Shown here: positions 1-64,000 of the stretch, one piece after another
How positions within the stretch are numbered: the first letter of the stretch is position 1
Layout of the letters: every line of letters begins with the position of its first letter
The notes under the pieces: generated by a model
What the model was told of the DNA's origin: nothing
Seen by the model: the letters and a program-made list of their open reading frames with translations, nothing else
The model's database searches: none
NCBI RefSeq assembly: GCF_011299555.1
Contig: NZ_CP049857.1
Span: 1,302,001-1,366,000, forward strand
DNA: 64,000 bases
Direction: 5' to 3'
DNA from: Dysgonomonas sp. HDW5A
Lineage (GTDB): Bacteria > Bacteroidota > Bacteroidia > Bacteroidales > Dysgonomonadaceae
Program-made: the position numbers and the translations under genes

Positions 1-1179
1 AATAATAGTCGCAAAAGCAGGAGTCTTAAATTTCTTATGAATCTTACCAAACTTAGGCCAGAGAAGACCATCGCGGCTCATTGTCATCCAGATACGGGGT
101 TGCCCAATCTGGAATACTAATATGGCACTCGTAATGGCTATTACTGCACTTACCGATATAACACCTGCAATAAAATCCATATCGACCAGTTGAAAGACAT
201 ACGCTAAAGGATCGTCAACACCCAATTCCTTGTAGCTAACCATACCAGTCAGCACCAGTGTTATTGCAATATATAATATAGTACATACTGCTAAACAATA
301 GAGCATGGCACGGGGCATATCACGTTGTGGATTTTTACATTCTTCGGCTGTAGTAGAAACTGAGTCGAACCCGACAAATGAGAAAAAGACAGCAGCAACT
401 CCGCCTAATACTCCGCCTACCCCATTGGGTGCAAATGGAGACCAATTAGCAGGCTTCACAAAGAAAAATCCGGCTAGAATTACAAACAAGATAATCCCGA
501 CTTTAAGGTAAACCAAAAGATTATTTACTGTTTTTGATTCCTTGATGCCAACAAAAACCAATGATGTAAGAAGTATAATAATACCTCCCGCAGGTAAATT
601 AATCAGTATTTTGTATCCGAAAATTTCAGGAGCACTACGGTATATTTCAGCAGATTGTATAACATTGGTAGGAAGATCTGGTATATTTGCCATGACTTTC
701 TGATAGGACTCGTAGGCACTTAAATAGCCTATAGAAAGGTAATGCGGAAAGTGTATACCAAATCCTTCGAGCATCGTAGTAAAGTATCCCGACCAGGAGA
801 TGGCAATAACCATATTTGATACTGAGTATTCGAGAATAAGAGCCCAACCTATTGCCCAAGCAAAGATTTCACCTAATGTTGCATAGGTATAGGTATAAGC
901 ACTACCGCTTGTAGATATCATCGATGCAAACTGTGCATAGCATAAAGCTGTAAAAACACAGGCAATGGCAACGAATACAAAAAGCAGTGAAACCGCAGGG
1001 CCTCCTTGAAAAGCCGCCCGACCGATTGTACTGAAAATACCTGCTCCAATTATTGCCGCAATACCAAACAGGGTAAGATCTTTAACGCCTAATACTCTTT
1101 TAAGTCCATGATCCTGAATTTCTCCTACATGACCTCCTTTAGTTATATCTTTTCTCCTAAACAGGGAGTTTAAATCCAT
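1..1179 (-). CDS. APC-family amino acid permease (C-terminus beyond window)
   Basis: Inner-membrane amino acid transporter of the APC superfamily (YfnA / cationic amino acid permease type). The 393 codons present read without a stop. The N-terminus has LFGIAAIIGAGIF around residues 39-51, the unwound-helix motif of TM1 in this superfamily, followed by many hydrophobic helices. FVGFDSVSTTAEECKNPQRD lies near residues 280-300 and a KTPAFATII segment closes the visible part; both are typical of this subgroup. The ATG at 1179 overlaps the TAA of the upstream acyltransferase gene by one base (TAATG), which suggests translational coupling. The substrate cannot be told from sequence. The family is usually somewhat longer, so the last helices lie outside the window. 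Confidence 0.9.
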   Translation of the reverse strand, partial: MDLNSLFRRKDITKGGHVGEIQDHGLKRVLGVKDLTLFGIAAIIGAGIFSTIGRAAFQGGPAVSLLFVFVAIACVFTALCYAQFASMISTSGSAYTYTYATLGEIFAWAIGWALILEYSVSNMVIAISWSGYFTTMLEGFGIHFPHYLSIGYLSAYESYQKVMANIPDLPTNVIQSAEIYRSAPEIFGYKILINLPAGGIIILLTSLVFVGIKESKTVNNLLVYLKVGIILFVILAGFFFVKPANWSPFAPNGVGGVLGGVAAVFFSFVGFDSVSTTAEECKNPQRDMPRAMLYCLAVCTILYIAITLVLTGMVSYKELGVDDPLAYVFQLVDMDFIAGVISVSAVIAITSAILVFQIGQPRIWMTMSRDGLLWPKFGKIHKKFKTPAFATII

Positions 1180-2126
1180 TATTGTAGTGTTATATTTATT
1201 TGATAGGTGTCGTATATAATGCCTCTCGCTCCAAAACCTTCTTTCTGGGAAATCAAGCCTTCGTTGAGAAAATGACCACTATCTTCGTTAGATGTTCCAA
1301 AATCGAAATACTTCTTCTTGACAAAAACCTTATTTATCAAGTGGTCGAATAACAGGTCTAATGCACCAGCCTCTTTTCCTTCTTCCGAAGCCGATATATA
1401 TTGAGAATGAGCCACTGTAGCTGTTTCGAAAATTAAGCAACCCGCCAAAATCCTATTCTCTTTTAAAGTGCAGAATAATCGGATATTATCGGGAAATTGA
1501 TTCCTCAAATACGCTATTTCGTCTAATGAATGAGTGGCAACTGCCTGATGATTTTCTTTAAGATTCTCTTCGAGAACAGCCCAGAATTCGGGTAAAGAAT
1601 CCGATTCGCACACAATGAGATTTTGTTTTTCGGCTTTCTTCAGTTGTCTTTTTCGTAGTTCCGAATAGCCCAGCTTGGCGGAAAGATCAACTGTTGAAGA
1701 TATCGTCCTCGACAATAGTGTTGCTTTATTTCTAAAGAGGGCATATAAATCATCCTCAGAAGGATAGCGATGGTATATATGCGGAATCGGTTTATATATA
1801 ATCTTGCTTATTTTGTTTTCTTGCAGATACTTTACAACTGTATCTAATATCTCAATTGCCTGAGGTGTTTTAGTATCCTCCGAAAGAATTAAGCCTCCAT
1901 AGGTTAAGCCTTGATGGGAGTAGAATACTTGTTCCGATATATTTGCCGGAAGTAGAGCAATCAGCTTGTTCTTATCGAAGAACATCAAAGAATAATCGTG
2001 AAACCGACCGGAATGATACTCCATATAATCCCTGTAAAACAGAAAAGTACCGTTTCGGGAAAAAGACACAAAGTCATCCCAAACGGACTTATATTCGGTA
2101 TTATATTTTTCAATTCTGATCGACAT
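1179..2126 (-). CDS. GNAT/FemAB-like acyltransferase
   Basis: A 315-residue protein resembling the GNAT_acetyltransf_6/FemAB-like group (peptidoglycan-bridge or cell-surface aminoacyl/acyl transferases). Visible features are an N-terminal half with FLFYRDYMEYHS near residues 29-40, and a C-terminal half with ILAGCLIFETATVAHSQYIS followed by a KKKYFDFGTSNEDSG segment. The latter matches the C-terminal core of this fold. No signal peptide or membrane helix is evident, so it is cytoplasmic. It lies downstream of the double-cupin sugar isomerase gene and upstream of the permease, all in one direction. The acyl donor and acceptor are unknown; a role in envelope glycan modification is an inference from the QdtA-like neighbour. 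Confidence 0.7.
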   Translation of the reverse strand: MSIRIEKYNTEYKSVWDDFVSFSRNGTFLFYRDYMEYHSGRFHDYSLMFFDKNKLIALLPANISEQVFYSHQGLTYGGLILSEDTKTPQAIEILDTVVKYLQENKISKIIYKPIPHIYHRYPSEDDLYALFRNKATLLSRTISSTVDLSAKLGYSELRKRQLKKAEKQNLIVCESDSLPEFWAVLEENLKENHQAVATHSLDEIAYLRNQFPDNIRLFCTLKENRILAGCLIFETATVAHSQYISASEEGKEAGALDLLFDHLINKVFVKKKYFDFGTSNEDSGHFLNEGLISQKEGFGARGIIYDTYQINITLQ

Positions 2127-2158
2127 ATCAATGAATCTTTTCTTCTAATGAAAAAATC

Positions 2159-2174
2159 AAGTCTCTAAGACCTT
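2159..2174. repeat. Degenerate copy of the dispersed AAGGTCTGAGACCTT palindrome
   Basis: AAGTCTCTAAGACCTT followed by AT, preceded by AAAATC. It resembles the core palindrome found at eleven other sites in the window. It spans the stop codon of the double-cupin gene (TAG at 2167-2165, minus strand) and lies 33 bases before the acyltransferase start. Confidence 0.5.
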
Positions 2175-3055
2175 ATCTTTTTGAAATCGCTGTATCTGCG
2201 AATATAGTCTTCTTCCGTATATATTTCAGAAGCCAAAACTAAACAAATAGCTCCCGATGAATAGTTGTATTCTTTAGACCATATTCCGGGCAAAACATGT
2301 ATGCCTTGTATCGGTCTGTTTACAGTTATCGTTTTTCTATGTTTACCATCATCCAACTCTACATCAAAACTGCCACTGGCTGCTACCAGAAATTGATGGC
2401 ACTGTTTATGTGCATGCATGCCTCTCGTTTTTCCATAAGGAATGTCATATACAAAAAACACGCGTTTAACATCAAAAGGTATATCTACCGAACAGTGTAC
2501 AGGAGTTAAGTTACCTGCTCTGCTTTTTATGGTTGGCAATTCAACAGGCAAACAACCAAAAACTGTATTTTTCTGTGGTAAAACTTCAACCATAGGGTTA
2601 GGTAAAGCCACAGATTCAATAGTCTCCGATTGAATTTCACCGGCTTTTATAAATTGCTTGAAAAGTCTATAGTTTCGAATATATTCACTTTCATCGTAAG
2701 CCCCTGAGGATATAACAAGGCAGACTGAGTTTGTAGCAAAATTTTCTAAAGTACGCCACATTTTAGCAGGTACATACAATGCCTTATATGCTCTGTTTAA
2801 TTGATAACGGCGGGTTTCTTTTCCATCATTCAGAACAACATCAAAACTACCGGAAAGTGCAATGATTATTTCTTCCTGATTTTTGAAGGCATGACTACCT
2901 CTTTTCTGTCCGGCAGGAACGTCATATATCCAATAAACACGAGCTATTTTGAACGGGATTTGTCCGCTTTCTTCAATAAAAGAAAGATTTCCTCTTGCAT
3001 CCTCCACTTTGGGAAGCTCCAAGATTCGCTCTTTTATTTTTATTTTTGAAGCCAC
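2165..3055 (-). CDS. Tandem QdtA/FdtA-type sugar 3,4-ketoisomerase-like cupin protein
   Basis: Two consecutive copies of the roughly 135-residue cupin domain of TDP-4-keto-6-deoxyhexose 3,4-ketoisomerases (FdtA/QdtA/WxcM C-terminal family), about residues 8-140 and 155-293. These enzymes move a keto group on nucleotide sugars that feed O-antigen or S-layer glycans. The second copy carries the usual RGMHAHKQCHQF. The first reads RGSHAFKNQEE, so the second histidine of the HxH pair is Phe; this copy is probably inactive or altered. Single-domain members are about 140 residues, so this is a duplication/fusion. The start codon lies 16 bases inside the end of the EnvC-like gene, suggesting coupling. 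No TDP-sugar cluster is visible nearby. Confidence 0.85.
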   Translation of the reverse strand: MASKIKIKERILELPKVEDARGNLSFIEESGQIPFKIARVYWIYDVPAGQKRGSHAFKNQEEIIIALSGSFDVVLNDGKETRRYQLNRAYKALYVPAKMWRTLENFATNSVCLVISSGAYDESEYIRNYRLFKQFIKAGEIQSETIESVALPNPMVEVLPQKNTVFGCLPVELPTIKSRAGNLTPVHCSVDIPFDVKRVFFVYDIPYGKTRGMHAHKQCHQFLVAASGSFDVELDDGKHRKTITVNRPIQGIHVLPGIWSKEYNYSSGAICLVLASEIYTEEDYIRRYSDFKKIRS

Positions 3056-4431
3056 GGCTCAGGATTCAATTTGTTTGTTCCCTGCCACAACTGGAAGTGC
3101 AGTTGAGAGTTTCCTGTATCCGAATCGGTATAAACTGTACCCAAGGCTTGTCCTGCCGAAATTTTTTGTCCCTGCTTTACAAATATCTGTTGAATATTTC
3201 CGTAAAACGAATAATATCCGCCATGCCGTATAATAATACAGTTATTAAATCCTGGGAATGCAACAACACGAGAAACTTCTCCTCCGAAAACGGCACGAGC
3301 CTGAGCTCCCGCTCTAGCCTGTATATCAATACCATTACTATTGGTTGTCACTCGCCATCGACTATTTTGCTGTGTACCAAAACGCCCGACGATACTATAA
3401 CTACCTGTTACAGGCATAGGCAGACGTCCTTTGTTTGCAGCAAAATTAGATGATAATTTAAAATTTTCGGCTGTCACAGTCGGAGTAGCCATAGCCACCT
3501 CTTCGGTCTCTCTCGATGGAGCTTCCGTTTCAACCTTTGGAGAAACCTCTTTTTCTTTTGGTGATTCTGTTTTCGGCGGTACTTTGGCTGCTCTTGCAGC
3601 TTCACGTTTTGCCTTTTCGGCTCTTTCGGCACGCTCTCTTTTTAAACGTTCTCTACGAGCCTGCTCTTCTGCAAGGCGTTTTGCTTCACGCTCCTGACGA
3701 GCCACTTCTTGTGCTATAAGTTTTTCTATTTGAGCATTAAGGTTATCGGCTTGCTTTTGTTTGGTTTGCAAAATACTTTGTAATTCCTTTTGCTTTTTAC
3801 TTGCATCCGAAACCTCCTGTTTATGAACCTGTTCTTCTTTTTGCAAATTGGTTTGCTCCTTTTCCCGATTTCCTAACAAAGCCTTTTTCTCAGCCTTCGA
3901 TTTTTCGAGAGCCGCTTTCTTTTCCTGCAAAAGTTTTTGTTTTTCCTTAATCTCTGTGATTTGATTATCACGCCATTGTGAGTAATCTTTCAAATACTTC
4001 ATACGGCGAAGAGATTCAGCTAAAGAACTTCCCGACAGTACAAATAATAATTTATTACCACTTTGTTTTCTCAGAACAATTCCCTCAACCGCTCGTGCAT
4101 ACGATTTCTGCTGCCCCTTTAGATTAGCGGTAAGTATAACGATCTCTTTTTCCGTAGCAGCTTCCTGCTCGGCAATTGCACTCATCTCGTCATTTAACAA
4201 CGAAATCAACCGCTGACGTGAACTTATTTGCTCCGTCAAGAGATTGATTCTGCTTAATAATGTGGATGTATTTTTCTTTGTTTCGTTCAACAATAACGTT
4301 GTACTTTCTATCTCGCGTAAAGCCAATTTTCTCTTATTCTCCAGATCTTTTATTTTATTCGACTGGGGAAAAACAAATAGGGTTGAAAGAAATAATATAA
4401 ATAAAACAAGTACTGATCTCATCTTAGTCAT
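3040..4431 (-). CDS. EnvC-like murein hydrolase activator (degenerate LytM/M23 domain)
   Basis: A 463-residue exported protein. It has a signal peptide at residues 1-23 (cleavage after FPQ or nearby), a long coiled coil at about 25-270 rich in K/E/Q, then a C-terminal M23/LytM domain from about 340. Active M23 enzymes use HxGxD, a His in YxHL and HxH. Here these read SNGIDI, YGNI and QLHFQL, so several zinc/catalytic histidines are missing. This matches EnvC/NlpD-type activators, which switch on amidases at the division septum rather than cut peptidoglycan. It follows dut, the TPR gene and the DUF4292 gene, a conserved Bacteroidales order. Two palindrome copies sit directly before the start. 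A second ATG lies at 4422. Confidence 0.88.
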   Translation of the reverse strand: MTKMRSVLVLFILFLSTLFVFPQSNKIKDLENKRKLALREIESTTLLLNETKKNTSTLLSRINLLTEQISSRQRLISLLNDEMSAIAEQEAATEKEIVILTANLKGQQKSYARAVEGIVLRKQSGNKLLFVLSGSSLAESLRRMKYLKDYSQWRDNQITEIKEKQKLLQEKKAALEKSKAEKKALLGNREKEQTNLQKEEQVHKQEVSDASKKQKELQSILQTKQKQADNLNAQIEKLIAQEVARQEREAKRLAEEQARRERLKRERAERAEKAKREAARAAKVPPKTESPKEKEVSPKVETEAPSRETEEVAMATPTVTAENFKLSSNFAANKGRLPMPVTGSYSIVGRFGTQQNSRWRVTTNSNGIDIQARAGAQARAVFGGEVSRVVAFPGFNNCIIIRHGGYYSFYGNIQQIFVKQGQKISAGQALGTVYTDSDTGNSQLHFQLWQGTNKLNPEPWLQK

Positions 4432-4433
4432 TG

Positions 4434-4448
4434 AAGGTCATCGACCTG
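4434..4448. repeat. Dispersed palindrome, copy nearest the EnvC-like start
   Basis: On the gene strand CAGGTC-GAT-GACCTT, ending three bases before the ATG of the EnvC-like gene. It shares the AGGTC/GACCT arms with a different central triplet. It lies 22 bases centre to centre from the next copy. Confidence 0.6.
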
Positions 4449-4455
4449 TTTGTTT

Positions 4456-4470
4456 AAGGTCACAGACCTT
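4456..4470. repeat. Dispersed palindrome, second tandem copy before the EnvC-like gene
   Basis: On the gene strand AATAAAAAGGTC-TGT-GACCTTAAA. This is the full flanked form of the element, in the same orientation as the gene, within the probable 5' leader. Confidence 0.75.
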
Positions 4471-4622
4471 TTTATTATTTTATTGAATAACTATTCACAT
4501 AGAATTGCTTACACGAAATAAAGATAGCAAACTTACTTAAATTCACTGAACTATTTATTGCTTTGGCAAATTTAAAAACAATAGATAGTTATGATTTTAA
4601 TCATATTCTTAAATATTTACTT

Positions 4623-5477
4623 TTACTTAATATAGTTTTTCAGAATATCCGATACCGAAACTCTGGTATATTTAGCAGGTAAACTATTATCTACAGTCAG
4701 TTCTTTATCAAAGTCCAATCCCGAATTAGACATTATCAGTTTGACTTTTTTCTTATTAAAATCGACATTAGCCTCCATTGTAGTCGGATACAAAGATGCA
4801 CTTTCTTTTACAAAATCACGATATATCCACCTCAATGAGTATTTCCCATCACGGGCAGTTATATGTGTTTCGGAAACCCGATCGTTCGGATCAATTACAA
4901 AACGATACGACAAGCCTACTTTATCTTTTGTTTCCAGATGGTACTTTCCACCATTCATCGTGATATCATACAGATTGTAATCAGTACCACCGACCTTACT
5001 CTTTCCCGGAATAAACAACGCATCTGTAAATAACGCTTGCAGATTGTTGTAGTTAAACTGTATTCCTCGTTCTTGCTCAAGATCTTTTATATTCTCAACA
5101 GCATATTTCTTGGATAAACGGTCTATAACATATACCGAATCGGGAGTGATGCTTAGTCTGAAAACTTCTGAATTAATAAACGGTGCCCGTATCGATAATT
5201 GTATTATCTCGTCTCTCACAATCTTTAATTGGCTGTTCACTTTCATTCCGGATTCTTTTGATCCGGATATCATTTCCAAAGCAATCTTACCACTGATTGT
5301 TTTATAGTCTGTTTCGGCAGATAGAACATCTTTTACAACCTGATCGTGTGTTTTAGCAACCACCGATCCATCGTTGCTTACGATTGACTTAGACGATTTA
5401 CAAGACGAAACCAAAGCAATCAGACTAAAGAAGAAAGCGAGTTTATAGATATTTTTTATGCTATTTGCATTCATCAT
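4623..5477 (-). CDS. DUF4292-type outer-membrane lipoprotein
   Basis: A 284-residue predicted lipoprotein. The hydrophobic leader ends in LVSSC, with the lipidated Cys at residue 26 followed by KSSKS. The rest looks like the DUF4292 family, whose members resemble LolA/LolB-type half-barrels (KTISGKIALEMISGSKESG near residues 59-77; a repeated beta pattern to the end). The family function is not established; handling of lipids or lipoproteins is only a structural inference. The start overlaps the stop of the upstream TPR gene as ATGATGA, so the two are probably translated together. The position between the TPR and EnvC-like genes is conserved in Bacteroidales. Confidence 0.82.
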   Translation of the reverse strand: MMNANSIKNIYKLAFFFSLIALVSSCKSSKSIVSNDGSVVAKTHDQVVKDVLSAETDYKTISGKIALEMISGSKESGMKVNSQLKIVRDEIIQLSIRAPFINSEVFRLSITPDSVYVIDRLSKKYAVENIKDLEQERGIQFNYNNLQALFTDALFIPGKSKVGGTDYNLYDITMNGGKYHLETKDKVGLSYRFVIDPNDRVSETHITARDGKYSLRWIYRDFVKESASLYPTTMEANVDFNKKKVKLIMSNSGLDFDKELTVDNSLPAKYTRVSVSDILKNYIK

Positions 5478-7228
5478 TTTATAGGATTAGGAGCAATAAA
5501 CGTTTTTGTTTCTATCTTTTTATCCAGAGTTTTAGATTCACTGCCTTTCTCTTTGGCTTTCTGCCAATATATCACAGCATTTTCCTTGTCATCAGTCATA
5601 TATAAGACATCACCATAGTGTTCCAGCACTTCGGCACTAATCTCTTTTTCTTTTTCCTCGCTGTATTTCACAGCATTTTCAAGATATATTTTAGCTGTAG
5701 TATAAGCACCTTGCATAAATAATATCCAGCCATATGTATCCAAGTACGTTGGATTAGTGGGTTCTGCTTTTATTGTAATGCTACTCATATTTTCAGCACG
5801 ATCCAGATCTTTATGAGTAAGCGACAAGTAATAACTATAGTTATTTAACACCCCCAGATTTTGAGGATTGTATTTCAACGATTTATCAAATTCGATAAAA
5901 GCACTGTCCTGCTGTTTCAATTCATAATAGATACTACCCTTCTGACCATAAAACTCAGATAGTAAACGTGGATTATTTTCTGCGAAACCGATTCCTCTGT
6001 TTAAAGTTTGGAGAGCCTGTTTGAATTCCTTTTTCTGATATTCACCTACCGATAAGTAGAAGTAAAACAAAGGTTCTTCGGGCAAATATACTATAGCTGA
6101 CTTACATACATCGATAAGAGCATCTATGCTATCTACATCTGTCGATTGAAGCAATTGTTCCCATCCCACAGGATTTGTAGGATCAGATTCTGCATAAACG
6201 CGATATTGAAAGTTAGCCTCTTTTTTCTTATCCTGAACCATCAGCAGATTACCATAAAGCAAGTTAAACTTTGCCTCTTGAGGAAACTCTATCATTAAAG
6301 AATCAAGAAGGGCATTAGCCGGAGCCAAATCTTGTTTGTTCTGTTGTAAGATTCCGATGTATTGACTTAATATTCCGATTTTAGTATCAACATCCGTTTT
6401 GGCACTAAATAGAGCTGCACGAAGTTCGGCCTCAGCTTTCGGCTGATCATCAATGGTCTGATAGTAATTAGCCATCGATGTAATCAGATACGGATCTTCA
6501 GGATCTATCGATTTAGCTTTGGTCAAAGCAACATAAGCTTCTTTAGTCTTCCCATCCTGCAGGTATAAATTACCCAGCAATATATAATATCTTATTTCCT
6601 GAGGGTATTTATCTATGTATTTTTGAACCTCTGCATATGCCTTTTTCTTGTCATTAAGAGCTGAGTAGAGTTTGAACTTCTGGATAGTAATTTTTTCGTT
6701 CATACCCATAGTACGCTCCAAATCATTTAACGCTTGAATAGAGTTGTTTAAATCACCATCAAGACGATATACCTCCGACAGGTACATATACAATTCTATT
6801 TTTGAAGTATTGAGATTAATCAATTTTTGATAAATCGCTGCCGCATCCTTATACTCTTGTCTCTCGGCATAAGATGCTGCAAGAGCCATATTATAATAAA
6901 AATTGTCAGGATCGTAATTTGCCGCCTTTTTATAATAGGTATACGCCTCGTCTTTATTCTGAATAGAGTTGAAGAAATTACCCAATTCGAATAATACACT
7001 GGCATTTGTCGAATCTATCTTCATACAATATTGGAGATAATCATAAGTTGCTCCATATTGCTCAATAGATTTACTATTCATGGCATTATAAAAATAATAG
7101 TCAAATTTGCGTTGATCGTCCAAGCTAAGAGATTCGGTTACAACCGCAGAAGCTGTCTGAGCAAATATATTATTGATGCCTAAAACAAATACTATAAGGA
7201 ATAGAATCGGATATTTACATTTTGACAT
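5474..7228 (-). CDS. Secreted tetratricopeptide-repeat protein
   Basis: A 584-residue protein with a signal peptide (about residues 1-24, ending near IFAQ) and roughly a dozen TPR units across residues 30-560. Clear repeats include VLFELGNFFNSIQNKDEAYT, IRYYILLGNLYLQDGKTKEA, FYGQGSIYYELKQQDSAF-like and ILFMQGAYTTAKIYLE segments. TPR arrays are protein-protein scaffolds, and the leader places this one in the periplasm or at the outer membrane. It sits between dut and the DUF4292 lipoprotein gene. A joint role of the three exported products in envelope assembly is plausible but inferred. The start has Lys-rich residues followed by a hydrophobic core, as expected for a leader. Confidence 0.88.
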   Translation of the reverse strand: MSKCKYPILFLIVFVLGINNIFAQTASAVVTESLSLDDQRKFDYYFYNAMNSKSIEQYGATYDYLQYCMKIDSTNASVLFELGNFFNSIQNKDEAYTYYKKAANYDPDNFYYNMALAASYAERQEYKDAAAIYQKLINLNTSKIELYMYLSEVYRLDGDLNNSIQALNDLERTMGMNEKITIQKFKLYSALNDKKKAYAEVQKYIDKYPQEIRYYILLGNLYLQDGKTKEAYVALTKAKSIDPEDPYLITSMANYYQTIDDQPKAEAELRAALFSAKTDVDTKIGILSQYIGILQQNKQDLAPANALLDSLMIEFPQEAKFNLLYGNLLMVQDKKKEANFQYRVYAESDPTNPVGWEQLLQSTDVDSIDALIDVCKSAIVYLPEEPLFYFYLSVGEYQKKEFKQALQTLNRGIGFAENNPRLLSEFYGQKGSIYYELKQQDSAFIEFDKSLKYNPQNLGVLNNYSYYLSLTHKDLDRAENMSSITIKAEPTNPTYLDTYGWILFMQGAYTTAKIYLENAVKYSEEKEKEISAEVLEHYGDVLYMTDDKENAVIYWQKAKEKGSESKTLDKKIETKTFIAPNPIK

Positions 7229-7258
7229 ATATGTTTTGTGCTTAGTGTTTTGCTGTTT

Positions 7259-7690
7259 TTATTTTCCGGTGTGACCAAAACCACCTGCTCCGCGCGTCGT
7301 TTCGTCTATTGTATCTACTTCCTCCCACTCCACCGTAGCATGAGCAGCAATAACCATCTGGCAGATACGTTCTCCGTTCTGGATAGTAAAAGGTTCACTC
7401 GATAGGTTGACAAGTATTACACGTATTTCGCCACGATAATCAGCATCAATAGTTCCCGGCGAATTCAAGACAGTAAGTCCATGCTTCAGTGCCAATCCGC
7501 TTCGAGGACGTATCTGAGCCTCGTATCCTTTAGGTAATTCGATAAACAATCCTGTTGGGATTAACTTTCTCTCTAGAGGTTTCAGCACTATATCCTCGTC
7601 TATATTTGCTCTCAAGTCTAGCCCTGCCGAATACTCTGTAGCATATTCAGGAAGCGAGTGAGCCGATTTATTTATAATTTTTACTTGCAT
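7259..7690 (-). CDS. dut: Deoxyuridine 5'-triphosphate nucleotidohydrolase (dUTPase)
   Basis: Trimeric dUTPase of about 143 residues; it hydrolyses dUTP to dUMP and pyrophosphate, keeping uracil out of DNA and supplying dTMP synthesis. All five motifs are present in order: [35 protein letters not shown] and the C-terminal [10 protein letters not shown] arm that closes over the active site. The ATG at 7690 (MQVKI) is preferred; a GTG at 7699 would add only three residues. The 5' leader holds a copy of the dispersed palindrome, and a TATCTTTG -7 box lies at 7832-7839. It is the first gene of the TPR/DUF4292 set. Confidence 0.97.
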
Positions 7691-7765
7691 AAGTAGCACT
7701 AATATTTATTGTTACATTTCACAACTATAACTGCCTCTCGCCATTATGCTTACCAAAGCAATAAA

Positions 7766-7780
7766 TAGGTCTGAGACCTT
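7766..7780. repeat. Dispersed palindrome in the dut leader
   Basis: TAGGTC-TGA-GACCTT, preceded by GCTTACCAAAGCAATAAA and followed by ATG. The flank closely matches the copy at 21219 (ACTTACCAAAGCGACAAA), so the conserved unit is about 35-40 bases. Its orientation is opposite to dut. Confidence 0.8.
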
Positions 7781-7831
7781 ATGTTGTGCATTCTGCTATT
7801 CAATCTGTTGCGAAATTAATTAATTCTTTAT

Positions 7832-7839
7832 CAAAGATA
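7832..7839 (-). promoter_or_regulatory. Probable dut promoter -7 box
   Basis: TATCTTTG on the minus strand, matching the Bacteroidetes TAnnTTTG -7 element. No clear -33 box. It would give a leader of about 135 bases that contains the palindrome at 7766. Confidence 0.5.
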
Positions 7840-7864
7840 CAGCAAATCATCAAAAACTTAACAT

Positions 7865-8770
7865 TTAATTAGGTTTCAACATTTTGATAAACGAAATGTT
7901 CATTAATGCTATCGCAAAAAGAATTAATACAATACCTATCCATTGATATACATTGACAGTCTCATGTATAAACAGATAAGCCATAGTTACCGAAACAGGA
8001 AGTTCTATGGAAGCGATAATACCGCCTAAACCTACTCCCACCAAAGGCATTCCCTTTGTAAACAACAAAGGAGGAAGAACTGTTCCGAAGAATGCCAAAA
8101 CAAGTCCCCAAGTCCACAATACACTGGGATCGAATTTTTGCATCAACGAGTACCCCCACACCATAGACACCATAATTAAGGAGCCTATCAGCATAAACAT
8201 ACTGCGTACCATCGGACGATAACCCGTAGCTATATTATTGGTAGCCAAGAATGTCAGACTGTAAGATATGGCAGCCAGAAATCCCCAGAAAATACCACGC
8301 CAATCGAGTTCAACATCAGCATTCAATACATTTGTTGCTAAAACAGTACCTAGCAAAACAATCAAAATAGAAACCAGCTTCACTGGTGCAGGTTTTATTT
8401 TATTTACCAAAAGATCCACAACAACGCCTATCCAAACAGACTGCATCAGCATCACAATACATACCGAAACGGGAATATATCTTAGCGAGAGATAGTAAAA
8501 GGTACTTGTCAGCCCCAACGGAATACCGCCAAGCATTAATTTAAAAATATCTTTTCGAGAGGGACGATTTATTGCTTTTGAAGACGATACCCTATTCGAT
8601 ATCAAGTTTAACAATATTATTACTGAAGCTCCAACGAGCGCTTGTGCAAACGTAAGCTCGGCAGTTGTATAACCATCTGCCAATCCTTTTTTTATAAATG
8701 TAGCTACAATTCCATAACTTGAAGCTCCAATAGCAACAAGTAAAATACCTTTTATCGACTTATTATTCAT
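7865..8770 (-). CDS. EamA/DMT-family transporter
   Basis: A 301-residue inner-membrane protein with ten hydrophobic segments in two fivefold halves, the EamA (DMT superfamily) layout. The first half starts ILLVAIGASSYGIVATFIKKG (a typical EamA opening) and the second starts near FWGFLAAISYSLTFLATNNI. C-terminal ELPVSVTMAYLFIHETVN is the usual end motif. Members export metabolites or amino acids, and some take up sugars; the substrate cannot be predicted. It is a separate unit between the phosphatase and dut, with a 94-base gap to the dut promoter box. Confidence 0.9.
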   Translation of the reverse strand: MNNKSIKGILLVAIGASSYGIVATFIKKGLADGYTTAELTFAQALVGASVIILLNLISNRVSSSKAINRPSRKDIFKLMLGGIPLGLTSTFYYLSLRYIPVSVCIVMLMQSVWIGVVVDLLVNKIKPAPVKLVSILIVLLGTVLATNVLNADVELDWRGIFWGFLAAISYSLTFLATNNIATGYRPMVRSMFMLIGSLIMVSMVWGYSLMQKFDPSVLWTWGLVLAFFGTVLPPLLFTKGMPLVGVGLGGIIASIELPVSVTMAYLFIHETVNVYQWIGIVLILFAIALMNISFIKMLKPN

Positions 8771-8902
8771 ATATATATTTTATCTCTTTCTCAACTCTTC
8801 TTTCGAGTTTTTCAAAAAAGGCTGCAGCCCTATTTTATTTCTTTGGTCAGTAAATACTGCAACCTGCACTTTATTACAAATCTCTTGCACAAAAATCAGC
8901 TA

Positions 8903-9394
8903 CTACTTAATAACTGTTTCTTCGATATGTTTCATCAACCCGTCACAGGCATCTTCCAGTAGATCTAAAACCAATTCGAAGCCATCCGATCCCATGTAGT
9001 ATGGGTCGGGAATATGATCGTATCCGTGTTTCTGTGAAAACTCAACCATACGGTGTACTTTCTTCTGTGATTCCAGATCGGGACTTAGTCTCATTATATT
9101 GCTGTAATTACTATCGTCCATAGCCAGAATGATATCAAAGTCGTCAAAATCATTAACCGTAAATTTTCGGGAAAGCGAATCAAACACGTACTCTCTACGT
9201 GCTCCATGGCGCCGCATACGCTGATCGGGCAAGTCACCATCGTGATAGCCTGATGTTCCGGCAGAATCCACTTCTAGTTTATCACCTAATCCCTTCTTTG
9301 AAATAATATGTTTCATTATCCCCTCTCCGGCCGGAGAGCGACATATATTTCCCAAACAAACGAACAATATTTTGTATTTTTCTCTTTCCATCAT
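8903..9394 (-). CDS. Low-molecular-weight protein-tyrosine phosphatase
   Basis: A 163-residue cytoplasmic phosphatase. The P-loop CLGNICRSP (C-x5-R-S) is at residues 13-21, where the Cys is the nucleophile and Arg binds phosphate. The general-acid Asp is in IPDPYYMG near residue 125. Members dephosphorylate phosphotyrosine proteins and some act on envelope polysaccharide tyrosine kinases; no kinase gene is adjacent. Start may be 9394 or 9391 (Met-Met). A TATATTTG box on the minus strand at 9420-9427 gives it its own promoter between it and mutY. Confidence 0.95.
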   Translation of the reverse strand: MMEREKYKILFVCLGNICRSPAGEGIMKHIISKKGLGDKLEVDSAGTSGYHDGDLPDQRMRRHGARREYVFDSLSRKFTVNDFDDFDIILAMDDSNYSNIMRLSPDLESQKKVHRMVEFSQKHGYDHIPDPYYMGSDGFELVLDLLEDACDGLMKHIEETVIK

Positions 9395-9419
9395 TCTTCT
9401 CTTTAATTACAAAATGATA

Positions 9420-9427
9420 CAAATATA
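9420..9427 (-). promoter_or_regulatory. Probable promoter -7 box of the phosphatase gene
   Basis: TATATTTG on the minus strand, about 26 bases before the phosphatase start and just past the mutY stop. Confidence 0.5.
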
Positions 9428-9433
9428 CAACTC

Positions 9434-10537
9434 TTATGCGAATAAATCACCCTGATTAAGGTGTTCAAAGTAGCGATCAACCAGTCTCGAGATAGCAAAA
9501 TTAAATAAATCAGTTTTCTCAATCTTTAGAAATTGCTTTTTTATTAGTGTATCTTTTGTTATTTCTATTGTATAAAAATTGGCATAAATTATTCGATGAG
9601 ACAAAACATGCTTCAAAGTTATACCCATCGGATGAATAGATATATCGCCTGCATTTTCGAACATTTGACGAAATGCATCTGTTTTCTGCAATTCATCCAA
9701 CGTCAGCTTCTCATCAGTTTCAATGAGAGGCAATTCATATAAATTCTTCCAGATATCATTACCTGTTCGTTTATTCAGGAACATATTGGATCCAAATCGT
9801 ATATCCAAATAATTAAAGTATCGCTCTTTGACTTTAGTCTTTCCCTGCTTCACCGGATACGATGATACTTTCCCCTGACTGAATGCCAAACAAATATCTG
9901 ATAACGGACAAACAGAGCAATCAGGAGAAACGGGTACACATTGCAAAGCCCCAAGTTCCATTATAGCCTGATTGTGTGCTCCGGGATTATCAACATCCAA
10001 AAGCTCATTGGCCAGATTAGTAAATAGCTTTTTCCCTTGAGTTGAATCAATTGGGGTATCTATAGCAAATAAACGGGACAAAACCCTAAAGACATTACCA
10101 TCGACCACAGCATGAGGCAATTCGAATGCAAATGAGCCTACAGCCGCCGCCGTATATTCGCCAATTCCTTTCAATGACAAAATATCTTTATAAGCAGTAG
10201 GAAACACCCCTTCATATTGAGACATTATTACCTTTGCCGCTGCATGGAGATTACGGGCTCTACTATAATACCCCAGTCCCTGCCATAATTTGAGAACTTC
10301 ATCCTCATCTGCATTTGCTAAAGAAGCTACCGTTGGAAATGTTTTAGTAAAGCGCATATAATAATCGTATCCCTGAACTACACGTGTCTGTTGCAGTATT
10401 ATTTCCGACAACCAAATAAAGTAAGGATCCTTAGTATCACGCCACGGCAAATCCCTTTTATTCTGCTCATACCACCTTATTAATATATGACTAATAAAAT
10501 AATCGTTATTTTTGGTATCTAAATGACTTGTTTCCAA
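9434..10537 (-). CDS. mutY: A/G-specific adenine DNA glycosylase
   Basis: MutY removes adenine mispaired with 8-oxoguanine. The 367-residue protein has the helix-hairpin-helix LKGIGEYTAAAVGSFAF near residues 125-141, the catalytic Glu in WLSEIILQQT and the catalytic Asp in VVDGNVFRVLSRLF. The iron-sulfur loop CVPVSPDCSVCPLSDIC holds four cysteines spaced C-x6-C-x2-C-x5-C. The C-terminal third (from about 235) is the NUDIX-like 8-oxoG recognition domain. It is divergent from hup, with a TATCTTTG -7 box at 10577-10584. All key residues are present. Confidence 0.97.
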   Translation of the reverse strand: METSHLDTKNNDYFISHILIRWYEQNKRDLPWRDTKDPYFIWLSEIILQQTRVVQGYDYYMRFTKTFPTVASLANADEDEVLKLWQGLGYYSRARNLHAAAKVIMSQYEGVFPTAYKDILSLKGIGEYTAAAVGSFAFELPHAVVDGNVFRVLSRLFAIDTPIDSTQGKKLFTNLANELLDVDNPGAHNQAIMELGALQCVPVSPDCSVCPLSDICLAFSQGKVSSYPVKQGKTKVKERYFNYLDIRFGSNMFLNKRTGNDIWKNLYELPLIETDEKLTLDELQKTDAFRQMFENAGDISIHPMGITLKHVLSHRIIYANFYTIEITKDTLIKKQFLKIEKTDLFNFAISRLVDRYFEHLNQGDLFA

Positions 10538-10576
10538 TTATAAATATTTAAAATTGATTTTTAGTTAAATCCGACA

Positions 10577-10604
10577 CAAAGATACTTCAATATTCAACCT
10601 CAAT
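10577..10604 (-). promoter_or_regulatory. Probable mutY promoter
   Basis: Minus strand: TATCTTTG -7 box at 10584-10577 with ATTG at 10604-10601 as a possible -33 box. The spacer is 16 bases, shorter than the usual 18-20. Confidence 0.45.
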
Positions 10605-10669
10605 GAGAAAATAATTAGTTTTTAATGAAAAATGCCTTTCATTTATTTTTAAAGGAAATAAAAAAGCTA

Positions 10670-10677
10670 TATATTTG
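10670..10677 (+). promoter_or_regulatory. Probable hup promoter -7 box
   Basis: TATATTTG, an exact TAnnTTTG match, 43 bases before the hup start. Confidence 0.6.
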
Positions 10678-10720
10678 CAGTCCAAAAAATTAGTAATTAA
10701 CAATAAAAGGAAATACAAAA

Positions 10721-10996
10721 ATGACAAAAGCAGATATCGTTAACGAAATTGCTAAAAATACTGGCATCGATAAGGCAACCGTTCTAACAGCCGTGGAATC
10801 TTTTATGGAAGTAGTAAAAGACTCTCTAAGTAAAAGCGAGAATGTATATTTGAGAGGTTTTGGCAGCTTTGTTGTGAAGAAGCGTGCTCAAAAAACTGCT
10901 CGTAATATCTCAAAGAATACAACAATCATTATCCCAGAGCACAATATTCCATCTTTCAAACCTGCTAAAGTTTTTGTAAATCAAGTCAAAAAATAA
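10721..10996 (+). CDS. hup: HU-family nucleoid DNA-binding protein
   Basis: A 91-residue histone-like protein. The HU/IHF signature GFGSFVVKKRAQKTARN is at about residues 46-62 and the C-terminal helix ends in FKPAKVFVNQVKK. The proline expected at the arm tip is represented by the IIIPEHNIPSF stretch. It forms dimers that bend and compact DNA. It precedes the small basic protein gene and rng, an order seen widely in Bacteroidetes, and has its own TATATTTG promoter box. Length and motifs are normal for the family. Confidence 0.95.
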   Translation: MTKADIVNEIAKNTGIDKATVLTAVESFMEVVKDSLSKSENVYLRGFGSFVVKKRAQKTARNISKNTTIIIPEHNIPSFKPAKVFVNQVKK

Positions 10997-11027
10997 GTAG
11001 AGTATTAATTTCTAAAATATAAAAGAT

Positions 11028-11120
11028 ATGCCAAGCGGTAAAAAAAGAAAAAGACATAAAATGTCTACGCACAAACGCAAAAAAAGACTTAGAAAAAACA
11101 GACATAAAAAGAAAAAATAA
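11028..11120 (+). CDS. 30-residue AURKAIP1/COX24-type small basic protein
   Basis: ATG at 11028, TAA at 11118. The product starts MPSGKKRKRHKMSTHKRKKR and ends RKNRHKKKK; about 20 of 30 residues are Lys, Arg or His. This matches the AURKAIP1/COX24-domain small proteins of Bacteroidetes, which are related to the mitoribosomal protein mS38 and probably bind ribosomal RNA. It lies 31 bases after hup and 160 bases before rng, its usual place. It is easily missed because it is so short. Identity is from motif and context; ribosome association is family inference. Confidence 0.88.
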   Translation: MPSGKKRKRHKMSTHKRKKRLRKNRHKKKK

Positions 11121-11280
11121 TCTTTTTTACGTCTTATTTTAGAAAAAGTAACAAGAACAAACTTAAATCTATCATAAAATTTTAAGTTTGTTCTTTGTGC
11201 ATTTCAGAATATCATAGTCTTAGAATATACAGCCTGAAAACTGTATCGGTACAAATTTTAATAGTCACAAGTAATAGAAA

Positions 11281-12855
11281 ATGAATAGCGAACTTGTAGT
11301 TGATGTTCAATCGCAAGAGATTTCTATTGCCGTGTTGGAAGACAAGAAACTTGTCGAACTTCAGAAAGAGGCAAGAGATATATCGTTTGCAGTTGGCAAC
11401 ATTTATGCCGGGAAAGTAAAAAAACTTATGCCCGGATTGAATGCTGCTTTTATAGACATTGGGTACAAAAAAGATGCATTTCTTCACTACTTAGACTTAG
11501 GTCCACAATTCAAATCTGTAGATAAATTCTACAAACAAGCCTTAGCTGACACAAAAAAATTCCCGCTAATCCCCAAGATGCCGCTCGAAGCGGATATCGA
11601 TAAGGATGGTAGCATTAGCGACGTACTTAAAGTAGGACAGGAAATATTGGTACAAATAGCCAAAGAACCTATCTCAACCAAAGGACCGAGACTAACATCG
11701 GAATTGTCATTCGCAGGCAGGTTTCTGGTACTGATACCTTTCAACGATAAGGTATCAATCTCGCAAAAAATAAAATCCAAAGAAGAAAGAGCCAGACTTC
11801 GTCAACTTATTCAAAGTATAAAGCCTAAAAACTTCGGTGTAATAGTTCGTACAGTAGCCGAAGGAAAAAAAGTTATCGAACTCGATAACGAACTTAAAAC
11901 GTTAGTGAAGCGTTGGGAGGACAATCTTCCTAAAATTCAAAAGGAAAAACTTCCGACATTAATATATGAAGAAACCGGACGTATTGTGGGACTCCTTCGG
12001 GATGTATTCAACCCATCGTTTCAGGCTATTCATGTAAATGACAAGGAAGTACATAACCAAATCAGGGATTATATCAGTATTATAGATCCTGAGAAAAGAG
12101 ATATCGTTAAGCTTTATACAGACGAACTACCTATCTTCGACAATTTTGCTGTCACAAAACAGATAAAAGCACTTCTGGGGAAAACTGTAACGTTCCGCAA
12201 TGGTGCTTATTTGATCATAGAACATACCGAAGCTTTGCACGTAATAGATGTAAATAGCGGTAACAGATCAAAAAATAAAGAAGCAGGACAGGAAAATAAT
12301 GCATGGGAAGTAAACTCGGCAGCTGCAGAAGAAATTGCCCGACAACTACGCCTCCGCGATCTGGGAGGAATTATTGTCATCGACTTCATAGATATGTCGG
12401 AAGGCGAACACCGCAGCAAACTGATTGCCAGAATGCAGGAGTTAATGGCTAATGATAGGGCAAAACATAATATATTGCCATTGAGCAAGTTTGGGCTGAT
12501 GCAAATCACGCGCCAGCGCGTACGCCCCGAAATGGTAGTAGATACTACCGAAACATGCCCTACATGCTTTGGAAAAGGTGAGATAAAACCATCTATTTTA
12601 TTTACAGATTCTTTACGATCTAAGATAAGTTATTTAGTTCAAAAACTAAATGTGAAGAAATTCACCCTGCATGTACACCCTTATGTTGCAGCATTTATTG
12701 ACAAAGGATTCCCATCCTTGAAATTAAGGTGGAAGTGGAAATACAGCTTTGGAATGAAAATTATTCCCGACCAAAGTCTCGCATTTCTCGAATATCGGTT
12801 CTTTGATCAGAACAAAGAAGAAATAGATCTCAAACAAGAGATTGAGCTCAAATAA
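11281..12855 (+). CDS. rng: Ribonuclease E/G family endoribonuclease
   Basis: A 524-residue RNase G-like enzyme that cleaves single-stranded RNA during rRNA maturation and mRNA decay. An S1-like RNA-binding domain starts at GNIYAGKVKKLMPGLNAAFI (about 39-58). It has a family-typical Bacteroidetes insertion after FLHYLDLG. Catalytic metal ligands are the Asp of VIDVNSGN (about 323) and the Asp of GGIIVIDFIDM (about 368). The zinc-link cysteines are in CPTCFGKGEI (about 427 and 430). The long C-terminal scaffold of E. coli RNase E is absent. It ends with a terminator hairpin at 12862-12894. Confidence 0.96.
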   Translation: MNSELVVDVQSQEISIAVLEDKKLVELQKEARDISFAVGNIYAGKVKKLMPGLNAAFIDIGYKKDAFLHYLDLGPQFKSVDKFYKQALADTKKFPLIPKMPLEADIDKDGSISDVLKVGQEILVQIAKEPISTKGPRLTSELSFAGRFLVLIPFNDKVSISQKIKSKEERARLRQLIQSIKPKNFGVIVRTVAEGKKVIELDNELKTLVKRWEDNLPKIQKEKLPTLIYEETGRIVGLLRDVFNPSFQAIHVNDKEVHNQIRDYISIIDPEKRDIVKLYTDELPIFDNFAVTKQIKALLGKTVTFRNGAYLIIEHTEALHVIDVNSGNRSKNKEAGQENNAWEVNSAAAEEIARQLRLRDLGGIIVIDFIDMSEGEHRSKLIARMQELMANDRAKHNILPLSKFGLMQITRQRVRPEMVVDTTETCPTCFGKGEIKPSILFTDSLRSKISYLVQKLNVKKFTLHVHPYVAAFIDKGFPSLKLRWKWKYSFGMKIIPDQSLAFLEYRFFDQNKEEIDLKQEIELK

Positions 12856-12861
12856 TATAAA

Positions 12862-12894
12862 TGGGTGGATTCAACTAGAATTCACCCGTTTTTT
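12862..12894 (+). terminator. Terminator after rng
   Basis: GGGTG-ATTC stem pairing with GAAT-CACCC, followed by GTTTTTT. Confidence 0.75.
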
Positions 12895-12914
12895 ACAATA
12901 TATTCACTAACTGA

Positions 12915-13502
12915 ATGTCTTTCTTTATGAATTTAACTGAAAAAGAAATAAACAAATTCAATTCCTTTTATGATGACGCTTGCAAAAAAATGGAGGGGCT
13001 TATAATATTAGAAGGATATACACCAAAAAGTCCAAATTTCTTCGAGAAAAGAAAAATTAAAAAATCCATTGATCTTTTCAAGAAAGCACTGGAGATTGTT
13101 CCTGAACATTTCCCTTCTTTGTTTTTTATTGGCAAACTTTATCAGCGACTTGGCAAATACGAAGACTCTCTATCTTATTTCGAAAAGGCTCTAATTTACG
13201 AACACAGCAACCATACCTTACCACAGGAGGCTTCACTAGTAGCGATGCACTTAAATAATACCGAGAAGGCACTCGAATATTCACTCGAAGCAGTCCGCCG
13301 CAAACCCGATAACATTGGTGTATTAGGAAATCACAGTATGAATCTTCTGATTTTCGGAAAAGACGAGGAGGCGCTTTTATTCATAGAGAAAGCTCTGTCT
13401 ATAGAGCCTTCTGACAAAATCAACATCCGAATAAAGAAGAAAATAGAGGATGTTATTTCAGGGAATGCAACAAGACCAACCTTTAAAAACTCGGTCGGAT
13501 AA
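12915..13502 (+). CDS. Small TPR protein
   Basis: A 195-residue protein without a signal peptide. It carries about three TPR units: FKKALEIVPEHFPSLFFIGK, GKYEDSLSYFEKALIYEHSN and GKDEEALLFIEKALSIEPSD, with related helices between. A Met-Asn start at 12927 is also possible and would remove four residues. It lies just after the rng terminator and 200 bases before metG, so it is probably its own transcript. The role is unknown; TPRs suggest a binding partner in the cytoplasm. Confidence 0.8.
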   Translation: MSFFMNLTEKEINKFNSFYDDACKKMEGLIILEGYTPKSPNFFEKRKIKKSIDLFKKALEIVPEHFPSLFFIGKLYQRLGKYEDSLSYFEKALIYEHSNHTLPQEASLVAMHLNNTEKALEYSLEAVRRKPDNIGVLGNHSMNLLIFGKDEEALLFIEKALSIEPSDKINIRIKKKIEDVISGNATRPTFKNSVG

Positions 13503-13586
13503 AATGATCTTTCCCTAAATCTCATAACACAGCTCAATATTTAAATTTTAAAGGATTCTTGAGCCCTATAATTATAGAGAACTTAG

Positions 13587-13594
13587 TATATTTG
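13587..13594 (+). promoter_or_regulatory. Probable metG promoter -7 box
   Basis: TATATTTG, an exact match, 107 bases before metG. It implies a leader of about 100 bases containing a 20-codon upstream ORF. Confidence 0.6.
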
Positions 13595-13642
13595 CAAGTC
13601 TTTTTCCAAAGGAGAAGATCAACTAAGATTCCAATTCTTTTT

Positions 13643-13705
13643 ATGGTACTTTTAATAAAGAAAAAGCATCCATTGTATTTTATAATAACTACTACTATTC
13701 TATGA
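13643..13705 (+). CDS. Possible 20-codon upstream ORF overlapping the metG start
   Basis: ATG at 13643, product [20 protein letters not shown], stop TGA at 13703-13705. The stop overlaps the metG start as ATGA, a classic translational-coupling arrangement. It lies inside the leader predicted from the -7 box at 13587. It has no clear ribosome-binding site and no run of Met codons. It may be chance; conservation in related genomes would decide. Confidence 0.3.
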
Positions 13706-15741
13706 ATAAAAAGTATAACCGAACATTAGTTACTTCTGCCCTTCCGTATGCAAACGGACCGGTACATATTGGTCATTTGGCAGGAGTATATATCCCGGCT
13801 GATATATATGTCAGATATTTGCGTCTCAAAGGCGAAGAAGTAATACATGTTGGAGGTTCTGACGAACATGGTGTGCCAATCACTATACGTGCAAAAAAAG
13901 AAGGTGTAACACCTCAGGATATAGTAGATAAATATCATGGCATCATCAAAAAATCATTCGCTGAATTTGGTATTACCTTCGATATATATTCTCGTACCAG
14001 CTCCGAGATACATAAAGAAACAGCCTCCGATTTTTTCTTGAAACTATATAATAAAGGAGAATTCGAAGAAAAAACGAGCGAACAATACTATGATCCCGAA
14101 GCTAAAATGTTTTTAGCCGACAGATATATTATGGGAGAATGTCCGCATTGTGGAAATCCGAATGCCTACGGAGACCAATGCGAATCATGCGGAACATCCT
14201 TAAGCCCGAACGACTTAAAGAATCCGAAATCGACCATCACAGGAAAAACTCCGATACTTAAAGAAACGAAACATTGGTATCTGCCTCTTGACAAACATGA
14301 AGCATGGCTAAAGCAATGGATTCTCGAAGACCATAAAGAATGGAAATCGAATGTTTATGGTCAGTGTAAATCGTGGTTAGACATGGGATTACAACCTCGT
14401 GCCGTAAGCCGTGACTTAGATTGGGGCGTGCCCATTCCACTCGAAGGAGCAGAAGGCAAAGTACTATATGTATGGTTTGATGCACCCATCGGATATATTT
14501 CGAATACAAAAGAACTATTACCTGACAGTTGGGAAAAATGGTGGAAATCAGAAGATACTAAACTCGTACATTTCATAGGAAAAGACAATATCGTTTTCCA
14601 TTGTATTGTATTTCCGGCCATGTTAAAAGCCGACGGGTCATACATTCTTCCTGAAAATGTTCCTGCTAATGAATTCCTAAATCTCGAAGGAGATAAGATA
14701 TCAACTTCACGCAATTGGGCAGTATGGTTACATGAGTATTTAGAGGAATTTCCCGGTCAACAAGACATTCTGCGTTATGTTTTAACAGCAAATGCTCCAG
14801 AGACTAAAGATAACGACTTTACCTGGAAAGATTTTCAAGCCCGTAATAATAATGAATTAGTTGCTATATTAGGTAACTTCATAAATAGAGCACTAGTTCT
14901 TACTCAAAAATATTTTGACGGAAAAGTTCCTGCAATTCATGAACTGACCGACTATGACAAAGAGACTCTTGCCGAATTTGCAGATGTTAAGCAAAACGTT
15001 GAGAAATATCTTGACAATTACAGATTCCGTGATGCCTTGAAAGAAGCTATGAATCTGGCACGCATAGGGAATAAATATCTGGCAGATACCGAACCTTGGA
15101 AAACGGCAAAAACAGATATGCCACGTACGGAAACTATTCTGAATACAGCTTTGCAAATCACAGCTAATCTGGCTATTGCATTTGAACCGTTCCTTCCTTT
15201 CAGTGCAAAGAAGATAAAGGAATTTCTGAATATAGAACTTTTAGAATGGAATCAATTGGGGCATACTGATATTCTTTCGGTAGGACATATATTAAACCAA
15301 CCCGATTTACTTTTTGCGAAAATAGAAGACGAAACGGTTGAACAACAGATACAAAAACTTCAGGACACTAAGAAAGCGAATGAAGCTTCCGAATACAAAG
15401 CAGCTCCAATAAAACCATCTATTCAGTTTCCTGATTTTGAAAAAGTAGATATTCGTGTAGGGACAGTTTTAGAATGTATAAAGGTACCTAAAGCTGATAA
15501 GTTATTACAATTCCTTATTGACGACGGTATCTCTAAGCGTACAATTATATCAGGAATTGCACAATGGTATAAACCTGAAGACTTAGTAGGCAAGCAAGTC
15601 TGTTTTATTGCGAACCTTGAACCACGAAAACTTCGGGGTATAGAATCTTGCGGTATGCTACTTTCTGCAGAGAATAGCGACGGTAGTTTGTCTCTAATTC
15701 AACCATCAGCTGCAATTATTCCGGGCAGTAAAATCGGATAA
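13702..15741 (+). CDS. metG: Methionyl-tRNA synthetase
   Basis: Charges tRNA-Met for initiation and elongation. The 679-residue protein has the class I HIGH-type motif in [13 protein letters not shown] (about 14-26). Its zinc knuckle is [18 protein letters not shown] (about 150-167). The KMSKS-type motif is KISTS at about 332-336, in the expected place. An anticodon-binding helical domain follows. The C-terminal EMAPII/Arc1p-like tRNA-binding domain ([20 protein letters not shown], about 573-592) promotes dimerisation and tRNA affinity. It ends in a strong perfect-palindrome terminator. Confidence 0.98.
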
Positions 15742-15765
15742 TTTATTCTAATTATATAAGAAGAT

Positions 15766-15810
15766 AAAAACAAACCGGAGTGTCAAAATTTGACACTCCG
15801 GTTTGTTTTT
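15766..15810. terminator. Terminator after metG, 45-base perfect palindrome
   Basis: Two 22-base arms, AAAAACAAACCGGAGTGTC.. and its exact complement, around one central A. The right arm ends in TTTTT, and the A-run on the left makes it work in either direction. Confidence 0.9.
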
Positions 15811-16115
15811 ATTGTAAAAGTCAACGGAGCAATTTATCTTTTAAAGTCACACAGAATAAGGCTATAAATTGTATGACTATATTTTAGCTAAATAAACCTT
15901 TTATCAAAAACGATAACCAAGCTACAATAAAAGCCAAAACACCTATTAACTCTTAAGGTTGCGACCCCACAAGAAATATTTAACACTCGTTAAAAAGCAT
16001 ATACACATACAAACAATCACCTTATTTACAGTAAATTATATATCTTTTGAAATTTTACAATTGTTAAATACCCATAGTGTGTGCAAAACACGCATTAAGA
16101 TACAATAAAACAGAG
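15811..16115. other. Non-coding stretch before the first secreted paralogue
   Basis: About 300 AT-rich bases. No ORF, tRNA or strong hairpin was recognised. AAGGTTGCGACCCC near 15955 loosely recalls the dispersed palindrome but is too weak to call. Confidence 0.4.
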
Positions 16116-16123
16116 TACCTTTG
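16116..16123 (+). promoter_or_regulatory. Probable promoter -7 box of the first paralogue
   Basis: TACCTTTG (TAnnTTTG), 61 bases before the start at 16185. No clear -33 box. Confidence 0.5.
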
Positions 16124-16184
16124 TACTCGATGTCGCGTAGACAACAACAAATAAAAGACAATTAAAGGATTAAGTACGCTATTT

Positions 16185-17954
16185 ATGAAAATGACTATTA
16201 AGGTATTACTTGTTTTTATCTTTTCCTCCATTTATTTTGCATCTGCATATGCACAAGTAGGTATAAATACAGAAGCCCCCGACGAAAAAGCTATTTTAGA
16301 AATAGTTAGCTCCGAAAAGGGAATGTTAGTACCCCGAATGACGGAAGCTCAAAGAGACCTCATCAAGCCTACGACTGCTAATCAGCAAAGCCTACTAATT
16401 TTTAATACAGACGAGGACTGTTTTAACTATTGGCACAAAATTGAAAAAGAATGGAAAAGTCTTTGTGGTAAAATTGGAAAAGCTGAATTCGAGATTACAG
16501 ATTGTAATGCTGTGACCGTATCAGGGCAATATCTCTCTGCCACGGCATTAACTCCAGCCAATTACATTACTGTACCCGTAAAAGTTACCAAAGTAGGTAC
16601 TTATACAATCACAGCTATGCCTGATCCTGCAAATGGATATTACTTTACTACCTCCGGAGAATTTTTAGCAACCGGAAACTACAATATTATTGTACCGGGA
16701 GCAGGAACTCCAACAACTCCAACTGCAACAGGAGCACAAGGTAATGAAGTGAAAATATCATTAAATGATGTCTTATCAGGATGTTCTGTATTCATTCCCA
16801 TTGAGGACTCTAGTATAAAGCCTCTATACACGATGAATTGTAGTGCAACAAAAGTAAACGGGGTGTATAAAATTAACACACCGTTGACCGGCTCGAATAC
16901 TATCACAATGACATTAACTGTAGATGCGGCTGCCACAGGTGCCAGTTATATCATCACCACCAATACAGTAGATGGCATAAGTTTTTCCGGATCGGGTATC
17001 TTAATTGGAGGAACAAACCAAGTGGTAACATTGTATGGAACGGGAACGCCAACATCTATGGATCCTAAAAAATTTACAATTACATCCAACAGTAAGTCTG
17101 ATGTAACTACATGTTCGGCAACTGTAACAATAGCATATACAAAGAAAAAGGTTCTAAGCATTGGAACTTATGCTAATGTATATGGATACAATTTTAGTGG
17201 AACAGCGTATTCTAATCAAATGATAACTGCACAAGCTAATTTCGGAACTCAGGAAAACAGTCTGATCAAAGCAGAAGGCTTTGAGTTTATAAGCCCGGGA
17301 GATTTTTCTCCAAGTTTGGCTCAACTACAAACTGCCTTGAATCAAAATCCAGACTTCATCATTATGGGAGTTTGGTGGGATCCAACTGTAGCCATGGCGG
17401 ACTTACTTGTTGACTACCTTGCTAAAGGTGGAATTATACTTGCTTTCATGGAAGAAGCCGGAGGAACAAGAATACTTCAACGCCTGTTTGCTAATACGTC
17501 TATATCCGGAACCCTTGTTAATGCCGCTGGAGCAGTATATAGATATCCAATTCTTAATGACGAAATCTTAAACGGGCCATTTGGAGATATAAGAGGATTA
17601 CAATGGGGAGAAGACGCATCTCAGACCAGAGCCATGTACAATATTCCGACCAGCTCAATAACCGTATACTCTAATGATCAGGATATTTCGGCAGGTAATG
17701 CAGGAACAGGTGGTATCACAGCATTTAAGCATAATTCGTTGAATTTCATTTTTGTTGCTGATGGAGGATTTAATTCTGCTGCAAATAATGCCCCTGCATC
17801 AAATACGATCTGCCCATTTAATATTGATGCAAATAAGTTCCCAATTGCAAAAACCAATTATGGAAGAAGTACAAGATATACAGTTTATAATTCGATATTT
17901 ACAGCTAACGCATTAGCATGGGCTATAAAAACAGCCCAGTTCAAAGGACAATAA
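16185..17954 (+). CDS. Secreted protein with two Ig-like repeats and a GATase-like C-terminal module (paralogue 1)
   Basis: A 589-residue exported protein of unknown function; signal peptide 1-23 ending AYA. Residues 24-65 carry QVGINTEAP..ILEIVSSEKGMLVPRMTEAQR, a stalk motif common in Bacteroidetes surface and tail-fibre-like proteins. Two beta-sandwich repeats follow (about 103-205 and 212-325). Each starts with a Cys-Asn/Ser-Ala motif, has a G-x-Y-x-I/Y-x-I centre and ends in GCSVFIPI or TCSATVTIAY. The last 260 residues form an alpha/beta module with DFIIMGVWW and GGIILAFMEE, resembling class I glutamine-amidotransferase-like folds, then GPFGDIRGLQWGEDAS. It is followed by a terminator, and a close paralogue lies next to it. 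Confidence 0.8.
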   Translation: MKMTIKVLLVFIFSSIYFASAYAQVGINTEAPDEKAILEIVSSEKGMLVPRMTEAQRDLIKPTTANQQSLLIFNTDEDCFNYWHKIEKEWKSLCGKIGKAEFEITDCNAVTVSGQYLSATALTPANYITVPVKVTKVGTYTITAMPDPANGYYFTTSGEFLATGNYNIIVPGAGTPTTPTATGAQGNEVKISLNDVLSGCSVFIPIEDSSIKPLYTMNCSATKVNGVYKINTPLTGSNTITMTLTVDAAATGASYIITTNTVDGISFSGSGILIGGTNQVVTLYGTGTPTSMDPKKFTITSNSKSDVTTCSATVTIAYTKKKVLSIGTYANVYGYNFSGTAYSNQMITAQANFGTQENSLIKAEGFEFISPGDFSPSLAQLQTALNQNPDFIIMGVWWDPTVAMADLLVDYLAKGGIILAFMEEAGGTRILQRLFANTSISGTLVNAAGAVYRYPILNDEILNGPFGDIRGLQWGEDASQTRAMYNIPTSSITVYSNDQDISAGNAGTGGITAFKHNSLNFIFVADGGFNSAANNAPASNTICPFNIDANKFPIAKTNYGRSTRYTVYNSIFTANALAWAIKTAQFKGQ

Positions 17955-17976
17955 GAAATTATATCAAAAATAGAAG

Positions 17977-18013
17977 AAAGGAGCTAACTCGAGATGAGTT
18001 AGCTCCTTTTTCT
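17977..18013 (+). terminator. Terminator after the first paralogue
   Basis: AAAGGAGCTAACTC stem, GAGAT loop, exact complement, then TTTTTC. Confidence 0.85.
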
Positions 18014-18171
18014 GTAAAAACATAACCGATCTATTACTCTGAGGTATTCTGTTATATTTTATTTCATTTATTTAAAATACGAGAACTATCTATAGAAGAC
18101 AGGTTCAACATAACTACCATGATATCAACTGTTAATTCGGTCATAAAAATAAAAGAATTCATTTTTAATAT

Positions 18172-18179
18172 TAAATTTG
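18172..18179 (+). promoter_or_regulatory. Probable promoter -7 box of the second paralogue
   Basis: TAAATTTG (TAnnTTTG), 50 bases before the start at 18230. Confidence 0.5.
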
Positions 18180-18229
18180 CAACAATACCGTTAATATAAC
18201 ACGGAAAACAAAACAATAACTACTAGGTT

Positions 18230-20011
18230 ATGATAACGATCAAACGACTATTTTCCCTCCTGATAGCAGCATCATTCTGCATATCGGGATACACTCAGGT
18301 TGGAATCAATACGGAAGATCCCGATATAAAATCTATATTAGAAATAGTAAGCAGCGACAAGGGAATACTTATTCCCCGAATGACCGAGGCACAAAGAGAT
18401 GCCATCCAGCCAAGTACTATCAATCAACAAAGTCTGCTTATATTTAACACAGATGAAGACTGTTTTAATTATTGGCACAAAATAGATCTGGAATGGAAAA
18501 GTATTTGCGGGAAAATAGGAAAGGCTAATTTTGAGATTACAGACTGTAACGCAGTAAGCGTATCAGGTCAATATCTTTCCGCAACCGCACTTACCCCTGC
18601 CAACTACATTACAGTACCTGTAACAGTTACTAAAGCTGGAACTTATACCATTACAGCTATGCCTGACCCTGCCAATGGCTATTACTTCACAACTTCCGGA
18701 GAATTTCTGGCTACAGGAAATTACAACATCATTGTTCCGGCAGCAGGTACCCCGACAAGTCCGACTTTAACAGGAGATCCCGGCAATGAGGTGAAAATAT
18801 CTTTAAATGATGTAATATCGGGATGCTCGGTTTTCATCCCTATTGAAGATTCCAGTATAAAGCCATTATACACTATGACTTGTGGAGCTACTGTTGTTAA
18901 TGGTGTATACAAAATCAATACTCCCCTTGATGGAACAAATACCATCACGATGACCCTAGCTGTAGACCCAGCCGCTACGGGAGCAAGCTACATCATTACG
19001 ACCAATACGGTCGATGGAATCAGTTTCTCCGGATCGGGTATCTTAATTGGAGGAGCAAATCAGGTTGTAACATTATATGGAACAGGAACACCCAATTCAA
19101 TGGCAAATAAGATCATGACCATTACATCCAATAGTCAATCAAATGTAGCTACATGTTCGGCAACCGTTACAATTGCTTACACTAAGAAAACATTACTAAC
19201 TATAGGCAATGATCCGAATGGTTTCGGTTATAACTTTAGTGGAACGGCTTACTCTAACAGGCTCATAACTACTGCTACAAATTTTGGAACTTTGGCTAAT
19301 AGTACAGTCAAATCGGAAGGATTTGATATTATTAATGGAGCGACAAATCCATCCGATGCTAGTATGCAAACATGGTTACTTGGTGCTGCCCCTGTAGATA
19401 TTGTAATAATTAGCTATGACAATATCAGTTTAAACACAACACAATCAAACTATTTAGCACAATATTTGGCAAACGGAGGGGTTGTATTGGCTTTTCAGGA
19501 CAGAACAGATGCATTGGTCAGCCGAAACTTTATACAAGCCGTATTCAGTGACAACTCGATGACTACAAATTATGCCAGTCCCGCCGGAGCTATTTACCGG
19601 TTTGTATTTACCAACAACGAGATCTTAAATGGGCCTTTTGGTGATATAAGAGGCTTACAATGGGGCGAAGATGCTTCAACAACGGTACGTGTAAGCGGAT
19701 TACCGGTAGGAACAGTAACAATTCTCAGTACCGATCAGGATATTTCGGGTAATACAACGGGAACCGGTAGTGCAACAGCATTTATACATAATTCTCTAAA
19801 TCTGGTATGGGTTGGCGATGGAGGCTTTAATTCCGGCTCAAACATGGCTCCAGCTTCAAATACAATTTGCCCATTCAATCTTAATGCAAGCAACTTTCCT
19901 ATATCGAAACTTAATTATGGAAGGCTTACCAGATATCCGATCTACAACTCTATTTTCACGGCTAATGCAATAGCGTGGGCCATGAAGAAAGCTCAATTTA
20001 AGAATCAATAA
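18230..20011 (+). CDS. Secreted protein with two Ig-like repeats and a GATase-like C-terminal module (paralogue 2)
   Basis: A 593-residue tandem paralogue of the preceding gene with the same architecture: signal peptide (about 1-22), QVGINTEDP..ILEIVSSDKGILIPRMTEAQR stalk motif, two Cys-containing Ig-like repeats, then the alpha/beta module. The first 330 residues are nearly the same as in paralogue 1. The segment around residues 370-440 (IINGATNPSDASMQ to NFIQAVF) has clearly diverged. After it, GPFGDIRGLQWGEDAS and the last 110 residues are conserved again. It has its own promoter box and terminator, so the two are independently expressed copies rather than an operon. Function unknown. Confidence 0.8.
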   Translation: MITIKRLFSLLIAASFCISGYTQVGINTEDPDIKSILEIVSSDKGILIPRMTEAQRDAIQPSTINQQSLLIFNTDEDCFNYWHKIDLEWKSICGKIGKANFEITDCNAVSVSGQYLSATALTPANYITVPVTVTKAGTYTITAMPDPANGYYFTTSGEFLATGNYNIIVPAAGTPTSPTLTGDPGNEVKISLNDVISGCSVFIPIEDSSIKPLYTMTCGATVVNGVYKINTPLDGTNTITMTLAVDPAATGASYIITTNTVDGISFSGSGILIGGANQVVTLYGTGTPNSMANKIMTITSNSQSNVATCSATVTIAYTKKTLLTIGNDPNGFGYNFSGTAYSNRLITTATNFGTLANSTVKSEGFDIINGATNPSDASMQTWLLGAAPVDIVIISYDNISLNTTQSNYLAQYLANGGVVLAFQDRTDALVSRNFIQAVFSDNSMTTNYASPAGAIYRFVFTNNEILNGPFGDIRGLQWGEDASTTVRVSGLPVGTVTILSTDQDISGNTTGTGSATAFIHNSLNLVWVGDGGFNSGSNMAPASNTICPFNLNASNFPISKLNYGRLTRYPIYNSIFTANAIAWAMKKAQFKNQ

Positions 20012-20032
20012 ATCTAGCAATAACCCACTAAT

Positions 20033-20068
20033 AAAAAGGAACCAATCTGTACAGATTGGTTCCTTTTT
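20033..20068. terminator. Bidirectional terminator between paralogue 2 and thiL
   Basis: A 36-base perfect palindrome (AAAAAGGAACCAATCTGT and its complement, no spacer) between convergent genes, with A-run and T-run at the two ends. Confidence 0.88.
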
Positions 20069-20096
20069 ATTTATTTTGACTTTAAGAAAGAAAGCT

Positions 20097-21140
20097 TTAT
20101 TCTTCACTTAAAGAGTTCCATCCTTGAGCCTTTAGCTCAATTTCTGTACTGTCTCTTGTTTCTAAAGCTAACCCTAGAGATTCATTCGTCATATGACCTA
20201 TTACATGTACTCCTTTTATCTTAGATACTTTATCGTGCAGATGAAGAGGTACAGTGAATAAAAGCTCATAGTCTTCACCACCATTAAGTGCAACAGTGGT
20301 TACATTTAAGTTAAACTCTTCGGCCATTACAGCGGTCTGGTAATCAAGAGGAAGCCTTTCTTCATAAATTCGGCAACCTGTTTTACTTTGTCTGCATATA
20401 TGAATAAGTTCCGAAGACAACCCATCGGATATATCCATCATTGAAGTCGGTAAAATATTTTCTTTCGCCAAAGCTTCTATAATATCTTTACGGGCTTCGG
20501 GTTTTAATTGTCTTTCAAGCAAATATTCGCGACCCGAAAAGTCAGGTGTAAAATCGCTTTTACCATCAAAAACCGCTTTCTCCCTTTCGAGAAGCTGAAG
20601 CCCCATATAGGCAGCACCCAGATCACCCGAAACACAAATAAGATCAGTTTCTTTCGCTCCGTCTCGAGTCACAATCTGACCTTCGACACCTTCACCGATA
20701 CATGTAATAGATATACATAATCCCGTAAGAGAAGCAGAAGTATCACCTCCCACAATGTCTACCCCATATTGCTCACAGGCAAGTTGAAGTCCTGCATAGA
20801 AATCCTCTAAATCTTCTACAGAAAAACGTTTCGAGACACCCAATGATACGGTTATCTGTTTAGGTTGTCCGTTCATTGCATAGATGTCAGAAAAATTCAC
20901 CACAGCCGATTTGTAACCGAGGTGTTTCAAGGGTACGTATATCAGATCGAAATGTATTCCCTCGAGCAAAAGATCGGTTGTCACCAATACTTTTTGGTTG
21001 GCATTATCCGAATAAGATAGAATTGCCGCATCATCCCCCACTCCCAAAACAGAGCTTGGATGTATCAGTTTTATATTTTCGGTGAGATGCTTGATTAAAC
21101 CAAACTCTCCCAATGATGCTATTTCTGTACGTTGTGGCAT
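20097..21140 (-). CDS. thiL: Thiamine-monophosphate kinase
   Basis: Phosphorylates thiamine monophosphate to the cofactor thiamine diphosphate. The 347-residue PurM/ThiL-fold protein has the N-terminal GVGDDAAIL metal/ATP motif (about 35-43), TTDLLLEGIHFD, the NFSDIYAMNG segment that binds substrate and metal, and SMMDISDGLSSEL (about 231-243). NGGEDYELLFTVP (about 275-287) completes the set. It is the last gene of sppA-lpxK-punA-thiL, with a palindrome copy in the gap after punA. Confidence 0.96.
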   Translation of the reverse strand: MPQRTEIASLGEFGLIKHLTENIKLIHPSSVLGVGDDAAILSYSDNANQKVLVTTDLLLEGIHFDLIYVPLKHLGYKSAVVNFSDIYAMNGQPKQITVSLGVSKRFSVEDLEDFYAGLQLACEQYGVDIVGGDTSASLTGLCISITCIGEGVEGQIVTRDGAKETDLICVSGDLGAAYMGLQLLEREKAVFDGKSDFTPDFSGREYLLERQLKPEARKDIIEALAKENILPTSMMDISDGLSSELIHICRQSKTGCRIYEERLPLDYQTAVMAEEFNLNVTTVALNGGEDYELLFTVPLHLHDKVSKIKGVHVIGHMTNESLGLALETRDSTEIELKAQGWNSLSEE

Positions 21141-21218
21141 TTAGTAAATAAATGTATTTAATGATCTATTTTTTAGATTATAATTTGCTATGGCTGTTCT
21201 ACTTACCAAAGCGACAAA

Positions 21219-21233
21219 AAGGTCTGAAACCTT
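21219..21233. repeat. Dispersed palindrome at the punA/thiL junction
   Basis: AAGGTCTGAAACCTT, preceded by ACTTACCAAAGCGACAAA and followed by ATT. It contains the first two template positions of the punA stop codon (TAA at 21234-21232, minus strand). Orientation is opposite to the genes. Confidence 0.8.
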
Positions 21234-22047
21234 ATTTAAGTCTTTTGATAACTTCCTGTATGATAAATGCCATTTTAGGTTGAGCTATTTTAGCTGCTTC
21301 TTGCACTTCTTCATGAGTCACCTCCACAATTTTGCCTATCACTCCCAGATCGGTAATAATAGAGAATGCAAGTACTTTCATTTTTGCATGGTTAGCCACA
21401 ATTACTTCGGGAACTGTAGACATACCTACAGCATCTCCACCTATTATCCGGAAATAATTGTATTCGGCGGGAGTCTCAAATGTAGGTCCCTGAGTACCTA
21501 CATACACTCCGTGCTGTAGTTTTATATTGTTCTCCTTTGCAATATCCATTGCTAATCTGCGGAGATCTTTATCATAAGCATTGCTCATATCAGGGAAACG
21601 AGTTCCCAATTCGTTGAAATTCTTTCCGTGTAAAGGATGTTCGGGAAATAGGTTGATATGGTCATCAATAAGCATAATATCAGCTATATCGAAGCTTCCG
21701 TTCATTCCTCCTGCTGCATTCGAAACAAAAAGATATTTTATATCTAATGCTTGAAATACACGTATAGGGAATGTTACTTCTTTCATCGTATATCCTTCGT
21801 AATAATGAAAACGACCTTGCATAGCAATCACCTCATTATCTCCTAATTTTCCGAAAATAAGTTTTCCACTGTGCCCTTCTACTGTCGACACAGGAAAATT
21901 AGGTATTTCAGTATATGGTATTTCTTTTTTATCGGTAATAGCATTGGCTAGCTCACCTAAACCTGTACCAAGAATAATAGCTGATTGGGGTATATGACCG
22001 ACTTTACTCTTGATATAATCGGCGGTTTCACGAATTTTCTCTAACAT
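21232..22047 (-). CDS. punA: Purine-nucleoside phosphorylase (trimeric type)
   Basis: Cleaves purine nucleosides with phosphate for salvage. The 271-residue protein has the phosphate-binding GTGLGEL (27-33), GRFHYYEGY (78-86) and SNAAGGMNGSF. GPTFETPAEYN holds the purine-contact Glu and GGDAVGMSTVPEV the ribose-contact Met. At the position where human PNP has Asn243 this protein reads FSIITDLG, with Asp. Asp there is associated with 6-aminopurine preference in the related MTA phosphorylase, so base specificity should not be assumed. The start lies 20 bases inside lpxK. The gene ends in a palindrome copy. Confidence 0.93.
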   Translation of the reverse strand: MLEKIRETADYIKSKVGHIPQSAIILGTGLGELANAITDKKEIPYTEIPNFPVSTVEGHSGKLIFGKLGDNEVIAMQGRFHYYEGYTMKEVTFPIRVFQALDIKYLFVSNAAGGMNGSFDIADIMLIDDHINLFPEHPLHGKNFNELGTRFPDMSNAYDKDLRRLAMDIAKENNIKLQHGVYVGTQGPTFETPAEYNYFRIIGGDAVGMSTVPEVIVANHAKMKVLAFSIITDLGVIGKIVEVTHEEVQEAAKIAQPKMAFIIQEVIKRLK

Positions 22048-23113
22048 GATCTACGATTTTATTATTAAATAGTTTTTTATCTTCTTCATTTACAAAGCTC
22101 ACACGAATAGGCAGATAATATACAATTGACTTGATTTCGTCGTCGACATTATCCATAGACAACAAACGTGCTGCATCTTTTTCTGTAACAATAATTACTT
22201 TCTCCCTGTCTCCCATAGAGGCGAGACGAGATTTTATATCTAAAATATCTTTCGAGGTAAACTGATAATGGTCCGGGTATTGTATCGTTTCGGCTTGCTT
22301 CACATAGCGCTTTACTTTTCTGAAAAAAGGTCGAGGATTAGCTATACCGGCTACAATAAGTACATCTTTATTCTGCAATTTCTTTAAAGAAAGCTCTTCT
22401 TTATTTTCGGCAAAAACAGGAGTCAGCGAACCATATCGAAAAGATGTGTAAAATAAATCCTGATAAGGATATACCTGAATCTCTTTAGCCAACAATCTTA
22501 AATCAAGTGGGGTAATACCATCCGGACACTTCGTCACAATAACCACATTGGCTTTTTCTGCATAATACACAGGCTCTCGCAAACGACCTGCGGGCAGTAA
22601 TTTATCTTTAGTCATCAACCGATTATAATCGGTGAGCAGTATAGTAAACGACGGTTTTACATATCGGTGCTGAAAGGCATCATCCAAGAGAATAACATCC
22701 GGCCTTTTATCTTCGGGCAGAGCCAGAAGAGTCTCAATTCCTCGCTGCCTTTCGCTGTCTACGGCAACAATTATTTCTGGAAATTTCCCTTTTATCTGAT
22801 AAGGCTCATCGCCGATTTGATCTACAGTCGAATCTTTGCAGGCCAATACAAACCCCTTGCTTTTTCGTTTATATCCCCTACTAAGCACCGCCACACGGTG
22901 ATCCGATTGTAAGAGTTCTATTAAGTGTTCAGTATGTGGCGTTTTACCTGTGCCTCCGACAGTTATGTTACCTACACAAATAACGGGTATATCATAACTC
23001 TTCTGTTTGAGTATCTTCCAGTCAAACATTTTATTTCGAATAAACACGACAAAGCCATACAGCCACGACAGAGGCAGTAACCACTTTTTTATATGTAGGG
23101 TATTTTGAGACAT
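22028..23113 (-). CDS. lpxK: Tetraacyldisaccharide 4'-kinase
   Basis: Inner-membrane kinase that phosphorylates the 4' position of the lipid A disaccharide. The 361-residue protein starts with a membrane-associated helix (WLLPLSWLYGFVVFIRNKMF). It then has the P-loop GNITVGGTGKTPHTE, with GGTGKT at 53-58, and the DEPYQIKGKFP and LDDAFQHRYVKPSFTILLTD motifs of the family. It overlaps punA by 20 bases and lies 15 bases after sppA, so it is clearly part of the operon. Confidence 0.96.
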   Translation of the reverse strand: MSQNTLHIKKWLLPLSWLYGFVVFIRNKMFDWKILKQKSYDIPVICVGNITVGGTGKTPHTEHLIELLQSDHRVAVLSRGYKRKSKGFVLACKDSTVDQIGDEPYQIKGKFPEIIVAVDSERQRGIETLLALPEDKRPDVILLDDAFQHRYVKPSFTILLTDYNRLMTKDKLLPAGRLREPVYYAEKANVVIVTKCPDGITPLDLRLLAKEIQVYPYQDLFYTSFRYGSLTPVFAENKEELSLKKLQNKDVLIVAGIANPRPFFRKVKRYVKQAETIQYPDHYQFTSKDILDIKSRLASMGDREKVIIVTEKDAARLLSMDNVDDEIKSIVYYLPIRVSFVNEEDKKLFNNKIVDHVRENS

Positions 23114-23128
23114 TAATACAATCGCTTT

Positions 23129-24904
23129 TTATTTCAGCTGCAAATCATAAGGCATCCGCGCCTGTATAAAATCTTGCTCCTTGAGGTCTTTTATATCTTT
23201 AATTGTTTTCAGCAAGTAGAAGTCTGTGCCGAGATATTCTTTCATGGCACGAGTTGCCAAATCTTCTGTCTGAGTATTGAAGAACGCTTCAAAAGGGCTT
23301 GACAGCTTAGGATATTCACGAATAGAATAGTCTGATAAGTTTGCCAAAACAGCAGCTTCTTTAAGAGCATCATCAATACCTCCAAGGGCATCAACTAAGC
23401 CTATTTCTAAAGCCTGTTTACCAGTCCACACTCTGCCTTCCGCTATTTTCCCTAAAGCATCTAATGGAATATTCCGCCCTTCGGAACAACGTTTTAAAAA
23501 CAATTTGTAACCTCTTTCTATATATTGTTGAAGAATAGCTTTCTCCTGTTCATTCATCGGACGGGTAATATCGCCATAATCCGAAAACTTATTCGTTTTC
23601 ACATTATCAAAGCTTAATCCCACTTTATTTGTCAATCCCTCAACATTCGGAAACATCCCGAAAATACCTATTGAGCCTGTAAGGGTTGTGGGTTGTGCAA
23701 ATATCTTAGAAGCATTACATGAAATGTAATACCCTCCTGATGCCGCATAATCACCCATCGAAACAACGACCGGCTTCTTGGCTTTAAGCCCCTCGATAGC
23801 TTTCCATATTTGCTCCGAAGCATAGGCACTTCCTCCGGGAGAATTTACCCTGAAAACAACTGCCTTTATTTTATCATCGTCTTGTAACTTCTCTATTTCT
23901 TTTATAAAATACCTATCATTAATATCTGTCGGTTTACTTCCGCTAACAATAGATCCTTCGGCATATAATATAGCGATCTGATCAGATGATTTCGATTTTT
24001 GTGAATCCGGCACTGTAGCCATATCGGAGACTGTAGCTATGTTTAATTTCTTTGAATTATCAATACCCAATAAGCCTTTCAGGTACTCTCTGACCTCGGA
24101 TTCATACATTAAAGTATCTACTAAATGATTCTTCACATCAAACTCACCCTCCTGAAATGTAGGAAGAGTATCGGTCAATTGATTAAGTCGTTCAACTGTA
24201 ATACCTCTGGATGCTGAAATATTACCAAGAATGGTTGACCAAATATTATTTATATAAGAACTTACCTGCTCTTTATTGGCAGCGCTCATCTTATCTAAAA
24301 TAAAAGGCTCTACTGCGGACTTGTATGTCCCGACTTTAAATATTTGCATCTCGATCCCGATCTTATCAAGCAGTCCTTTATAAAAAGTAGGGCTGACCGA
24401 AAGTCCCTGCAAATTTAATGAACCTTGCGGGTTCAATATTACCTTATCGGCAACTGTAGACAGAAAATAGCCTCCTTGCGTATAATCGTCAGCATAAGCG
24501 ACAATAAATTTTCCACTTTCCTTAAAATCCAATAATTGATTTCTGATCTCAGTCAATGAAGCACTCGAAGCCATAAAATAGCCCGAATTTATATATATAC
24601 CTTTTATGTCATCATTTGTTTTGGCTTTTTTTATTGCTGACAAAATATCTGTCAAAGCCATTTCCTTCGCCTCTCCCGTATTAAAGATTTCCAATAAAGG
24701 ATTGGAGACAACACGGTCTTTCATAACCCCTGTCAGACGAATCGATAAAACAGAATTATTTTTCAAGACAAAAGTCTCCGATGAACTACTTAATAATATT
24801 CCTATAAAGCCGAAGAATAACAATGCTACAATCGCACCGATAATAAAGCTACTAATAAGTACTCCCACTATTGAAGCCAGTACATTTTTAAAAAAATCTT
24901 TCAT
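23129..24904 (-). CDS. sppA: Signal peptide peptidase SppA, 67-kDa type
   Basis: Membrane-bound serine protease that degrades cleaved signal peptides. The 591-residue protein has one N-terminal transmembrane segment (about 8-38) and two ClpP/crotonase-like halves, as in E. coli SppA. The catalytic Lys is in VGTYKSAVEPFILDKMS (about 197-213). The nucleophilic Ser is in MGDYAASGGYYIS (about 380-392). AVVFRVNSPGGSAYASE is also typical. First gene of sppA-lpxK-punA-thiL. No clear TAnnTTTG box was found upstream. Confidence 0.96.
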   Translation of the reverse strand: MKDFFKNVLASIVGVLISSFIIGAIVALLFFGFIGILLSSSSETFVLKNNSVLSIRLTGVMKDRVVSNPLLEIFNTGEAKEMALTDILSAIKKAKTNDDIKGIYINSGYFMASSASLTEIRNQLLDFKESGKFIVAYADDYTQGGYFLSTVADKVILNPQGSLNLQGLSVSPTFYKGLLDKIGIEMQIFKVGTYKSAVEPFILDKMSAANKEQVSSYINNIWSTILGNISASRGITVERLNQLTDTLPTFQEGEFDVKNHLVDTLMYESEVREYLKGLLGIDNSKKLNIATVSDMATVPDSQKSKSSDQIAILYAEGSIVSGSKPTDINDRYFIKEIEKLQDDDKIKAVVFRVNSPGGSAYASEQIWKAIEGLKAKKPVVVSMGDYAASGGYYISCNASKIFAQPTTLTGSIGIFGMFPNVEGLTNKVGLSFDNVKTNKFSDYGDITRPMNEQEKAILQQYIERGYKLFLKRCSEGRNIPLDALGKIAEGRVWTGKQALEIGLVDALGGIDDALKEAAVLANLSDYSIREYPKLSSPFEAFFNTQTEDLATRAMKEYLGTDFYLLKTIKDIKDLKEQDFIQARMPYDLQLK

Positions 24905-25124
24905 GCAAGGAAATAATTAAGTAATTCCGAAAAACAAAGTCTTTTAAACCTATTAAATAATGTGGCAAGAGATAACCCTGTTGTATTGTTCTGGTTCGAG
25001 AAGATACCATTTAAACACGATCCATCGGTTCGCACGTCCACAATCTAACAAATATAGATAAAAATATTTTAGATAAATGCTATATTAGCCTAAAATAGTA
25101 TAGTTGAAGATATTCGGATCAATA

Positions 25125-25156
25125 GAAAAGGATCGAACCATCAACGGCTCGATCCT
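25125..25156 (-). terminator. Terminator after the 25.2-30.0 kb SusCD operon
   Basis: AGGATCGA/TCGATCCT stem with an inner CC/GG pair; on the minus strand it is followed by TTTTC. Confidence 0.75.
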
Positions 25157-25183
25157 CCCTAATTGATTGATTAGTTCAAGTAA

Positions 25184-26776
25184 TTATTTGTTTACCGGAT
25201 GCGGATCCGATGGGGTTCTCACATCCCAAAACATCTTACTGTAGTAATTATTACTTCCATCAGTAAGCTTAGCTACAGCATCTTTAAACCCTGTCGGGTT
25301 TAGAGTACTTTCATTCGTTGGATATTTCACTCGGGCAGGTATGTCTCCTTTAGTTTCCGATAATGTCGTGAAATCTAAAACTGTACCTCCAACTACATAC
25401 GAATGTTCGCCCGGCTTCAACAAAGTCGTAGGATATCCTGTACGACGGTATTCAGACCATGCCTCAGTACCATTCATATATAAATGAATATACTTTTGAG
25501 TAGCCACTGTTTCTGCATTAACAACCTTACTCACTTTTTGAGTATAGTCGTTTATTATAGAATCATTTATAGCAGTTTCACCCATCACCTTTGTATAGAG
25601 TGTATTCCAATATTGTAATGAAGATTTAACCCCTTCTTTATATTCGGGAACTGAAAAACCTTTGTATTCAGAAAGAATAAAGCATATTTCGGAATACGAC
25701 AGCAAAGAAATAGCAAAATTAGGTTGTACAACCAAAGGCTCGTCAGCATAAAAGCTAGGTGCTGCATTTCTGATAGCCGATGTCATTTGCGAACTCATTA
25801 ATCCATAAGGTAATCCTATATACTTTCCACCACGGGCTGATGTATAGATAGGCAAACGAGGGTCAACAACCCCTTTCCATGGGTGAGTTTTCACATTCAA
25901 CGTATCGGCTTGCCCTTTCAACAAATCAACAAATGGCTTGGCAACCGAAAAATCATTTCTTCCATCTTCGAAAAAGCCTTTGTAAAAGTAACATTGGTTA
26001 GGAGCTGATGTCGAATAGCTAAACACTGCATTATCACTATTGCTTGTAAAAACTCCCGCCGATACTGCTTCTGCAATATATGTTTTCCACTTAGGGTCAA
26101 CTTTTGACAGACGAAGAGCTATTTTACATTTTAATGAATTTCCAAACTTCTTCCAAGCAGTGGCATCCCCATCATAAATCAAATCACCCTCAGTAAATAC
26201 TGCTGCATCTTCATTTATCATTGCTGTTGCTTCATCCAATTCTGCAATAAATTGATAATACAAAGTATTCAAATCATCATACTTAGGATACAGAACGCCT
26301 TCCTCTAATTTAAACGCCTCATTATAAGGAATAGAACCCCAGGTATCGGCCATAATCTGCATTAACCAAACTTTCAATATCTTAGCAGCAGCAATCTGAT
26401 TATTGTTATCTCCATAAGTTGCCATTGCTGTTTTTGTTGCAGGATCGGTATTTAACTTTTCGATATTATCCAAGTTACCGGCTACACGATATAAATAATT
26501 AAAGTAATTATTATTTACACTCTCACGAACCTGATAACGGTCTTCCTCGGTGTAGGTGCGTTGTGCCCAATACTGAGAATACAACAAAGCCTGCCTTCCA
26601 CTAAACCAGTTATCGTAGATATAGTCTAACATACTCTTTTCGGCTCCCGTCATCAACGTAGCTGTTGAAACCGTAGCGGGTTGGTTGGGATCAATATTCA
26701 ACTCTTCCAGATCTTTACAAGAACTAACCGTAAAGACTAAAGTCGCAAATAGTAAACCTTTTATAATTGTTTTCAT
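25184..26776 (-). CDS. SusD/RagB-family nutrient-binding lipoprotein
   Basis: A 530-residue outer-membrane lipoprotein that caps the SusC barrel and captures substrate. The leader ends TVSSC, with the lipid Cys at residue 20. The mature start ELNIDPNQPATV is the usual opening of the SusD-like_2 group. ADTWGSIPYNEAF (about 144-156), WKKFGNSLKCKIALRLS (about 209-225) and YSEICFILSEY are family landmarks. It lies 38 bases after its susC partner. No glycoside hydrolase, peptidase or sulfatase gene is nearby, so the substrate is unknown. Confidence 0.93.
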   Translation of the reverse strand: MKTIIKGLLFATLVFTVSSCKDLEELNIDPNQPATVSTATLMTGAEKSMLDYIYDNWFSGRQALLYSQYWAQRTYTEEDRYQVRESVNNNYFNYLYRVAGNLDNIEKLNTDPATKTAMATYGDNNNQIAAAKILKVWLMQIMADTWGSIPYNEAFKLEEGVLYPKYDDLNTLYYQFIAELDEATAMINEDAAVFTEGDLIYDGDATAWKKFGNSLKCKIALRLSKVDPKWKTYIAEAVSAGVFTSNSDNAVFSYSTSAPNQCYFYKGFFEDGRNDFSVAKPFVDLLKGQADTLNVKTHPWKGVVDPRLPIYTSARGGKYIGLPYGLMSSQMTSAIRNAAPSFYADEPLVVQPNFAISLLSYSEICFILSEYKGFSVPEYKEGVKSSLQYWNTLYTKVMGETAINDSIINDYTQKVSKVVNAETVATQKYIHLYMNGTEAWSEYRRTGYPTTLLKPGEHSYVVGGTVLDFTTLSETKGDIPARVKYPTNESTLNPTGFKDAVAKLTDGSNNYYSKMFWDVRTPSDPHPVNK

Positions 26777-26814
26777 ATCTTTCTTCGAATCTTAAATAAT
26801 TAATAATTACGGAA

Positions 26815-29800
26815 TTAAAATTGAATTCCGACATTAAAACCAAAGTTTGCCACCGATGGTAAAGCTCCTCCTTCAATACCTTGCACATTCCCTGAACTTG
26901 TTGTTGCCATTTCGGGATCAAAGCTTTTATTATCCAAACCAAACATGGCAAGGTTACGTCCATAAGCAGAAACCTTCAGTGCTTTAATATACTTGGTTGA
27001 ACGAAGAGGTATATTATATCCGAGAGTTATTTCTCTTAGTTTAATAAAGTCGCTCTTAAATACGCTTTGCGCAGCAGGACCGCTATATATTGCTCCAGCC
27101 CATTCTTCGGCTTCAAGACGAGTCGTATTGGGGGTTCCATCAGCATGTACTCCTGATAATAAGACTCCTCCTCCATCTTCAACAGCATCACGTATTGGGT
27201 TTCCTAGTTCATTATTACCGACTGTACCTTCAAGCATTCCTGAGTACATCCCCCACATATATGAAGTAGAGAAATATTTTCCTCCAAACTGTGCATCAAA
27301 CAAAACGCTTAAATCGATGCCTTTATAAGAGAATGTGTTCGAAAATCCGACTAACGCTTTTGGATATACACTTCCCAATGGAACATTACCATCTGTAGCA
27401 GCATAAGTTCCATCTGCATTTATGATTTTGTTTCCATTATCATCATAAACATAATCGGTTCCCATGATAACACCATATCTGTCTCCGACAAGTGCTCCGA
27501 CTTCTACTTTGAAAGGTGCACTAGCCAATTTAAAGTAACCTTCTTTGCTATTACCTAATAATTCTTTCACTTTATTTCGATTAGCAGAAAGGGTTCCAAT
27601 AACAGTCCATTCAAAATCATTAGTTCTTACAGGTACACCTTTTAACATCAACTCAAACCCTTTATTGGTAATAGTACCACCATTAACCACCATAGAAGTA
27701 TAACCGGTTGCTCCGGATAATGATAAAGGAATGATCTGATCTTGCGTTTCAGAGTTATAATATGTAAAATCAACTCCTAAGCGATTTTTAAACATATTCA
27801 GCTCTAAACCAAACTCCACAGAGTATGTAGATTCGGGCTTCAGATCCATATTGTTCTTTTTATATGGTAAAGTATAAGCATGAGAACCATCAAAAGAGGT
27901 ATAAAATCTGTACGCATCATATACATTATAAGGATCTGTATCGCTACCTACTTTAGCCCAACCTAGACGTAGCTTTCCCAAATTCAACCAATCTTTTTTC
28001 AACAATTCCGAAAATAAAAGACTACCGGTAACCGAGGGATACAGATATGAGTTATTGCCTTTAGGCAGGGTCGAAGACCAATCATTACGAAGGGTTGCAT
28101 CTACGAAAGCAAAGCCTTTATACCCAAAAGATGCGCTAGCAAATACACTGTTTATAGATTTACAGCTCAAAAAATTAGTTGAAGTTGATGGACTTTTAGA
28201 GTTGTCCAGATTATAGAACTCGGGTAACACCAAACCGCCTACGCTTTCTCCTATCAGTCTTGTATATTTACGATACATTATATTACCTCCGGCATTTGCA
28301 TCTAAAGTCATATCCTCGTTCAATCTTTTAGAGAACATTAATAAAAACTCATGATTTATTTCATGTTGTTGCCTATGTGTTTCAGTATACGATGATAATT
28401 CCTGAGAATATACGGCATTACGCTCATATTGTTTATCACTAAAAAAGTCCAAATTAACTTTATATTGTGCTTTTAAGCTAGGTAGTATATTTATTTTGAT
28501 ACCGACATTACCATATAAACGATCACGTGTATCATTCTGATAGTTCATATAACGTGACCAATAGGGGTTATTAGAGTATTGTAGTGTCGGATCATCCCAT
28601 CCACCTCTATTCCATCCGGCTTGAGTTCCATCAGGGAATCGATAAAGATCTTTCAGTTCTTTCATATCCAACTGACGTTGTCCCCATTGGATAAATTTTT
28701 GCATTACGTTATTATCTCCATAACCTGTATCAGGGCGTCCTTTTGCTGCCTGATTCAAATAAGTTACATTCGTAAATAATTCGTAGTATTTACTGGCATT
28801 AATACTTCCGGCCACATTGAAGCTATTTTTATCCAAACTACTGTTAGGCATATATCCGCTCAATGTCATATTGGTATACGAAATACGAAGGCTTGTTTTA
28901 TCTGTCGATTGAGATAAGCTAATATTGTTGGTCAAAGACATTCCTGTTTCAAAAAAATCTTTAATATCATGCTTAGGAGTCACCCATGCCGATGTTGTTG
29001 GATCTCCGACTTTACCTCCGGCTTCCCATTTAGCCACATCATACCACGAAAGATATTGTATACTAGGATCGTACTTAGGCCCCCAACTTTCATCAATACT
29101 ATAATCAGGTACTAAATATGTCTTTCCATTAATCAGAGTAGGAGTAAGTTCATAACCTCCACCATATTGCTTTTGCATTTTAGGCAGTTTATTTACAACC
29201 TCAAATCCAACAGAGGAATTGACTGTTACACCTAAACCTTGGTTTTTTTCGCCTTTCTTAGTGGTAATCATAATCACACCATTAGCAGCACGAGATCCGT
29301 ACAAAGCCGATGCATTAGGCCCTTTTAATACCGAAATATTAGCTACATCATCAGGATTTATATCCTGAATTAAGTTACCATAATCATAACCTCCCGCACC
29401 ACGCTGAGTGTCGGTACTATTAAAATCTGTTCCTTCGATCGGAACTCCGTCTATTACAAACAAAGGCTGATTGTTTCCAGAAAGAGACTTGATACCACGA
29501 AGTAGTACCTTTGTAGAACCTCCCATATTACCTGTAGCTCCGGTTATCTGAAGACCGGCAACTTTTCCGGCCAAACCATTAATAGGGTTAGCTACTCCAC
29601 CACGCGACTTAATCAATTCGTCGGCTTTTACATCAGCGACAGCATATCCCAATGCTTTTTTCTCTCGGGAAATACCCATTGCTGTTACGACAACTTCATC
29701 CATTACTTTAGAATCATCTTCGAGTGTGATTCGCAAATCGGTTCCAACCGGAACCTCTTTTGCTTTCATCCCGATCAAAGACACTACTAAAGTTTTTCTA

Positions 29801-29997
29801 TCAGATGGGATATTCAATGAGAACTTACCATCAACATCGGTAACTGTACCAACCATACTTCCTTTAGCCACCACTGAAGCCCCTATTACAGGTTCGCCAG
29901 TGTCATCTATAACTACACCGGACACTCGCGTAGTTTGAGCTAGAGATAACCCCACGCTTGCCACTATACAAGCAAAAATCATCATTAATCTTCTCAT
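26815..29997 (-). CDS. SusC/RagA-family TonB-linked outer-membrane transporter
   Basis: The ATG at 29997 (MRRLMMIFACIV) is chosen because a signal peptide ending SLAQ follows; an upstream ATG at 30021 would add eight residues. About 1060 residues. They comprise a CarboxypepD_reg-like domain (VSGVVIDDTGEPVIGASVV), the DEVVVTAMGI TonB-box region, a plug domain (PLFVIDGVPIEGTDF, SALYGSRAANGVIMITTKKG) and a 22-strand barrel ending in NFGFNVGIQF with the terminal aromatic. It imports a ligand handed over by the SusD encoded next. Promoter boxes lie at 30073-30102. Confidence 0.95.
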   Translation of the reverse strand: MRRLMMIFACIVASVGLSLAQTTRVSGVVIDDTGEPVIGASVVAKGSMVGTVTDVDGKFSLNIPSDRKTLVVSLIGMKAKEVPVGTDLRITLEDDSKVMDEVVVTAMGISREKKALGYAVADVKADELIKSRGGVANPINGLAGKVAGLQITGATGNMGGSTKVLLRGIKSLSGNNQPLFVIDGVPIEGTDFNSTDTQRGAGGYDYGNLIQDINPDDVANISVLKGPNASALYGSRAANGVIMITTKKGEKNQGLGVTVNSSVGFEVVNKLPKMQKQYGGGYELTPTLINGKTYLVPDYSIDESWGPKYDPSIQYLSWYDVAKWEAGGKVGDPTTSAWVTPKHDIKDFFETGMSLTNNISLSQSTDKTSLRISYTNMTLSGYMPNSSLDKNSFNVAGSINASKYYELFTNVTYLNQAAKGRPDTGYGDNNVMQKFIQWGQRQLDMKELKDLYRFPDGTQAGWNRGGWDDPTLQYSNNPYWSRYMNYQNDTRDRLYGNVGIKINILPSLKAQYKVNLDFFSDKQYERNAVYSQELSSYTETHRQQHEINHEFLLMFSKRLNEDMTLDANAGGNIMYRKYTRLIGESVGGLVLPEFYNLDNSKSPSTSTNFLSCKSINSVFASASFGYKGFAFVDATLRNDWSSTLPKGNNSYLYPSVTGSLLFSELLKKDWLNLGKLRLGWAKVGSDTDPYNVYDAYRFYTSFDGSHAYTLPYKKNNMDLKPESTYSVEFGLELNMFKNRLGVDFTYYNSETQDQIIPLSLSGATGYTSMVVNGGTITNKGFELMLKGVPVRTNDFEWTVIGTLSANRNKVKELLGNSKEGYFKLASAPFKVEVGALVGDRYGVIMGTDYVYDDNGNKIINADGTYAATDGNVPLGSVYPKALVGFSNTFSYKGIDLSVLFDAQFGGKYFSTSYMWGMYSGMLEGTVGNNELGNPIRDAVEDGGGVLLSGVHADGTPNTTRLEAEEWAGAIYSGPAAQSVFKSDFIKLREITLGYNIPLRSTKYIKALKVSAYGRNLAMFGLDNKSFDPEMATTSSGNVQGIEGGALPSVANFGFNVGIQF

Positions 29998-30072
29998 AAA
30001 TACCTCTTTTATTAAACTCAATTTGATAAAAAAACTTAAACCAGAACTGAAACAACTTTAAATAATATGTCG

Positions 30073-30102
30073 CAAATGTATTAAGATATTTTATATATCA
30101 AA
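30073..30102 (-). promoter_or_regulatory. Probable susC promoter
   Basis: Minus strand: TTTG (30102-30099), 18-base spacer, TACATTTG (30080-30073). Good Bacteroidetes spacing; leader of about 70 bases to 29997. Confidence 0.65.
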
Positions 30103-30437
30103 ACATATATCCAGAAAATATCAAATTTAAATATCAATTGTAAACAATTATCATCTATAAGAAGTCAAATAAACACAAAATACAACAAATTAAAACACAT
30201 ATGGAACGACCAAATTAAAACACGAGAAAATCTGAAGGAAACAAAAAATCAACATATTTTTTACAAAATATGTCAACTGTCGATATTTAGCATACAAAAT
30301 ATCAAAACCAATATTATTTCAAGAAAAGAGAATAGTGGAGATTATACAATTAGAAAAAAGTAATTCTGAAAGAAAAAAAATAATATAAATAACAAAATGA
30401 ACCTTTTGACATCTCTTATCCATCAATAAAGACACAA
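30103..30437. other. AT-rich non-coding stretch upstream of susC
   Basis: About 335 bases of very AT-rich sequence between the susC promoter and the trxB terminator. No ORF, RNA gene or clear repeat seen. Confidence 0.4.
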
Positions 30438-30471
30438 AAAAAGGGAGCTGACTAAAGTCAGCTCCCTTTTT
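30438..30471. terminator. Terminator after trxB
   Basis: AAAAAGGGAGCTGACT, AA loop, exact complement ending TTTTT. A/T runs on both sides suit either direction. Confidence 0.88.
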
Positions 30472-30488
30472 AACGATATATAATACTT

Positions 30489-31421
30489 TTAATCTGCTAA
30501 ATACCTCTCAGCTTCTATTGCAGCCTGACAGCCTGTTCCTGCAGCTGTAACAGCCTGACGATAAACCGGATCCGCCACATCACCTGCAGCAAATACTCCG
30601 GGAATATTAGTTTTCGGACTATCAGGTATTCTTTTTATATAACCTGTTTCGTCTAAATCTAATTGACCGGCAAAAATATCAGTATTGGGCTTATGTCCAA
30701 TTGCCAGGAAGAATCCATCAATATTAATATCAAATTTTTCTTCATTAGCCTCACCCAAATGCTTTACCAGATGAGCTCCCTCAACTCCATTCTCTCCAAA
30801 AAGACCTAATGTGTTTGTATTAAACAAAATTTCAATCTTTTCATTTTTCATCACCCGATCCTGCATCACCTTAGATGCTCTAAGCTGAGGTTTACGGACA
30901 ATAAGGTACACTTTACTAGCCAATCCTGACAAATAGATTGCTTCTTCGCAGGCAGTATCTCCACCACCTACTACTCCTACAACTTTCTTGCGATAGAAGA
31001 ATCCATCACAGGTAGCACAGGCCGAAACCCCCATGCCTGCATATTTAGCCTCATCGGGTATACCTAAATATTTTGCGGTTGCTCCCGTCGATATAATTAC
31101 CGTATCTGCTTCAATTTCGGTTTTACCATCTACAGTAATTTTTTTAGGTGTTGATTTCAAATCAGCAGCAGTGACTATTCCTGTACGAATATCGGCTCCG
31201 TAACGAGATGCCTGCTTTTTCAAGTCATCCATCAATTCAGTTCCGGTAACACCCTCAGGGTATCCCGGAAAATTCTCAATTTCAGTAGTAGTCGTTAATT
31301 GACCTCCGGGCTGTATACCCTCATACAACACAGGAGCTAGATTTGCTCTCGAAGCATAAATCGCAGCAGTATACCCTGCTGGGCCCGACCCTATAATAAG
31401 GCAACGTACTCTTTCACTCAT
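30489..31421 (-). CDS. trxB: Thioredoxin-disulfide reductase
   Basis: NADPH-dependent flavoenzyme that reduces thioredoxin. About 310 residues from the ATG at 31421 (MSERVRC); the longer reading frame from 31463 would begin inside the promoter box, so it is rejected. The FAD site GSGPAGYTAAIYASRAN is near the start. The redox pair is CATCDG (about 134-139). The NADPH fold GGGDTACEEAIYLSGLA follows, and the second FAD motif VFAAGDVADP is near the C-terminus. It precedes a terminator. The gene lies after lolA, a common Bacteroidales order. Confidence 0.97.
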   Translation of the reverse strand: MSERVRCLIIGSGPAGYTAAIYASRANLAPVLYEGIQPGGQLTTTTEIENFPGYPEGVTGTELMDDLKKQASRYGADIRTGIVTAADLKSTPKKITVDGKTEIEADTVIISTGATAKYLGIPDEAKYAGMGVSACATCDGFFYRKKVVGVVGGGDTACEEAIYLSGLASKVYLIVRKPQLRASKVMQDRVMKNEKIEILFNTNTLGLFGENGVEGAHLVKHLGEANEEKFDINIDGFFLAIGHKPNTDIFAGQLDLDETGYIKRIPDSPKTNIPGVFAAGDVADPVYRQAVTAAGTGCQAAIEAERYLAD

Positions 31422-31460
31422 AACAGTTATATTTTTATTTGATAATTTCAATATTAAAAA

Positions 31461-31490
31461 CAAAGATATAGATAAATACTATAAGACAAA
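31461..31490 (-). promoter_or_regulatory. Probable trxB promoter
   Basis: Minus strand: TTTG (31490-31487), 18-base spacer, TATCTTTG (31468-31461). Places the start of transcription near 31454 and supports translation from 31421. Confidence 0.7.
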
Positions 31491-31549
31491 AGACTAATCA
31501 TTTCTTATTTTCTATAGAAACATAGGCTAAATCTATATCATTTTATCGG

Positions 31550-32185
31550 TTAACGCAGATCGATAACCTCAACTCCCGGATATTCTTTTTTATTAAAAAT
31601 AAATATATTGTCCGCCAAATTCACCCCTGTCTGAATCTTATTTATTATCAAATGATTATCCACACCGTCTTTCCCGTATGTGCTCACAGAGGTAAATATA
31701 TTGGTTGCCTTATCTATGGTCACAATCATTTTTGAAAATTCCGTCTTTTTACCCAAAGGAATCATCTCAACAATATATACAGTCTTAGTCTTCTCCTTCT
31801 TTTCCCCTTTATAATTTAGCTTAAATCCGGTTTTATATAAACTAAGCAAAACTGAGGGACTAACTCCTGCCAACTCTTCTCCCGTAGGGTTACTGACATT
31901 CACCTCATCACTTCCTTTGGCATATACCCATTGAGTCTTACCATCGAACCATGTAATTCCATCGGGCACATCTATCTTAAACTTATTTCCTTTAAGGTAT
32001 GCTTTTCCATCTTGACTATAGACCGTCTTTCCTTTTACATCTTCAGTGTTAACCGTAAAAGACGCAGTAATACCACCCGCCTTATTATAAGCCAGATTTG
32101 CCTTATCTAATATATCTTTAGCATTTTGAGCACTTAAACCAAAAACACATAAAAGGAAAACAAGTATTGATATATTTTTTTTCAT
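31550..32185 (-). CDS. LolA-like periplasmic lipoprotein carrier
   Basis: A 211-residue secreted protein with signal peptide (about 1-19, ending LSAQ). It shows the LolA-like half-barrel pattern: KAYLKGNKFKIDVPDGITWF and GKTQWVYAKGSDEVNV near residues 66-100, then GLSLYKTGFKLNYKG-like and VEMIPLGKKTEFSKMIVTID segments. LolA shuttles lipoproteins from the inner to the outer membrane. Bacteroidetes members are divergent, so the assignment rests on fold pattern and on the ftsK-lolA-trxB context. A TAAATTTG box lies about 105 bases upstream, past the mutarotase gene. Confidence 0.83.
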   Translation of the reverse strand: MKKNISILVFLLCVFGLSAQNAKDILDKANLAYNKAGGITASFTVNTEDVKGKTVYSQDGKAYLKGNKFKIDVPDGITWFDGKTQWVYAKGSDEVNVSNPTGEELAGVSPSVLLSLYKTGFKLNYKGEKKEKTKTVYIVEMIPLGKKTEFSKMIVTIDKATNIFTSVSTYGKDGVDNHLIINKIQTGVNLADNIFIFNKKEYPGVEVIDLR

Positions 32186-32289
32186 AATAATCTGTATATT
32201 TCTTTAATTAGACTAGTCTTGAAACGAAAAGTTTAATCGTATATTAAGTGAACAAATAGTTCTGTAAGCTCAGCTTCACTTAAGACATT

Positions 32290-32297
32290 CAAATTTA
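32290..32297 (-). promoter_or_regulatory. Possible lolA promoter -7 box
   Basis: TAAATTTG on the minus strand, just after the mutarotase stop codon and about 105 bases before lolA. Confidence 0.4.
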
Positions 32298-32301
32298 TCA
32301 T

Positions 32302-32721
32302 TTATTTTACCTTTAGGCAATCTTCTAAAGAAAAAATTCGCTCCATCAATTGCCACTTCTCATCTGATGTACCGCCATTCTCTACATCTTGAAATTGCGA
32401 CATAAATTCTTCCCATTCAGCCTGTCGGTCATAAGATGCCAATCGACCAAATGCCTCATCCCAATTAAAATCCAACGGCGTTTCAACAATCATCACCTCT
32501 ATATTGCCAATCAGATAAATCTCCATATCCAAAATCCCGGCCTTTCTGATCCCCTCGGGAATTTCCGGCCATATATTTTGACTTTCATGCCAATACTTAT
32601 ACTGCTCGACTTTATCTCCGTCTAATTTTAATTTCAAAAACTGACAATAACGTTTCGTCTGAGTCAAATAAGACTCTCTTATATATCCCGATTTAAGATT
32701 TTCCATCAGCTGCCTTTTCAT
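32302..32721 (-). CDS. L-rhamnose mutarotase-family protein (RhaM-like)
   Basis: A 139-residue protein of the ferredoxin-like mutarotase family (RhaM/DUF718), which interconverts sugar anomers. Typical segments are RYCQFLKLKLDGDKVEQYKY, the WHESQNIWPEIPEGIRKAGI stretch with the conserved His and Trp-Pro-Glu, LDMEIYLIGN, and the C-terminal KWQLMERIFSL. An alternative Met lies at 32706. No rhamnose or fucose catabolic gene is nearby; instead it sits 12 bases after ftsK and before lolA. The sugar is unknown. Confidence 0.88.
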   Translation of the reverse strand: MKRQLMENLKSGYIRESYLTQTKRYCQFLKLKLDGDKVEQYKYWHESQNIWPEIPEGIRKAGILDMEIYLIGNIEVMIVETPLDFNWDEAFGRLASYDRQAEWEEFMSQFQDVENGGTSDEKWQLMERIFSLEDCLKVK

Positions 32722-32733
32722 ATTAATAACCTA

Positions 32734-35268
32734 TCAGATAGAACTCAATTTTTGCTCGAGACTATACTCATCCATAATCAGGACTTCACGAGGTTTGCTA
32801 CCCTGAGTTCCACCAACAATTCCGGCCGCTTCCAGTTGATCCATCAATCGTCCCGCACGATTATACCCTATAGAAAATTTACGTTGAATAAGCGATGTCG
32901 ATCCCTGCTGATGTACAACAATCAAGCGAGCAGCTTCTTCAAACAAAGGATCTTTATCACTCAAATCAACAGAGCCAACTTTATCATCACTGCCTCCGTC
33001 ACCCACAAATTCGGGTAACTCAAACGCATGAGAGTACCCCTGTTGCTTTCCTATATATTGTGTTATTTCCTCCACTTCAGGAGTATCCACAAAAGCACAT
33101 TGAATACGCACTAAATCACTCCCTTGCGAGAACAGCATATCTCCCCGACCAATCAATTGGTTTGCTCCCGACATATCTAATATGGTACGGGAATCTATTT
33201 GAGATGTTACCCGGAAAGCCATACGTGCAGGGAAGTTCGCTTTAATTGTTCCCGTTATAATATTGGTTGTAGGGCGTTGAGTAGCAATGATCATATGCAT
33301 ACCCACCGCACGAGCCTTTTGGGCAATACGTGCAATAGGCATCTCAATTTCTTTACCTGCGGTCATTATCAAGTCTCCAAACTCATCTATAATAACTACG
33401 ATATAGGGAAGAAAACGATGCCCTTTTGCAGGACTTAATCTACGCTTTCTGAACTTCTCGTTATATTCTTTAATCGTTCTAACACTGGCAGCCATCAACA
33501 ACTCATACCTGTCATCCATCTCTTTTGTCAGAGAATTCAAAGTTTGAGTTACCTTACTTACATCTGTAATAATAGCTTTCTCTGCATCAGGCAGCTTTGC
33601 CAGATAATGCTTCTCAATAGTAGAGTAAATATTAAACTCAACCATTTTAGGGTCTACCAATACCATTTTCATTTCTGCCGGATGCTTTTTATACAAAAGC
33701 GATGTGATAATTGCATTTAATCCTACAGATTTTCCTTGACCCGTTGCCCCTGCAACTAACAGGTGAGGCATTTTACAGAGGTCAAACATGAAAATTTCAT
33801 TGGTGATAGTTTTACCCAAAGCTACGGGCAAATCGTAATTACATTCCTGAAAACGCTTCGAAGCAATAACCGATTGCATAGATACAATCTGAGGATCTTT
33901 GTTGGGCACCTCAATTCCAATCGTACCTTTACCTGGCATAGGCGCAATAATACGAATGCCCAAAGCTGATAAACTAAGAGCAATATCATCTTCCAGATTT
34001 CGAATTTTAGAAATACGAACCCCCGCCTGCGGTACAATTTCATAAAGAGTAATAGTGGGACCTACTGTTGCTTTTATCGAAGTTATTTCGATACCATAAT
34101 TTCGAAGGGTATTTATAATCTTATCCTTATTGGCTTTTTGCTCAGCCATATCAACACCTTTCCCTGTATTGTCATAAACTTTTAATAAGTCAGAAGAAGG
34201 AAAGTGAAAATTAGATAGATCTTTTGTTGGATCGTAATCCTCCATCTCGTCCACATCCGAAGCCGTAAGCTCCCGTTCTTCCGGGTTTATGACAGACTGC
34301 AATGGAGTCGGAGATGGGTTTCTTCTTTCTTGATACGCTTCCTCCTGTGGAATAACCACCTCAAAATCATCTTCTACATCAATAGACCGCGAAGGCTTAT
34401 TAATTACAAGCTTAGTCCTAATTGGCTCATTATAAACTTGAGTAACCGGCTCCGGCTGTAGTTCATTATTTACAGGAAGCAGATTATCATTTAATAAATT
34501 ACCCTCATCAGTGTCTGTTTCTTTTTTCTTCCTCCTAAACCAATTAAATATTTTACTCAAAACTGAGTTCTTTTCTATAATTTCATTATCCTCTTCCTCC
34601 TCTTCCAAATCGACATCAGTATCGTCATATTTAGGTTCACCATTAGAACCGGGAAAGAGGTTTTTGAAAAAGCCGACTGAGGTTTGCTTCGTTATTATAA
34701 TAAATACTACAAGTAACAATATAATAATCAATGTAACACCAATACCTCCTAAAGCCGTTTCGAGCAATTGCTCCAATACCGAACCATGGCTTCCACCCCA
34801 AATTATATGACTATTCGGAAAAATCTTAGTCAAAACAAACGAACTGAAAATCGATCCCCAAATTAAAATAAAGGAACATAGAATAAATGCTCGAAGAATT
34901 GAAATTGTTTTTATTCCAATTAAACGAACCCCTATCAATCCAATAAAAATTGGTATCACAATAGAGAATACCCCACAGTATTTATTGATAAGAGCTTCTG
35001 CAACAAAAGCCCCTCCTACTCCAGTCCAATTACTTATATCTTGCTTATGGATTATCAGATCCAGAAAATATTTATTGGCAACTTTACTTTGATCGGCTGC
35101 ACCGGTAAAGAAAAAAGAAATCATCCCAATAAGCATAAATAATGCAATAAAGATCACACAAACCCCAATAAGGAAGTGTCCTCTTTCGCTACGCAGAAAA
35201 CGAAGCACACTGGATGCCGTTTTCTCACTCTTTTTTTTCTTTTTACTCTTTTTAGCAGGCATATACAA
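32734..35268 (-). CDS. ftsK: DNA translocase FtsK/SpoIIIE
   Basis: Septal DNA pump that clears and aligns chromosome termini at division. The 844-residue protein has four or five N-terminal membrane helices (about 28-215), a charged acidic linker (DDTDVDLEEEEEDNE near 225-240), and the RecA-like motor. Walker A is GATGQGKS and Walker B is VVIIDEFGDL; RPTTNIITGTIKANFPARMA is characteristic. The C-terminal winged-helix gamma domain (DPLFEEAARLIVVHQQGSTS to the end) reads orienting DNA sequences. Promoter boxes are at 35284-35314, divergent from the next susC. Confidence 0.97.
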   Translation of the reverse strand: MYMPAKKSKKKKKSEKTASSVLRFLRSERGHFLIGVCVIFIALFMLIGMISFFFTGAADQSKVANKYFLDLIIHKQDISNWTGVGGAFVAEALINKYCGVFSIVIPIFIGLIGVRLIGIKTISILRAFILCSFILIWGSIFSSFVLTKIFPNSHIIWGGSHGSVLEQLLETALGGIGVTLIIILLLVVFIIITKQTSVGFFKNLFPGSNGEPKYDDTDVDLEEEEEDNEIIEKNSVLSKIFNWFRRKKKETDTDEGNLLNDNLLPVNNELQPEPVTQVYNEPIRTKLVINKPSRSIDVEDDFEVVIPQEEAYQERRNPSPTPLQSVINPEERELTASDVDEMEDYDPTKDLSNFHFPSSDLLKVYDNTGKGVDMAEQKANKDKIINTLRNYGIEITSIKATVGPTITLYEIVPQAGVRISKIRNLEDDIALSLSALGIRIIAPMPGKGTIGIEVPNKDPQIVSMQSVIASKRFQECNYDLPVALGKTITNEIFMFDLCKMPHLLVAGATGQGKSVGLNAIITSLLYKKHPAEMKMVLVDPKMVEFNIYSTIEKHYLAKLPDAEKAIITDVSKVTQTLNSLTKEMDDRYELLMAASVRTIKEYNEKFRKRRLSPAKGHRFLPYIVVIIDEFGDLIMTAGKEIEMPIARIAQKARAVGMHMIIATQRPTTNIITGTIKANFPARMAFRVTSQIDSRTILDMSGANQLIGRGDMLFSQGSDLVRIQCAFVDTPEVEEITQYIGKQQGYSHAFELPEFVGDGGSDDKVGSVDLSDKDPLFEEAARLIVVHQQGSTSLIQRKFSIGYNRAGRLMDQLEAAGIVGGTQGSKPREVLIMDEYSLEQKLSSI

Positions 35269-35283
35269 TTCTTAAATTAGAAA

Positions 35284-35314
35284 CAAAGATACATTTTTTC
35301 ATTGTAGAATCAAT
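35284..35314 (-). promoter_or_regulatory. Probable ftsK promoter
   Basis: Minus strand: ATTG (35314-35311), 19-base spacer, TATCTTTG (35291-35284), 16 bases before the ftsK start codon. Confidence 0.6.
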
Positions 35315-35538
35315 ATACATCAATCGGACTGTATTTGATAAAAAAAATGAATTATACAATTGCTTAATAATTCCTCACAAGTCCCTCATTTTCTATGTTT
35401 AATAACATACATAGCGGAAGAAACGGCACAAACGAAGCATCTAAAAATAACCTAACGCACTCTAGAACAATACAATAAATCACAAATATTAACATTCGAA
35501 ACTTAATTCGAGCCTGAATGTTAATTAACAATTCTTTT
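35315..35538. other. Non-coding divergent region between ftsK and susC
   Basis: AT-rich; no ORF or hairpin of note beyond the promoter boxes annotated on each side. Confidence 0.4.
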
Positions 35539-35569
35539 TTTGTAAAAGATCATAAGGTACATAGATTTG
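35539..35569 (+). promoter_or_regulatory. Probable promoter of the 35.7-40.5 kb SusCD operon
   Basis: TTTG (35539-35542), 19-base spacer, TAGATTTG (35562-35569). Near-ideal spacing; leader of about 130 bases to 35706. Confidence 0.7.
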
Positions 35570-35705
35570 TTGCAAAGAAATTAAATAGTAGTTAAATAAC
35601 TCAATAATACCAAGAATTAAACAACCACTATATTACTATAAAACAACATTTTAAACAATACTAAAATAATCTTTGATTTATATATTTTCACTAAAAAGCG
35701 GCGTT

Positions 35706-38700
35706 ATGGAAAACGGTAAACACATCAAACAAACAGAAGTACCTAAAAGAAGTGGCCTCAGGCTTCTCTCTCCCATTATGATGGTACTTATTATGCTCTT
35801 GTCAGGAATGACAATGAAAGCACAAACGGGAGGAAACATAACAGTATCAGGTATTGTTACAGATGGCAGTGGCGAAACTCTGATTGGAGCAAGTGTAGTA
35901 CAAAAAGGAACTACTAATGCTTCAATGACAGGATTAGATGGAGACTATAAACTGACAGTACCATCGAATGCAACACTTGTTGTTACTTATGTAGGGTTTA
36001 ATCCTAAAGAAGTACAAGTTAATGGAAAAACTAAACTAGACATCGTTGTATCGGAAGACACAAAACTTCTGGATGAAGTTGTAGTTACAGCATTAGGAAT
36101 CAAGAGAGATAAAAAATCTCTGGGTTATGCACTACAAGAAATCAAAGGAGACCAACTGATGGAAACAAGAGATCCTAACGTTGCAAATGCATTGGCCGGT
36201 AAAGTAGCCGGATTGCAGATCAAGCAAAACGGATCAGGCCCTGCGGGTTCTTCTCGTATCGTATTACGTGGCAATAACTCTATCGGAGGAAACAATCAGC
36301 CTCTAATAGTAGTCGATGGTGTGCCTATCGATAACTTCTCGGGAGGTACAGATGACTTATTCAACGGTGGTATAGACAAAGGATCAGGCCTATCGGATAT
36401 AGCTCCGGATGACATTGAGTCGATGTCAGTACTTAAAGGACCTGCAGCAGCAGCCCTTTATGGTTCACGCGCAGGTAATGGCGTAATCATGATCACTACC
36501 AAGAAAAGTTCAGGTAAAAAAGGCTTAGGCATTTCATACAACACCAACTTTGTTATTGAAAACCCTATGCAACTTCCTAAATACCAAAACACATATGGAC
36601 AAGGACTAAACGGCAAATATGACGTGACTGCCTCATCAAGCTGGGGAGAAAAAATGACAGGACAAACGGTAAAAGATGTAATAGGCAGAGATGCTGTATA
36701 TGCTTCTTACGGCAACGACCTTGAGGACATCATGCAAACCGGAACTACATGGACGAACAGTATTGACATAAGTAATAGTACCGACAAAGGAACTTTCCGT
36801 GTTGGTGTTATGAATTTATCTAACAAAGGAGTAGTACCAAATAGTTCTTTTGGAAGGACATCTGCAACAATCCGTGGAACAGCCAAATTATCAGACAAAT
36901 TCTCTGTTGACGCGAAGCTGACCTATATCAACCAACAAGCAGATAATAGAATTAAAATCGGAGGAGACCCCGATAATATTTTCTATAACTACTTGTTAAC
37001 ACCCCGCTCTGTTCATTTAACAGACTACAAAGACCAATCTTTATATCCTAATTATGGTTTTGCGCCAAACACAATTGCAACCGATGGTAGTGGTATAAAT
37101 TTGTCAGGCCTACCAGCCAGCTGGGTAAGTAACCACGGAGCAATGATAAGAAACCCATATTGGTCAATGTACAAAAATACAAATAGTGATAAGAGAAACC
37201 GTTTGATTGGATTTGGATCATTGAAATATGATTTTAATGACTGGTTAAACATTCAAGGACGTTATGGTATGGACTATTATGCTTCCCAATACAAGAACAG
37301 ACAAGCAACCAATACTCCTTTCTGGGAAAAATCGGGAGATTATAGAATAACCAATGAGTCTTTCTATGAAATCAACTCTGACTTCCTTATTACTGCAACC
37401 AGAGATTTATCAGACAAAATCGGTTTAGTAGCGACAGGAGGGGGAAACATAATGTACAGAAGACTAAATACTGAAAGAACTATCGCAAACGGGCTAGTTA
37501 TTCCAGATTTCTTTAGAATGGATAATGCTAAAAGAGCAACTACAGAAGATAGAATAACTCGCTCTCAAGTTAATTCTTTATATGCAACAGCGTCTTTTTC
37601 ATATGACAATACATTATATTTAGATTTAACAGCACGTAACGACTGGTCTTCAACTCTTAATCCCGACAATCGTTCATTCTTCTATCCATCAGTAGGAGCA
37701 AGTTGGTTGATTACAGAATCTTTGGATAAGTGGGATGTTAATCACTCTGCTATTAATTTTGCAAAACTACGTGTATCTTGGGCACAGGTAGGAAACTCTG
37801 CTGATGCATACCAATTATTGAACGAAAGAAATATCAGCGTAACCAACATAACAAATACATTAACAAACCAATCTGAATCTTATTTCTTTAGTCGCTTTGA
37901 CGAAACTAAGAGATTATATGATTTGAAAAACGAATTGGTTGAATCTTATGAAATAGGGCTTGAATTGAAAGCATTCAACAACCGTTTGGGACTAGACTTT
38001 GCATTCTACAATAAAGATGCTAAAGACCAGATTCTTAAAATGAATATCCCGGCTTCTTCAGGCTTTACTTATAAATATATTAATGCAGGTAATGTTCGAA
38101 ACAGAGGTATAGAGCTTGTTTTATCAGGAACCCCTGTTCAAACAAAAGACTTCCAATGGAGTATGGATGTTAACTACTCTAGAAACAAAAACACAATTGT
38201 TAAGTTATATCCAGGTGTTGAACAGCAAATCTTGAACCACGTTTCAACAAGAAGTCTTGTAGAAATAGTAGCAAAAGAAGGCGGCTCTTATGGAGATATT
38301 TATGGTATCCCATATCTACGTAATGACAACGGGGATATATTAATTGACGATTCGGGTCTTCCAATCTTCGACACCAACAAGAAGAAGCTAGGAAACTCCA
38401 GCCCTCTTTGGATGGGTGGTATTGTAAACTACCTGACATACAAAAACTTTGATGTAATGTTCCAAATAGACATGAGATATGGAGGTGATGTATACATGGG
38501 GTCTATAGCCAGAGGTATGGGTGCAGGAACTCTTGAAGGAACTCTTGCCGGCAGAGAAGGTATGACAGTTGAAGGAATCAGAAAATCTGACAATACTGCA
38601 AATACAACTCAAACCACAGCTCAGGAATATTGGGGCAGATTGGGATCAGGTTCAGAACCTTGGATTTATGATGCTACAAACATCAGATTCAGAGAGTTTA

Positions 38701-38915
38701 GCATTGGATACACTATACCAAGAAAAGCTTTAAGCAAAACTCCATTCCAAGCTATCAAACTGAGCCTTGTAGGAAGAAACCTATTTATGATCTACAGCAA
38801 AACAAAAGGATTTGATCCTGAAGCAGGATTTACTTCAAGTAATGCTCAAGGTATCGAATTTGGATCAATGCCAACTCTCCGCAGTTATGGATTTAACCTA
38901 AATGTTTCATTCTAA
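35706..38915 (+). CDS. SusC/RagA-family TonB-linked outer-membrane transporter
   Basis: About 1069 residues from the ATG at 35706 (MENGKHIK); an in-frame ATG at 35673 would add eleven unlikely residues. It has a long basic leader with hydrophobic core MMVLIMLLSGMTMKAQ, then a CarboxypepD_reg-like domain (VSGIVTDGSGETLIGASVVQ). LLDEVVVTALGI marks the TonB-box region, followed by a plug (PLIVVDGVPIDNFSG, AALYGSRAGNGVIMITTKK). The barrel ends in SYGFNLNVSF. The SusD partner follows 17 bases later. No adjacent degradative enzyme indicates the ligand. Confidence 0.95.
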   Translation: MENGKHIKQTEVPKRSGLRLLSPIMMVLIMLLSGMTMKAQTGGNITVSGIVTDGSGETLIGASVVQKGTTNASMTGLDGDYKLTVPSNATLVVTYVGFNPKEVQVNGKTKLDIVVSEDTKLLDEVVVTALGIKRDKKSLGYALQEIKGDQLMETRDPNVANALAGKVAGLQIKQNGSGPAGSSRIVLRGNNSIGGNNQPLIVVDGVPIDNFSGGTDDLFNGGIDKGSGLSDIAPDDIESMSVLKGPAAAALYGSRAGNGVIMITTKKSSGKKGLGISYNTNFVIENPMQLPKYQNTYGQGLNGKYDVTASSSWGEKMTGQTVKDVIGRDAVYASYGNDLEDIMQTGTTWTNSIDISNSTDKGTFRVGVMNLSNKGVVPNSSFGRTSATIRGTAKLSDKFSVDAKLTYINQQADNRIKIGGDPDNIFYNYLLTPRSVHLTDYKDQSLYPNYGFAPNTIATDGSGINLSGLPASWVSNHGAMIRNPYWSMYKNTNSDKRNRLIGFGSLKYDFNDWLNIQGRYGMDYYASQYKNRQATNTPFWEKSGDYRITNESFYEINSDFLITATRDLSDKIGLVATGGGNIMYRRLNTERTIANGLVIPDFFRMDNAKRATTEDRITRSQVNSLYATASFSYDNTLYLDLTARNDWSSTLNPDNRSFFYPSVGASWLITESLDKWDVNHSAINFAKLRVSWAQVGNSADAYQLLNERNISVTNITNTLTNQSESYFFSRFDETKRLYDLKNELVESYEIGLELKAFNNRLGLDFAFYNKDAKDQILKMNIPASSGFTYKYINAGNVRNRGIELVLSGTPVQTKDFQWSMDVNYSRNKNTIVKLYPGVEQQILNHVSTRSLVEIVAKEGGSYGDIYGIPYLRNDNGDILIDDSGLPIFDTNKKKLGNSSPLWMGGIVNYLTYKNFDVMFQIDMRYGGDVYMGSIARGMGAGTLEGTLAGREGMTVEGIRKSDNTANTTQTTAQEYWGRLGSGSEPWIYDATNIRFREFSIGYTIPRKALSKTPFQAIKLSLVGRNLFMIYSKTKGFDPEAGFTSSNAQGIEFGSMPTLRSYGFNLNVSF

Positions 38916-38932
38916 CACTAAAAACGTAAAAT

Positions 38933-40543
38933 ATGAAAACTAAAAATATAATATTATCCGGTCTTATTGGTCTTACCCTTCTAACCACATCTTGTGACAA
39001 CGGGTTTGACGCAATAAATACCAATCCGAATGTACCCGGAACAATAGATTACTATAAATCAGATCTGGCAACTGCTCTAAGAGCCGGAGCTACACTCGAT
39101 GGTGCAGATCTACATCAACGTATCAAAAGTATAAATGTAGATGTCTTCTCTCATTATCTGGAAAATGGTCCAGGAAGACGTAATTACACTCCCGCTGACT
39201 CTTACAATGAAGCATATTGGGGAGCACACTTCAGATGGATGTACCTATTAAATACGGTGATTGAAGATACAAAAGACAAGCCAGAACTTGCTAACTTTAC
39301 AGCTCTTGCTAAAGTATGGAGAGTATACATCCAATCACAAGCAACTGATTTCTTTGGCCCGATGCCATTTCCAAAAAATACTGCTGATGCAGAATTTGCA
39401 CCTTATGAACCTCTTGCTGATCAATACAAATTCTTCTATAATGAATTAAAGGAAGCCGTAGCCTTATTTGATGCGTCAAAAGCCTTTATGACCCCTGAAG
39501 ATAATATATACTTTGGTCAAGTAGACAAATGGAAGAGGTTTACAAACTCATTGCATTTACGCTTAGCATTAAGAGTATCTGAGATAGACCCTACATTATG
39601 TAAAACTGAAGCCCAAGCAGCAGTAAGCAATGCAGCAGGATTAATGGAGCTTAATGGCGATGCCAGAATCGGAAGCGTTACCGGTTGGGGAAATCAATAC
39701 CCATACTATATGTATCAGATAGGATGGGGAGGCAAATCTGTAATGGTTACATCCATGGAAAAAGTACTTACAGGTATTGGCGGTCTGGCTTATCACGGAC
39801 CAACGGGAGCTATCGCTCCAGCAAAAGTAGACCCTCGTGGAGCTAAATATTTTGACCCTAGCTCCAAGAACAAAGAGTGGAAAGGTATTGCTCCCGGACT
39901 TATGAGTAACGAAGTGAGTAATATGAATACTGATTTCGGATACATGAGCCAATTGTGGATCTTAACCAGTGACTCCAGACCAATGGATGTATTCTTATAT
40001 CCCGAAGTATGTTTCTTAATGGCTGAAGCGGTTGAAAGAGGCTTTGTTTCAGGATCAGGAACAGCTAAAGACTGGTATGAAAAAGGAGTAAAAGCATCTT
40101 TCCTAAACTGGGGAATTAGTGACGCCGATGCAACTGCCTATCTTGCTTCTGCAGCCAAGAATACTTGGGGTACTTCAGCTAATTACGATGATGCTACAGG
40201 AAACGGAAATACTAAACTTGAGAAAATCATAACTCAAAAATACATTGCAAACTATCCCGATCAAGCGTATCAGGCTTGGGATGACAAACGCAGATTAAAT
40301 CTTCCTGCATTTGATATTCCTAAATATATCGATCCGGGAGCAGGAACATACCCTAGCAACTCGAAAGATATCAAGAATCCTGAGAATTTCATTTCTCGTA
40401 TGACTTATCCTCAGTCTGAATCTTTGATAAATAATGCTAAATACCTTGAAGGTGTGGCACAATTAAGAGATGGAGATAAAACATCTTCTCCTCTATGGTG
40501 GGCATCGAAAAGAAGTAATTATGTTACATCTGTTGTAAATTAA
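38933..40543 (+). CDS. SusD/RagB-family nutrient-binding lipoprotein
   Basis: A 536-residue lipoprotein; leader MKTKNIILSGLIGLTLLTTSC with lipid Cys at 21. Family landmarks are INTNPNVPGTIDYYKSD at the mature start, ATDFFGPMPFPKN (about 138-150), WKRFTNSLHLRLALRVSEID (about 202-221) and YPEVCFLMAEAVERGF. It belongs to the same SusD-like_2 type as the other two SusD proteins in the window. It works with the SusC encoded 17 bases upstream. A hairpin terminator follows. Confidence 0.93.
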   Translation: MKTKNIILSGLIGLTLLTTSCDNGFDAINTNPNVPGTIDYYKSDLATALRAGATLDGADLHQRIKSINVDVFSHYLENGPGRRNYTPADSYNEAYWGAHFRWMYLLNTVIEDTKDKPELANFTALAKVWRVYIQSQATDFFGPMPFPKNTADAEFAPYEPLADQYKFFYNELKEAVALFDASKAFMTPEDNIYFGQVDKWKRFTNSLHLRLALRVSEIDPTLCKTEAQAAVSNAAGLMELNGDARIGSVTGWGNQYPYYMYQIGWGGKSVMVTSMEKVLTGIGGLAYHGPTGAIAPAKVDPRGAKYFDPSSKNKEWKGIAPGLMSNEVSNMNTDFGYMSQLWILTSDSRPMDVFLYPEVCFLMAEAVERGFVSGSGTAKDWYEKGVKASFLNWGISDADATAYLASAAKNTWGTSANYDDATGNGNTKLEKIITQKYIANYPDQAYQAWDDKRRLNLPAFDIPKYIDPGAGTYPSNSKDIKNPENFISRMTYPQSESLINNAKYLEGVAQLRDGDKTSSPLWWASKRSNYVTSVVN

Positions 40544-40570
40544 ACACCTTCTATTTACTATAGATATTTA

Positions 40571-40610
40571 AAAGAAGAAGAAGAAGTGCAAAGCGTAACA
40601 ACTTTGCACT
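40571..40610 (+). terminator. Terminator after susD, with an AAG triplet run
   Basis: AGTGCAAAG (40585-40593) pairs with CTTTGCACT (40602-40610), then CTTTGTTTTC. It is preceded by about five AAG triplets from 40571. Confidence 0.65.
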
Positions 40611-40802
40611 CTTTGTTTTCAACAACATTCTCAAAAGCTAAAACTAGTATTCAACAATACAGAGACGACTGACAAACCAGCAACTCAACAAAAGAATTAA
40701 TGTCATTTCTAAAAGGAAAAACCAGTATTTCGCCCTATCAAAAAAATAATGTATAAGCGAAAATACCTTATGGAGAACAAATCGTTTGAACTTTAAAATG
40801 AC

Positions 40803-40810
40803 TATCTTTG
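40803..40810 (+). promoter_or_regulatory. Probable promoter -7 box of the NagB-like/PIG-L gene
   Basis: TATCTTTG, 45 bases before the ATG at 40855. It lies downstream of the alternative ATG at 40786, which argues for the later start. Confidence 0.6.
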
Positions 40811-40854
40811 TTAATCATGGTTCAGTCTTAAATAAAACCGTAATAAAAGAAGAT

Positions 40855-42843
40855 ATGAAAACAGATTTAAGTTCTCAGATTACATTAGAACGGATACCTC
40901 AGAGATATTATCATCCGACTAATGCTTTTGAGCAAACCGCATTGACACGCTATGAAAAAATTGACACTCAGATCTACGAGTCGTCAAAAGCAGCATCCAA
41001 TTACGTTGCCAGAAAAATTGGCGAAGAAATAAGAAGAAAACAAGAAGCCAAAGAGTACTATGTATTGGCTCTTCCGGGAGGACATTCACCACAAACCATC
41101 TATCAAGAACTGGTAAGATTACACCAAGAGGAAAAATTAAGTTTCCAGAATGTAGTGATCTTTAGTGTATATGAATACTACCCTCTTCAAAAAGGATCGG
41201 ATAGCAACCTACAATTATTAAAAGATCTATTATTAGATCATGTAGATATAGATTGGACTAAGGTATTTTCGCCTGATGGAGAAATTGCCAAAGACCAAAT
41301 CTTCTCACACTGCAAATCTTATGAAGATAAGATCGAAAGCTATGGAGGAATAGATCACCTTTTACTTGGGTTAGGTAGAGGAGGAAATATCGGAGTAAAT
41401 ATCCCCGGTTCAAACATCAACTCTCAGACTCGTATCATTCTACTTGACAATCAGTCTCGCAAAGAAGCAACCAATACATTTGGATCTTTAGACAAAGTAC
41501 CCGAAAGTGCTATCACTATGGGTATATCGACTATGCTAAAAGCTAAAAAGATCACCTTAATCGCTTGGGGAGAAGATAAAGCTCATAGTGTAAAAGATGT
41601 TGTAGAGGGTAAAAAAAGTGATGCAATACCAGCCTCTTGGTTGCAAAACCACCCTAATGTAAAGATATTTACAGATCTTAATTCGGCATACGATCTAACC
41701 AGAATAAGCAAACCTTGGTTAGTAACCAGCTGTGATTGGACAAATCAACTGATTCGCCGTGCCATAGTTTGGCTATGTTTCGAGGTCGATAAACCAATTC
41801 TTAAATTAACGAATAAAGATTATCAAGATAACAGTCTTGGTGAGCTTCTAGCATTATACGGCTCGGCATACAACGTGAACATTAAGGTGTTTAATGATTT
41901 GCAACACACTATTACAGGATGGCCAGGAGGAAAACCCAATGCAGACGACACAAATCGTCCCGAAAGAGCAGCCCCATACCCAAAACGTGTAATCATATTC
42001 AGTCCACACCCCGATGATGATGTTATCTCAATGGGAGGAACTTTCCAACGTTTAGTGAATCAGAAGCATGATGTACATGTTGCATATCAGACATCGGGTA
42101 ATATTGCCGTTGGTGACGAAGAAGTAATTCGCTATGCATCTCTCATGGAGAATGTACGCGCTAAATACAGTCCGAACGATACCATTTTGAAAGAAGAATT
42201 AACAAAAGTTCTAAACTTCTTAATGAAAGAAAAGAAAGCCGGAGATGAAGATACCGCGGATGTATTATTCATGAAAGGACGTATTCGTCGTGAAGAAGCT
42301 ACTGCCGGATGTCGCTTTGTCGGAATAAAAGATTCAAAAATAAAATTCCTGGATCTGCCTTTCTACGAAACAGGAAAAGTAAAGAAGAATCCAATATCAG
42401 AAGCAGATATAAAGATTGTAAAAGAATATTTACAGGAAATCAAACCTCATCAGGTATTTGTTGCAGGAGATTTAGCCGATCCTCACGGAACACATAAAGT
42501 TTGTCTGGATGCAATTCTAGCAGCTGTAGATGAATTAAAAAACGAAAAAACAGAATGGCTTAAAGATTGCCGCTTCTGGATGTACCGTGGAGCTTGGGCT
42601 GAATGGGAAATTGACTTCATTGAAATGGCTGTCCCTATCTCTCCCGAAGAATTGCGTTCTAAACGTTTATCGATTCTTAAGCACCAGTCTCAGATGGAAA
42701 GTGCTCCATTCTTGGGTAATGATGAACGCCTATTCTGGCAACGTTCTGAAGATAGAAACCATGCTACTGCCGAATTATATCGCAGACTAGGGCTAGCTTC
42801 GTATGAAGCTATCGAAGCTTTTGTTGAATACAAGCCTCTTTAA
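40855..42843 (+). CDS. NagB-like pseudoenzyme domain fused to a PIG-L/LmbE deacetylase
   Basis: About 662 residues. Residues 35-285 follow the NagB (glucosamine-6-phosphate deaminase) fold, but the catalytic motifs are lost. VYEYYPL (105-111) replaces MDEYVGL, and LGRGGNIGVNIPGS replaces [14 protein letters not shown], so the catalytic Asp, His and Glu are gone. From about 375 a PIG-L deacetylase domain begins, with zinc motif HPDDD (385-389) and DPHGTHK (542-548), both intact. PIG-L enzymes remove N-acetyl groups from GlcNAc-type substrates. A true nagB follows. The pairing suggests deacetylation feeding deamination of amino sugars, which is inference. Such fusions are annotated as NagB in Bacteroides. 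Confidence 0.88.
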   Translation: MKTDLSSQITLERIPQRYYHPTNAFEQTALTRYEKIDTQIYESSKAASNYVARKIGEEIRRKQEAKEYYVLALPGGHSPQTIYQELVRLHQEEKLSFQNVVIFSVYEYYPLQKGSDSNLQLLKDLLLDHVDIDWTKVFSPDGEIAKDQIFSHCKSYEDKIESYGGIDHLLLGLGRGGNIGVNIPGSNINSQTRIILLDNQSRKEATNTFGSLDKVPESAITMGISTMLKAKKITLIAWGEDKAHSVKDVVEGKKSDAIPASWLQNHPNVKIFTDLNSAYDLTRISKPWLVTSCDWTNQLIRRAIVWLCFEVDKPILKLTNKDYQDNSLGELLALYGSAYNVNIKVFNDLQHTITGWPGGKPNADDTNRPERAAPYPKRVIIFSPHPDDDVISMGGTFQRLVNQKHDVHVAYQTSGNIAVGDEEVIRYASLMENVRAKYSPNDTILKEELTKVLNFLMKEKKAGDEDTADVLFMKGRIRREEATAGCRFVGIKDSKIKFLDLPFYETGKVKKNPISEADIKIVKEYLQEIKPHQVFVAGDLADPHGTHKVCLDAILAAVDELKNEKTEWLKDCRFWMYRGAWAEWEIDFIEMAVPISPEELRSKRLSILKHQSQMESAPFLGNDERLFWQRSEDRNHATAELYRRLGLASYEAIEAFVEYKPL

Positions 42844-42859
42844 GCCCTAAATAATAATA

Positions 42860-42896
42860 AAAGAAAGATAGGCTTGAATAAAGTCTATCTTTCTTT
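42860..42896 (+). terminator. Hairpin after the NagB-like/PIG-L gene
   Basis: AAAGAAAGATAG pairs exactly with CTATCTTTCTTT around a 13-base loop. There is no T-run beyond the U-rich right arm, so it may be a terminator or a processing/stability hairpin. Confidence 0.55.
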
Positions 42897-42935
42897 ATGA
42901 TTAACTATTGGAACCTCTTCTTCCAAAACAATAAA

Positions 42936-42950
42936 AAGGTCTGAGACCTT
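42936..42950. repeat. Dispersed palindrome before nagB
   Basis: Perfect AAGGTCTGAGACCTT in CTTCCAAAACAATAAA-core-AAAT context, 30 bases before nagB and in the gene orientation. Taken as the reference copy. Confidence 0.85.
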
Positions 42951-42980
42951 AAATATGAATAACCATAAACACTATACAAC

Positions 42981-43793
42981 ATGAGATTAATTATTCAGGC
43001 AGATTTTAACAACCTATCAAAATGGGCAGCAAATTATGTCGCAGCAAAAATTAATGAAGCTAAACCAACAGCAGATAAACCTTTTGTTCTAGGGTTACCT
43101 ACCGGATCTTCTCCATTGGGAATGTATAAAAGCCTTATCGAATTAAATAAAAAAGGAGTCGTTTCTTTTAAAAATATAATCACTTTCAATATGGATGAAT
43201 ATGTAGGTTTACCTCAAAATCATCCTCAAAGCTATTACACATTTATGTGGGATAACTTTTTCAATCACGTAGATATCAACAAAGAAAATGTAAATATACT
43301 GAATGGTAATGCAGCCGATCTTGATAAAGAATGTGCCGCATACGAAGCTAAAATGAAATCGGTAGGTGGTGTAGACTTATTTTTAGGAGGCATCGGACCC
43401 GATGGGCATATTGCTTTCAATGAACCAGGATCGTCATTGTCTTCCAGAACACGTGTAAAAACATTAACAAAGGATACAATTATTGCTAATTCAAGATTTT
43501 TCGACAACGACATCAACAAAGTTCCTAAAACTTCTGTAACTGTAGGCGTTGGTACAATATTGGATGCCAAAGAAGTATTAATTATGGTAAATGGCCACAA
43601 TAAAGCAAGAGCATTAGCTCAGGCTGTTGAGGGATCAATAAACCAAATGTGGACTATTACAGCACTACAGCTTCACGAAAAAGCAATCATTGTATGTGAT
43701 GAAGCTGCAACCGAAGAACTTAAAGTTGGAACATACAGATATTTCAAGGATATAGAGGGAGAAAACCTAAATCCTGATTCTTTACTGAAATAA
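42981..43793 (+). CDS. nagB: Glucosamine-6-phosphate deaminase
   Basis: Converts glucosamine 6-phosphate to fructose 6-phosphate and ammonia. The 270-residue protein has all motifs intact: [13 protein letters not shown] (about 40-52, phosphate site), [17 protein letters not shown] with the catalytic Asp, and [20 protein letters not shown] carrying Asp, His and Glu. Full length, in contrast to the degenerate NagB domain encoded upstream. It ends in a clear terminator. A palindrome copy sits in its leader. Confidence 0.98.
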
Positions 43794-43813
43794 GGCTATA
43801 AAACTTTATATAT

Positions 43814-43846
43814 AAAAGCAGTCCATAATTCAATTGGACTGCTTTT
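43814..43846 (+). terminator. Terminator after nagB
   Basis: AAAAGCAGTCCA pairs with TGGACTGCTTTT, followed by T and CTG. Confidence 0.85.
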
Positions 43847-43893
43847 TCTGTAAATACCATACTTATGGGATTTCATTTTACAAAAGACAATTA

Positions 43894-43901
43894 TAACTTT
43901 G
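43894..43901 (+). promoter_or_regulatory. Probable promoter -7 box of the TlpA-like gene
   Basis: TAACTTTG, giving a leader of about 100 bases that contains the palindrome at 43981. Confidence 0.5.
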
Positions 43902-43980
43902 TATCCTAAATAATACGCAAAATAACAGCAAGCAATTAATTCAGAATTATTTATCAATTATAACTTGCTTAAGTAATAAA

Positions 43981-43995
43981 TAGGTCTGTGACCTA
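43981..43995. repeat. Dispersed palindrome with swapped outer pair
   Basis: TAGGTC-TGT-GACCTA. Compared with AAGGTC..GACCTT the outermost A/T pair is T/A on both sides, so symmetry is kept. Preceded by TTGCTTAAGTAATAAA, 12 bases before the next start. Confidence 0.8.
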
Positions 43996-44007
43996 AAATA
44001 GATAACA

Positions 44008-45237
44008 ATGAAAAAATATTTAATATTAGGACTCTCTGCGACGCTAGCATTAGCTTCTTGCAAAAATGACAAACAAGAAAGCCCCAAATTAAAAGATGGA
44101 AAATGGCATGCCGAATTTAACGCCAAAGATGGAAGTATTCCGTTCTCATTCGAAGTAGAAAAAGGCAGCTCCGACAGTTCGGCAGTTGTAACTCTGATAA
44201 ACGGAGCCGAGCGGGTGCCATTGGAAGGTGTAACATATAAAGGAGACAGCATCTTTATTCCTATAAAAGCATATGACACAGAACTTAAAGGAGTAATAAA
44301 AGGGGATTCTATTTCTGGTATTTTCAGAAGATTATTCTCCGAAGAAGATAAAGGATTGGAATTTAAAGCTGTATATGGAGCTACTCCCCGATTCGTAACA
44401 GAAGGTACCTCAGCCGATTCCTTAGATGGTAAATGGGATATACAGTTTATTACTGACTCTGAGACTAAAAATAACGTAGGCATATTTAGTCAAAAAGATG
44501 GTATACTTACAGGCTCTATTCTAACAAATTCGGGCGACTTCCGTTACCTGGAAGGAGTTTCTGATAAAAACGGGTTCAGACTATCTGCATTTGCCGGACT
44601 AAGTCCCTACCTTATCCAAGGTAAATTTACAGATAAAGATAATTTTGAAGGTGAATTTATTACAGCCAAAGGTAGCCAAAAGATAAAAGGAACACGAAAC
44701 CCGAATGCTCGCCTAGCTGATCCTTATGGACTTACTCAATTGAAAAAAGGGTATAACTCTATTGACTTGAAACTACGTGACCTGAAAGGTAACGAGGTCT
44801 CATTGACTGATCCTAAATTTAAGGACAAAGTAGTTATCATTTCAATTTTAGGGAGTTGGTGTCCAAACTGTTTAGACGAAGCAGAGTTTTTAGCCCCTTG
44901 GTACAAAGAAAATAAAGATAGAGGTGTAGAAATTGTAGGACTTGCTTTTGAACGTAAAGACGACCCAGAGTATATACAAAAGGTATTATCGAATCTGGTA
45001 AAGAAATATGATATTACTTATGATATACTTGTCGGAGGAAAAATCAGTGATTCCGAAAAAGTATTATCTGCTCTTGATGGTGGCTTAAAAAGCTACCCTA
45101 CAACTATATTTATTGACAAGAAAGGTGTAGTGAGAAAAATTCATACAGGGTTTAACGGACCTGCAACAGGATTATTTTATGACGAATTCAAAACCGATTT
45201 TAATAAACTGGTAAATGAATTGCTTGCTGAAAAATAA
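44008..45237 (+). CDS. TlpA-like thioredoxin-fold lipoprotein
   Basis: A 409-residue lipoprotein; leader ends ALASC with lipid Cys at 18. Residues 25-235 form a beta-rich N-terminal part without a name I recognise (repeated GKW and ITGSI/GVIKGDSISG-type strands). The TlpA/AhpC-TSA thioredoxin domain runs from about 245 to the end, with redox motif SWCPNC near residue 285 and the cis-Pro in SYPTTIFID. It is probably a periplasm-facing thiol oxidoreductase for envelope proteins. It is expressed from its own promoter box after nagB and ends in a terminator shared with the convergent gene. Confidence 0.88.
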   Translation: MKKYLILGLSATLALASCKNDKQESPKLKDGKWHAEFNAKDGSIPFSFEVEKGSSDSSAVVTLINGAERVPLEGVTYKGDSIFIPIKAYDTELKGVIKGDSISGIFRRLFSEEDKGLEFKAVYGATPRFVTEGTSADSLDGKWDIQFITDSETKNNVGIFSQKDGILTGSILTNSGDFRYLEGVSDKNGFRLSAFAGLSPYLIQGKFTDKDNFEGEFITAKGSQKIKGTRNPNARLADPYGLTQLKKGYNSIDLKLRDLKGNEVSLTDPKFKDKVVIISILGSWCPNCLDEAEFLAPWYKENKDRGVEIVGLAFERKDDPEYIQKVLSNLVKKYDITYDILVGGKISDSEKVLSALDGGLKSYPTTIFIDKKGVVRKIHTGFNGPATGLFYDEFKTDFNKLVNELLAEK

Positions 45238-45266
45238 TGGTTATTGGTTTTTATGGGTAAAAAGAG

Positions 45267-45300
45267 AAACGATCAGAAGTATTACTTCTGATCGTTTTTT
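45267..45300. terminator. Bidirectional terminator between convergent genes
   Basis: AAACGATCAGAAGT, ATT loop, exact complement, then TTTT. It overlaps the last bases of the DUF389 gene. Confidence 0.85.
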
Positions 45301-46636
45301 ATCTACCCTTATCGTTCTCCTGAAAAAATAACATAACCAAAGTGGTATTCAAGCGCTTTTGTAACCATTCCTTAATTTGATTTCTTTCTTTAAGATTGAG
45401 AGAGTATTTCTCTTTTGTCGTGAATATAACAACACTTGTCTTTAATCGATTATCTATTGTATCTTGTGAATAAGTGACACCCTCAGAATAATTACATGAC
45501 TCAATTTGAGGATATAAAGGCGAGATTTCGGTAAGAAGCTGCATACCAATCAAAAAACGACTTTTTATACTGTCTACTCTTTGCTCATTTTCTTTCAACT
45601 GTATATTTAGTCTATTAATTTCTTGCCTCAAGCTATTTTCCTGCGAAAGGCTTTTATCTCTTTGATCAGGTTCAAAAGCAATACCTTGCTCTATTTTAAC
45701 ATCAGCAGTATCTATCTGGAAATCGACAGCTCTACGGATAATATCTTTTCTATCTTCCTCACTGAATGATGTACCTCCATATACTAACCGAATTTGTTTC
45801 TTATCGGCATTGATCTCATCTTTCAACAGATAGTTTCCCTTATAGATACTTATACTTTTGACATACTTTCCGGCATTAATAGTAAACTTTTCGTTTTGAA
45901 CAAGTTTATAACCAAGATATATACTTGGAAGAATTGTAATAGTAAGGATTACGGATATTATTTGATTAATTCTTTTCTTTCTGGCATCCTCGATATTACT
46001 ACGTATCGGGAATTTCAAAATTTGTGCCACAGCAGTTGAAGCTAAGGCAATACATACCGTATTGATCGTGAAAAGATAAAAAGCTCCAAAGAAGAATGTA
46101 AACTGACCTGTTGCCAAACCATATCCTGCTGTACAAAGAGGAGGCATTAAAGCAGTTGCAATTGCCACTCCGGGAATAACATTACCTTTATTTTTGCTAC
46201 TAATGGCAATAATTCCGGCAAACCCACCGAATAAAGCAATCAACACATCATAGATCGTCGGGCTGGTACGAGCCAATAACTCGGACTGGGCATTTGAAAC
46301 AGGGCTAACTATAAAATACAATGTTGAAGCGACCAAACTTGCTCCTACTGCAAATGTAAAATTCTTTATAGAACGCTTGAAAAGTATATAGTCGTTAATA
46401 GCAATGCTATAGCCCATTCCATTTATGGGTCCCATCAAAGGAGAAATAAGCATTGCTCCTATAATTACGGCCGTAGAATTTGTATTTAATCCTACCGAAG
46501 CAATAATAATAGCAAAAACTAAAATCCACAGGTTTGTTCCTTTAAAAATAATTCCCTTTTCGATGCTCTGGTGAATCTCCTCAAAATCTTCGATTTCACC
46601 TTTCAAGTTTATATACTTTAATAGCTTGCGAATCAT
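45299..46636 (-). CDS. DUF389-family membrane protein
   Basis: A 445-residue protein of the DUF389 family (TIGR00341-like), function not established. It has six or so membrane helices between about 35 and 240. Family landmarks are NSTAVIIGAMLISPLMGPI (about 53-71), FAGIIAISSKNKGNVIPGVA and IATALMPPLCTAGYGLATGQ. The C-terminal 200 residues are soluble, with a coiled-coil stretch (SLRQEINRLNIQLKENEQRV). It follows aroE by 27 bases and is probably cotranscribed with it, although no functional link is apparent. Confidence 0.88.
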   Translation of the reverse strand: MIRKLLKYINLKGEIEDFEEIHQSIEKGIIFKGTNLWILVFAIIIASVGLNTNSTAVIIGAMLISPLMGPINGMGYSIAINDYILFKRSIKNFTFAVGASLVASTLYFIVSPVSNAQSELLARTSPTIYDVLIALFGGFAGIIAISSKNKGNVIPGVAIATALMPPLCTAGYGLATGQFTFFFGAFYLFTINTVCIALASTAVAQILKFPIRSNIEDARKKRINQIISVILTITILPSIYLGYKLVQNEKFTINAGKYVKSISIYKGNYLLKDEINADKKQIRLVYGGTSFSEEDRKDIIRRAVDFQIDTADVKIEQGIAFEPDQRDKSLSQENSLRQEINRLNIQLKENEQRVDSIKSRFLIGMQLLTEISPLYPQIESCNYSEGVTYSQDTIDNRLKTSVVIFTTKEKYSLNLKERNQIKEWLQKRLNTTLVMLFFQENDKGR

Positions 46637-46663
46637 ATTCTTTCAAATTAAATATCCGTTATA

Positions 46664-47410
46664 CTAAATAGCATTCCATATATTCCAAGCTGCAAGAGCC
46701 TGTAATTGGAGCATCTCACCACCATTTTTTATTTTTGCCCCCTGCTTTCTTCCTAATTCGAGAAACTTCGTTACCGGAGGATTATATACAAGATCATATA
46801 ACAGATGAGAGTCGGTAAGATACTCATAGGGAATATCCGGACATTCATCTATATTAGGAAAGGTGCCTACAGGCGATGCATTTACTATCACTTTGTATTC
46901 TGATAATATTTCAGGAGTAAGATCTTTATATGTAAAAACTCCTTCAGCGGAAGTGCGTGAAACATATTTAGTCTCCAAACCCAATTTTCTCAAACCGTAT
47001 TCAACGGCTTTTGATGCGCCTCCTGTTCCTAATATTAAAGCTTTTTGATGAAGTAGAGGATCAATCATCGGCTGTATTGAGTTTTGAAATCCAATCAAAT
47101 CCGAATTATAACCTTTCAAAGTAATGTTACCTTCTTTTCGTATTATTTTGATAACATTAACGGCTCCAATAGCCTTTGCTGTTTCATCCAATTCATCCAA
47201 AAAGCGAAGCACTTGCTCTTTATATGGAATCGTAACATTAAGCCCTTTGATATTTGGATCAGAGTTTATAATAAAAGGTAGATTATTTATATCTGCAATT
47301 TCGTAGTTACTATACTCTGCCTCAATGTTTTCATTTTTAAATTTATCACCAAAAAATTTATAAGAAAACGAATGTTTGAGAGGATAACCGATAAGTCCGT
47401 ATTTTTCCAT
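46664..47410 (-). CDS. aroE: Shikimate dehydrogenase
   Basis: NADPH-dependent reduction of 3-dehydroshikimate in aromatic amino acid synthesis. The 248-residue protein has the substrate site GYPLKHSFSYKFF (8-20) and NVTIPYKEQV with the catalytic Lys, then the IGAVNVI segment. The nucleotide-binding glycine loop is LGTGGASKAVEYGLRKLG. C-terminal NGGEMLQLQALAAWNIW is typical. Slightly short, as usual in Bacteroidetes. A TATTTTTG box lies 20 bases upstream. Confidence 0.95.
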   Translation of the reverse strand: MEKYGLIGYPLKHSFSYKFFGDKFKNENIEAEYSNYEIADINNLPFIINSDPNIKGLNVTIPYKEQVLRFLDELDETAKAIGAVNVIKIIRKEGNITLKGYNSDLIGFQNSIQPMIDPLLHQKALILGTGGASKAVEYGLRKLGLETKYVSRTSAEGVFTYKDLTPEILSEYKVIVNASPVGTFPNIDECPDIPYEYLTDSHLLYDLVYNPPVTKFLELGRKQGAKIKNGGEMLQLQALAAWNIWNAI

Positions 47411-47429
47411 GGGTATTATTATTTACAAG

Positions 47430-47437
47430 CAAAAATA
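47430..47437 (-). promoter_or_regulatory. Possible aroE promoter -7 box
   Basis: TATTTTTG (TAnnTTTG) on the minus strand, 20 bases before aroE; no clear -33 box. Confidence 0.4.
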
Positions 47438-48017
47438 GTTATAAGCTGCGGAATTAAAAACACTTACCTATTTTAATCCGTCTTTCAAAGACAAAAACCG
47501 GAAAGAAGATATAAATATTTCGAAATCATAGCAATAGACAATAAATAATATAGCAATCTAGAATTCTAATAAATTTATTCTATATAGAATATTATTAGGT
47601 CGAAAAACAGTAGGATAAATTATCTGGATAGTTGCACAAATAATAATATAATAAGGAGATTTTATGCGAAGATAAACATAACCTAGTATTATAGAATTTA
47701 AAAAAACAAAATGCTAACAAATTATATTAACGCTCTTTATCTTATTACTTCAAATATACCTAAATATTTTTATTGAAGAGAATTAATTCAGCATAAAAAA
47801 ATTGAAGTTTGGCAGACACACAAGCTCTCAAACATATATCATTCAACAAAAAAATACTGTATGATAAAAATATACATCTATAACACTTAAGACATCATAG
47901 ATAGCTCCAATTAAATATACCACATATATGGTATTTCGAAATTAGTATATGTTAGCTTCTTTTGTGAAAGAATTTTAAGACATCGTTTTAAAGGTTTATC
48001 ACTAATAGTATCAAGAC
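47438..48017. other. Long non-coding region upstream of the leader ORF/binding-protein operon
   Basis: About 580 bases, very AT-rich. No protein-length ORF or RNA gene was recognised. Within it lies the near-perfect dyad ATACCACATATATGGTAT (47917-47934) and, 23 bases on, TTCTTTTG (47957-47964), one mismatch from TAnnTTTG. This is a plausible operator/promoter pair for the downstream operon. Confidence 0.4.
47917..47934. promoter_or_regulatory. Possible operator dyad
   Basis: ATACCA-CATATA-TGGTAT, arms of six exact bases with a near-symmetric centre. It ends 22 bases before a -7-like TTCTTTTG, so it would overlap the -33 position. The regulator is unknown. Confidence 0.4.
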
Positions 48018-48170
48018 ATGAAATCAGTATTTTTCACATCTACAATTCAAGATTATTCAACAGTAGGAAACTACTCATTGTCTTATTTTAAATCGGCTAA
48101 CCAAGCTGTAGAAGCTCTACTTACCGATGTATATTGTTGTCCATATATGCGAATGTGCATGCCTTGCTGA
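48018..48170 (+). CDS. 50-codon Cys/Met-rich leader ORF
   Basis: ATG at 48018, TGA at 48168. The product begins MKSVFFTSTIQDYSTVGNYS and ends DVYCCPYMRMCMPC, so five Cys and three Met fall in its last eleven codons. It ends 76 bases before the binding-protein start on the same strand. Such Cys- or Met-loaded endings are known in bacterial leader peptides that sense amino acid supply by ribosome stalling, or that bind metal. No function can be assigned. No strong ribosome-binding site is visible, as is usual in this phylum. It could be chance; the odds of such clustering are low but uncomputed. Confidence 0.45.
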   Translation: MKSVFFTSTIQDYSTVGNYSLSYFKSANQAVEALLTDVYCCPYMRMCMPC

Positions 48171-48246
48171 CCACCTCTCTACGATGGGTATCACACCCAA
48201 CACTTTATATCCCAAAAACAATATTCAAAATATAATAAGAAACAAT

Positions 48247-49164
48247 ATGAAAACTTCAAGATATATCAAATTCACATTTATAGCCGCTCTTTTTTTAGTT
48301 ACAGGATCAATTTTTGCTCAGAACTCGGAAAACGTATTATACATAAAAGGAGCAAATTTTACTCATCCTATTTTAAACGCATGGATAACTGAGTATAATA
48401 AAACCAATCCCGGTGTAGTAATAAAAGTAGCTGATCGAAATACAAATAATGAAGCTATTGACATAAATGTAGTTACAAACGAAAATCAAATAAAAAATCC
48501 TGCTCAACAATCGTTACAAGTAGCAAGATACGCCATATTACCTGTTGCTAACAAACAAAACCCTCTATTCTCGGAAATAAGTAATAAGGGTTTAGATAAA
48601 AATAAAATAAAACAACTTTTTTTCGAGAAAGATATTGACGATGAAGGCAAATATCCCTTCAGAAATGAGGTTACAATTTACTCTGGAAGCCTCGAAACAT
48701 CTAACTCTGAAGTTATTTCAAATTATTTCGGAAAAACAGAAGATCAACTAAAAGGTAAAAAGATTGCAGGCGATGATATTTTCCTAATCAATGCCCTTAA
48801 AAAAGACGAAACCGGTGTTGCTTTCAACTATCTGTCTTACATATACGATACTAAGACACGTGAATTAAAAGATAATATAGCCATTCTACCTATAGACTTG
48901 AAAAAAGATCAATGGCAAGCTGTTAATTCGGGCATAGATGCAACGCTAACATTACTTGAAAGCGAAAAAATAAATCTTATTCCAATCGAGACACTTAGCT
49001 TAGCTTTTGATTCAAAACTACCTAAAGAAGCTCAAAGCTTCATCGAATGGGTTGTAAACGATGGGCAGAAACTTAATCATGACTATGGTTTTCTAAATAT
49101 CGATTCAAAAGAGAAGAAAAATATCCAACAACAAATTATCAATTACGCCAGCTTAGAAAAATAA
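48247..49164 (+). CDS. Periplasmic PstS/sulfate-type substrate-binding protein
   Basis: About 305 residues from the ATG at 48247 (MKTSRYIK). A signal peptide of 24-25 residues ending SIFAQ follows at once; a longer in-frame reading from 48127 adds a non-leader-like stretch and is rejected. The mature part resembles type 2 periplasmic binding proteins of the phosphate/sulfate group: YIKGANFTHPILNAWITEYN, ARYAILPVANKQNPLF, KIAGDDIFLINALKKDETGV, and C-terminal EAQSFIEWVVNDGQKLNHDY. It has no lipobox. It is followed 43 bases later by susC; no ABC permease or ATPase is present, so it may deliver a ligand that entered through SusCD. The ligand is unknown. Confidence 0.75.
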   Translation: MKTSRYIKFTFIAALFLVTGSIFAQNSENVLYIKGANFTHPILNAWITEYNKTNPGVVIKVADRNTNNEAIDINVVTNENQIKNPAQQSLQVARYAILPVANKQNPLFSEISNKGLDKNKIKQLFFEKDIDDEGKYPFRNEVTIYSGSLETSNSEVISNYFGKTEDQLKGKKIAGDDIFLINALKKDETGVAFNYLSYIYDTKTRELKDNIAILPIDLKKDQWQAVNSGIDATLTLLESEKINLIPIETLSLAFDSKLPKEAQSFIEWVVNDGQKLNHDYGFLNIDSKEKKNIQQQIINYASLEK

Positions 49165-49207
49165 GCAAATCTACTACTATTCAATAAATAAAAAAAGATT
49201 AATTTAT

Positions 49208-52200
49208 ATGCTGCAACAACATTCACAATCGCTATATAATATAGCGAAAGCACTCTTGCTGACTCTATTTTTATTGGGAGGTACAGCAATATATGCTCAG
49301 AATACAACCATACATGGAGAAGTTTTAGATAGAAATCGCTTACCTCTTCCCGGAGTTTCGGTTACTTTAAAATCTTCAGCTAAAGTAAATACGGCTACAG
49401 ATCTTGATGGTCAATTTACAATTAAAGTTTCCGAAGATCTACCTGTAACACTCGTATTCAATTTCTTAGGATACAAAACTCAGGAAGTAGATGTTTATGA
49501 TAGCAATGAACCAGTTAATGTTATTCTATCTGAAAATAATAACCTGCTGGATGAAGTGGTAGTTACTGCTTTAGGGATTAACAGAGAAAAAAAATCACTC
49601 GGTTATACTACTCAGGAATTAAAGAGCAATGATCTAAAAGGCAATAAAGAGCCTAACTTATTAAATTCTCTTAGTGGAAAATTGGCAGGTGTACGCATCA
49701 CCAATTCACAAGGAGATATGGGATCTTCACGTATCATTATTCGAGGGGAAACATCTATTGCCGGAAATAATCAGCCTCTATTTGTTGTAGATGGTATACC
49801 TGTAGACAATTCACAACTTAACTCAGGAGGAGCTACTCGTGACTTTAGAAATGCAATAGCCGACCTTAACCCCGAAGATATCGAAACGATGAGTGTGCTT
49901 AAAGGCCCTAATGCAGCCGCACTGTATGGATCTCGTGCTGCTCAAGGAGTTGTTTTGATCACAACCAAAAGCGGAAAAGGGCAAAAAGGAATCGGTGTAT
50001 CTTTCAATTCGGGCGTAATTCTATCTACTGTAGCAAGTCTTCCCGAATTTCAAAATTCTTTTGGACAAGGTTCGAATGGTTTATTTAGTTATGTTGACGG
50101 AAAAGGTGGTGGTATCAACGATGGTGTAGACGAAAGTTGGGGTCCCAGAATGGACGGAAGGCTTATTCCTCAATTCTTCTCAAACGGAGAAGCTGTTCCT
50201 TTCGTTGCTCATCCGAATAATGTAAGAGACTTTTTCAATACAGGTGTAACGTTTAACAATGGTGTATCGGTATCCGGTTCAGACGAGAAATATAATTTCC
50301 GCTTAGGTGTAAATCACGAAAATCAAAAAGGTGTAGTGCCTAACACTCAGATTAAGAAAACAAACTTCTCTATCAATACAAGTTATCAATTGACCAAGAG
50401 AGTTAAAGTTGGAGCTACTGCCAATTATATTGTGAACGATGTTCCTAACCTTCCGGGAGGTCCATCAGGAGGTCGTGCAGCCGGTGTAATGCTTCAATTC
50501 TTATGGTTTGGTCGTCAGGTTGATATAAATGAACTGAAAAATAACAGAGATGTAAACTGGAATAACAGTTACTATAGCAATCCTTACTGGAATGCATATT
50601 ATAATACTGTACAACAAAAAAGAAACAGACTTATCGGAGATGTACATGCAGATATTAATCTGGCACAAGGTCTGGATTTTAAATTCCGTACAGGAACCGA
50701 TTACTATAACGATCGCCGAAAATACACTATCAAATATGGCACTAACGGTACTCCATACGGATCATATGCCGAAGATGCATATACTGTTAATGAGAACAAT
50801 ACAGAGGCTATCTTAACTTATACTCGTGAGCTTAATAAAGATTTTCATTTGGATGCTCTTGCCGGATTTAATGTAATGAACAAAACATATGAGAACAATT
50901 ACCAAAAAGCCCCAAGATTGGCTGTTCCTGATCTTTATACTTTAACTAACTCAAGAGACCCGTTAACGTCTTCGAATGAATATAAAGCCCGAAGAATATA
51001 TAGTGCTTATGCATCTGCCCAACTTGGATATAAAGGTTATGCATTTTTGAACCTTACTGCTCGTAACGACTGGTCATCGGCATTACCTCGTGAGAACCGA
51101 TCGTATATGTATCCTTCTGTAAATGCGAGTTTAGTTTTAACAGAGGCTTTAGATATAAAAAGCAGTACACTAAGTTTCTTAAAACTGCGTGCCGGATGGG
51201 CGGAAGTAGGTAATGACGGGGGTGAACCTTATCAGCTGGTAACTGTATTTAATTCGGAAACTGCTTTTCAAGGAAACCCGATACAAACCTCTTCGAAATT
51301 GAAAAGAAACCCGAACTTAAAACCCGAAACTACCCGTTCTACTGAAATCGGTACAGAGTTGGCTCTGTTCAATAACAGAGTGCGTTTAGACTTTGCTTGG
51401 TATAATACCAACAGTATTAATCAGGTTCTTGAAATCAAGACAACCGCAGCTAGTGGATATACCTCTCAATTGCTGAATGCAGGAAAAATAAATAACAAAG
51501 GTTATGAAATTCAACTAGATGTTATGCCTGTTGAAACAAAAGACTTTAAATGGAATGTTGGCCTGAACTACTCTTCCAATAGAAGTAAAGTTGTCGTTCT
51601 TGACCGGGATGGTCTGATCGAAAATTACACAGTAGGCTCTTCGGGTGGTGTAGATATATTGGCCTCTGTTGGTCAAAAATATGGTATTCTATATGGTACA
51701 GCCTATCAGAGAGATGATAATGGAAATATTATTGTTGCATCCAATGGTTTACCTAAAGCCGATCCTCAAAAAAAAGTATTAGGACATTATACTCCTGATT
51801 GGTTAGGTGGTATCAGTAATACATTTACGTATAAAAGCTTTGACTTCTCATTCCTGATTGATGCCAGCATCGGTGGAAGTATTTACTCCGGAACTAACAG
51901 AACAGGTAATTATACAGGAGTATTAGAACAAACCCTTTCGGGACGTGGAGCCGAAAATGGAGGTATTGAATACTATTACGCAGGAAATGATACAAAAACA
52001 CCAAGAATACCTCTTAATGGAGGCACAGCACCATCGGGAGTAAACGTATATGATGACGGTATGATCTTCCAAGGTGTTCTGGAAAATGGTAATCCAAATA
52101 CCACAATTTTAAGTGCACAGGAATACTACAAAGCATCTTATAACATCAATGAAGCTTATGTATATAAAGCCGATTACATTAAATTCCGTGAAATAAAGCT

Positions 52201-52411
52201 GACATATACATTCAATAAGAGCTTGTTGAAAAATATCGGATTGCAAGGTGCTAACATATCGGCATTTGGACGTAATCTGTTCTTTATATACAAAGATGCT
52301 CCGAATATTGATCCCGAAACAGCTTTCAATACAGGAAATGCGCAAGGTCTGGAAAGTCTAGCATTGCCAACAACAAGGTCTTTTGGAGTTAATCTGAATC
52401 TTCAGTTTTAA
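49208..52411 (+). CDS. SusC/RagA-family TonB-linked outer-membrane transporter
   Basis: A 1067-residue transporter. The leader (about 1-31) ends AIYAQ. It has a CarboxypepD_reg-like domain (IHGEVLDRNRLPLPGVSVTL), LLDEVVVTALGI at the TonB-box region, and a plug with PLFVVDGIPVDNSQ and AALYGSRAAQGVVLITTKSG. The barrel ends in SFGVNLNLQF. It lies between the periplasmic binding protein and a SusD lipoprotein in one operon. That combination points to a specific small ligand passed from the outer membrane to the binding protein rather than a polysaccharide; this is inference. Confidence 0.95.
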   Translation: MLQQHSQSLYNIAKALLLTLFLLGGTAIYAQNTTIHGEVLDRNRLPLPGVSVTLKSSAKVNTATDLDGQFTIKVSEDLPVTLVFNFLGYKTQEVDVYDSNEPVNVILSENNNLLDEVVVTALGINREKKSLGYTTQELKSNDLKGNKEPNLLNSLSGKLAGVRITNSQGDMGSSRIIIRGETSIAGNNQPLFVVDGIPVDNSQLNSGGATRDFRNAIADLNPEDIETMSVLKGPNAAALYGSRAAQGVVLITTKSGKGQKGIGVSFNSGVILSTVASLPEFQNSFGQGSNGLFSYVDGKGGGINDGVDESWGPRMDGRLIPQFFSNGEAVPFVAHPNNVRDFFNTGVTFNNGVSVSGSDEKYNFRLGVNHENQKGVVPNTQIKKTNFSINTSYQLTKRVKVGATANYIVNDVPNLPGGPSGGRAAGVMLQFLWFGRQVDINELKNNRDVNWNNSYYSNPYWNAYYNTVQQKRNRLIGDVHADINLAQGLDFKFRTGTDYYNDRRKYTIKYGTNGTPYGSYAEDAYTVNENNTEAILTYTRELNKDFHLDALAGFNVMNKTYENNYQKAPRLAVPDLYTLTNSRDPLTSSNEYKARRIYSAYASAQLGYKGYAFLNLTARNDWSSALPRENRSYMYPSVNASLVLTEALDIKSSTLSFLKLRAGWAEVGNDGGEPYQLVTVFNSETAFQGNPIQTSSKLKRNPNLKPETTRSTEIGTELALFNNRVRLDFAWYNTNSINQVLEIKTTAASGYTSQLLNAGKINNKGYEIQLDVMPVETKDFKWNVGLNYSSNRSKVVVLDRDGLIENYTVGSSGGVDILASVGQKYGILYGTAYQRDDNGNIIVASNGLPKADPQKKVLGHYTPDWLGGISNTFTYKSFDFSFLIDASIGGSIYSGTNRTGNYTGVLEQTLSGRGAENGGIEYYYAGNDTKTPRIPLNGGTAPSGVNVYDDGMIFQGVLENGNPNTTILSAQEYYKASYNINEAYVYKADYIKFREIKLTYTFNKSLLKNIGLQGANISAFGRNLFFIYKDAPNIDPETAFNTGNAQGLESLALPTTRSFGVNLNLQF

Positions 52412-52481
52412 ATTACAGACCATTTATCAATTTGTCTGATATAAATAACTAAAGACAGTTATAATTATAAAAATCGAATTT

Positions 52482-53912
52482 ATGCTTAAAAATATATTAT
52501 CAATCCTATTAGTTGCTTTTGCTCTTAGTTCGTGCAACGACCAACTGGATGACATCAACCGAAATCCAAATGCAACCGAAACTCCTCTTGCTCCGTTTCT
52601 TCTTACGGGTAGTTTAAAACACGGAGCCGATCTTTATTGGGGATCAAACAGCAGTTTCAATTCATCATTGTTATTTATTCAGCAGTGGGCAAAGATACAG
52701 TATACTGAGCCTGACAGATATCAAATTTCAAATACTGACGCAGAAATCACGACCTTATGGAATACCGGTTATGCAACATTGATTACTGATTTGAATACTA
52801 TTCTGGCATTTCCTGAAGCACAAGCCAATTCAAACTTCAAGGGCATTGCTTTGGCATTGCGTTCATGGACATTTTTGCTACTTGCTGATACATATGGAGA
52901 TGTACCATACAAAGATGCGGGACAAACAGTCAGTCCTTCCTATAATACCCAAAGAGAAGTTTATCTGGGTTTATTAGAAGATTTAACCGAAGCCCAAAAT
53001 CTATTAGATGCTTCGAAAGGTGCTGTTACCGGAGATTTGGTATACAATGGAGATATCAGTAAGTGGAAAAAATTTGTAAACTCACTGCGGTTACGTATTG
53101 CATTGAGAATCTCCGATCGTGAAGCAGAGCTTGCCAAGCAAACTATTGCCAGCGTAGTGGCTGATCCTCCCGGTCTTATCAGCAATAATAACGAAACATT
53201 CAAATTTATCTATACAAGTTCTCCTCAACAAAACCCGGCGGCAGCATGGTTTGAAACCCGAGACGATTATAGAGTATCTAAAACTATTGTAGATAAACTA
53301 TATGAACTTTCTGACCCGAGATTGCCTGTATATGCACAATTGCCATCTGATACATCTGTTGACAGATATGTAGGTGCTGCCAACGGTTTATCAAACAGTG
53401 ATGCTAATAATCAGGGTTTTGCAAAAACCTCTAAACCGGGAACTTATTTCTTAAAATCTGAATCTCCTGCCGTTATATTCAGTTATGCTGAAGTATTATT
53501 CGGATTATCGGAAGCCGTAGCCAGAGGATTTATTTCGGGTGATGCCGAGACTTACTATAAACAAGCGGTTACAGCATCATTAAACCAGTTTGGTATTACC
53601 GATGCAACTACTGTAGCTGATTACCTGAATCAGGCAAAAGTGAAATACGATGCCTCAAACTATAAAAAATCTATCGGAGAGCAAAAATGGATCGCTTTTT
53701 ACGGACAGGGATTAGATGCCTTTGCTGAATGGAGAAGGTTGGATTACCCTGAGCTTAAACCCGGAAGTGCAACTGTGCTGGAAGGTCAAATGCCTCTACG
53801 CTTCTTTTATCCGGGAACGGAACAATCCTTAAACGGTAAAAGTTATAAAGCTGCTGTAGCAAATCAAGGTGAAGACCTGCTTACTACACGACTTTGGTTT
53901 GATGTAAAATAA
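52482..53912 (+). CDS. SusD/RagB-family nutrient-binding lipoprotein
   Basis: A 476-residue lipoprotein, leader MLKNILSILLVAFALSSC with lipid Cys at 18. Landmarks are DINRNPNATETPLAPFLLTG, ADTYGDVPYKDAG (about 131-143), WKKFVNSLRLRIALRISDRE (about 191-210) and YAEVLFGLSEAVARGF. It is shorter than the other two SusD proteins but of the same type. It caps the SusC encoded 70 bases upstream. A strong terminator follows and is shared with the convergent AraC gene. Confidence 0.93.
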   Translation: MLKNILSILLVAFALSSCNDQLDDINRNPNATETPLAPFLLTGSLKHGADLYWGSNSSFNSSLLFIQQWAKIQYTEPDRYQISNTDAEITTLWNTGYATLITDLNTILAFPEAQANSNFKGIALALRSWTFLLLADTYGDVPYKDAGQTVSPSYNTQREVYLGLLEDLTEAQNLLDASKGAVTGDLVYNGDISKWKKFVNSLRLRIALRISDREAELAKQTIASVVADPPGLISNNNETFKFIYTSSPQQNPAAAWFETRDDYRVSKTIVDKLYELSDPRLPVYAQLPSDTSVDRYVGAANGLSNSDANNQGFAKTSKPGTYFLKSESPAVIFSYAEVLFGLSEAVARGFISGDAETYYKQAVTASLNQFGITDATTVADYLNQAKVKYDASNYKKSIGEQKWIAFYGQGLDAFAEWRRLDYPELKPGSATVLEGQMPLRFFYPGTEQSLNGKSYKAAVANQGEDLLTTRLWFDVK

Positions 53913-53938
53913 AAAATAAATTACTGATATAAAGTGAG

Positions 53939-53970
53939 GGAGTATAGCCGAATTGGCTATACTCCTTTTT
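53939..53970. terminator. Terminator after the binding-protein/SusCD operon
   Basis: GGAGTATAGCC, GAATT loop, exact complement, then TTTTT, between convergent genes. Confidence 0.88.
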
Positions 53971-53974
53971 CTGC

Positions 53975-54835
53975 TTATTCAATCGGAAGATAAATTTCAG
54001 TTTTCAGTTTATCGGGAGAAGTTCTATCGGGATGATTAAGATATTTCTCAAATGCAGGAACGTTTCTCAATTTGCAATTACTGTCAGGCAGCCACTTTGC
54101 ATAGATAGTATCATATACACTGCCCAGATTTTCATACGGTCCCTGATATAAAAAAATTGCATACTTACCTCCGCTTATTTCTTTGACTCCTATTTCACCT
54201 TTAGGTAAGGCCTTTTTAGGAAGAACTAAACAAATATCAGTGCGAAGCTTATCCGCTTCTGTAACTTTGGGGTCATCATGGTAGACACAAAGATGTTCTA
54301 TACCTGCCGAAAAGAGTTTGTTTTCTTTTACATATGCCCATAAGCGTGTCCAACATCCGCTAAAATCAACATCGGAATATTTGCCAAAAATCTGAATATA
54401 GATAACCTGCTTGGGTTCCAACTCCTGTATTTTGGGTGCTTTCAGTTTTAAATCTTCATTTAATAATAGTGATCTCATAATCGTGTGGTTTTTATTGTTT
54501 CTAAATTCGATTGGTGAGATTCCATAAAACGACTTAAACGATTTCGACAAAGAGGAAGGCACATCATATCCTGTTTGATAAGCAATATCTTGCACCGATA
54601 GATCCGAATGGCGTAACAATCGAGCTGCAGTCTCGATACGCAAACGTACAATAAAAGCCCCTAAAGATTCACCCAGAAAAGCTTTCATGATGCGGTGAAA
54701 ATGATACGGTGAAAAATTTGCCTTTTTGGCTAAACTATTCAAGTCCAAATCCTCACTCAGGTGTGCATTGATATGCTCAATAATAATATTGACTTGCTTT
54801 TGATACTCTTCCTTAGTTGATAATCTCTGATTCAT
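53975..54835 (-). CDS. AraC-family regulator with GyrI-like effector domain
   Basis: About 286 residues from the ATG at 54835 (MNQRLSTKEEY). The upstream ATG at 54856 would start inside a -7-like box at 54859-54866. The N-terminal two-HTH AraC domain (about 10-108) includes LAKKANFSPYHFHRIMKAFL and VQDIAYQTGYDVPSSLSKSF. The C-terminal part (about 125-285) is a GyrI/BacA-like SHV domain, as in Rob and SbmC-like multidrug-sensing regulators. It is probably a transcription activator responding to a small hydrophobic ligand. Divergent from the LiaF-like gene; targets unknown. Confidence 0.92.
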   Translation of the reverse strand: MNQRLSTKEEYQKQVNIIIEHINAHLSEDLDLNSLAKKANFSPYHFHRIMKAFLGESLGAFIVRLRIETAARLLRHSDLSVQDIAYQTGYDVPSSLSKSFKSFYGISPIEFRNNKNHTIMRSLLLNEDLKLKAPKIQELEPKQVIYIQIFGKYSDVDFSGCWTRLWAYVKENKLFSAGIEHLCVYHDDPKVTEADKLRTDICLVLPKKALPKGEIGVKEISGGKYAIFLYQGPYENLGSVYDTIYAKWLPDSNCKLRNVPAFEKYLNHPDRTSPDKLKTEIYLPIE

Positions 54836-54858
54836 TTCGTTTTTATTTAATCTCACGA

Positions 54859-54866
54859 CAAAAATA
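54859..54866 (-). promoter_or_regulatory. Possible AraC-gene promoter -7 box
   Basis: TATTTTTG (TAnnTTTG) on the minus strand, 23 bases before the start at 54835. Confidence 0.4.
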
Positions 54867-54936
54867 GATCACAATTACAAATCCGGCTTTTCCAAACTTG
54901 CTAACATCACAAAACGTTGTATTTATAAAACATTCC

Positions 54937-54949
54937 CCCTTATAAAGGG
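54937..54949. promoter_or_regulatory. Short perfect dyad in the AraC/LiaF divergent region
   Basis: CCCTT-ATA-AAGGG, unusually GC-containing for this AT-rich gap. It is a possible regulator site for either gene. Confidence 0.3.
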
Positions 54950-54986
54950 CGATACATCTGTTTCAATTCCACACAGATGTAGATAG

Positions 54987-55015
54987 TTTCGTCAACAAAA
55001 ATAGTTATTTCGTCA
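54987..55015 (+). promoter_or_regulatory. Direct repeats, probable LytTR-type binding site
   Basis: TTTCGTCA at 54987-54994 and again at 55008-55015, exactly 21 bases apart, ending 10 bases before the -33 box of the LiaF-like gene. LytTR regulators typically bind two direct repeats about two helical turns apart at this position. A LytTR gene is encoded just downstream. Confidence 0.5.
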
Positions 55016-55025
55016 TTATTCTGTT

Positions 55026-55054
55026 TTTGACAGTATTTAAAACTCCTACATTTG
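55026..55054 (+). promoter_or_regulatory. Probable promoter of the LiaF-like/LytTR genes
   Basis: TTTG (55026-55029), 17-base spacer, TACATTTG (55047-55054), 27 bases before the start at 55081. Confidence 0.6.
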
Positions 55055-55080
55055 TTATAAACAATAAAAAACGTATCACA

Positions 55081-55866
55081 ATGGAAAATGAATTTAAAAT
55101 AAAAAATAAAGAATCACAAGGTAAAATAGGATTTGCCATACTACTTGTACTTGCAGGAATTATTCTTCTTGCTTTTAATCTCGAACTGATACCCGTTATT
55201 TACAAGCCTATATTAATATCGTGGCAAATGCTTTTAGTGGTATTGGGTATTGCTGCTTTTATTAAACGCCACTTTGTGAATGCAATCATTCTTATATCTG
55301 TAGGGGGATTTTTCATCTTACCTGTTATAGGCCAAAGCTTTCCCGAAGTATTAAATGGGACACTTAATAATGCTCAGAATTATTGGCCTGTATTGCTTAT
55401 CATTGGAGGAATCCTGTTTCTATTCAAAAAAAACGATCACGGAATGTGCAGTAAATATTGTCAGCCAAAGAAATTCATTTCAGATATGAGTAAAGGATGT
55501 TCAAATACCAATACCGATACCGGAAATGATTATGTAGACAAAGCGGTATTATTCAATGGCAGCGAAGAAATTGTGTTTTCATCCAACTTTAGAGGAGGAG
55601 AAGCAAATGCTGCTTTTGGAGAGATTAAACTTGATCTAAGAAAAGTAAGTGGCTTAAGTACAAATAATAAACTTGAAGTAAATGCTATGTTTGGCTCTAT
55701 AATAGTTTATGTTCCTAGCGAATGGCAGATAAACTTAAAATCAAGTGCCATGTTTGGTGACGTTCAAGATAAAAGACACATGGTTGATACCCCTATTTCT
55801 GACAGCACTCCAATTTTGAATTTGAAAGCTGCTTGCATGTTCGGGAATGTCGAAATTAGAAACTAA
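55081..55866 (+). CDS. LiaF/YvqF-like membrane protein
   Basis: About 261 residues from the ATG at 55081 (MENEFKIK); this start follows the promoter boxes, unlike the alternative at 55027. Four hydrophobic segments (about 14-35, 40-55, 57-75 and 93-108) form a LiaI/LiaF-like membrane part. A soluble region with GMCSKYCQPKK follows, then a C-terminal beta-helix-like domain with repeats AAFGEIKLDLRK, NAMFGSIIVYVP, SAMFGDVQDK and ACMFGNVEIR. These resemble the C-terminal domain of LiaF, the inhibitor of cell-envelope stress signalling in Firmicutes. It is followed by a membrane-anchored LytTR regulator, which suggests a signalling pair (inference). Confidence 0.85.
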   Translation: MENEFKIKNKESQGKIGFAILLVLAGIILLAFNLELIPVIYKPILISWQMLLVVLGIAAFIKRHFVNAIILISVGGFFILPVIGQSFPEVLNGTLNNAQNYWPVLLIIGGILFLFKKNDHGMCSKYCQPKKFISDMSKGCSNTNTDTGNDYVDKAVLFNGSEEIVFSSNFRGGEANAAFGEIKLDLRKVSGLSTNNKLEVNAMFGSIIVYVPSEWQINLKSSAMFGDVQDKRHMVDTPISDSTPILNLKAACMFGNVEIRN

Positions 55867-55975
55867 GGTTGCAAACTTCTGCGACACCCTTATGGGTACA
55901 ACCACAAGAGGCTACTTAATCATAAAATGCAGCAATACTATTGATGCTGCTTAAATACACATTATCATTTATCAG

Positions 55976-56815
55976 ATGAATAATAGTCGTTTAAAATTAC
56001 TAATTCTCCCATTAATTATTGTAATTATTACTCTTATAGTAACAGTTGCAATAATGGCTCCGCTTATACCATTACCACTCTCCGATCTTATTTTAGATGG
56101 GGCTATATTCGGATTATTATTGGCGATATTAAATTTCTTATTAAAAGAAATCATTAGATATTCCAATTATAAATCTTTACCTATAATTCAGCAAATCGTT
56201 AACTACGGAGCATTAGCCATATTATTCGTATTAAGTTGGGTAGGAATAAGCTTTTTGATACTTTATATAATATCGCCGGAGAATGCAATGAATTATGTAC
56301 TCCCAACCGTACCAATACGGATTACCCTAGCTTTACTTACCTATGGATTGCTTATATTATTATATGGATATATTTTTACTCAAAATCAAGAGGAAGAAGT
56401 TAGTATAGACATCGATGTAGAGCATACCACAGATATCGAATCCTCAGAAAAAACCATGACAAACGAAGACACTTCTGACAGCGAAATACTAGAACATATT
56501 GCGGTGAAAAATGGGCAGAAAATTGACCTTATATTTATCAATGATATAATATCGATTCAGGCTGAAGGAAACTATGTAATGATCTTCACCCCCAAAGGGA
56601 AGTATTTGAAAGAACAAACAATGAAGTATTTTGGAGACCATTTACCTGCCAATAAATTTGTCAGGGTACACCGTTCAAACATTATAAATATAGATTATAT
56701 ACAACGCATAGAACTGTATGAGAAACAAAGCCAAATGCTGAAACTACAGAATAACCTACAAGTTAAAATGAGTATTGCCGGATACAAAGAATTAAAAAGG
56801 GTACTAAATCTCTAA
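55976..56815 (+). CDS. Membrane-anchored LytTR DNA-binding regulator
   Basis: A 279-residue protein with four membrane helices (about 7-27, 32-53, 68-92 and 106-128) and a short acidic linker (EEEVSIDIDVEHTTDIE). The C-terminal LytTR DNA-binding domain runs from about 170 to 279: NDIISIQAEGNYVMIFT, YLKEQTMKYFGDHLPANKFV, RVHRSNIINIDYI, all typical. It lacks a receiver domain, so the sensor must be the membrane part or a partner such as the LiaF-like protein encoded 109 bases upstream. The direct repeats before that gene are its likely binding site. Confidence 0.9.
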   Translation: MNNSRLKLLILPLIIVIITLIVTVAIMAPLIPLPLSDLILDGAIFGLLLAILNFLLKEIIRYSNYKSLPIIQQIVNYGALAILFVLSWVGISFLILYIISPENAMNYVLPTVPIRITLALLTYGLLILLYGYIFTQNQEEEVSIDIDVEHTTDIESSEKTMTNEDTSDSEILEHIAVKNGQKIDLIFINDIISIQAEGNYVMIFTPKGKYLKEQTMKYFGDHLPANKFVRVHRSNIINIDYIQRIELYEKQSQMLKLQNNLQVKMSIAGYKELKRVLNL

Positions 56816-57135
56816 AAAGGATTCGTCATAAGAATAAGTCTAATATCTTGTATTCGACCGGAACCCCGATCACTAATTGCTTAAAAGTAAGTCAATCTGC
56901 CAGTAAAACGAGCTTATCACATATATTACAAGAGAATCTGAGCTCTTTGATTCGCACCGGATATATCTATATTCAAACAGGAAACTTACATACCGAATTG
57001 AAGATAACTCAAGGAGGAAGATAATCGGATTATCAACCCTTACCTTTAATTTCAAAAGAATATTTATTTTCAGCGACTAATTCGTGTTTTTATAGGGATA
57101 CGAGAAAATTATTTTCAGTCGAAAGAATTAAATCT
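56816..57135. other. Non-coding stretch between the LytTR gene and bcp
   Basis: About 320 AT-rich bases. A 60-codon minus-strand frame (57055-56873) has no recognisable features and is not called. No RNA gene or strong hairpin seen. Confidence 0.4.
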
Positions 57136-57143
57136 TATCTTTG
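57136..57143 (+). promoter_or_regulatory. Probable bcp-recA promoter -7 box
   Basis: TATCTTTG, 23 bases before bcp; a TTTTC sequence about 20 bases upstream may serve as -33 box. Confidence 0.6.
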
Positions 57144-57166
57144 GTTTCAAAATAAATATAGAAAAT

Positions 57167-57655
57167 ATGGCTCTAACTATCGGAGATAAAATACCTGAGA
57201 TTTTAGGTACGGATCAGGCGGGAAAAGAAGTAAAAACGAGTGACTTTAAAGGTCAGAAATTCATTTTGTATTTCTATCCCAAAGATAATACCCCCGGATG
57301 TACAGCCGAAGCCTGTAACTTCAGAGATAACTTCTATGAATTGCGTAAGGCTGGTTACGAAATTGTAGGGGTGAGTGTGGATGACGAAAAATCGCATATT
57401 AAGTTTATCGAAAAATATGAACTTCCTTTTCCTTTGATTTCGGACAAAGACAAAGTTTTAGTTGAAGAATTTGGAATATGGGCGGAAAAAACTTTAGCAG
57501 GTAAGAAATATATGGGTACCTTGCGTTCTACATTTTTGATTGACGAAAATGGTGTGATCGAACAAGTCTTTACTCCTAAAGAAATCAAAGCGAAGGAGCA
57601 TGCCGAGCAGATATTGGATTGGTTAACAGAGCTAAAAAACAAAAACAAAAAATAA
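57167..57655 (+). CDS. bcp: Thiol peroxidase, Bcp-type peroxiredoxin
   Basis: Reduces hydrogen peroxide and organic hydroperoxides. The 162-residue protein has the peroxidatic Cys in [14 protein letters not shown] (about 42-55), with the resolving Cys five residues later, as in atypical 2-Cys Bcp proteins. [11 protein letters not shown] and [10 protein letters not shown] are family landmarks. It is separated from recA by only two bases, so peroxide defence and DNA repair are cotranscribed here; this linkage also occurs in related genomes. Confidence 0.95.
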
Positions 57656-57657
57656 TA

Positions 57658-58689
57658 ATGGCTGACGAAAAAGAAAAAGCAAAAAAAGATGTTGCAGCAC
57701 CCAATAGCGATAAGCTAAAGGCTTTACAGGCAGCAATGGATAAGATTGAGAAGAGTTACGGCAAAGGCTCAATCATGAAGTTGGGAGACGAAAAAATAGA
57801 AGATATAGCTGTAATACCAACAGGTTCAATCGGATTAAATGCGGCGTTAGGCGTAGGAGGTTTTCCTCGCGGACGTGTTATCGAAATATATGGTCCCGAA
57901 TCGTCAGGTAAAACAACATTAGCAATTCATGCTATTGCCGAAGCTCAAAAAGCGGGTGGCATAGCTGCATTTGTGGATGCAGAGCATGCTTTTGACCGTT
58001 TTTATGCCGAAAAACTAGGTGTTGATATAGGTAACTTACTTATTTCTCAACCGGATAATGGAGAGCAAGCATTGGAAATCGCAGAACAATTGATCAGATC
58101 ATCGGCAATTGATATTGTTGTGATTGACTCGGTTGCTGCACTTACTCCAAAAGCTGAATTAGAAGGAGATATGGGTGATTCTAAAATGGGACTTCAAGCC
58201 CGTTTGATGTCACAAGCACTTCGTAAACTAACGGCTGCAATCAATAAAACAAATACAACCTGTATATTTATCAACCAGTTGCGTGATAAAATCGGCGTAA
58301 TGTTTGGTAATCCAGAAACTACAACGGGTGGTAATGCCTTGAAATTTTATGCTTCTGTTCGTCTTGATATTCGCCGTATCGGTCAATTGAAAGATGGAGA
58401 AGAAGTTAAAGGTAGCCAGACTCGTGTGAAGGTGGTGAAAAATAAAGTGGCACCTCCTTTCCGTAAAGCTGAATTCGATATTATGTACGGTGAAGGTATT
58501 TCACGTGCAGGAGAAATTATCGACTTAGGCTCGGATTTAGGTATCGTCAAGAAAAGCGGATCGTGGTACAGTTATAATGAAACGAAACTGGGACAAGGTC
58601 GTGAAGCTGCTAAAGATATGATGAGAGATAATCCCGAATTGGCAGATGAACTGGAACAATTGATTTTTGCAGCATTGAAAGCAAAATAA
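57658..58689 (+). CDS. recA: Recombinase RecA
   Basis: Strand-exchange ATPase for homologous recombination and SOS coprotease. About 343 residues from the ATG at 57658 (MADEKEKA), two bases after the bcp stop; a longer frame reaching back into bcp is rejected. Walker A is GPESSGKTT (about 74-82) and Walker [13 protein letters not shown]. The L1 and L2 DNA-binding loops are [20 protein letters not shown] and [20 protein letters not shown]. Intact and of normal length. No LexA-like operator was seen in front of the bcp promoter. Confidence 0.98.
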
Positions 58690-58723
58690 AGTCTCAAGAC
58701 TATTAATAAAAGGCTAAGACTTT
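58690..58723. repeat. Two decayed palindrome-like units after recA
   Basis: AGTCTCAAGACT (58690-58701) and AAAGGCTAAGACTTT (58709-58723), the second in AATAA-core-AGAT context. They directly follow the recA stop codon and resemble the dispersed palindrome with substitutions. Confidence 0.35.
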
Positions 58724-58757
58724 AGATATTGGCAGTGTCTTAAATAATGAGTAAATG

Positions 58758-58792
58758 AAAAGCTACAGGTTGTAAAACTTGTAGCTTTTTTT
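58758..58792 (+). terminator. Terminator after recA
   Basis: AAAAGCTACA pairs with TGTAGCTTTT around an 12-base loop; the right arm runs on into TTT. Confidence 0.8.
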
Positions 58793-58824
58793 ATTTGTAG
58801 AAATAATGAGCCAATAAAAGAAAA

Positions 58825-58872
58825 ATTCTCTCAAATTCCCCCGTTTTTTTTGGGGGGGAGATTTGAAAGAAT
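58825..58872. other. Long GC-cored inverted repeat with T8 and G7 runs
   Basis: ATTCT and TCAAAT arms pair with ATTTGA and AGAAT. An inner CCCCC pairs within GGGGGGG, with a loop of G and eight T. About 16 pairs with two small bulges. It lies between the recA terminator and the HIT gene 3' end; possibly a terminator for the HIT gene or a repeat element. Confidence 0.6.
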
Positions 58873-58942
58873 CTATATGATAAAAATTCAACGTTGTAGT
58901 TGATGCTTACACAAAAGTATGAATAATACCTTTGTATAGTCG

Positions 58943-58957
58943 AAATCTCTGACCTAG
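58943..58957. repeat. Decayed palindrome copy at the HIT gene 3' end
   Basis: AAATCTCTGACCTAG followed by AT. The HIT stop codon (TAG, 58956-58954 minus strand) falls in the same place within the right arm as at punA and greA. Confidence 0.35.
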
Positions 58958-59355
58958 ATATTTTCCAATTCAGATATAATGTCTTTAGTGATTTGTTGGA
59001 ATTCGTCTTCCAATAACTTTAATCTGGGATTAGACAAGTTCATATCTCTCTCGGCATTAATGGGTATTAAATGTATGTGTGCGTGAGGAACTTCCATTCC
59101 TATTACCATGAGTCCTATTCGTTTACAAGGTACTGCCCTTTGTATGGCTTTGGCTATTTTCTTACTATACACAATCATTTCAGATAATACATCATCATCC
59201 AAGTCAAAAAGATAATCTGTCTCATGTTTGGGTATAACCAATACATGTCCTTTAGCCATCGGTCTGATGTCTAAAAAAGCAAAGAAATTGTCGTTTTCGG
59301 CAATCTTATAACATGGTATTTCACCTTTTATTATTTTACTGAAAATAGTCGCCAT
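58954..59355 (-). CDS. HIT-family nucleotide hydrolase
   Basis: A 133-residue histidine-triad protein of the Hint/HinT branch, which hydrolyse adenosine phosphoramidates and related nucleotides. The triad HAHIHLIP is at residues 91-98. N-terminal FSKIIKGEIPCYKIAENDNF and HVLVIPKHE are family landmarks. The cellular substrate is not known for this branch. It follows greA in the same direction; a palindrome copy lies in the 93-base gap. Confidence 0.95.
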   Translation of the reverse strand: MATIFSKIIKGEIPCYKIAENDNFFAFLDIRPMAKGHVLVIPKHETDYLFDLDDDVLSEMIVYSKKIAKAIQRAVPCKRIGLMVIGMEVPHAHIHLIPINAERDMNLSNPRLKLLEDEFQQITKDIISELENI

Positions 59356-59435
59356 CTTAGCTCTTTTTGAATTAATGTAAATAATTATTGATACTCATAA
59401 TAGACTCAGGCTTTTACAATTGCCTAACTAACAAA

Positions 59436-59450
59436 AAGGTCTGAGACCTT
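59436..59450. repeat. Dispersed palindrome at the greA/HIT junction
   Basis: Perfect AAGGTCTGAGACCTT in CCTAACTAACAAA-core-AAAT context. It overlaps the greA stop codon (TAA at 59451-59449, minus strand). Confidence 0.85.
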
Positions 59451-59919
59451 AAATAGATATATCAATAATTTCAAAAGATACCATTCCATTAGGTACTTTT
59501 ATTTCTGCAATCTCACCTACCTTTTTACCCATTAAACCTTGAGCAATGGGAGTATTGATGGCAATTTTATTCTCCTTCAGATTCGCTTCACTTTCGGCAA
59601 CCAACATATAAGTCATTTGTTGATTGTTTTTGGTGTTTTTTATTGTAACCTTATTTAGAATCTGTACAGAATCTATGCCAATAGAGCTCTTATCTATCAG
59701 TCTAGCATTAGCTAATAGATTTTTCAGTTGTCCGATTTTAGCTTCAAGTAAGCCTTGAGCTTCTTTTGCTGCATCATATTCAGCATTCTCCGAAAGATCG
59801 CCTTTATCGCGAGCCTCTCCGATTTGTTTAGAGATTTTAGGTCTTTCCACTGTTTCCAATAAGTTGATGTCTTCTTTCAACTTGTCGTAACCTTCTGCGG
59901 TCATGTAAGTAACAGCCAT
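59449..59919 (-). CDS. greA: Transcription elongation factor GreA
   Basis: Binds in the RNA polymerase secondary channel and stimulates cleavage of backtracked RNA. The 156-residue protein has the N-terminal coiled coil with its acidic tip (GDLSENAEYDAAKEAQ, about 38-53) that places Asp/Glu at the active site. The C-terminal FKBP-like domain follows (VSFEIIDI near the end). Normal length. A TATATTTG promoter box lies 100 bases upstream and the leader forms an 11-pair hairpin. The 3' end lies in a palindrome copy. Confidence 0.97.
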   Translation of the reverse strand: MAVTYMTAEGYDKLKEDINLLETVERPKISKQIGEARDKGDLSENAEYDAAKEAQGLLEAKIGQLKNLLANARLIDKSSIGIDSVQILNKVTIKNTKNNQQMTYMLVAESEANLKENKIAINTPIAQGLMGKKVGEIAEIKVPNGMVSFEIIDISI

Positions 59920-59959
59920 AGCAAAATGTTAATTAAAGATTAGTACTTTTTATAAGAGA

Positions 59960-60010
59960 TAAAAAGAAAAAGAATCCTTGTCGTATAGACCAGAACTCCT
60001 TTTCTTTTTA
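59960..60010 (-). promoter_or_regulatory. Hairpin in the greA leader
   Basis: TAAAAAGAAAA (59960-59970) pairs with TTTTCTTTTTA (60000-60010) around a 29-base loop. In the greA mRNA the right arm is U-rich, so it could act as an attenuator or 5' stabilising hairpin. Confidence 0.4.
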
Positions 60011-60019
60011 TGCTTGATG

Positions 60020-60051
60020 CAAATATATACTTAAATTTCGGACAAAACAAA
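60020..60051 (-). promoter_or_regulatory. Probable greA promoter
   Basis: Minus strand: TTTG (60051-60048), 20-base spacer, TATATTTG (60027-60020). Confidence 0.6.
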
Positions 60052-60065
60052 ATCCTATCCAATAA

Positions 60066-61223
60066 TTATAATAATTTTTGGATTTCAGACTCGATATTTT
60101 CTCCTGGTAATAAGCGTTTTACAATTTCACCATTACGGTTAATTAATAGTAGAGAGGGAAGGGCTTGTACATTAAACTTCGAAATCAGATCTGAGTTCAA
60201 AGACTTGTTCTCATGCACTGCAACCCAAGGAATATTAGCTGCTGAGTTTTTCCAGAAATGCACATCTGTATCGAATGACACCTGATATATTTCGAAGTCC
60301 GGTTTAAATTTATTGTATAATTTATTCAATACAATATTATGCTCCGGTGATTTTTCCGATTGATATACAGTAAAATCTAATAGAACTACTTTTCCTTTTA
60401 ATGAGGTCAGGTTTACGGGAGTTCCGTTTACATCGGGTAATTCAATATTATAATATTTAGCAGCGTCAATTTCATTGGCGTTATTTATATCAAAGGGTTG
60501 CTTTTCGCTTTGTCTGCGTACTTTAATCGCATTCAGCGTATAGTCATGCAGATGCTTTGCGCGTGGCGAATCAGGGTAGTTCATATCCCAGGCTGTTGCC
60601 ACAGCAGCGAAAGGTTTATAATCTGATTTATCGTAAGGGTCAAAAAATAGATAGCCTTTTACTTTTTGAAATAAGGCGAAGTAAGAAGCCGGATTTTTAG
60701 TATCCGCAAAAATAATTTTCAAAGCAGTATCTTTATATTCAGATGCAATAGTTTGTATTTGACTGAAATATTCCTGCTCGTTAACTTCTTTATTACTGAA
60801 TTTTCGTTGAAGTTCATCTAAAGCCTGACTTGCTTTGTATTGAGCCAAAGTGATCGCCTTTAGTTGAAGATTTGCTTCTGATCCTTCTACATTATACTCA
60901 GTGCCAAAGTTCTTTTCAGAAGCATTTACCTTGATTGTTTCAGTAGAGTCGATAACCAAATTTATTACCTGCCCGTTTAAACGCAGGACATAAAATTCAG
61001 GATAAGGAGTAGATGTTCCTTTGAATTTAAACTCTCCTTTTGTACCTGGTTTTATTGAATCAAGTAGGGTTGTTTGGCTCAATTCACGTTTCTCTAAATA
61101 GAGCATGGTGCTATCTGTAGCATCGGAGATCTTACCTTCGATAACAAATTTAGGTCCTTTGTCAGAGCACGAAACAAGGGCACATAAAACAAAAATGGTA
61201 AATAGATTTCGGAACATCTTCAT
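60066..61223 (-). CDS. Thioredoxin-fold lipoprotein lacking the CxxC pair
   Basis: A 385-residue lipoprotein; leader ends ALVSC with lipid Cys at 19. Residues 25-125 are a DUF4369-like beta domain (FVIEGKISDATDSTMLYLEK), then a helical linker. A TlpA/AhpC-TSA thioredoxin domain (about 255-385) includes LPDVNGTPVNLTSLKGKVVL and QALPSLLLINRNGEIV with the cis-Pro. Where relatives have WCxxC this one reads FTVYQSEKSPEHN, with no Cys. It is therefore unlikely to be a thiol oxidoreductase and may bind or chaperone instead. It has its own promoter. Confidence 0.85.
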   Translation of the reverse strand: MKMFRNLFTIFVLCALVSCSDKGPKFVIEGKISDATDSTMLYLEKRELSQTTLLDSIKPGTKGEFKFKGTSTPYPEFYVLRLNGQVINLVIDSTETIKVNASEKNFGTEYNVEGSEANLQLKAITLAQYKASQALDELQRKFSNKEVNEQEYFSQIQTIASEYKDTALKIIFADTKNPASYFALFQKVKGYLFFDPYDKSDYKPFAAVATAWDMNYPDSPRAKHLHDYTLNAIKVRRQSEKQPFDINNANEIDAAKYYNIELPDVNGTPVNLTSLKGKVVLLDFTVYQSEKSPEHNIVLNKLYNKFKPDFEIYQVSFDTDVHFWKNSAANIPWVAVHENKSLNSDLISKFNVQALPSLLLINRNGEIVKRLLPGENIESEIQKLL

Positions 61224-61331
61224 AATAAATAGTATTAAATATTTATTGTTTTTTATTTGTAATGATAGATATACTTTATATCTCTGTAAAGGTGATCAAG
61301 GCAAACAGCCTGTACACTCAAAGACCATAAA

Positions 61332-61346
61332 AAGGTCTGAGACCTT
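61332..61346. repeat. Dispersed palindrome in a divergent region
   Basis: Perfect AAGGTCTGAGACCTT in AAAGACCATAA-core-AAAT context, about 10-25 bases into the predicted transcript of the cysteine-less lipoprotein gene. Confidence 0.85.
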
Positions 61347-61361
61347 AAATAAAATTTTGTG

Positions 61362-61391
61362 CAAATATATGAATAAAAAATACTAAACAAT
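61362..61391 (-). promoter_or_regulatory. Probable promoter of the cysteine-less lipoprotein gene
   Basis: Minus strand: ATTG (61391-61388), 18-base spacer, TATATTTG (61369-61362). Confidence 0.65.
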
Positions 61392-61400
61392 TACTATTCT

Positions 61401-61432
61401 TTTGTTATATAAGATACGAATCTATATATTTG
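61401..61432 (+). promoter_or_regulatory. Probable promoter of the Cys/His-rich protein gene
   Basis: TTTG (61401-61404), 20-base spacer, TATATTTG (61425-61432). The ATG at 61442 is only nine bases past the box, so the mRNA would be nearly leaderless. Confidence 0.6.
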
Positions 61433-61441
61433 TACCTCAAT

Positions 61442-61909
61442 ATGAAGGTAAAATATCACAACATATTAGTTTTCTTTCTGGCTGCAATAGTATTTTTTGT
61501 TGGAGCCGGAGTTACTGTTGTTGACCTTTGTTGCTCAAAATGTGTTGACAATGTAATGTCCATGCAGCTTCATCCCGACGATTGTTCGATGGCTGAAATG
61601 AAAACAAAATCTCCTTCATGTTGCTCTCAGGAAGATCATTCGATGAATCATTCTGAAGAGAGTGCTTTGTGTATGAGTGGTCATACGGGTAAATGTTGCG
61701 AAGCCAAACGTGTTTCGATAGATCTCGATCGCTCGGTTTACCTGCCAAACCTGTTGCATGCAATGGTTTGGACTATAGTTCCTACTTTTATTTCTAACTT
61801 CCATTTGATTTCGGATACTAACGAACCTCTTATTGCAGGTGAAGCCAGAGATCCGATCCCAATTCCTCCGCGAAACTATCTGAGTCTGATCAGAGTTCTT
61901 ATTATTTGA
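61442..61909 (+). CDS. Cys/His/Met-rich exported protein, HYC_CC_PP-like
   Basis: A 155-residue protein from the ATG at 61442 (MKVKYHNI), since a TTG further upstream lies inside the promoter box. It has a hydrophobic leader (about 8-28), then nine cysteines within about 60 residues (LCCSKC, HPDDC, SCC, LC, KCC) plus a DHSMNHSEES His/Met stretch. C-terminal IPPRNYLSL ends with PP. This resembles the small HYC_CC_PP proteins found before metal-related TonB receptors in Bacteroidetes. It probably binds a soft metal such as copper in the periplasm (inference). The receptor gene follows in the same direction. Confidence 0.75.
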   Translation: MKVKYHNILVFFLAAIVFFVGAGVTVVDLCCSKCVDNVMSMQLHPDDCSMAEMKTKSPSCCSQEDHSMNHSEESALCMSGHTGKCCEAKRVSIDLDRSVYLPNLLHAMVWTIVPTFISNFHLISDTNEPLIAGEARDPIPIPPRNYLSLIRVLII

Positions 61910-62030
61910 TTTTTGTTGGCGATGCAATTTTTTGTTGTGCGGGTAATCAGTTTATCCTGTGCAGCGATTATTTTGTATTATATACTTTCGTGTTATAACC
62001 AACCGGGTTGTATTGCTAAACAAAACAATA

Positions 62031-62045
62031 AAGGTCAAAGACCGT
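62031..62045. repeat. Dispersed palindrome variant before the TonB receptor
   Basis: AAGGTC-AAA-GACCGT in TGCTAAACAAAACAATA-core-ATC context, 20 bases before the receptor start and in the gene orientation. Confidence 0.65.
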
Positions 62046-62065
62046 ATCAAACAAATAAGAATTCG

Positions 62066-64000
62066 ATGGAAAAGTTTAAACTAATTATATTATTACTGTT
62101 CATACCTATCTTCACTTTTGCTTCTCAAAAGTTGAAAGGGTACGTATATGCACCCGATAAAACCCCTATAATAGGAGCCCAAGTACAATGGGAAAATGCA
62201 AAATCGGGCGTTGTTACAGATGAGAACGGTTATTTCGAAATAGATGGTTCTCCTCAAAAAGATCATATGTTATGTGTATCTTATATCGGATATACGCATA
62301 GCGTGACGCATATCCATAGTTATAAAGATCTTCAAAATATTGTACTCAATGAAAGTACGGAACTGGGAGAGGTGGTAGTAACTAAAGCGGTGTCGGGGCG
62401 AATAAGTTCCCGTACCGATTTACTAAAAACCGAAAAGTTGACAGTAAAAGAACTAACTCGTGCAGCATGTTGTAATCTGGGAGAAAGTTTCGAGACCAAT
62501 CCCTCGGTAGATGTTGTGTATAGCGATGCTGTAACAGGAGCAAAGCAAATTCAATTGTTGGGTATCTCAGGAAATTATGTGCAGATGATGACCGAAAATT
62601 TCCCCAATTTCAGAGGTGCAGCCAAAACCTATGGTCTTGACTATATACCCGGCCCATGGATGGAGGGTGTTCAGATATCAAAAGGTGCAGCTTCTGTGAA
62701 AAATGGTTATGAATCGATCTCGGGACAGGTAAATGTAGATTACAAGAAACCGACAACAGCCGATCCGTTAAGCCTTAATTTATTTTTAGGAGACGTTGGT
62801 CGGGTTGAAGGTAACGCAGATGCTGCAATAGCTGTAAATGACAAGTTATCTACCGGTCTTTTCCTTCACTATTCGAATGAAAAAAGAAGTCATGATGCCA
62901 ATAATGATGGCTTTTTGGATATGCCTAAAAAGCATCAGTTTAATATAATGAACAGGTGGCATTATCAGACCGATAAGTTTATTTCTCAAACAGGTGTAAA
63001 GTTTTTAAATGATGAACGTATAAGTGGACAAGATGCTCATACAATGGGAAGTGGAGCAATGCACGACCCTTATCAAATATTTAACTATACGAACAGGGGT
63101 GAATTTTTCACCAAAAACGGTTATGTGATAGATGCAGAAAAGAACGAAAGTGTAGCCTTAATATTATCGGGGTCATATCACGATCAGAAATCTCGTTTCT
63201 CAAATGTGAGTCGTTATAACCTGTATGAGAGCAATGTATATGCATCTTTGATGTATGAGAAAGATTTTTCACCCATGCATAAGATAAGCACGGGTTTAAG
63301 TTATAACTGGGATAATTTTGCACAGTCTTATGATATCCCTCAATTGGTTTCAGGCAAACAGCCCGATATGGAAGCGGTAACGGGAGCTTATGCCCAATAT
63401 ACTTTAAACTTGAATGATAAATTGACCGTACTAGCCGGATTAAGAGCCGATTATAGTTCTTTGTATAATTGGTTTGTAACACCCCGATTACATGTTAAAT
63501 ACAATGTAAGCCCCAGCTTATATTTCAGAGCATCAGCCGGAAAAGGGTATCGTTCGGTTTTCGTTCTTGCTGAGAATAGTTATTTATTGGCAAGTAGCAG
63601 AACTTTTAATATTGCCGATAACCTGAAACAAGAGAGTGCCTGGAACTATGGTCTTAGCGGGACATATCACATTCCTATAAATGGAGAGGAGCTAACTTTT
63701 TCAGCAGAATGGTTTTATACTGTTTTTTCAAGACAAGTAATAATGGATATGGAAGCCGACCCACGTGCTGTTAGCTTTTATAATCTTAACGGGAAATCGC
63801 ATGCTCATGTAGTGCAACTTGAAGCTACATATCCGGTGTTTAAGGGATTTAATCTTTTGGCTTCATACCGATGGATGAATACTAAAGTAAATTATGGAGG
63901 TAAAGAGTTGCAGAAACCCTTGGTAAGTGATTACAAGGCTCTATTAACGGCTTCATACGAAACTCCTTTGAGAAAGTGGCAATTCGACTTGACATCACAA
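62066..64000 (+). CDS. TonB-dependent outer-membrane receptor (C-terminus beyond window)
   Basis: 645 codons without a stop. The ATG at 62066 starts a clear signal peptide (MEKFKLIILLLFIPIFTFAS). A CarboxypepD_reg-like domain follows (LKGYVYAPDKTPIIGAQVQW), then LGEVVVTK at the TonB-box region. The plug domain has SFETNPSVDVVYSDAVTGAK, IQLLGISGNYVQMMTENFPN and ISKGAASVKNGYESISGQVN. The barrel start is visible to the edge. The AACCNLGES segment before the plug and the Cys/His-rich partner gene fit receptors for metal or metallophore uptake, but the ligand is not shown by sequence. The open frame extends back to 61922; the later start is preferred for its leader. Confidence 0.92.
   Translation, partial: MEKFKLIILLLFIPIFTFASQKLKGYVYAPDKTPIIGAQVQWENAKSGVVTDENGYFEIDGSPQKDHMLCVSYIGYTHSVTHIHSYKDLQNIVLNESTELGEVVVTKAVSGRISSRTDLLKTEKLTVKELTRAACCNLGESFETNPSVDVVYSDAVTGAKQIQLLGISGNYVQMMTENFPNFRGAAKTYGLDYIPGPWMEGVQISKGAASVKNGYESISGQVNVDYKKPTTADPLSLNLFLGDVGRVEGNADAAIAVNDKLSTGLFLHYSNEKRSHDANNDGFLDMPKKHQFNIMNRWHYQTDKFISQTGVKFLNDERISGQDAHTMGSGAMHDPYQIFNYTNRGEFFTKNGYVIDAEKNESVALILSGSYHDQKSRFSNVSRYNLYESNVYASLMYEKDFSPMHKISTGLSYNWDNFAQSYDIPQLVSGKQPDMEAVTGAYAQYTLNLNDKLTVLAGLRADYSSLYNWFVTPRLHVKYNVSPSLYFRASAGKGYRSVFVLAENSYLLASSRTFNIADNLKQESAWNYGLSGTYHIPINGEELTFSAEWFYTVFSRQVIMDMEADPRAVSFYNLNGKSHAHVVQLEATYPVFKGFNLLASYRWMNTKVNYGGKELQKPLVSDYKALLTASYETPLRKWQFDLTSQ

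Follow-up and report, generated by a model that had tools for sequence, protein, structure and literature searches.

The window, i.e., the whole stretch of 64,000 nucleotides of Dysgonomonas sp. HDW5A DNA that was analysed, carries copies of a palindromic repeat at junctions between genes, including dut, nagB and greA. The following copies were annotated:

4435..4447, minus strand: remnant consisting of the hairpin AGGTC-GAT-GACCT alone, before an EnvC-like gene of the M23-peptidase type; exact AGGTC-N3-GACCT, matrix score 13.6, no covariance-model match
4455..4537, minus strand: copy whose left part is degenerate and whose hairpin, AGGTC-TGT-GACCT, lies at 4457-4469; covariance E 0.002, matrix 40.0
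4538..4627, minus strand: full-length copy of the AGTTC arm type, adjoining the 4455-4537 copy; covariance E 1.8e-10 (own row of the model), independent profile HMM E 7.6e-12
7692..7781, plus strand: full-length copy flanked by an EamA transporter gene on one side and by dut on the other (neighbours by Pfam); profile HMM E 7.3e-24 (copy in seed), covariance E 2.3e-13 (row of the model)
21143..21234, plus strand: full-length copy; profile HMM E 6e-17, covariance E 3.1e-12 (row of the model)
42862..42951, plus strand: copy preceding nagB (TIGR00502), its core perfect and its left part degenerate; covariance E 1.3e-4, matrix 43.2
43921..43996, plus strand: copy preceding a thioredoxin-fold gene (Pfam), its core being AGGTC-TGT-GACCT; covariance E 8.2e-5, matrix 34.1
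59370..59451, plus strand: copy filling most of the 93-bp greA-HIT gap (Pfam); covariance E 4.7e-7
61258..61347, plus strand: copy in a gap between divergent genes, upstream of a DUF4369/thioredoxin gene, with a perfect core; covariance E 0.021, matrix 38.9
61963..62046, plus strand: decayed copy AGGTC-AAA-GACCG; covariance E 0.02, HMM E 3e-4

A sequence-only reading of the window had named 12 sites, of which nine were supported. Eight were found by the covariance model with E <= 0.021 (4456, 7766, 21219, 42936, 43981, 59436, 61332 and 62031). The model has 41 rows, including the window copies 7692-7781, 21143-21234 and 4538-4627, and thus the matches at 7766 and 21219 arise by construction. 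The ninth site, 4434, was counted in spite of its low matrix score because it is an exact AGGTC-N3-GACCT that adjoins another copy. The supposed decayed forms at 2159, 58690 and 58943 were recovered neither by the matrix (>= 6) nor by the profile HMM (E <= 1) nor by the covariance model (E <= 1). The full copy at 4538-4627, with the arms AGTTC/GAATT, was absent from the earlier list.

The core itself proved to be real. In the 4.3 Mb genome AGGTCTGAGACCT occurred 99 times as an exact match, compared to 0 for the reversed control, and a search of the window with up to three mismatches yielded 15 strand-matches, compared to a mean of 1.21 in 100 shuffles. AGGTCNNNGACCT with at most one mismatch was present at 443 places versus 56 for the controls, showing that the motif is far commoner than expected by chance. 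Forty evenly spaced 20-kb stretches of the same genome (800 kb) contained 105 copies and the Markov control none. The copies number in the hundreds, with roughly 560 recognisable copies in Dysgonomonas sp. HDW5A and more in one relative; among the same-genus genomes searched G004 had the most exact cores (245). The palindrome family was nearly confined to Dysgonomonas among the genomes searched. Rfam 15 models had no match in the window at the gathering score, and a literature search, mostly outside subscription journals, yielded neither the core as a word nor a title on this Dysgonomonas repeat. The detailed analysis covered about 1.5 Mb of the own genome (overlaps included) plus 0.4 Mb of G001, with genes called by a crude ORF script.

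The repeat had been described as an element of 35-40 bases, which turned out to be too short. The unit is typically TTA|AGTA...GACCTTA with a length of about 91 nt, and the palindrome forms only its right end. In intact copies AGTA leads into a left part that is rich in AT and surrounds AAATATTTAATG; then come an interior that varies, CCAAAGCAATAAA, the hairpin and the final TTA. Near the left end lies AAATATTT, which is AT-rich and invariant in type. The insertion position is TTA, with one TTA preceding the unit and one ending it; the right TTA was conserved to 96/88/93% by position in 111 copies. The left flank was read only from the 80 of these 111 copies with a literal AGTA, and because this was the selection criterion, the conservation of AGTA in this set exists by construction; in 41 of the 80 the distance from AGTA to GACC was 88 nt. 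The alignment comprised 41 of 57 dereplicated copies (69 before dereplication); the remaining 16, most of which were divergent or had an unusual length, were removed by hand. The consensus is too short to code, and terminal inverted repeats are not evident in it, the left end reading AGTAA... and the reverse complement of the right end TAAGGTC.... The hairpin has 5-bp arms, AGGTC-TGA-GACCT or matched variants, on a foot of AATAAA/AAAA, and the GTAG (or GTGG) foot of REP/REPIN sequences is absent. No other helix was predicted in the consensus fold, and no clear hairpin was seen at the left end. The arms change in matched pairs (AGGTC/GACCT in 93, AGTTC/GAACT in 10 and AGCTC/GAGCT in 4 of 183 copies), counts that lean towards pairing because the arm finder selects the most palindromic stretch. 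Paired end-HMMs revealed that some copies hold a GTAG palindrome pair in their interior.

A comparison with relatives revealed filled and empty sites. The greA-HIT gap, which spans 93 bp here, has only 12-13 bp and lacks the unit in G005 and G003. At 61332 the alignment showed that D. alginatilytica has a full copy in the corresponding position and G005 none; at 62031, where the window copy is decayed, D. alginatilytica has a perfect one (alignment with L116). Of the sites that could be compared, 12 of the 36 from the own genome and 41 of the 69 from G001 had no element at the matching place; at 19 of the 36 own sites a copy of the same orientation was present in G001. At 17 of 42 unoccupied junctions, one of which is probably a decayed copy, the triplet preceding the right flank was TTA; with a background of 5% assumed, 16 of 41 corresponds to p 5e-11. 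Both flanks matched without a gap at just 4 of 90 sites, two of them convincing, and some "empty" junctions may be decayed copies instead of never-occupied sites. The existence of filled and empty sites among Dysgonomonas relatives therefore argues for a non-autonomous mobile element and not for an operator. A REP/MITE-like nature had been among the earlier suggestions, and it is supported by sites that are filled in one species and unoccupied in another and by a defined unit at TTA.

The orientation of the copies follows replication. A regression on 289 of 326 sites gave a log-odds of 0.66 (z 5.2); the sites left out were close to the inferred origin or terminus, lay within genes or were located at the ends of stretches. 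The bias was present in the own genome (0.75, z 4.9) and in G001 (0.67, z 2.5), in long copies (0.74, z 3.4) and in short ones (0.69, z 4.2), in divergent gaps (39:22, p 0.04) and at sites occupied in one genome only (35:18 leading, p 0.027). Intergenic TTA itself was balanced (6429:6186). The full-length copies of the G001 stretch showed no bias, with 17 leading and 18 lagging, or 22:19 in a looser set. A replication-linked orientation is what single-strand transposition of the IS200/IS605 kind predicts; these elements insert into the lagging-strand template and recognise subterminal hairpins, as described in PMC6006769.

Searches for an enzyme that might move the element gave little. A search for Y1 transposases with PF01797 (E <= 0.001) gave a single match in each of three genomes (own, G001, G003) and no match in the three others (G002, G004, G005); with NF047646 at E <= 0.1 G002 had three matches, G005 one weak match and G004 still none. 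TnpB was found in 0 of six genus genomes. A search for IS91-type Y2 transposases had no match in the six genus genomes, but it had none in the control genomes either and so carries no weight. RAYT genes were considered as partners and are not supported for the genes found, which carry or adjoin other palindromes: a GTAG pair lies inside the own RAYT, and palindromes of the GGGATTTGCAATCCC type surround that of G001. Beside the RAYT loci fetched from the genus, element copies did not exceed chance except for weak partial matches in L041, the own RAYT region, where weak stretches resembling the element occur to either side (score 10.0 near L041:252; HMM 5-82, E 0.0021, at 2453-2529). Neither an IS605-type end matching the element nor a coding copy with its ends was seen. 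For ten of 78 left ends the right-end HMM found nothing within 60 bases; inspection by eye showed that eight of the ten have either a GTAG interior or a right end that is degenerate, and that two have neither. The left end at L145:13349 is followed by a right end 478 bases on, and no frame of more than 71 aa lies between them. A further 20 regions of the own genome contained no left end whose first right end was at transposon distance, apart from one chance-level match in L188 (left match E 0.7, right end 3634 bases away), and seven of the left matches listed there had no right-end match downstream.

The placement at gene junctions noted in the window holds throughout the genome, as only 4 of the 105 copies in the 20-kb stretches lay inside called genes, compared to 88% called coding in an 864-kb sample. 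Their orientation relative to genes is mixed. Positions 3-110 bases before a start codon make up only part of the picture: copies often sit on stop codons, and when the right end faces a gene end, the TTA of the element is the stop codon of that gene in 58 of 119 copies (assumed background 15%). Examples in the window are the TTA at 21232-21234, where a phosphorylase-superfamily gene on the minus strand has its stop codon (Pfam; TTA checked), and that at 59449-59451, which is the greA stop codon. At 4538-4627 a check of the sequence placed the stop codon (4623-4625) of the upstream minus-strand gene within the AGTAA left end. A promoter-side element had been considered from a first sample with 0 of 65 intergenic copies in convergent gaps (75 of 486 gaps are convergent), and such placement is no rule because in the larger set 9 of the 241 copies from the own genome and 11 of the 85 from G001 lie in convergent gaps. 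A general role as terminator of the upstream gene was rejected in view of the mixed orientation.

Read in reverse, the right end is TAA-GGTCTCAGACC-TTTTTATT and may thus act as a putative terminator for the gene whose stop codon it forms. A related but rather doubtful explanation is that an RNA hairpin of any origin was exapted, its right end being kept as terminator (reverse) or as leader hairpin about 20-40 bases before a start codon (forward), which would be compatible with mobility. The succession of stop codon, hairpin and T-run on the reverse strand fits this, as do 6-bp stems predicted in three of four folded window stretches, but the folding energies are unexceptional (z -0.60 to -1.79). 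Short copies keep the hairpin despite a degenerate left part; however, they were found with a hairpin-centred matrix, which selects for hairpin survival. Short copies also follow gene direction (0.53, z 2.7) and long ones tend to the opposite (-0.50, z -1.9), but the effect differs in sign between the own genome (0.49) and the G001 stretch (-0.77). An RNA role is possible as a side effect of the mobile element.

It is unlikely that the unit is MITE-like and was moved by a cut-and-paste (DDE) transposase with a target duplication of 2-3 bp (TA or TTA), its inverted ends having decayed beyond recognition. The TTA or TA at either side would fit such a duplication, but is equally expected at IS200/IS605-type junctions; the consensus ends are not inverted repeats of each other, double-strand transposition would not be expected to produce a replication-linked orientation bias, and no autonomous copy with the same ends was seen. 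The earlier idea of an operator, with a dimeric global regulator bound to AGGTC-N3-GACCT in gene junctions, is not needed and highly improbable, since the dyad symmetry, the intergenic placement and the 19 sites shared with G001 are outweighed by a conserved unit of about 91 nt with one asymmetric left part, arms that differ between subfamilies, mixed orientation, presence and absence varying between close species, and the many copies that coincide with stop codons.

What is observed is a repeat of defined extent, nearly restricted to one genus, with filled and empty sites and a replication-linked orientation bias. That the family is mobile appears very likely, and a single-strand mechanism appears fairly likely. 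On balance we favour the explanation that all supported sites belong to one non-autonomous mobile family of the genus Dysgonomonas that uses this route, each being either a copy or what survives of a copy's right end. The element would move through single-stranded DNA of the lagging-strand template, its terminal hairpin being recognised by an HUH-type enzyme as in IS200/IS605 elements. The enzyme would be given in trans and could now be lost, lie outside the assemblies or be unrecognised, and selection would remove insertions in genes, so that those at stop codons or in gaps survive. It is tempting to speculate, with considerable reservation, that the population of about 560 copies moves single-stranded without a recognisable IS200/IS605 enzyme, by an unknown endonuclease or host replication functions, and that REPIN-type palindromes are exchangeable cargo that spreads with it. 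The element alters many gene junctions between close species and may add terminators at stop codons. With defined ends, empty sites and several related genomes, it is a tractable system for finding what moves orphan palindromic repeats, and G004, richest in exact cores and devoid of a detected Y1 transposase or TnpB, poses the puzzle most sharply.

Among known systems, the palindrome-associated transposable elements (PATEs) of Haloquadratum walsbyi, as described in PMC3119063, are likewise short, non-coding and present in many copies, have no terminal inverted repeats and carry a palindrome near an end. They share filled and empty sites, an interior invaded by other mobile DNA, and recent insertions although intact Y1 transposases are scarce. 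In contrast, PATE palindromes lie near both ends and resemble IS605-type ends of the same organism group (PMC3119063), whereas the Dysgonomonas element has one clear hairpin, no matching IS end found and no TnpB in the six genus genomes. The PATE-type orientation along the lagging-strand template is present in the whole set (z 5.2), but not in the G001 full-length copies alone. REP/REPIN sequences with TnpA-REP (RAYT), as described in PMC6006769 and PMC3733652, are also intergenic, number hundreds of copies, form arm subfamilies and have a hairpin with an unpaired 5′ side; unlike them, the Dysgonomonas element is a 91-nt asymmetric unit without a GTAG foot, and its copies do not flank RAYT genes. 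The CGTC-tagged repeats are, according to PMC3733652, also a palindromic family with no dedicated transposase known, but they have another tag and sequence. MITEs are similarly non-coding and numerous, with a short direct repeat at the junctions, but the Dysgonomonas element is devoid of terminal inverted repeats. Taken together, it is a new variant within the PATE/REP/MITE kind of elements.

The palindromic core that recurs in the window, at a frequency far above chance, was also abundant in the whole 4.3 Mb genome, where 99 exact copies were found versus none of the reversed controls. With one mismatch allowed, the numbers were 443 and 56. The one-mismatch matches included chance matches to near-identical stretches (AACGCTTTCTTCATCCTGCGGGTACC... 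and close variants) at L002:17852, L003:3626, L016:19320 and L028:5199, which resemble a repeated stretch of coding sequence. Across 40 stretches of 20 kb at even spacing, a right-end position matrix yielded 105 copies, versus none in a Markov control; by extrapolation, 4.3 Mb would hold about 560. Only 4 of these 105 copies were inside called genes, and the location at gene junctions that the sequence-only reading had described was thereby verified. At a score of at least 14, 85 copies were present in 400 kb of the same-genus genome G001 and 54 in the largely collinear block of the own genome, the Markov control of which contained one. One gap in the window was filled by consecutive copies or remnants:

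4434-4627, minus strand: three such units one after another, two of which abut, together occupying the space in front of an M23-peptidase gene

Exact cores numbered 34 to 245 in four of five genomes of the genus and 0 in the fifth, which is 62% complete. A covariance model gave at least 150 matches each in the own genome, G001, G004 and G005, whereas G003 had 68 and G002, which is incomplete, had 1. Among 35 genomes outside the genus, 31 had no exact core and four had 1 to 4, and none of a further 394 genomes sampled across the phylum contained the 17-base extended core. One window protein had a match of 86% identity in Dysgonomonas alginatilytica DSM 100214, with about 5 kb of flank aligned at 82%, which places the window in the genus Dysgonomonas; this species was used for site comparisons as well.

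Some copies were conserved well beyond the palindrome on its left side, and 41 selected full-length copies gave the consensus AGTAA..G.AAATATTTAATG.TATATTTTA.AA.TATAACTA.CT.T.GTTGTTATACTTGCCAAAGCAATAAAAAGGTCTGAGACCTTA. Of the 80 copies in which AGTA is literally present, 41 had a span of 88 nt from AGTA to GACC; the left flank was T (59%), T (80%), A (78%). The right TTA was conserved to 96, 88 and 93% in 111 copies. The hairpin arms varied in matched pairs: in 183 strong matches they were AGGTC/GACCT (93), AGTTC/GAACT (10) or AGCTC/GAGCT (4), and most of the others had a mismatch. Both sides had changed at one arm pair in 10 of 41 aligned sequences, and at a second pair in one. The predicted consensus fold contained the right-end hairpin and no other helix.

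The greA-HIT gap of the window is 93 bp long and holds the unit, while the junction comprises 12-13 bases in G005 and G003, a decayed-looking insert in G001 and D. alginatilytica, and other sequence in G004. At site 61332 a full copy was present in D. alginatilytica and G001 and none in G005. The 400-kb comparison covered 36 of the 58 own sites, the other 22 lying at edges or lacking synteny: 19 had an element at or near the matching place of G001 in the same orientation, 5 in the opposite one and 12 had none. Conversely, the respective numbers for 69 of 97 G001 sites were 20, 8 and 41, with the same reasons applying to the other 28. The right flank was located in the other genome for 63 of 90 sites, 42 of them without an element there; TTA preceded the flank at 17 of these 42 junctions, of which B 342791 is probably a decayed copy and further ones could be. 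Both flanks matched without a gap at 4 of the 90 sites, most clearly at B 231479, where ...GCTATTA|AGTAACAG...ACCTTA|AATAAG stood against ...GCTATCA|AATAAG in the other genome. The repeat is thus very probably a mobile element.

GC skew of sampled stretches pointed to an origin at about 1.6-2.1 Mb and a terminus at about 3.6-3.75 Mb, and copies in both zones were excluded. In a model including gene direction, copies were oriented in the leading sense (log-odds 0.66, z 5.2, n=289). The effect was 0.75 for the own genome and 0.67 for the G001 stretch, and by length it was 0.74 for long copies and 0.69 for short ones. Leading copies prevailed in divergent gaps (39:22, p 0.04), convergent gaps (13:6, p 0.17) and at sites present in one genome only (35:18, p 0.027), and intergenic TTA was nearly balanced between the strands (6429:6186). 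The lagging-strand template is where IS200/IS605 elements insert (PMC6006769); the observed strand would be the one favoured by such insertion if the strand as drawn is the active one. We regard a single-strand, HUH-type mechanism as somewhat probable. The leading-to-lagging counts of long copies in the G001 stretch (22:19) and of a stricter full-length set there (17:18) speak against the bias. Movement by a DDE-type transposase appears unlikely. That the core is an operator, another reading made from the sequence, is highly improbable.

The interior was of the usual kind in 67 of 83 end pairs and longer in the other 16. A GTAG palindrome-pair pattern was matched in 10 of the longer interiors, among them all three arm types. 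These chimeras, 120-124 nt long, consist of element ends around a REPIN-like GTAG palindrome pair:

L012:18030, chimeric element
L014:19214, chimeric element
L185, L189 and L191, chimeric elements
L156 (222489 of the own 400-kb block), chimeric element
G001 block, four places with chimeric elements
L180, chimeric element recognized by eye

The chimera at B 200321 was present in G001 and missing from the matching place in the own genome, and thus chimeras appear to travel as units.

Among 119 copies whose right end pointed towards a gene end, 58 formed the stop codon of that gene with their TTA, in the window at two places:

21232, TTA stop codon
59449, TTA stop codon

Read from such a gene, the order is TAA, hairpin, T-run. 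Long copies tended to lie against and short ones along the gene direction, but the own genome and the G001 stretch were opposite in sign; therefore, selection for the right end as a terminator or leader is put forward only as a possibility.

A single match to PF01797, a Y1 transposase family, was present in each of the own genome, G001 and G003; G002, G004 and G005 had no match. With NF047646 at E <= 0.1, further matches appeared in G002 and G001, together with a weak one in G005, and G004 again had none. The own RAYT (TnpA-REP) gene (L041:1258-1797, near 418.7 kb) was the genome's sole detected Y1 gene; its reading frame contains a GTAG palindrome pair (GTAGGGGC...GCCCCTAC), and its operon partners are presumably von Willebrand-type, vWA-like genes. 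The G001 RAYT (L165:1430-2080) was surrounded by GGGATTTGCAATCCC-type palindromes. In the scheme of PMC6006769, the own motif YIANNP fits subclass 2.4 and the G001 motif YIHQNP subclass 2.6, and the GGGATTTGCAATCCC-type palindromes correspond to its 'atypical' structures. No clear element copy was present at the 12 RAYT-type loci examined, and the best matches were weak stretches on either side of the own RAYT (matrix 10.0; HMM E 0.0021). TnpB was detected in none of six genomes of the genus, none of the element copies examined had a coding interior, and 8 of 10 lone left ends were explained by a degenerate right end or a GTAG interior.

A similar paradox of recent insertions versus scarce enzyme is found for the palindrome-associated transposable elements (PATEs) of Haloquadratum walsbyi (PMC3119063), which inserted recently though nearly all Y1 genes are broken. 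Neither the partner of PATEs and REPs nor the inverted repeats of MITEs were found for the Dysgonomonas element, which works like either a PATE or a REP.
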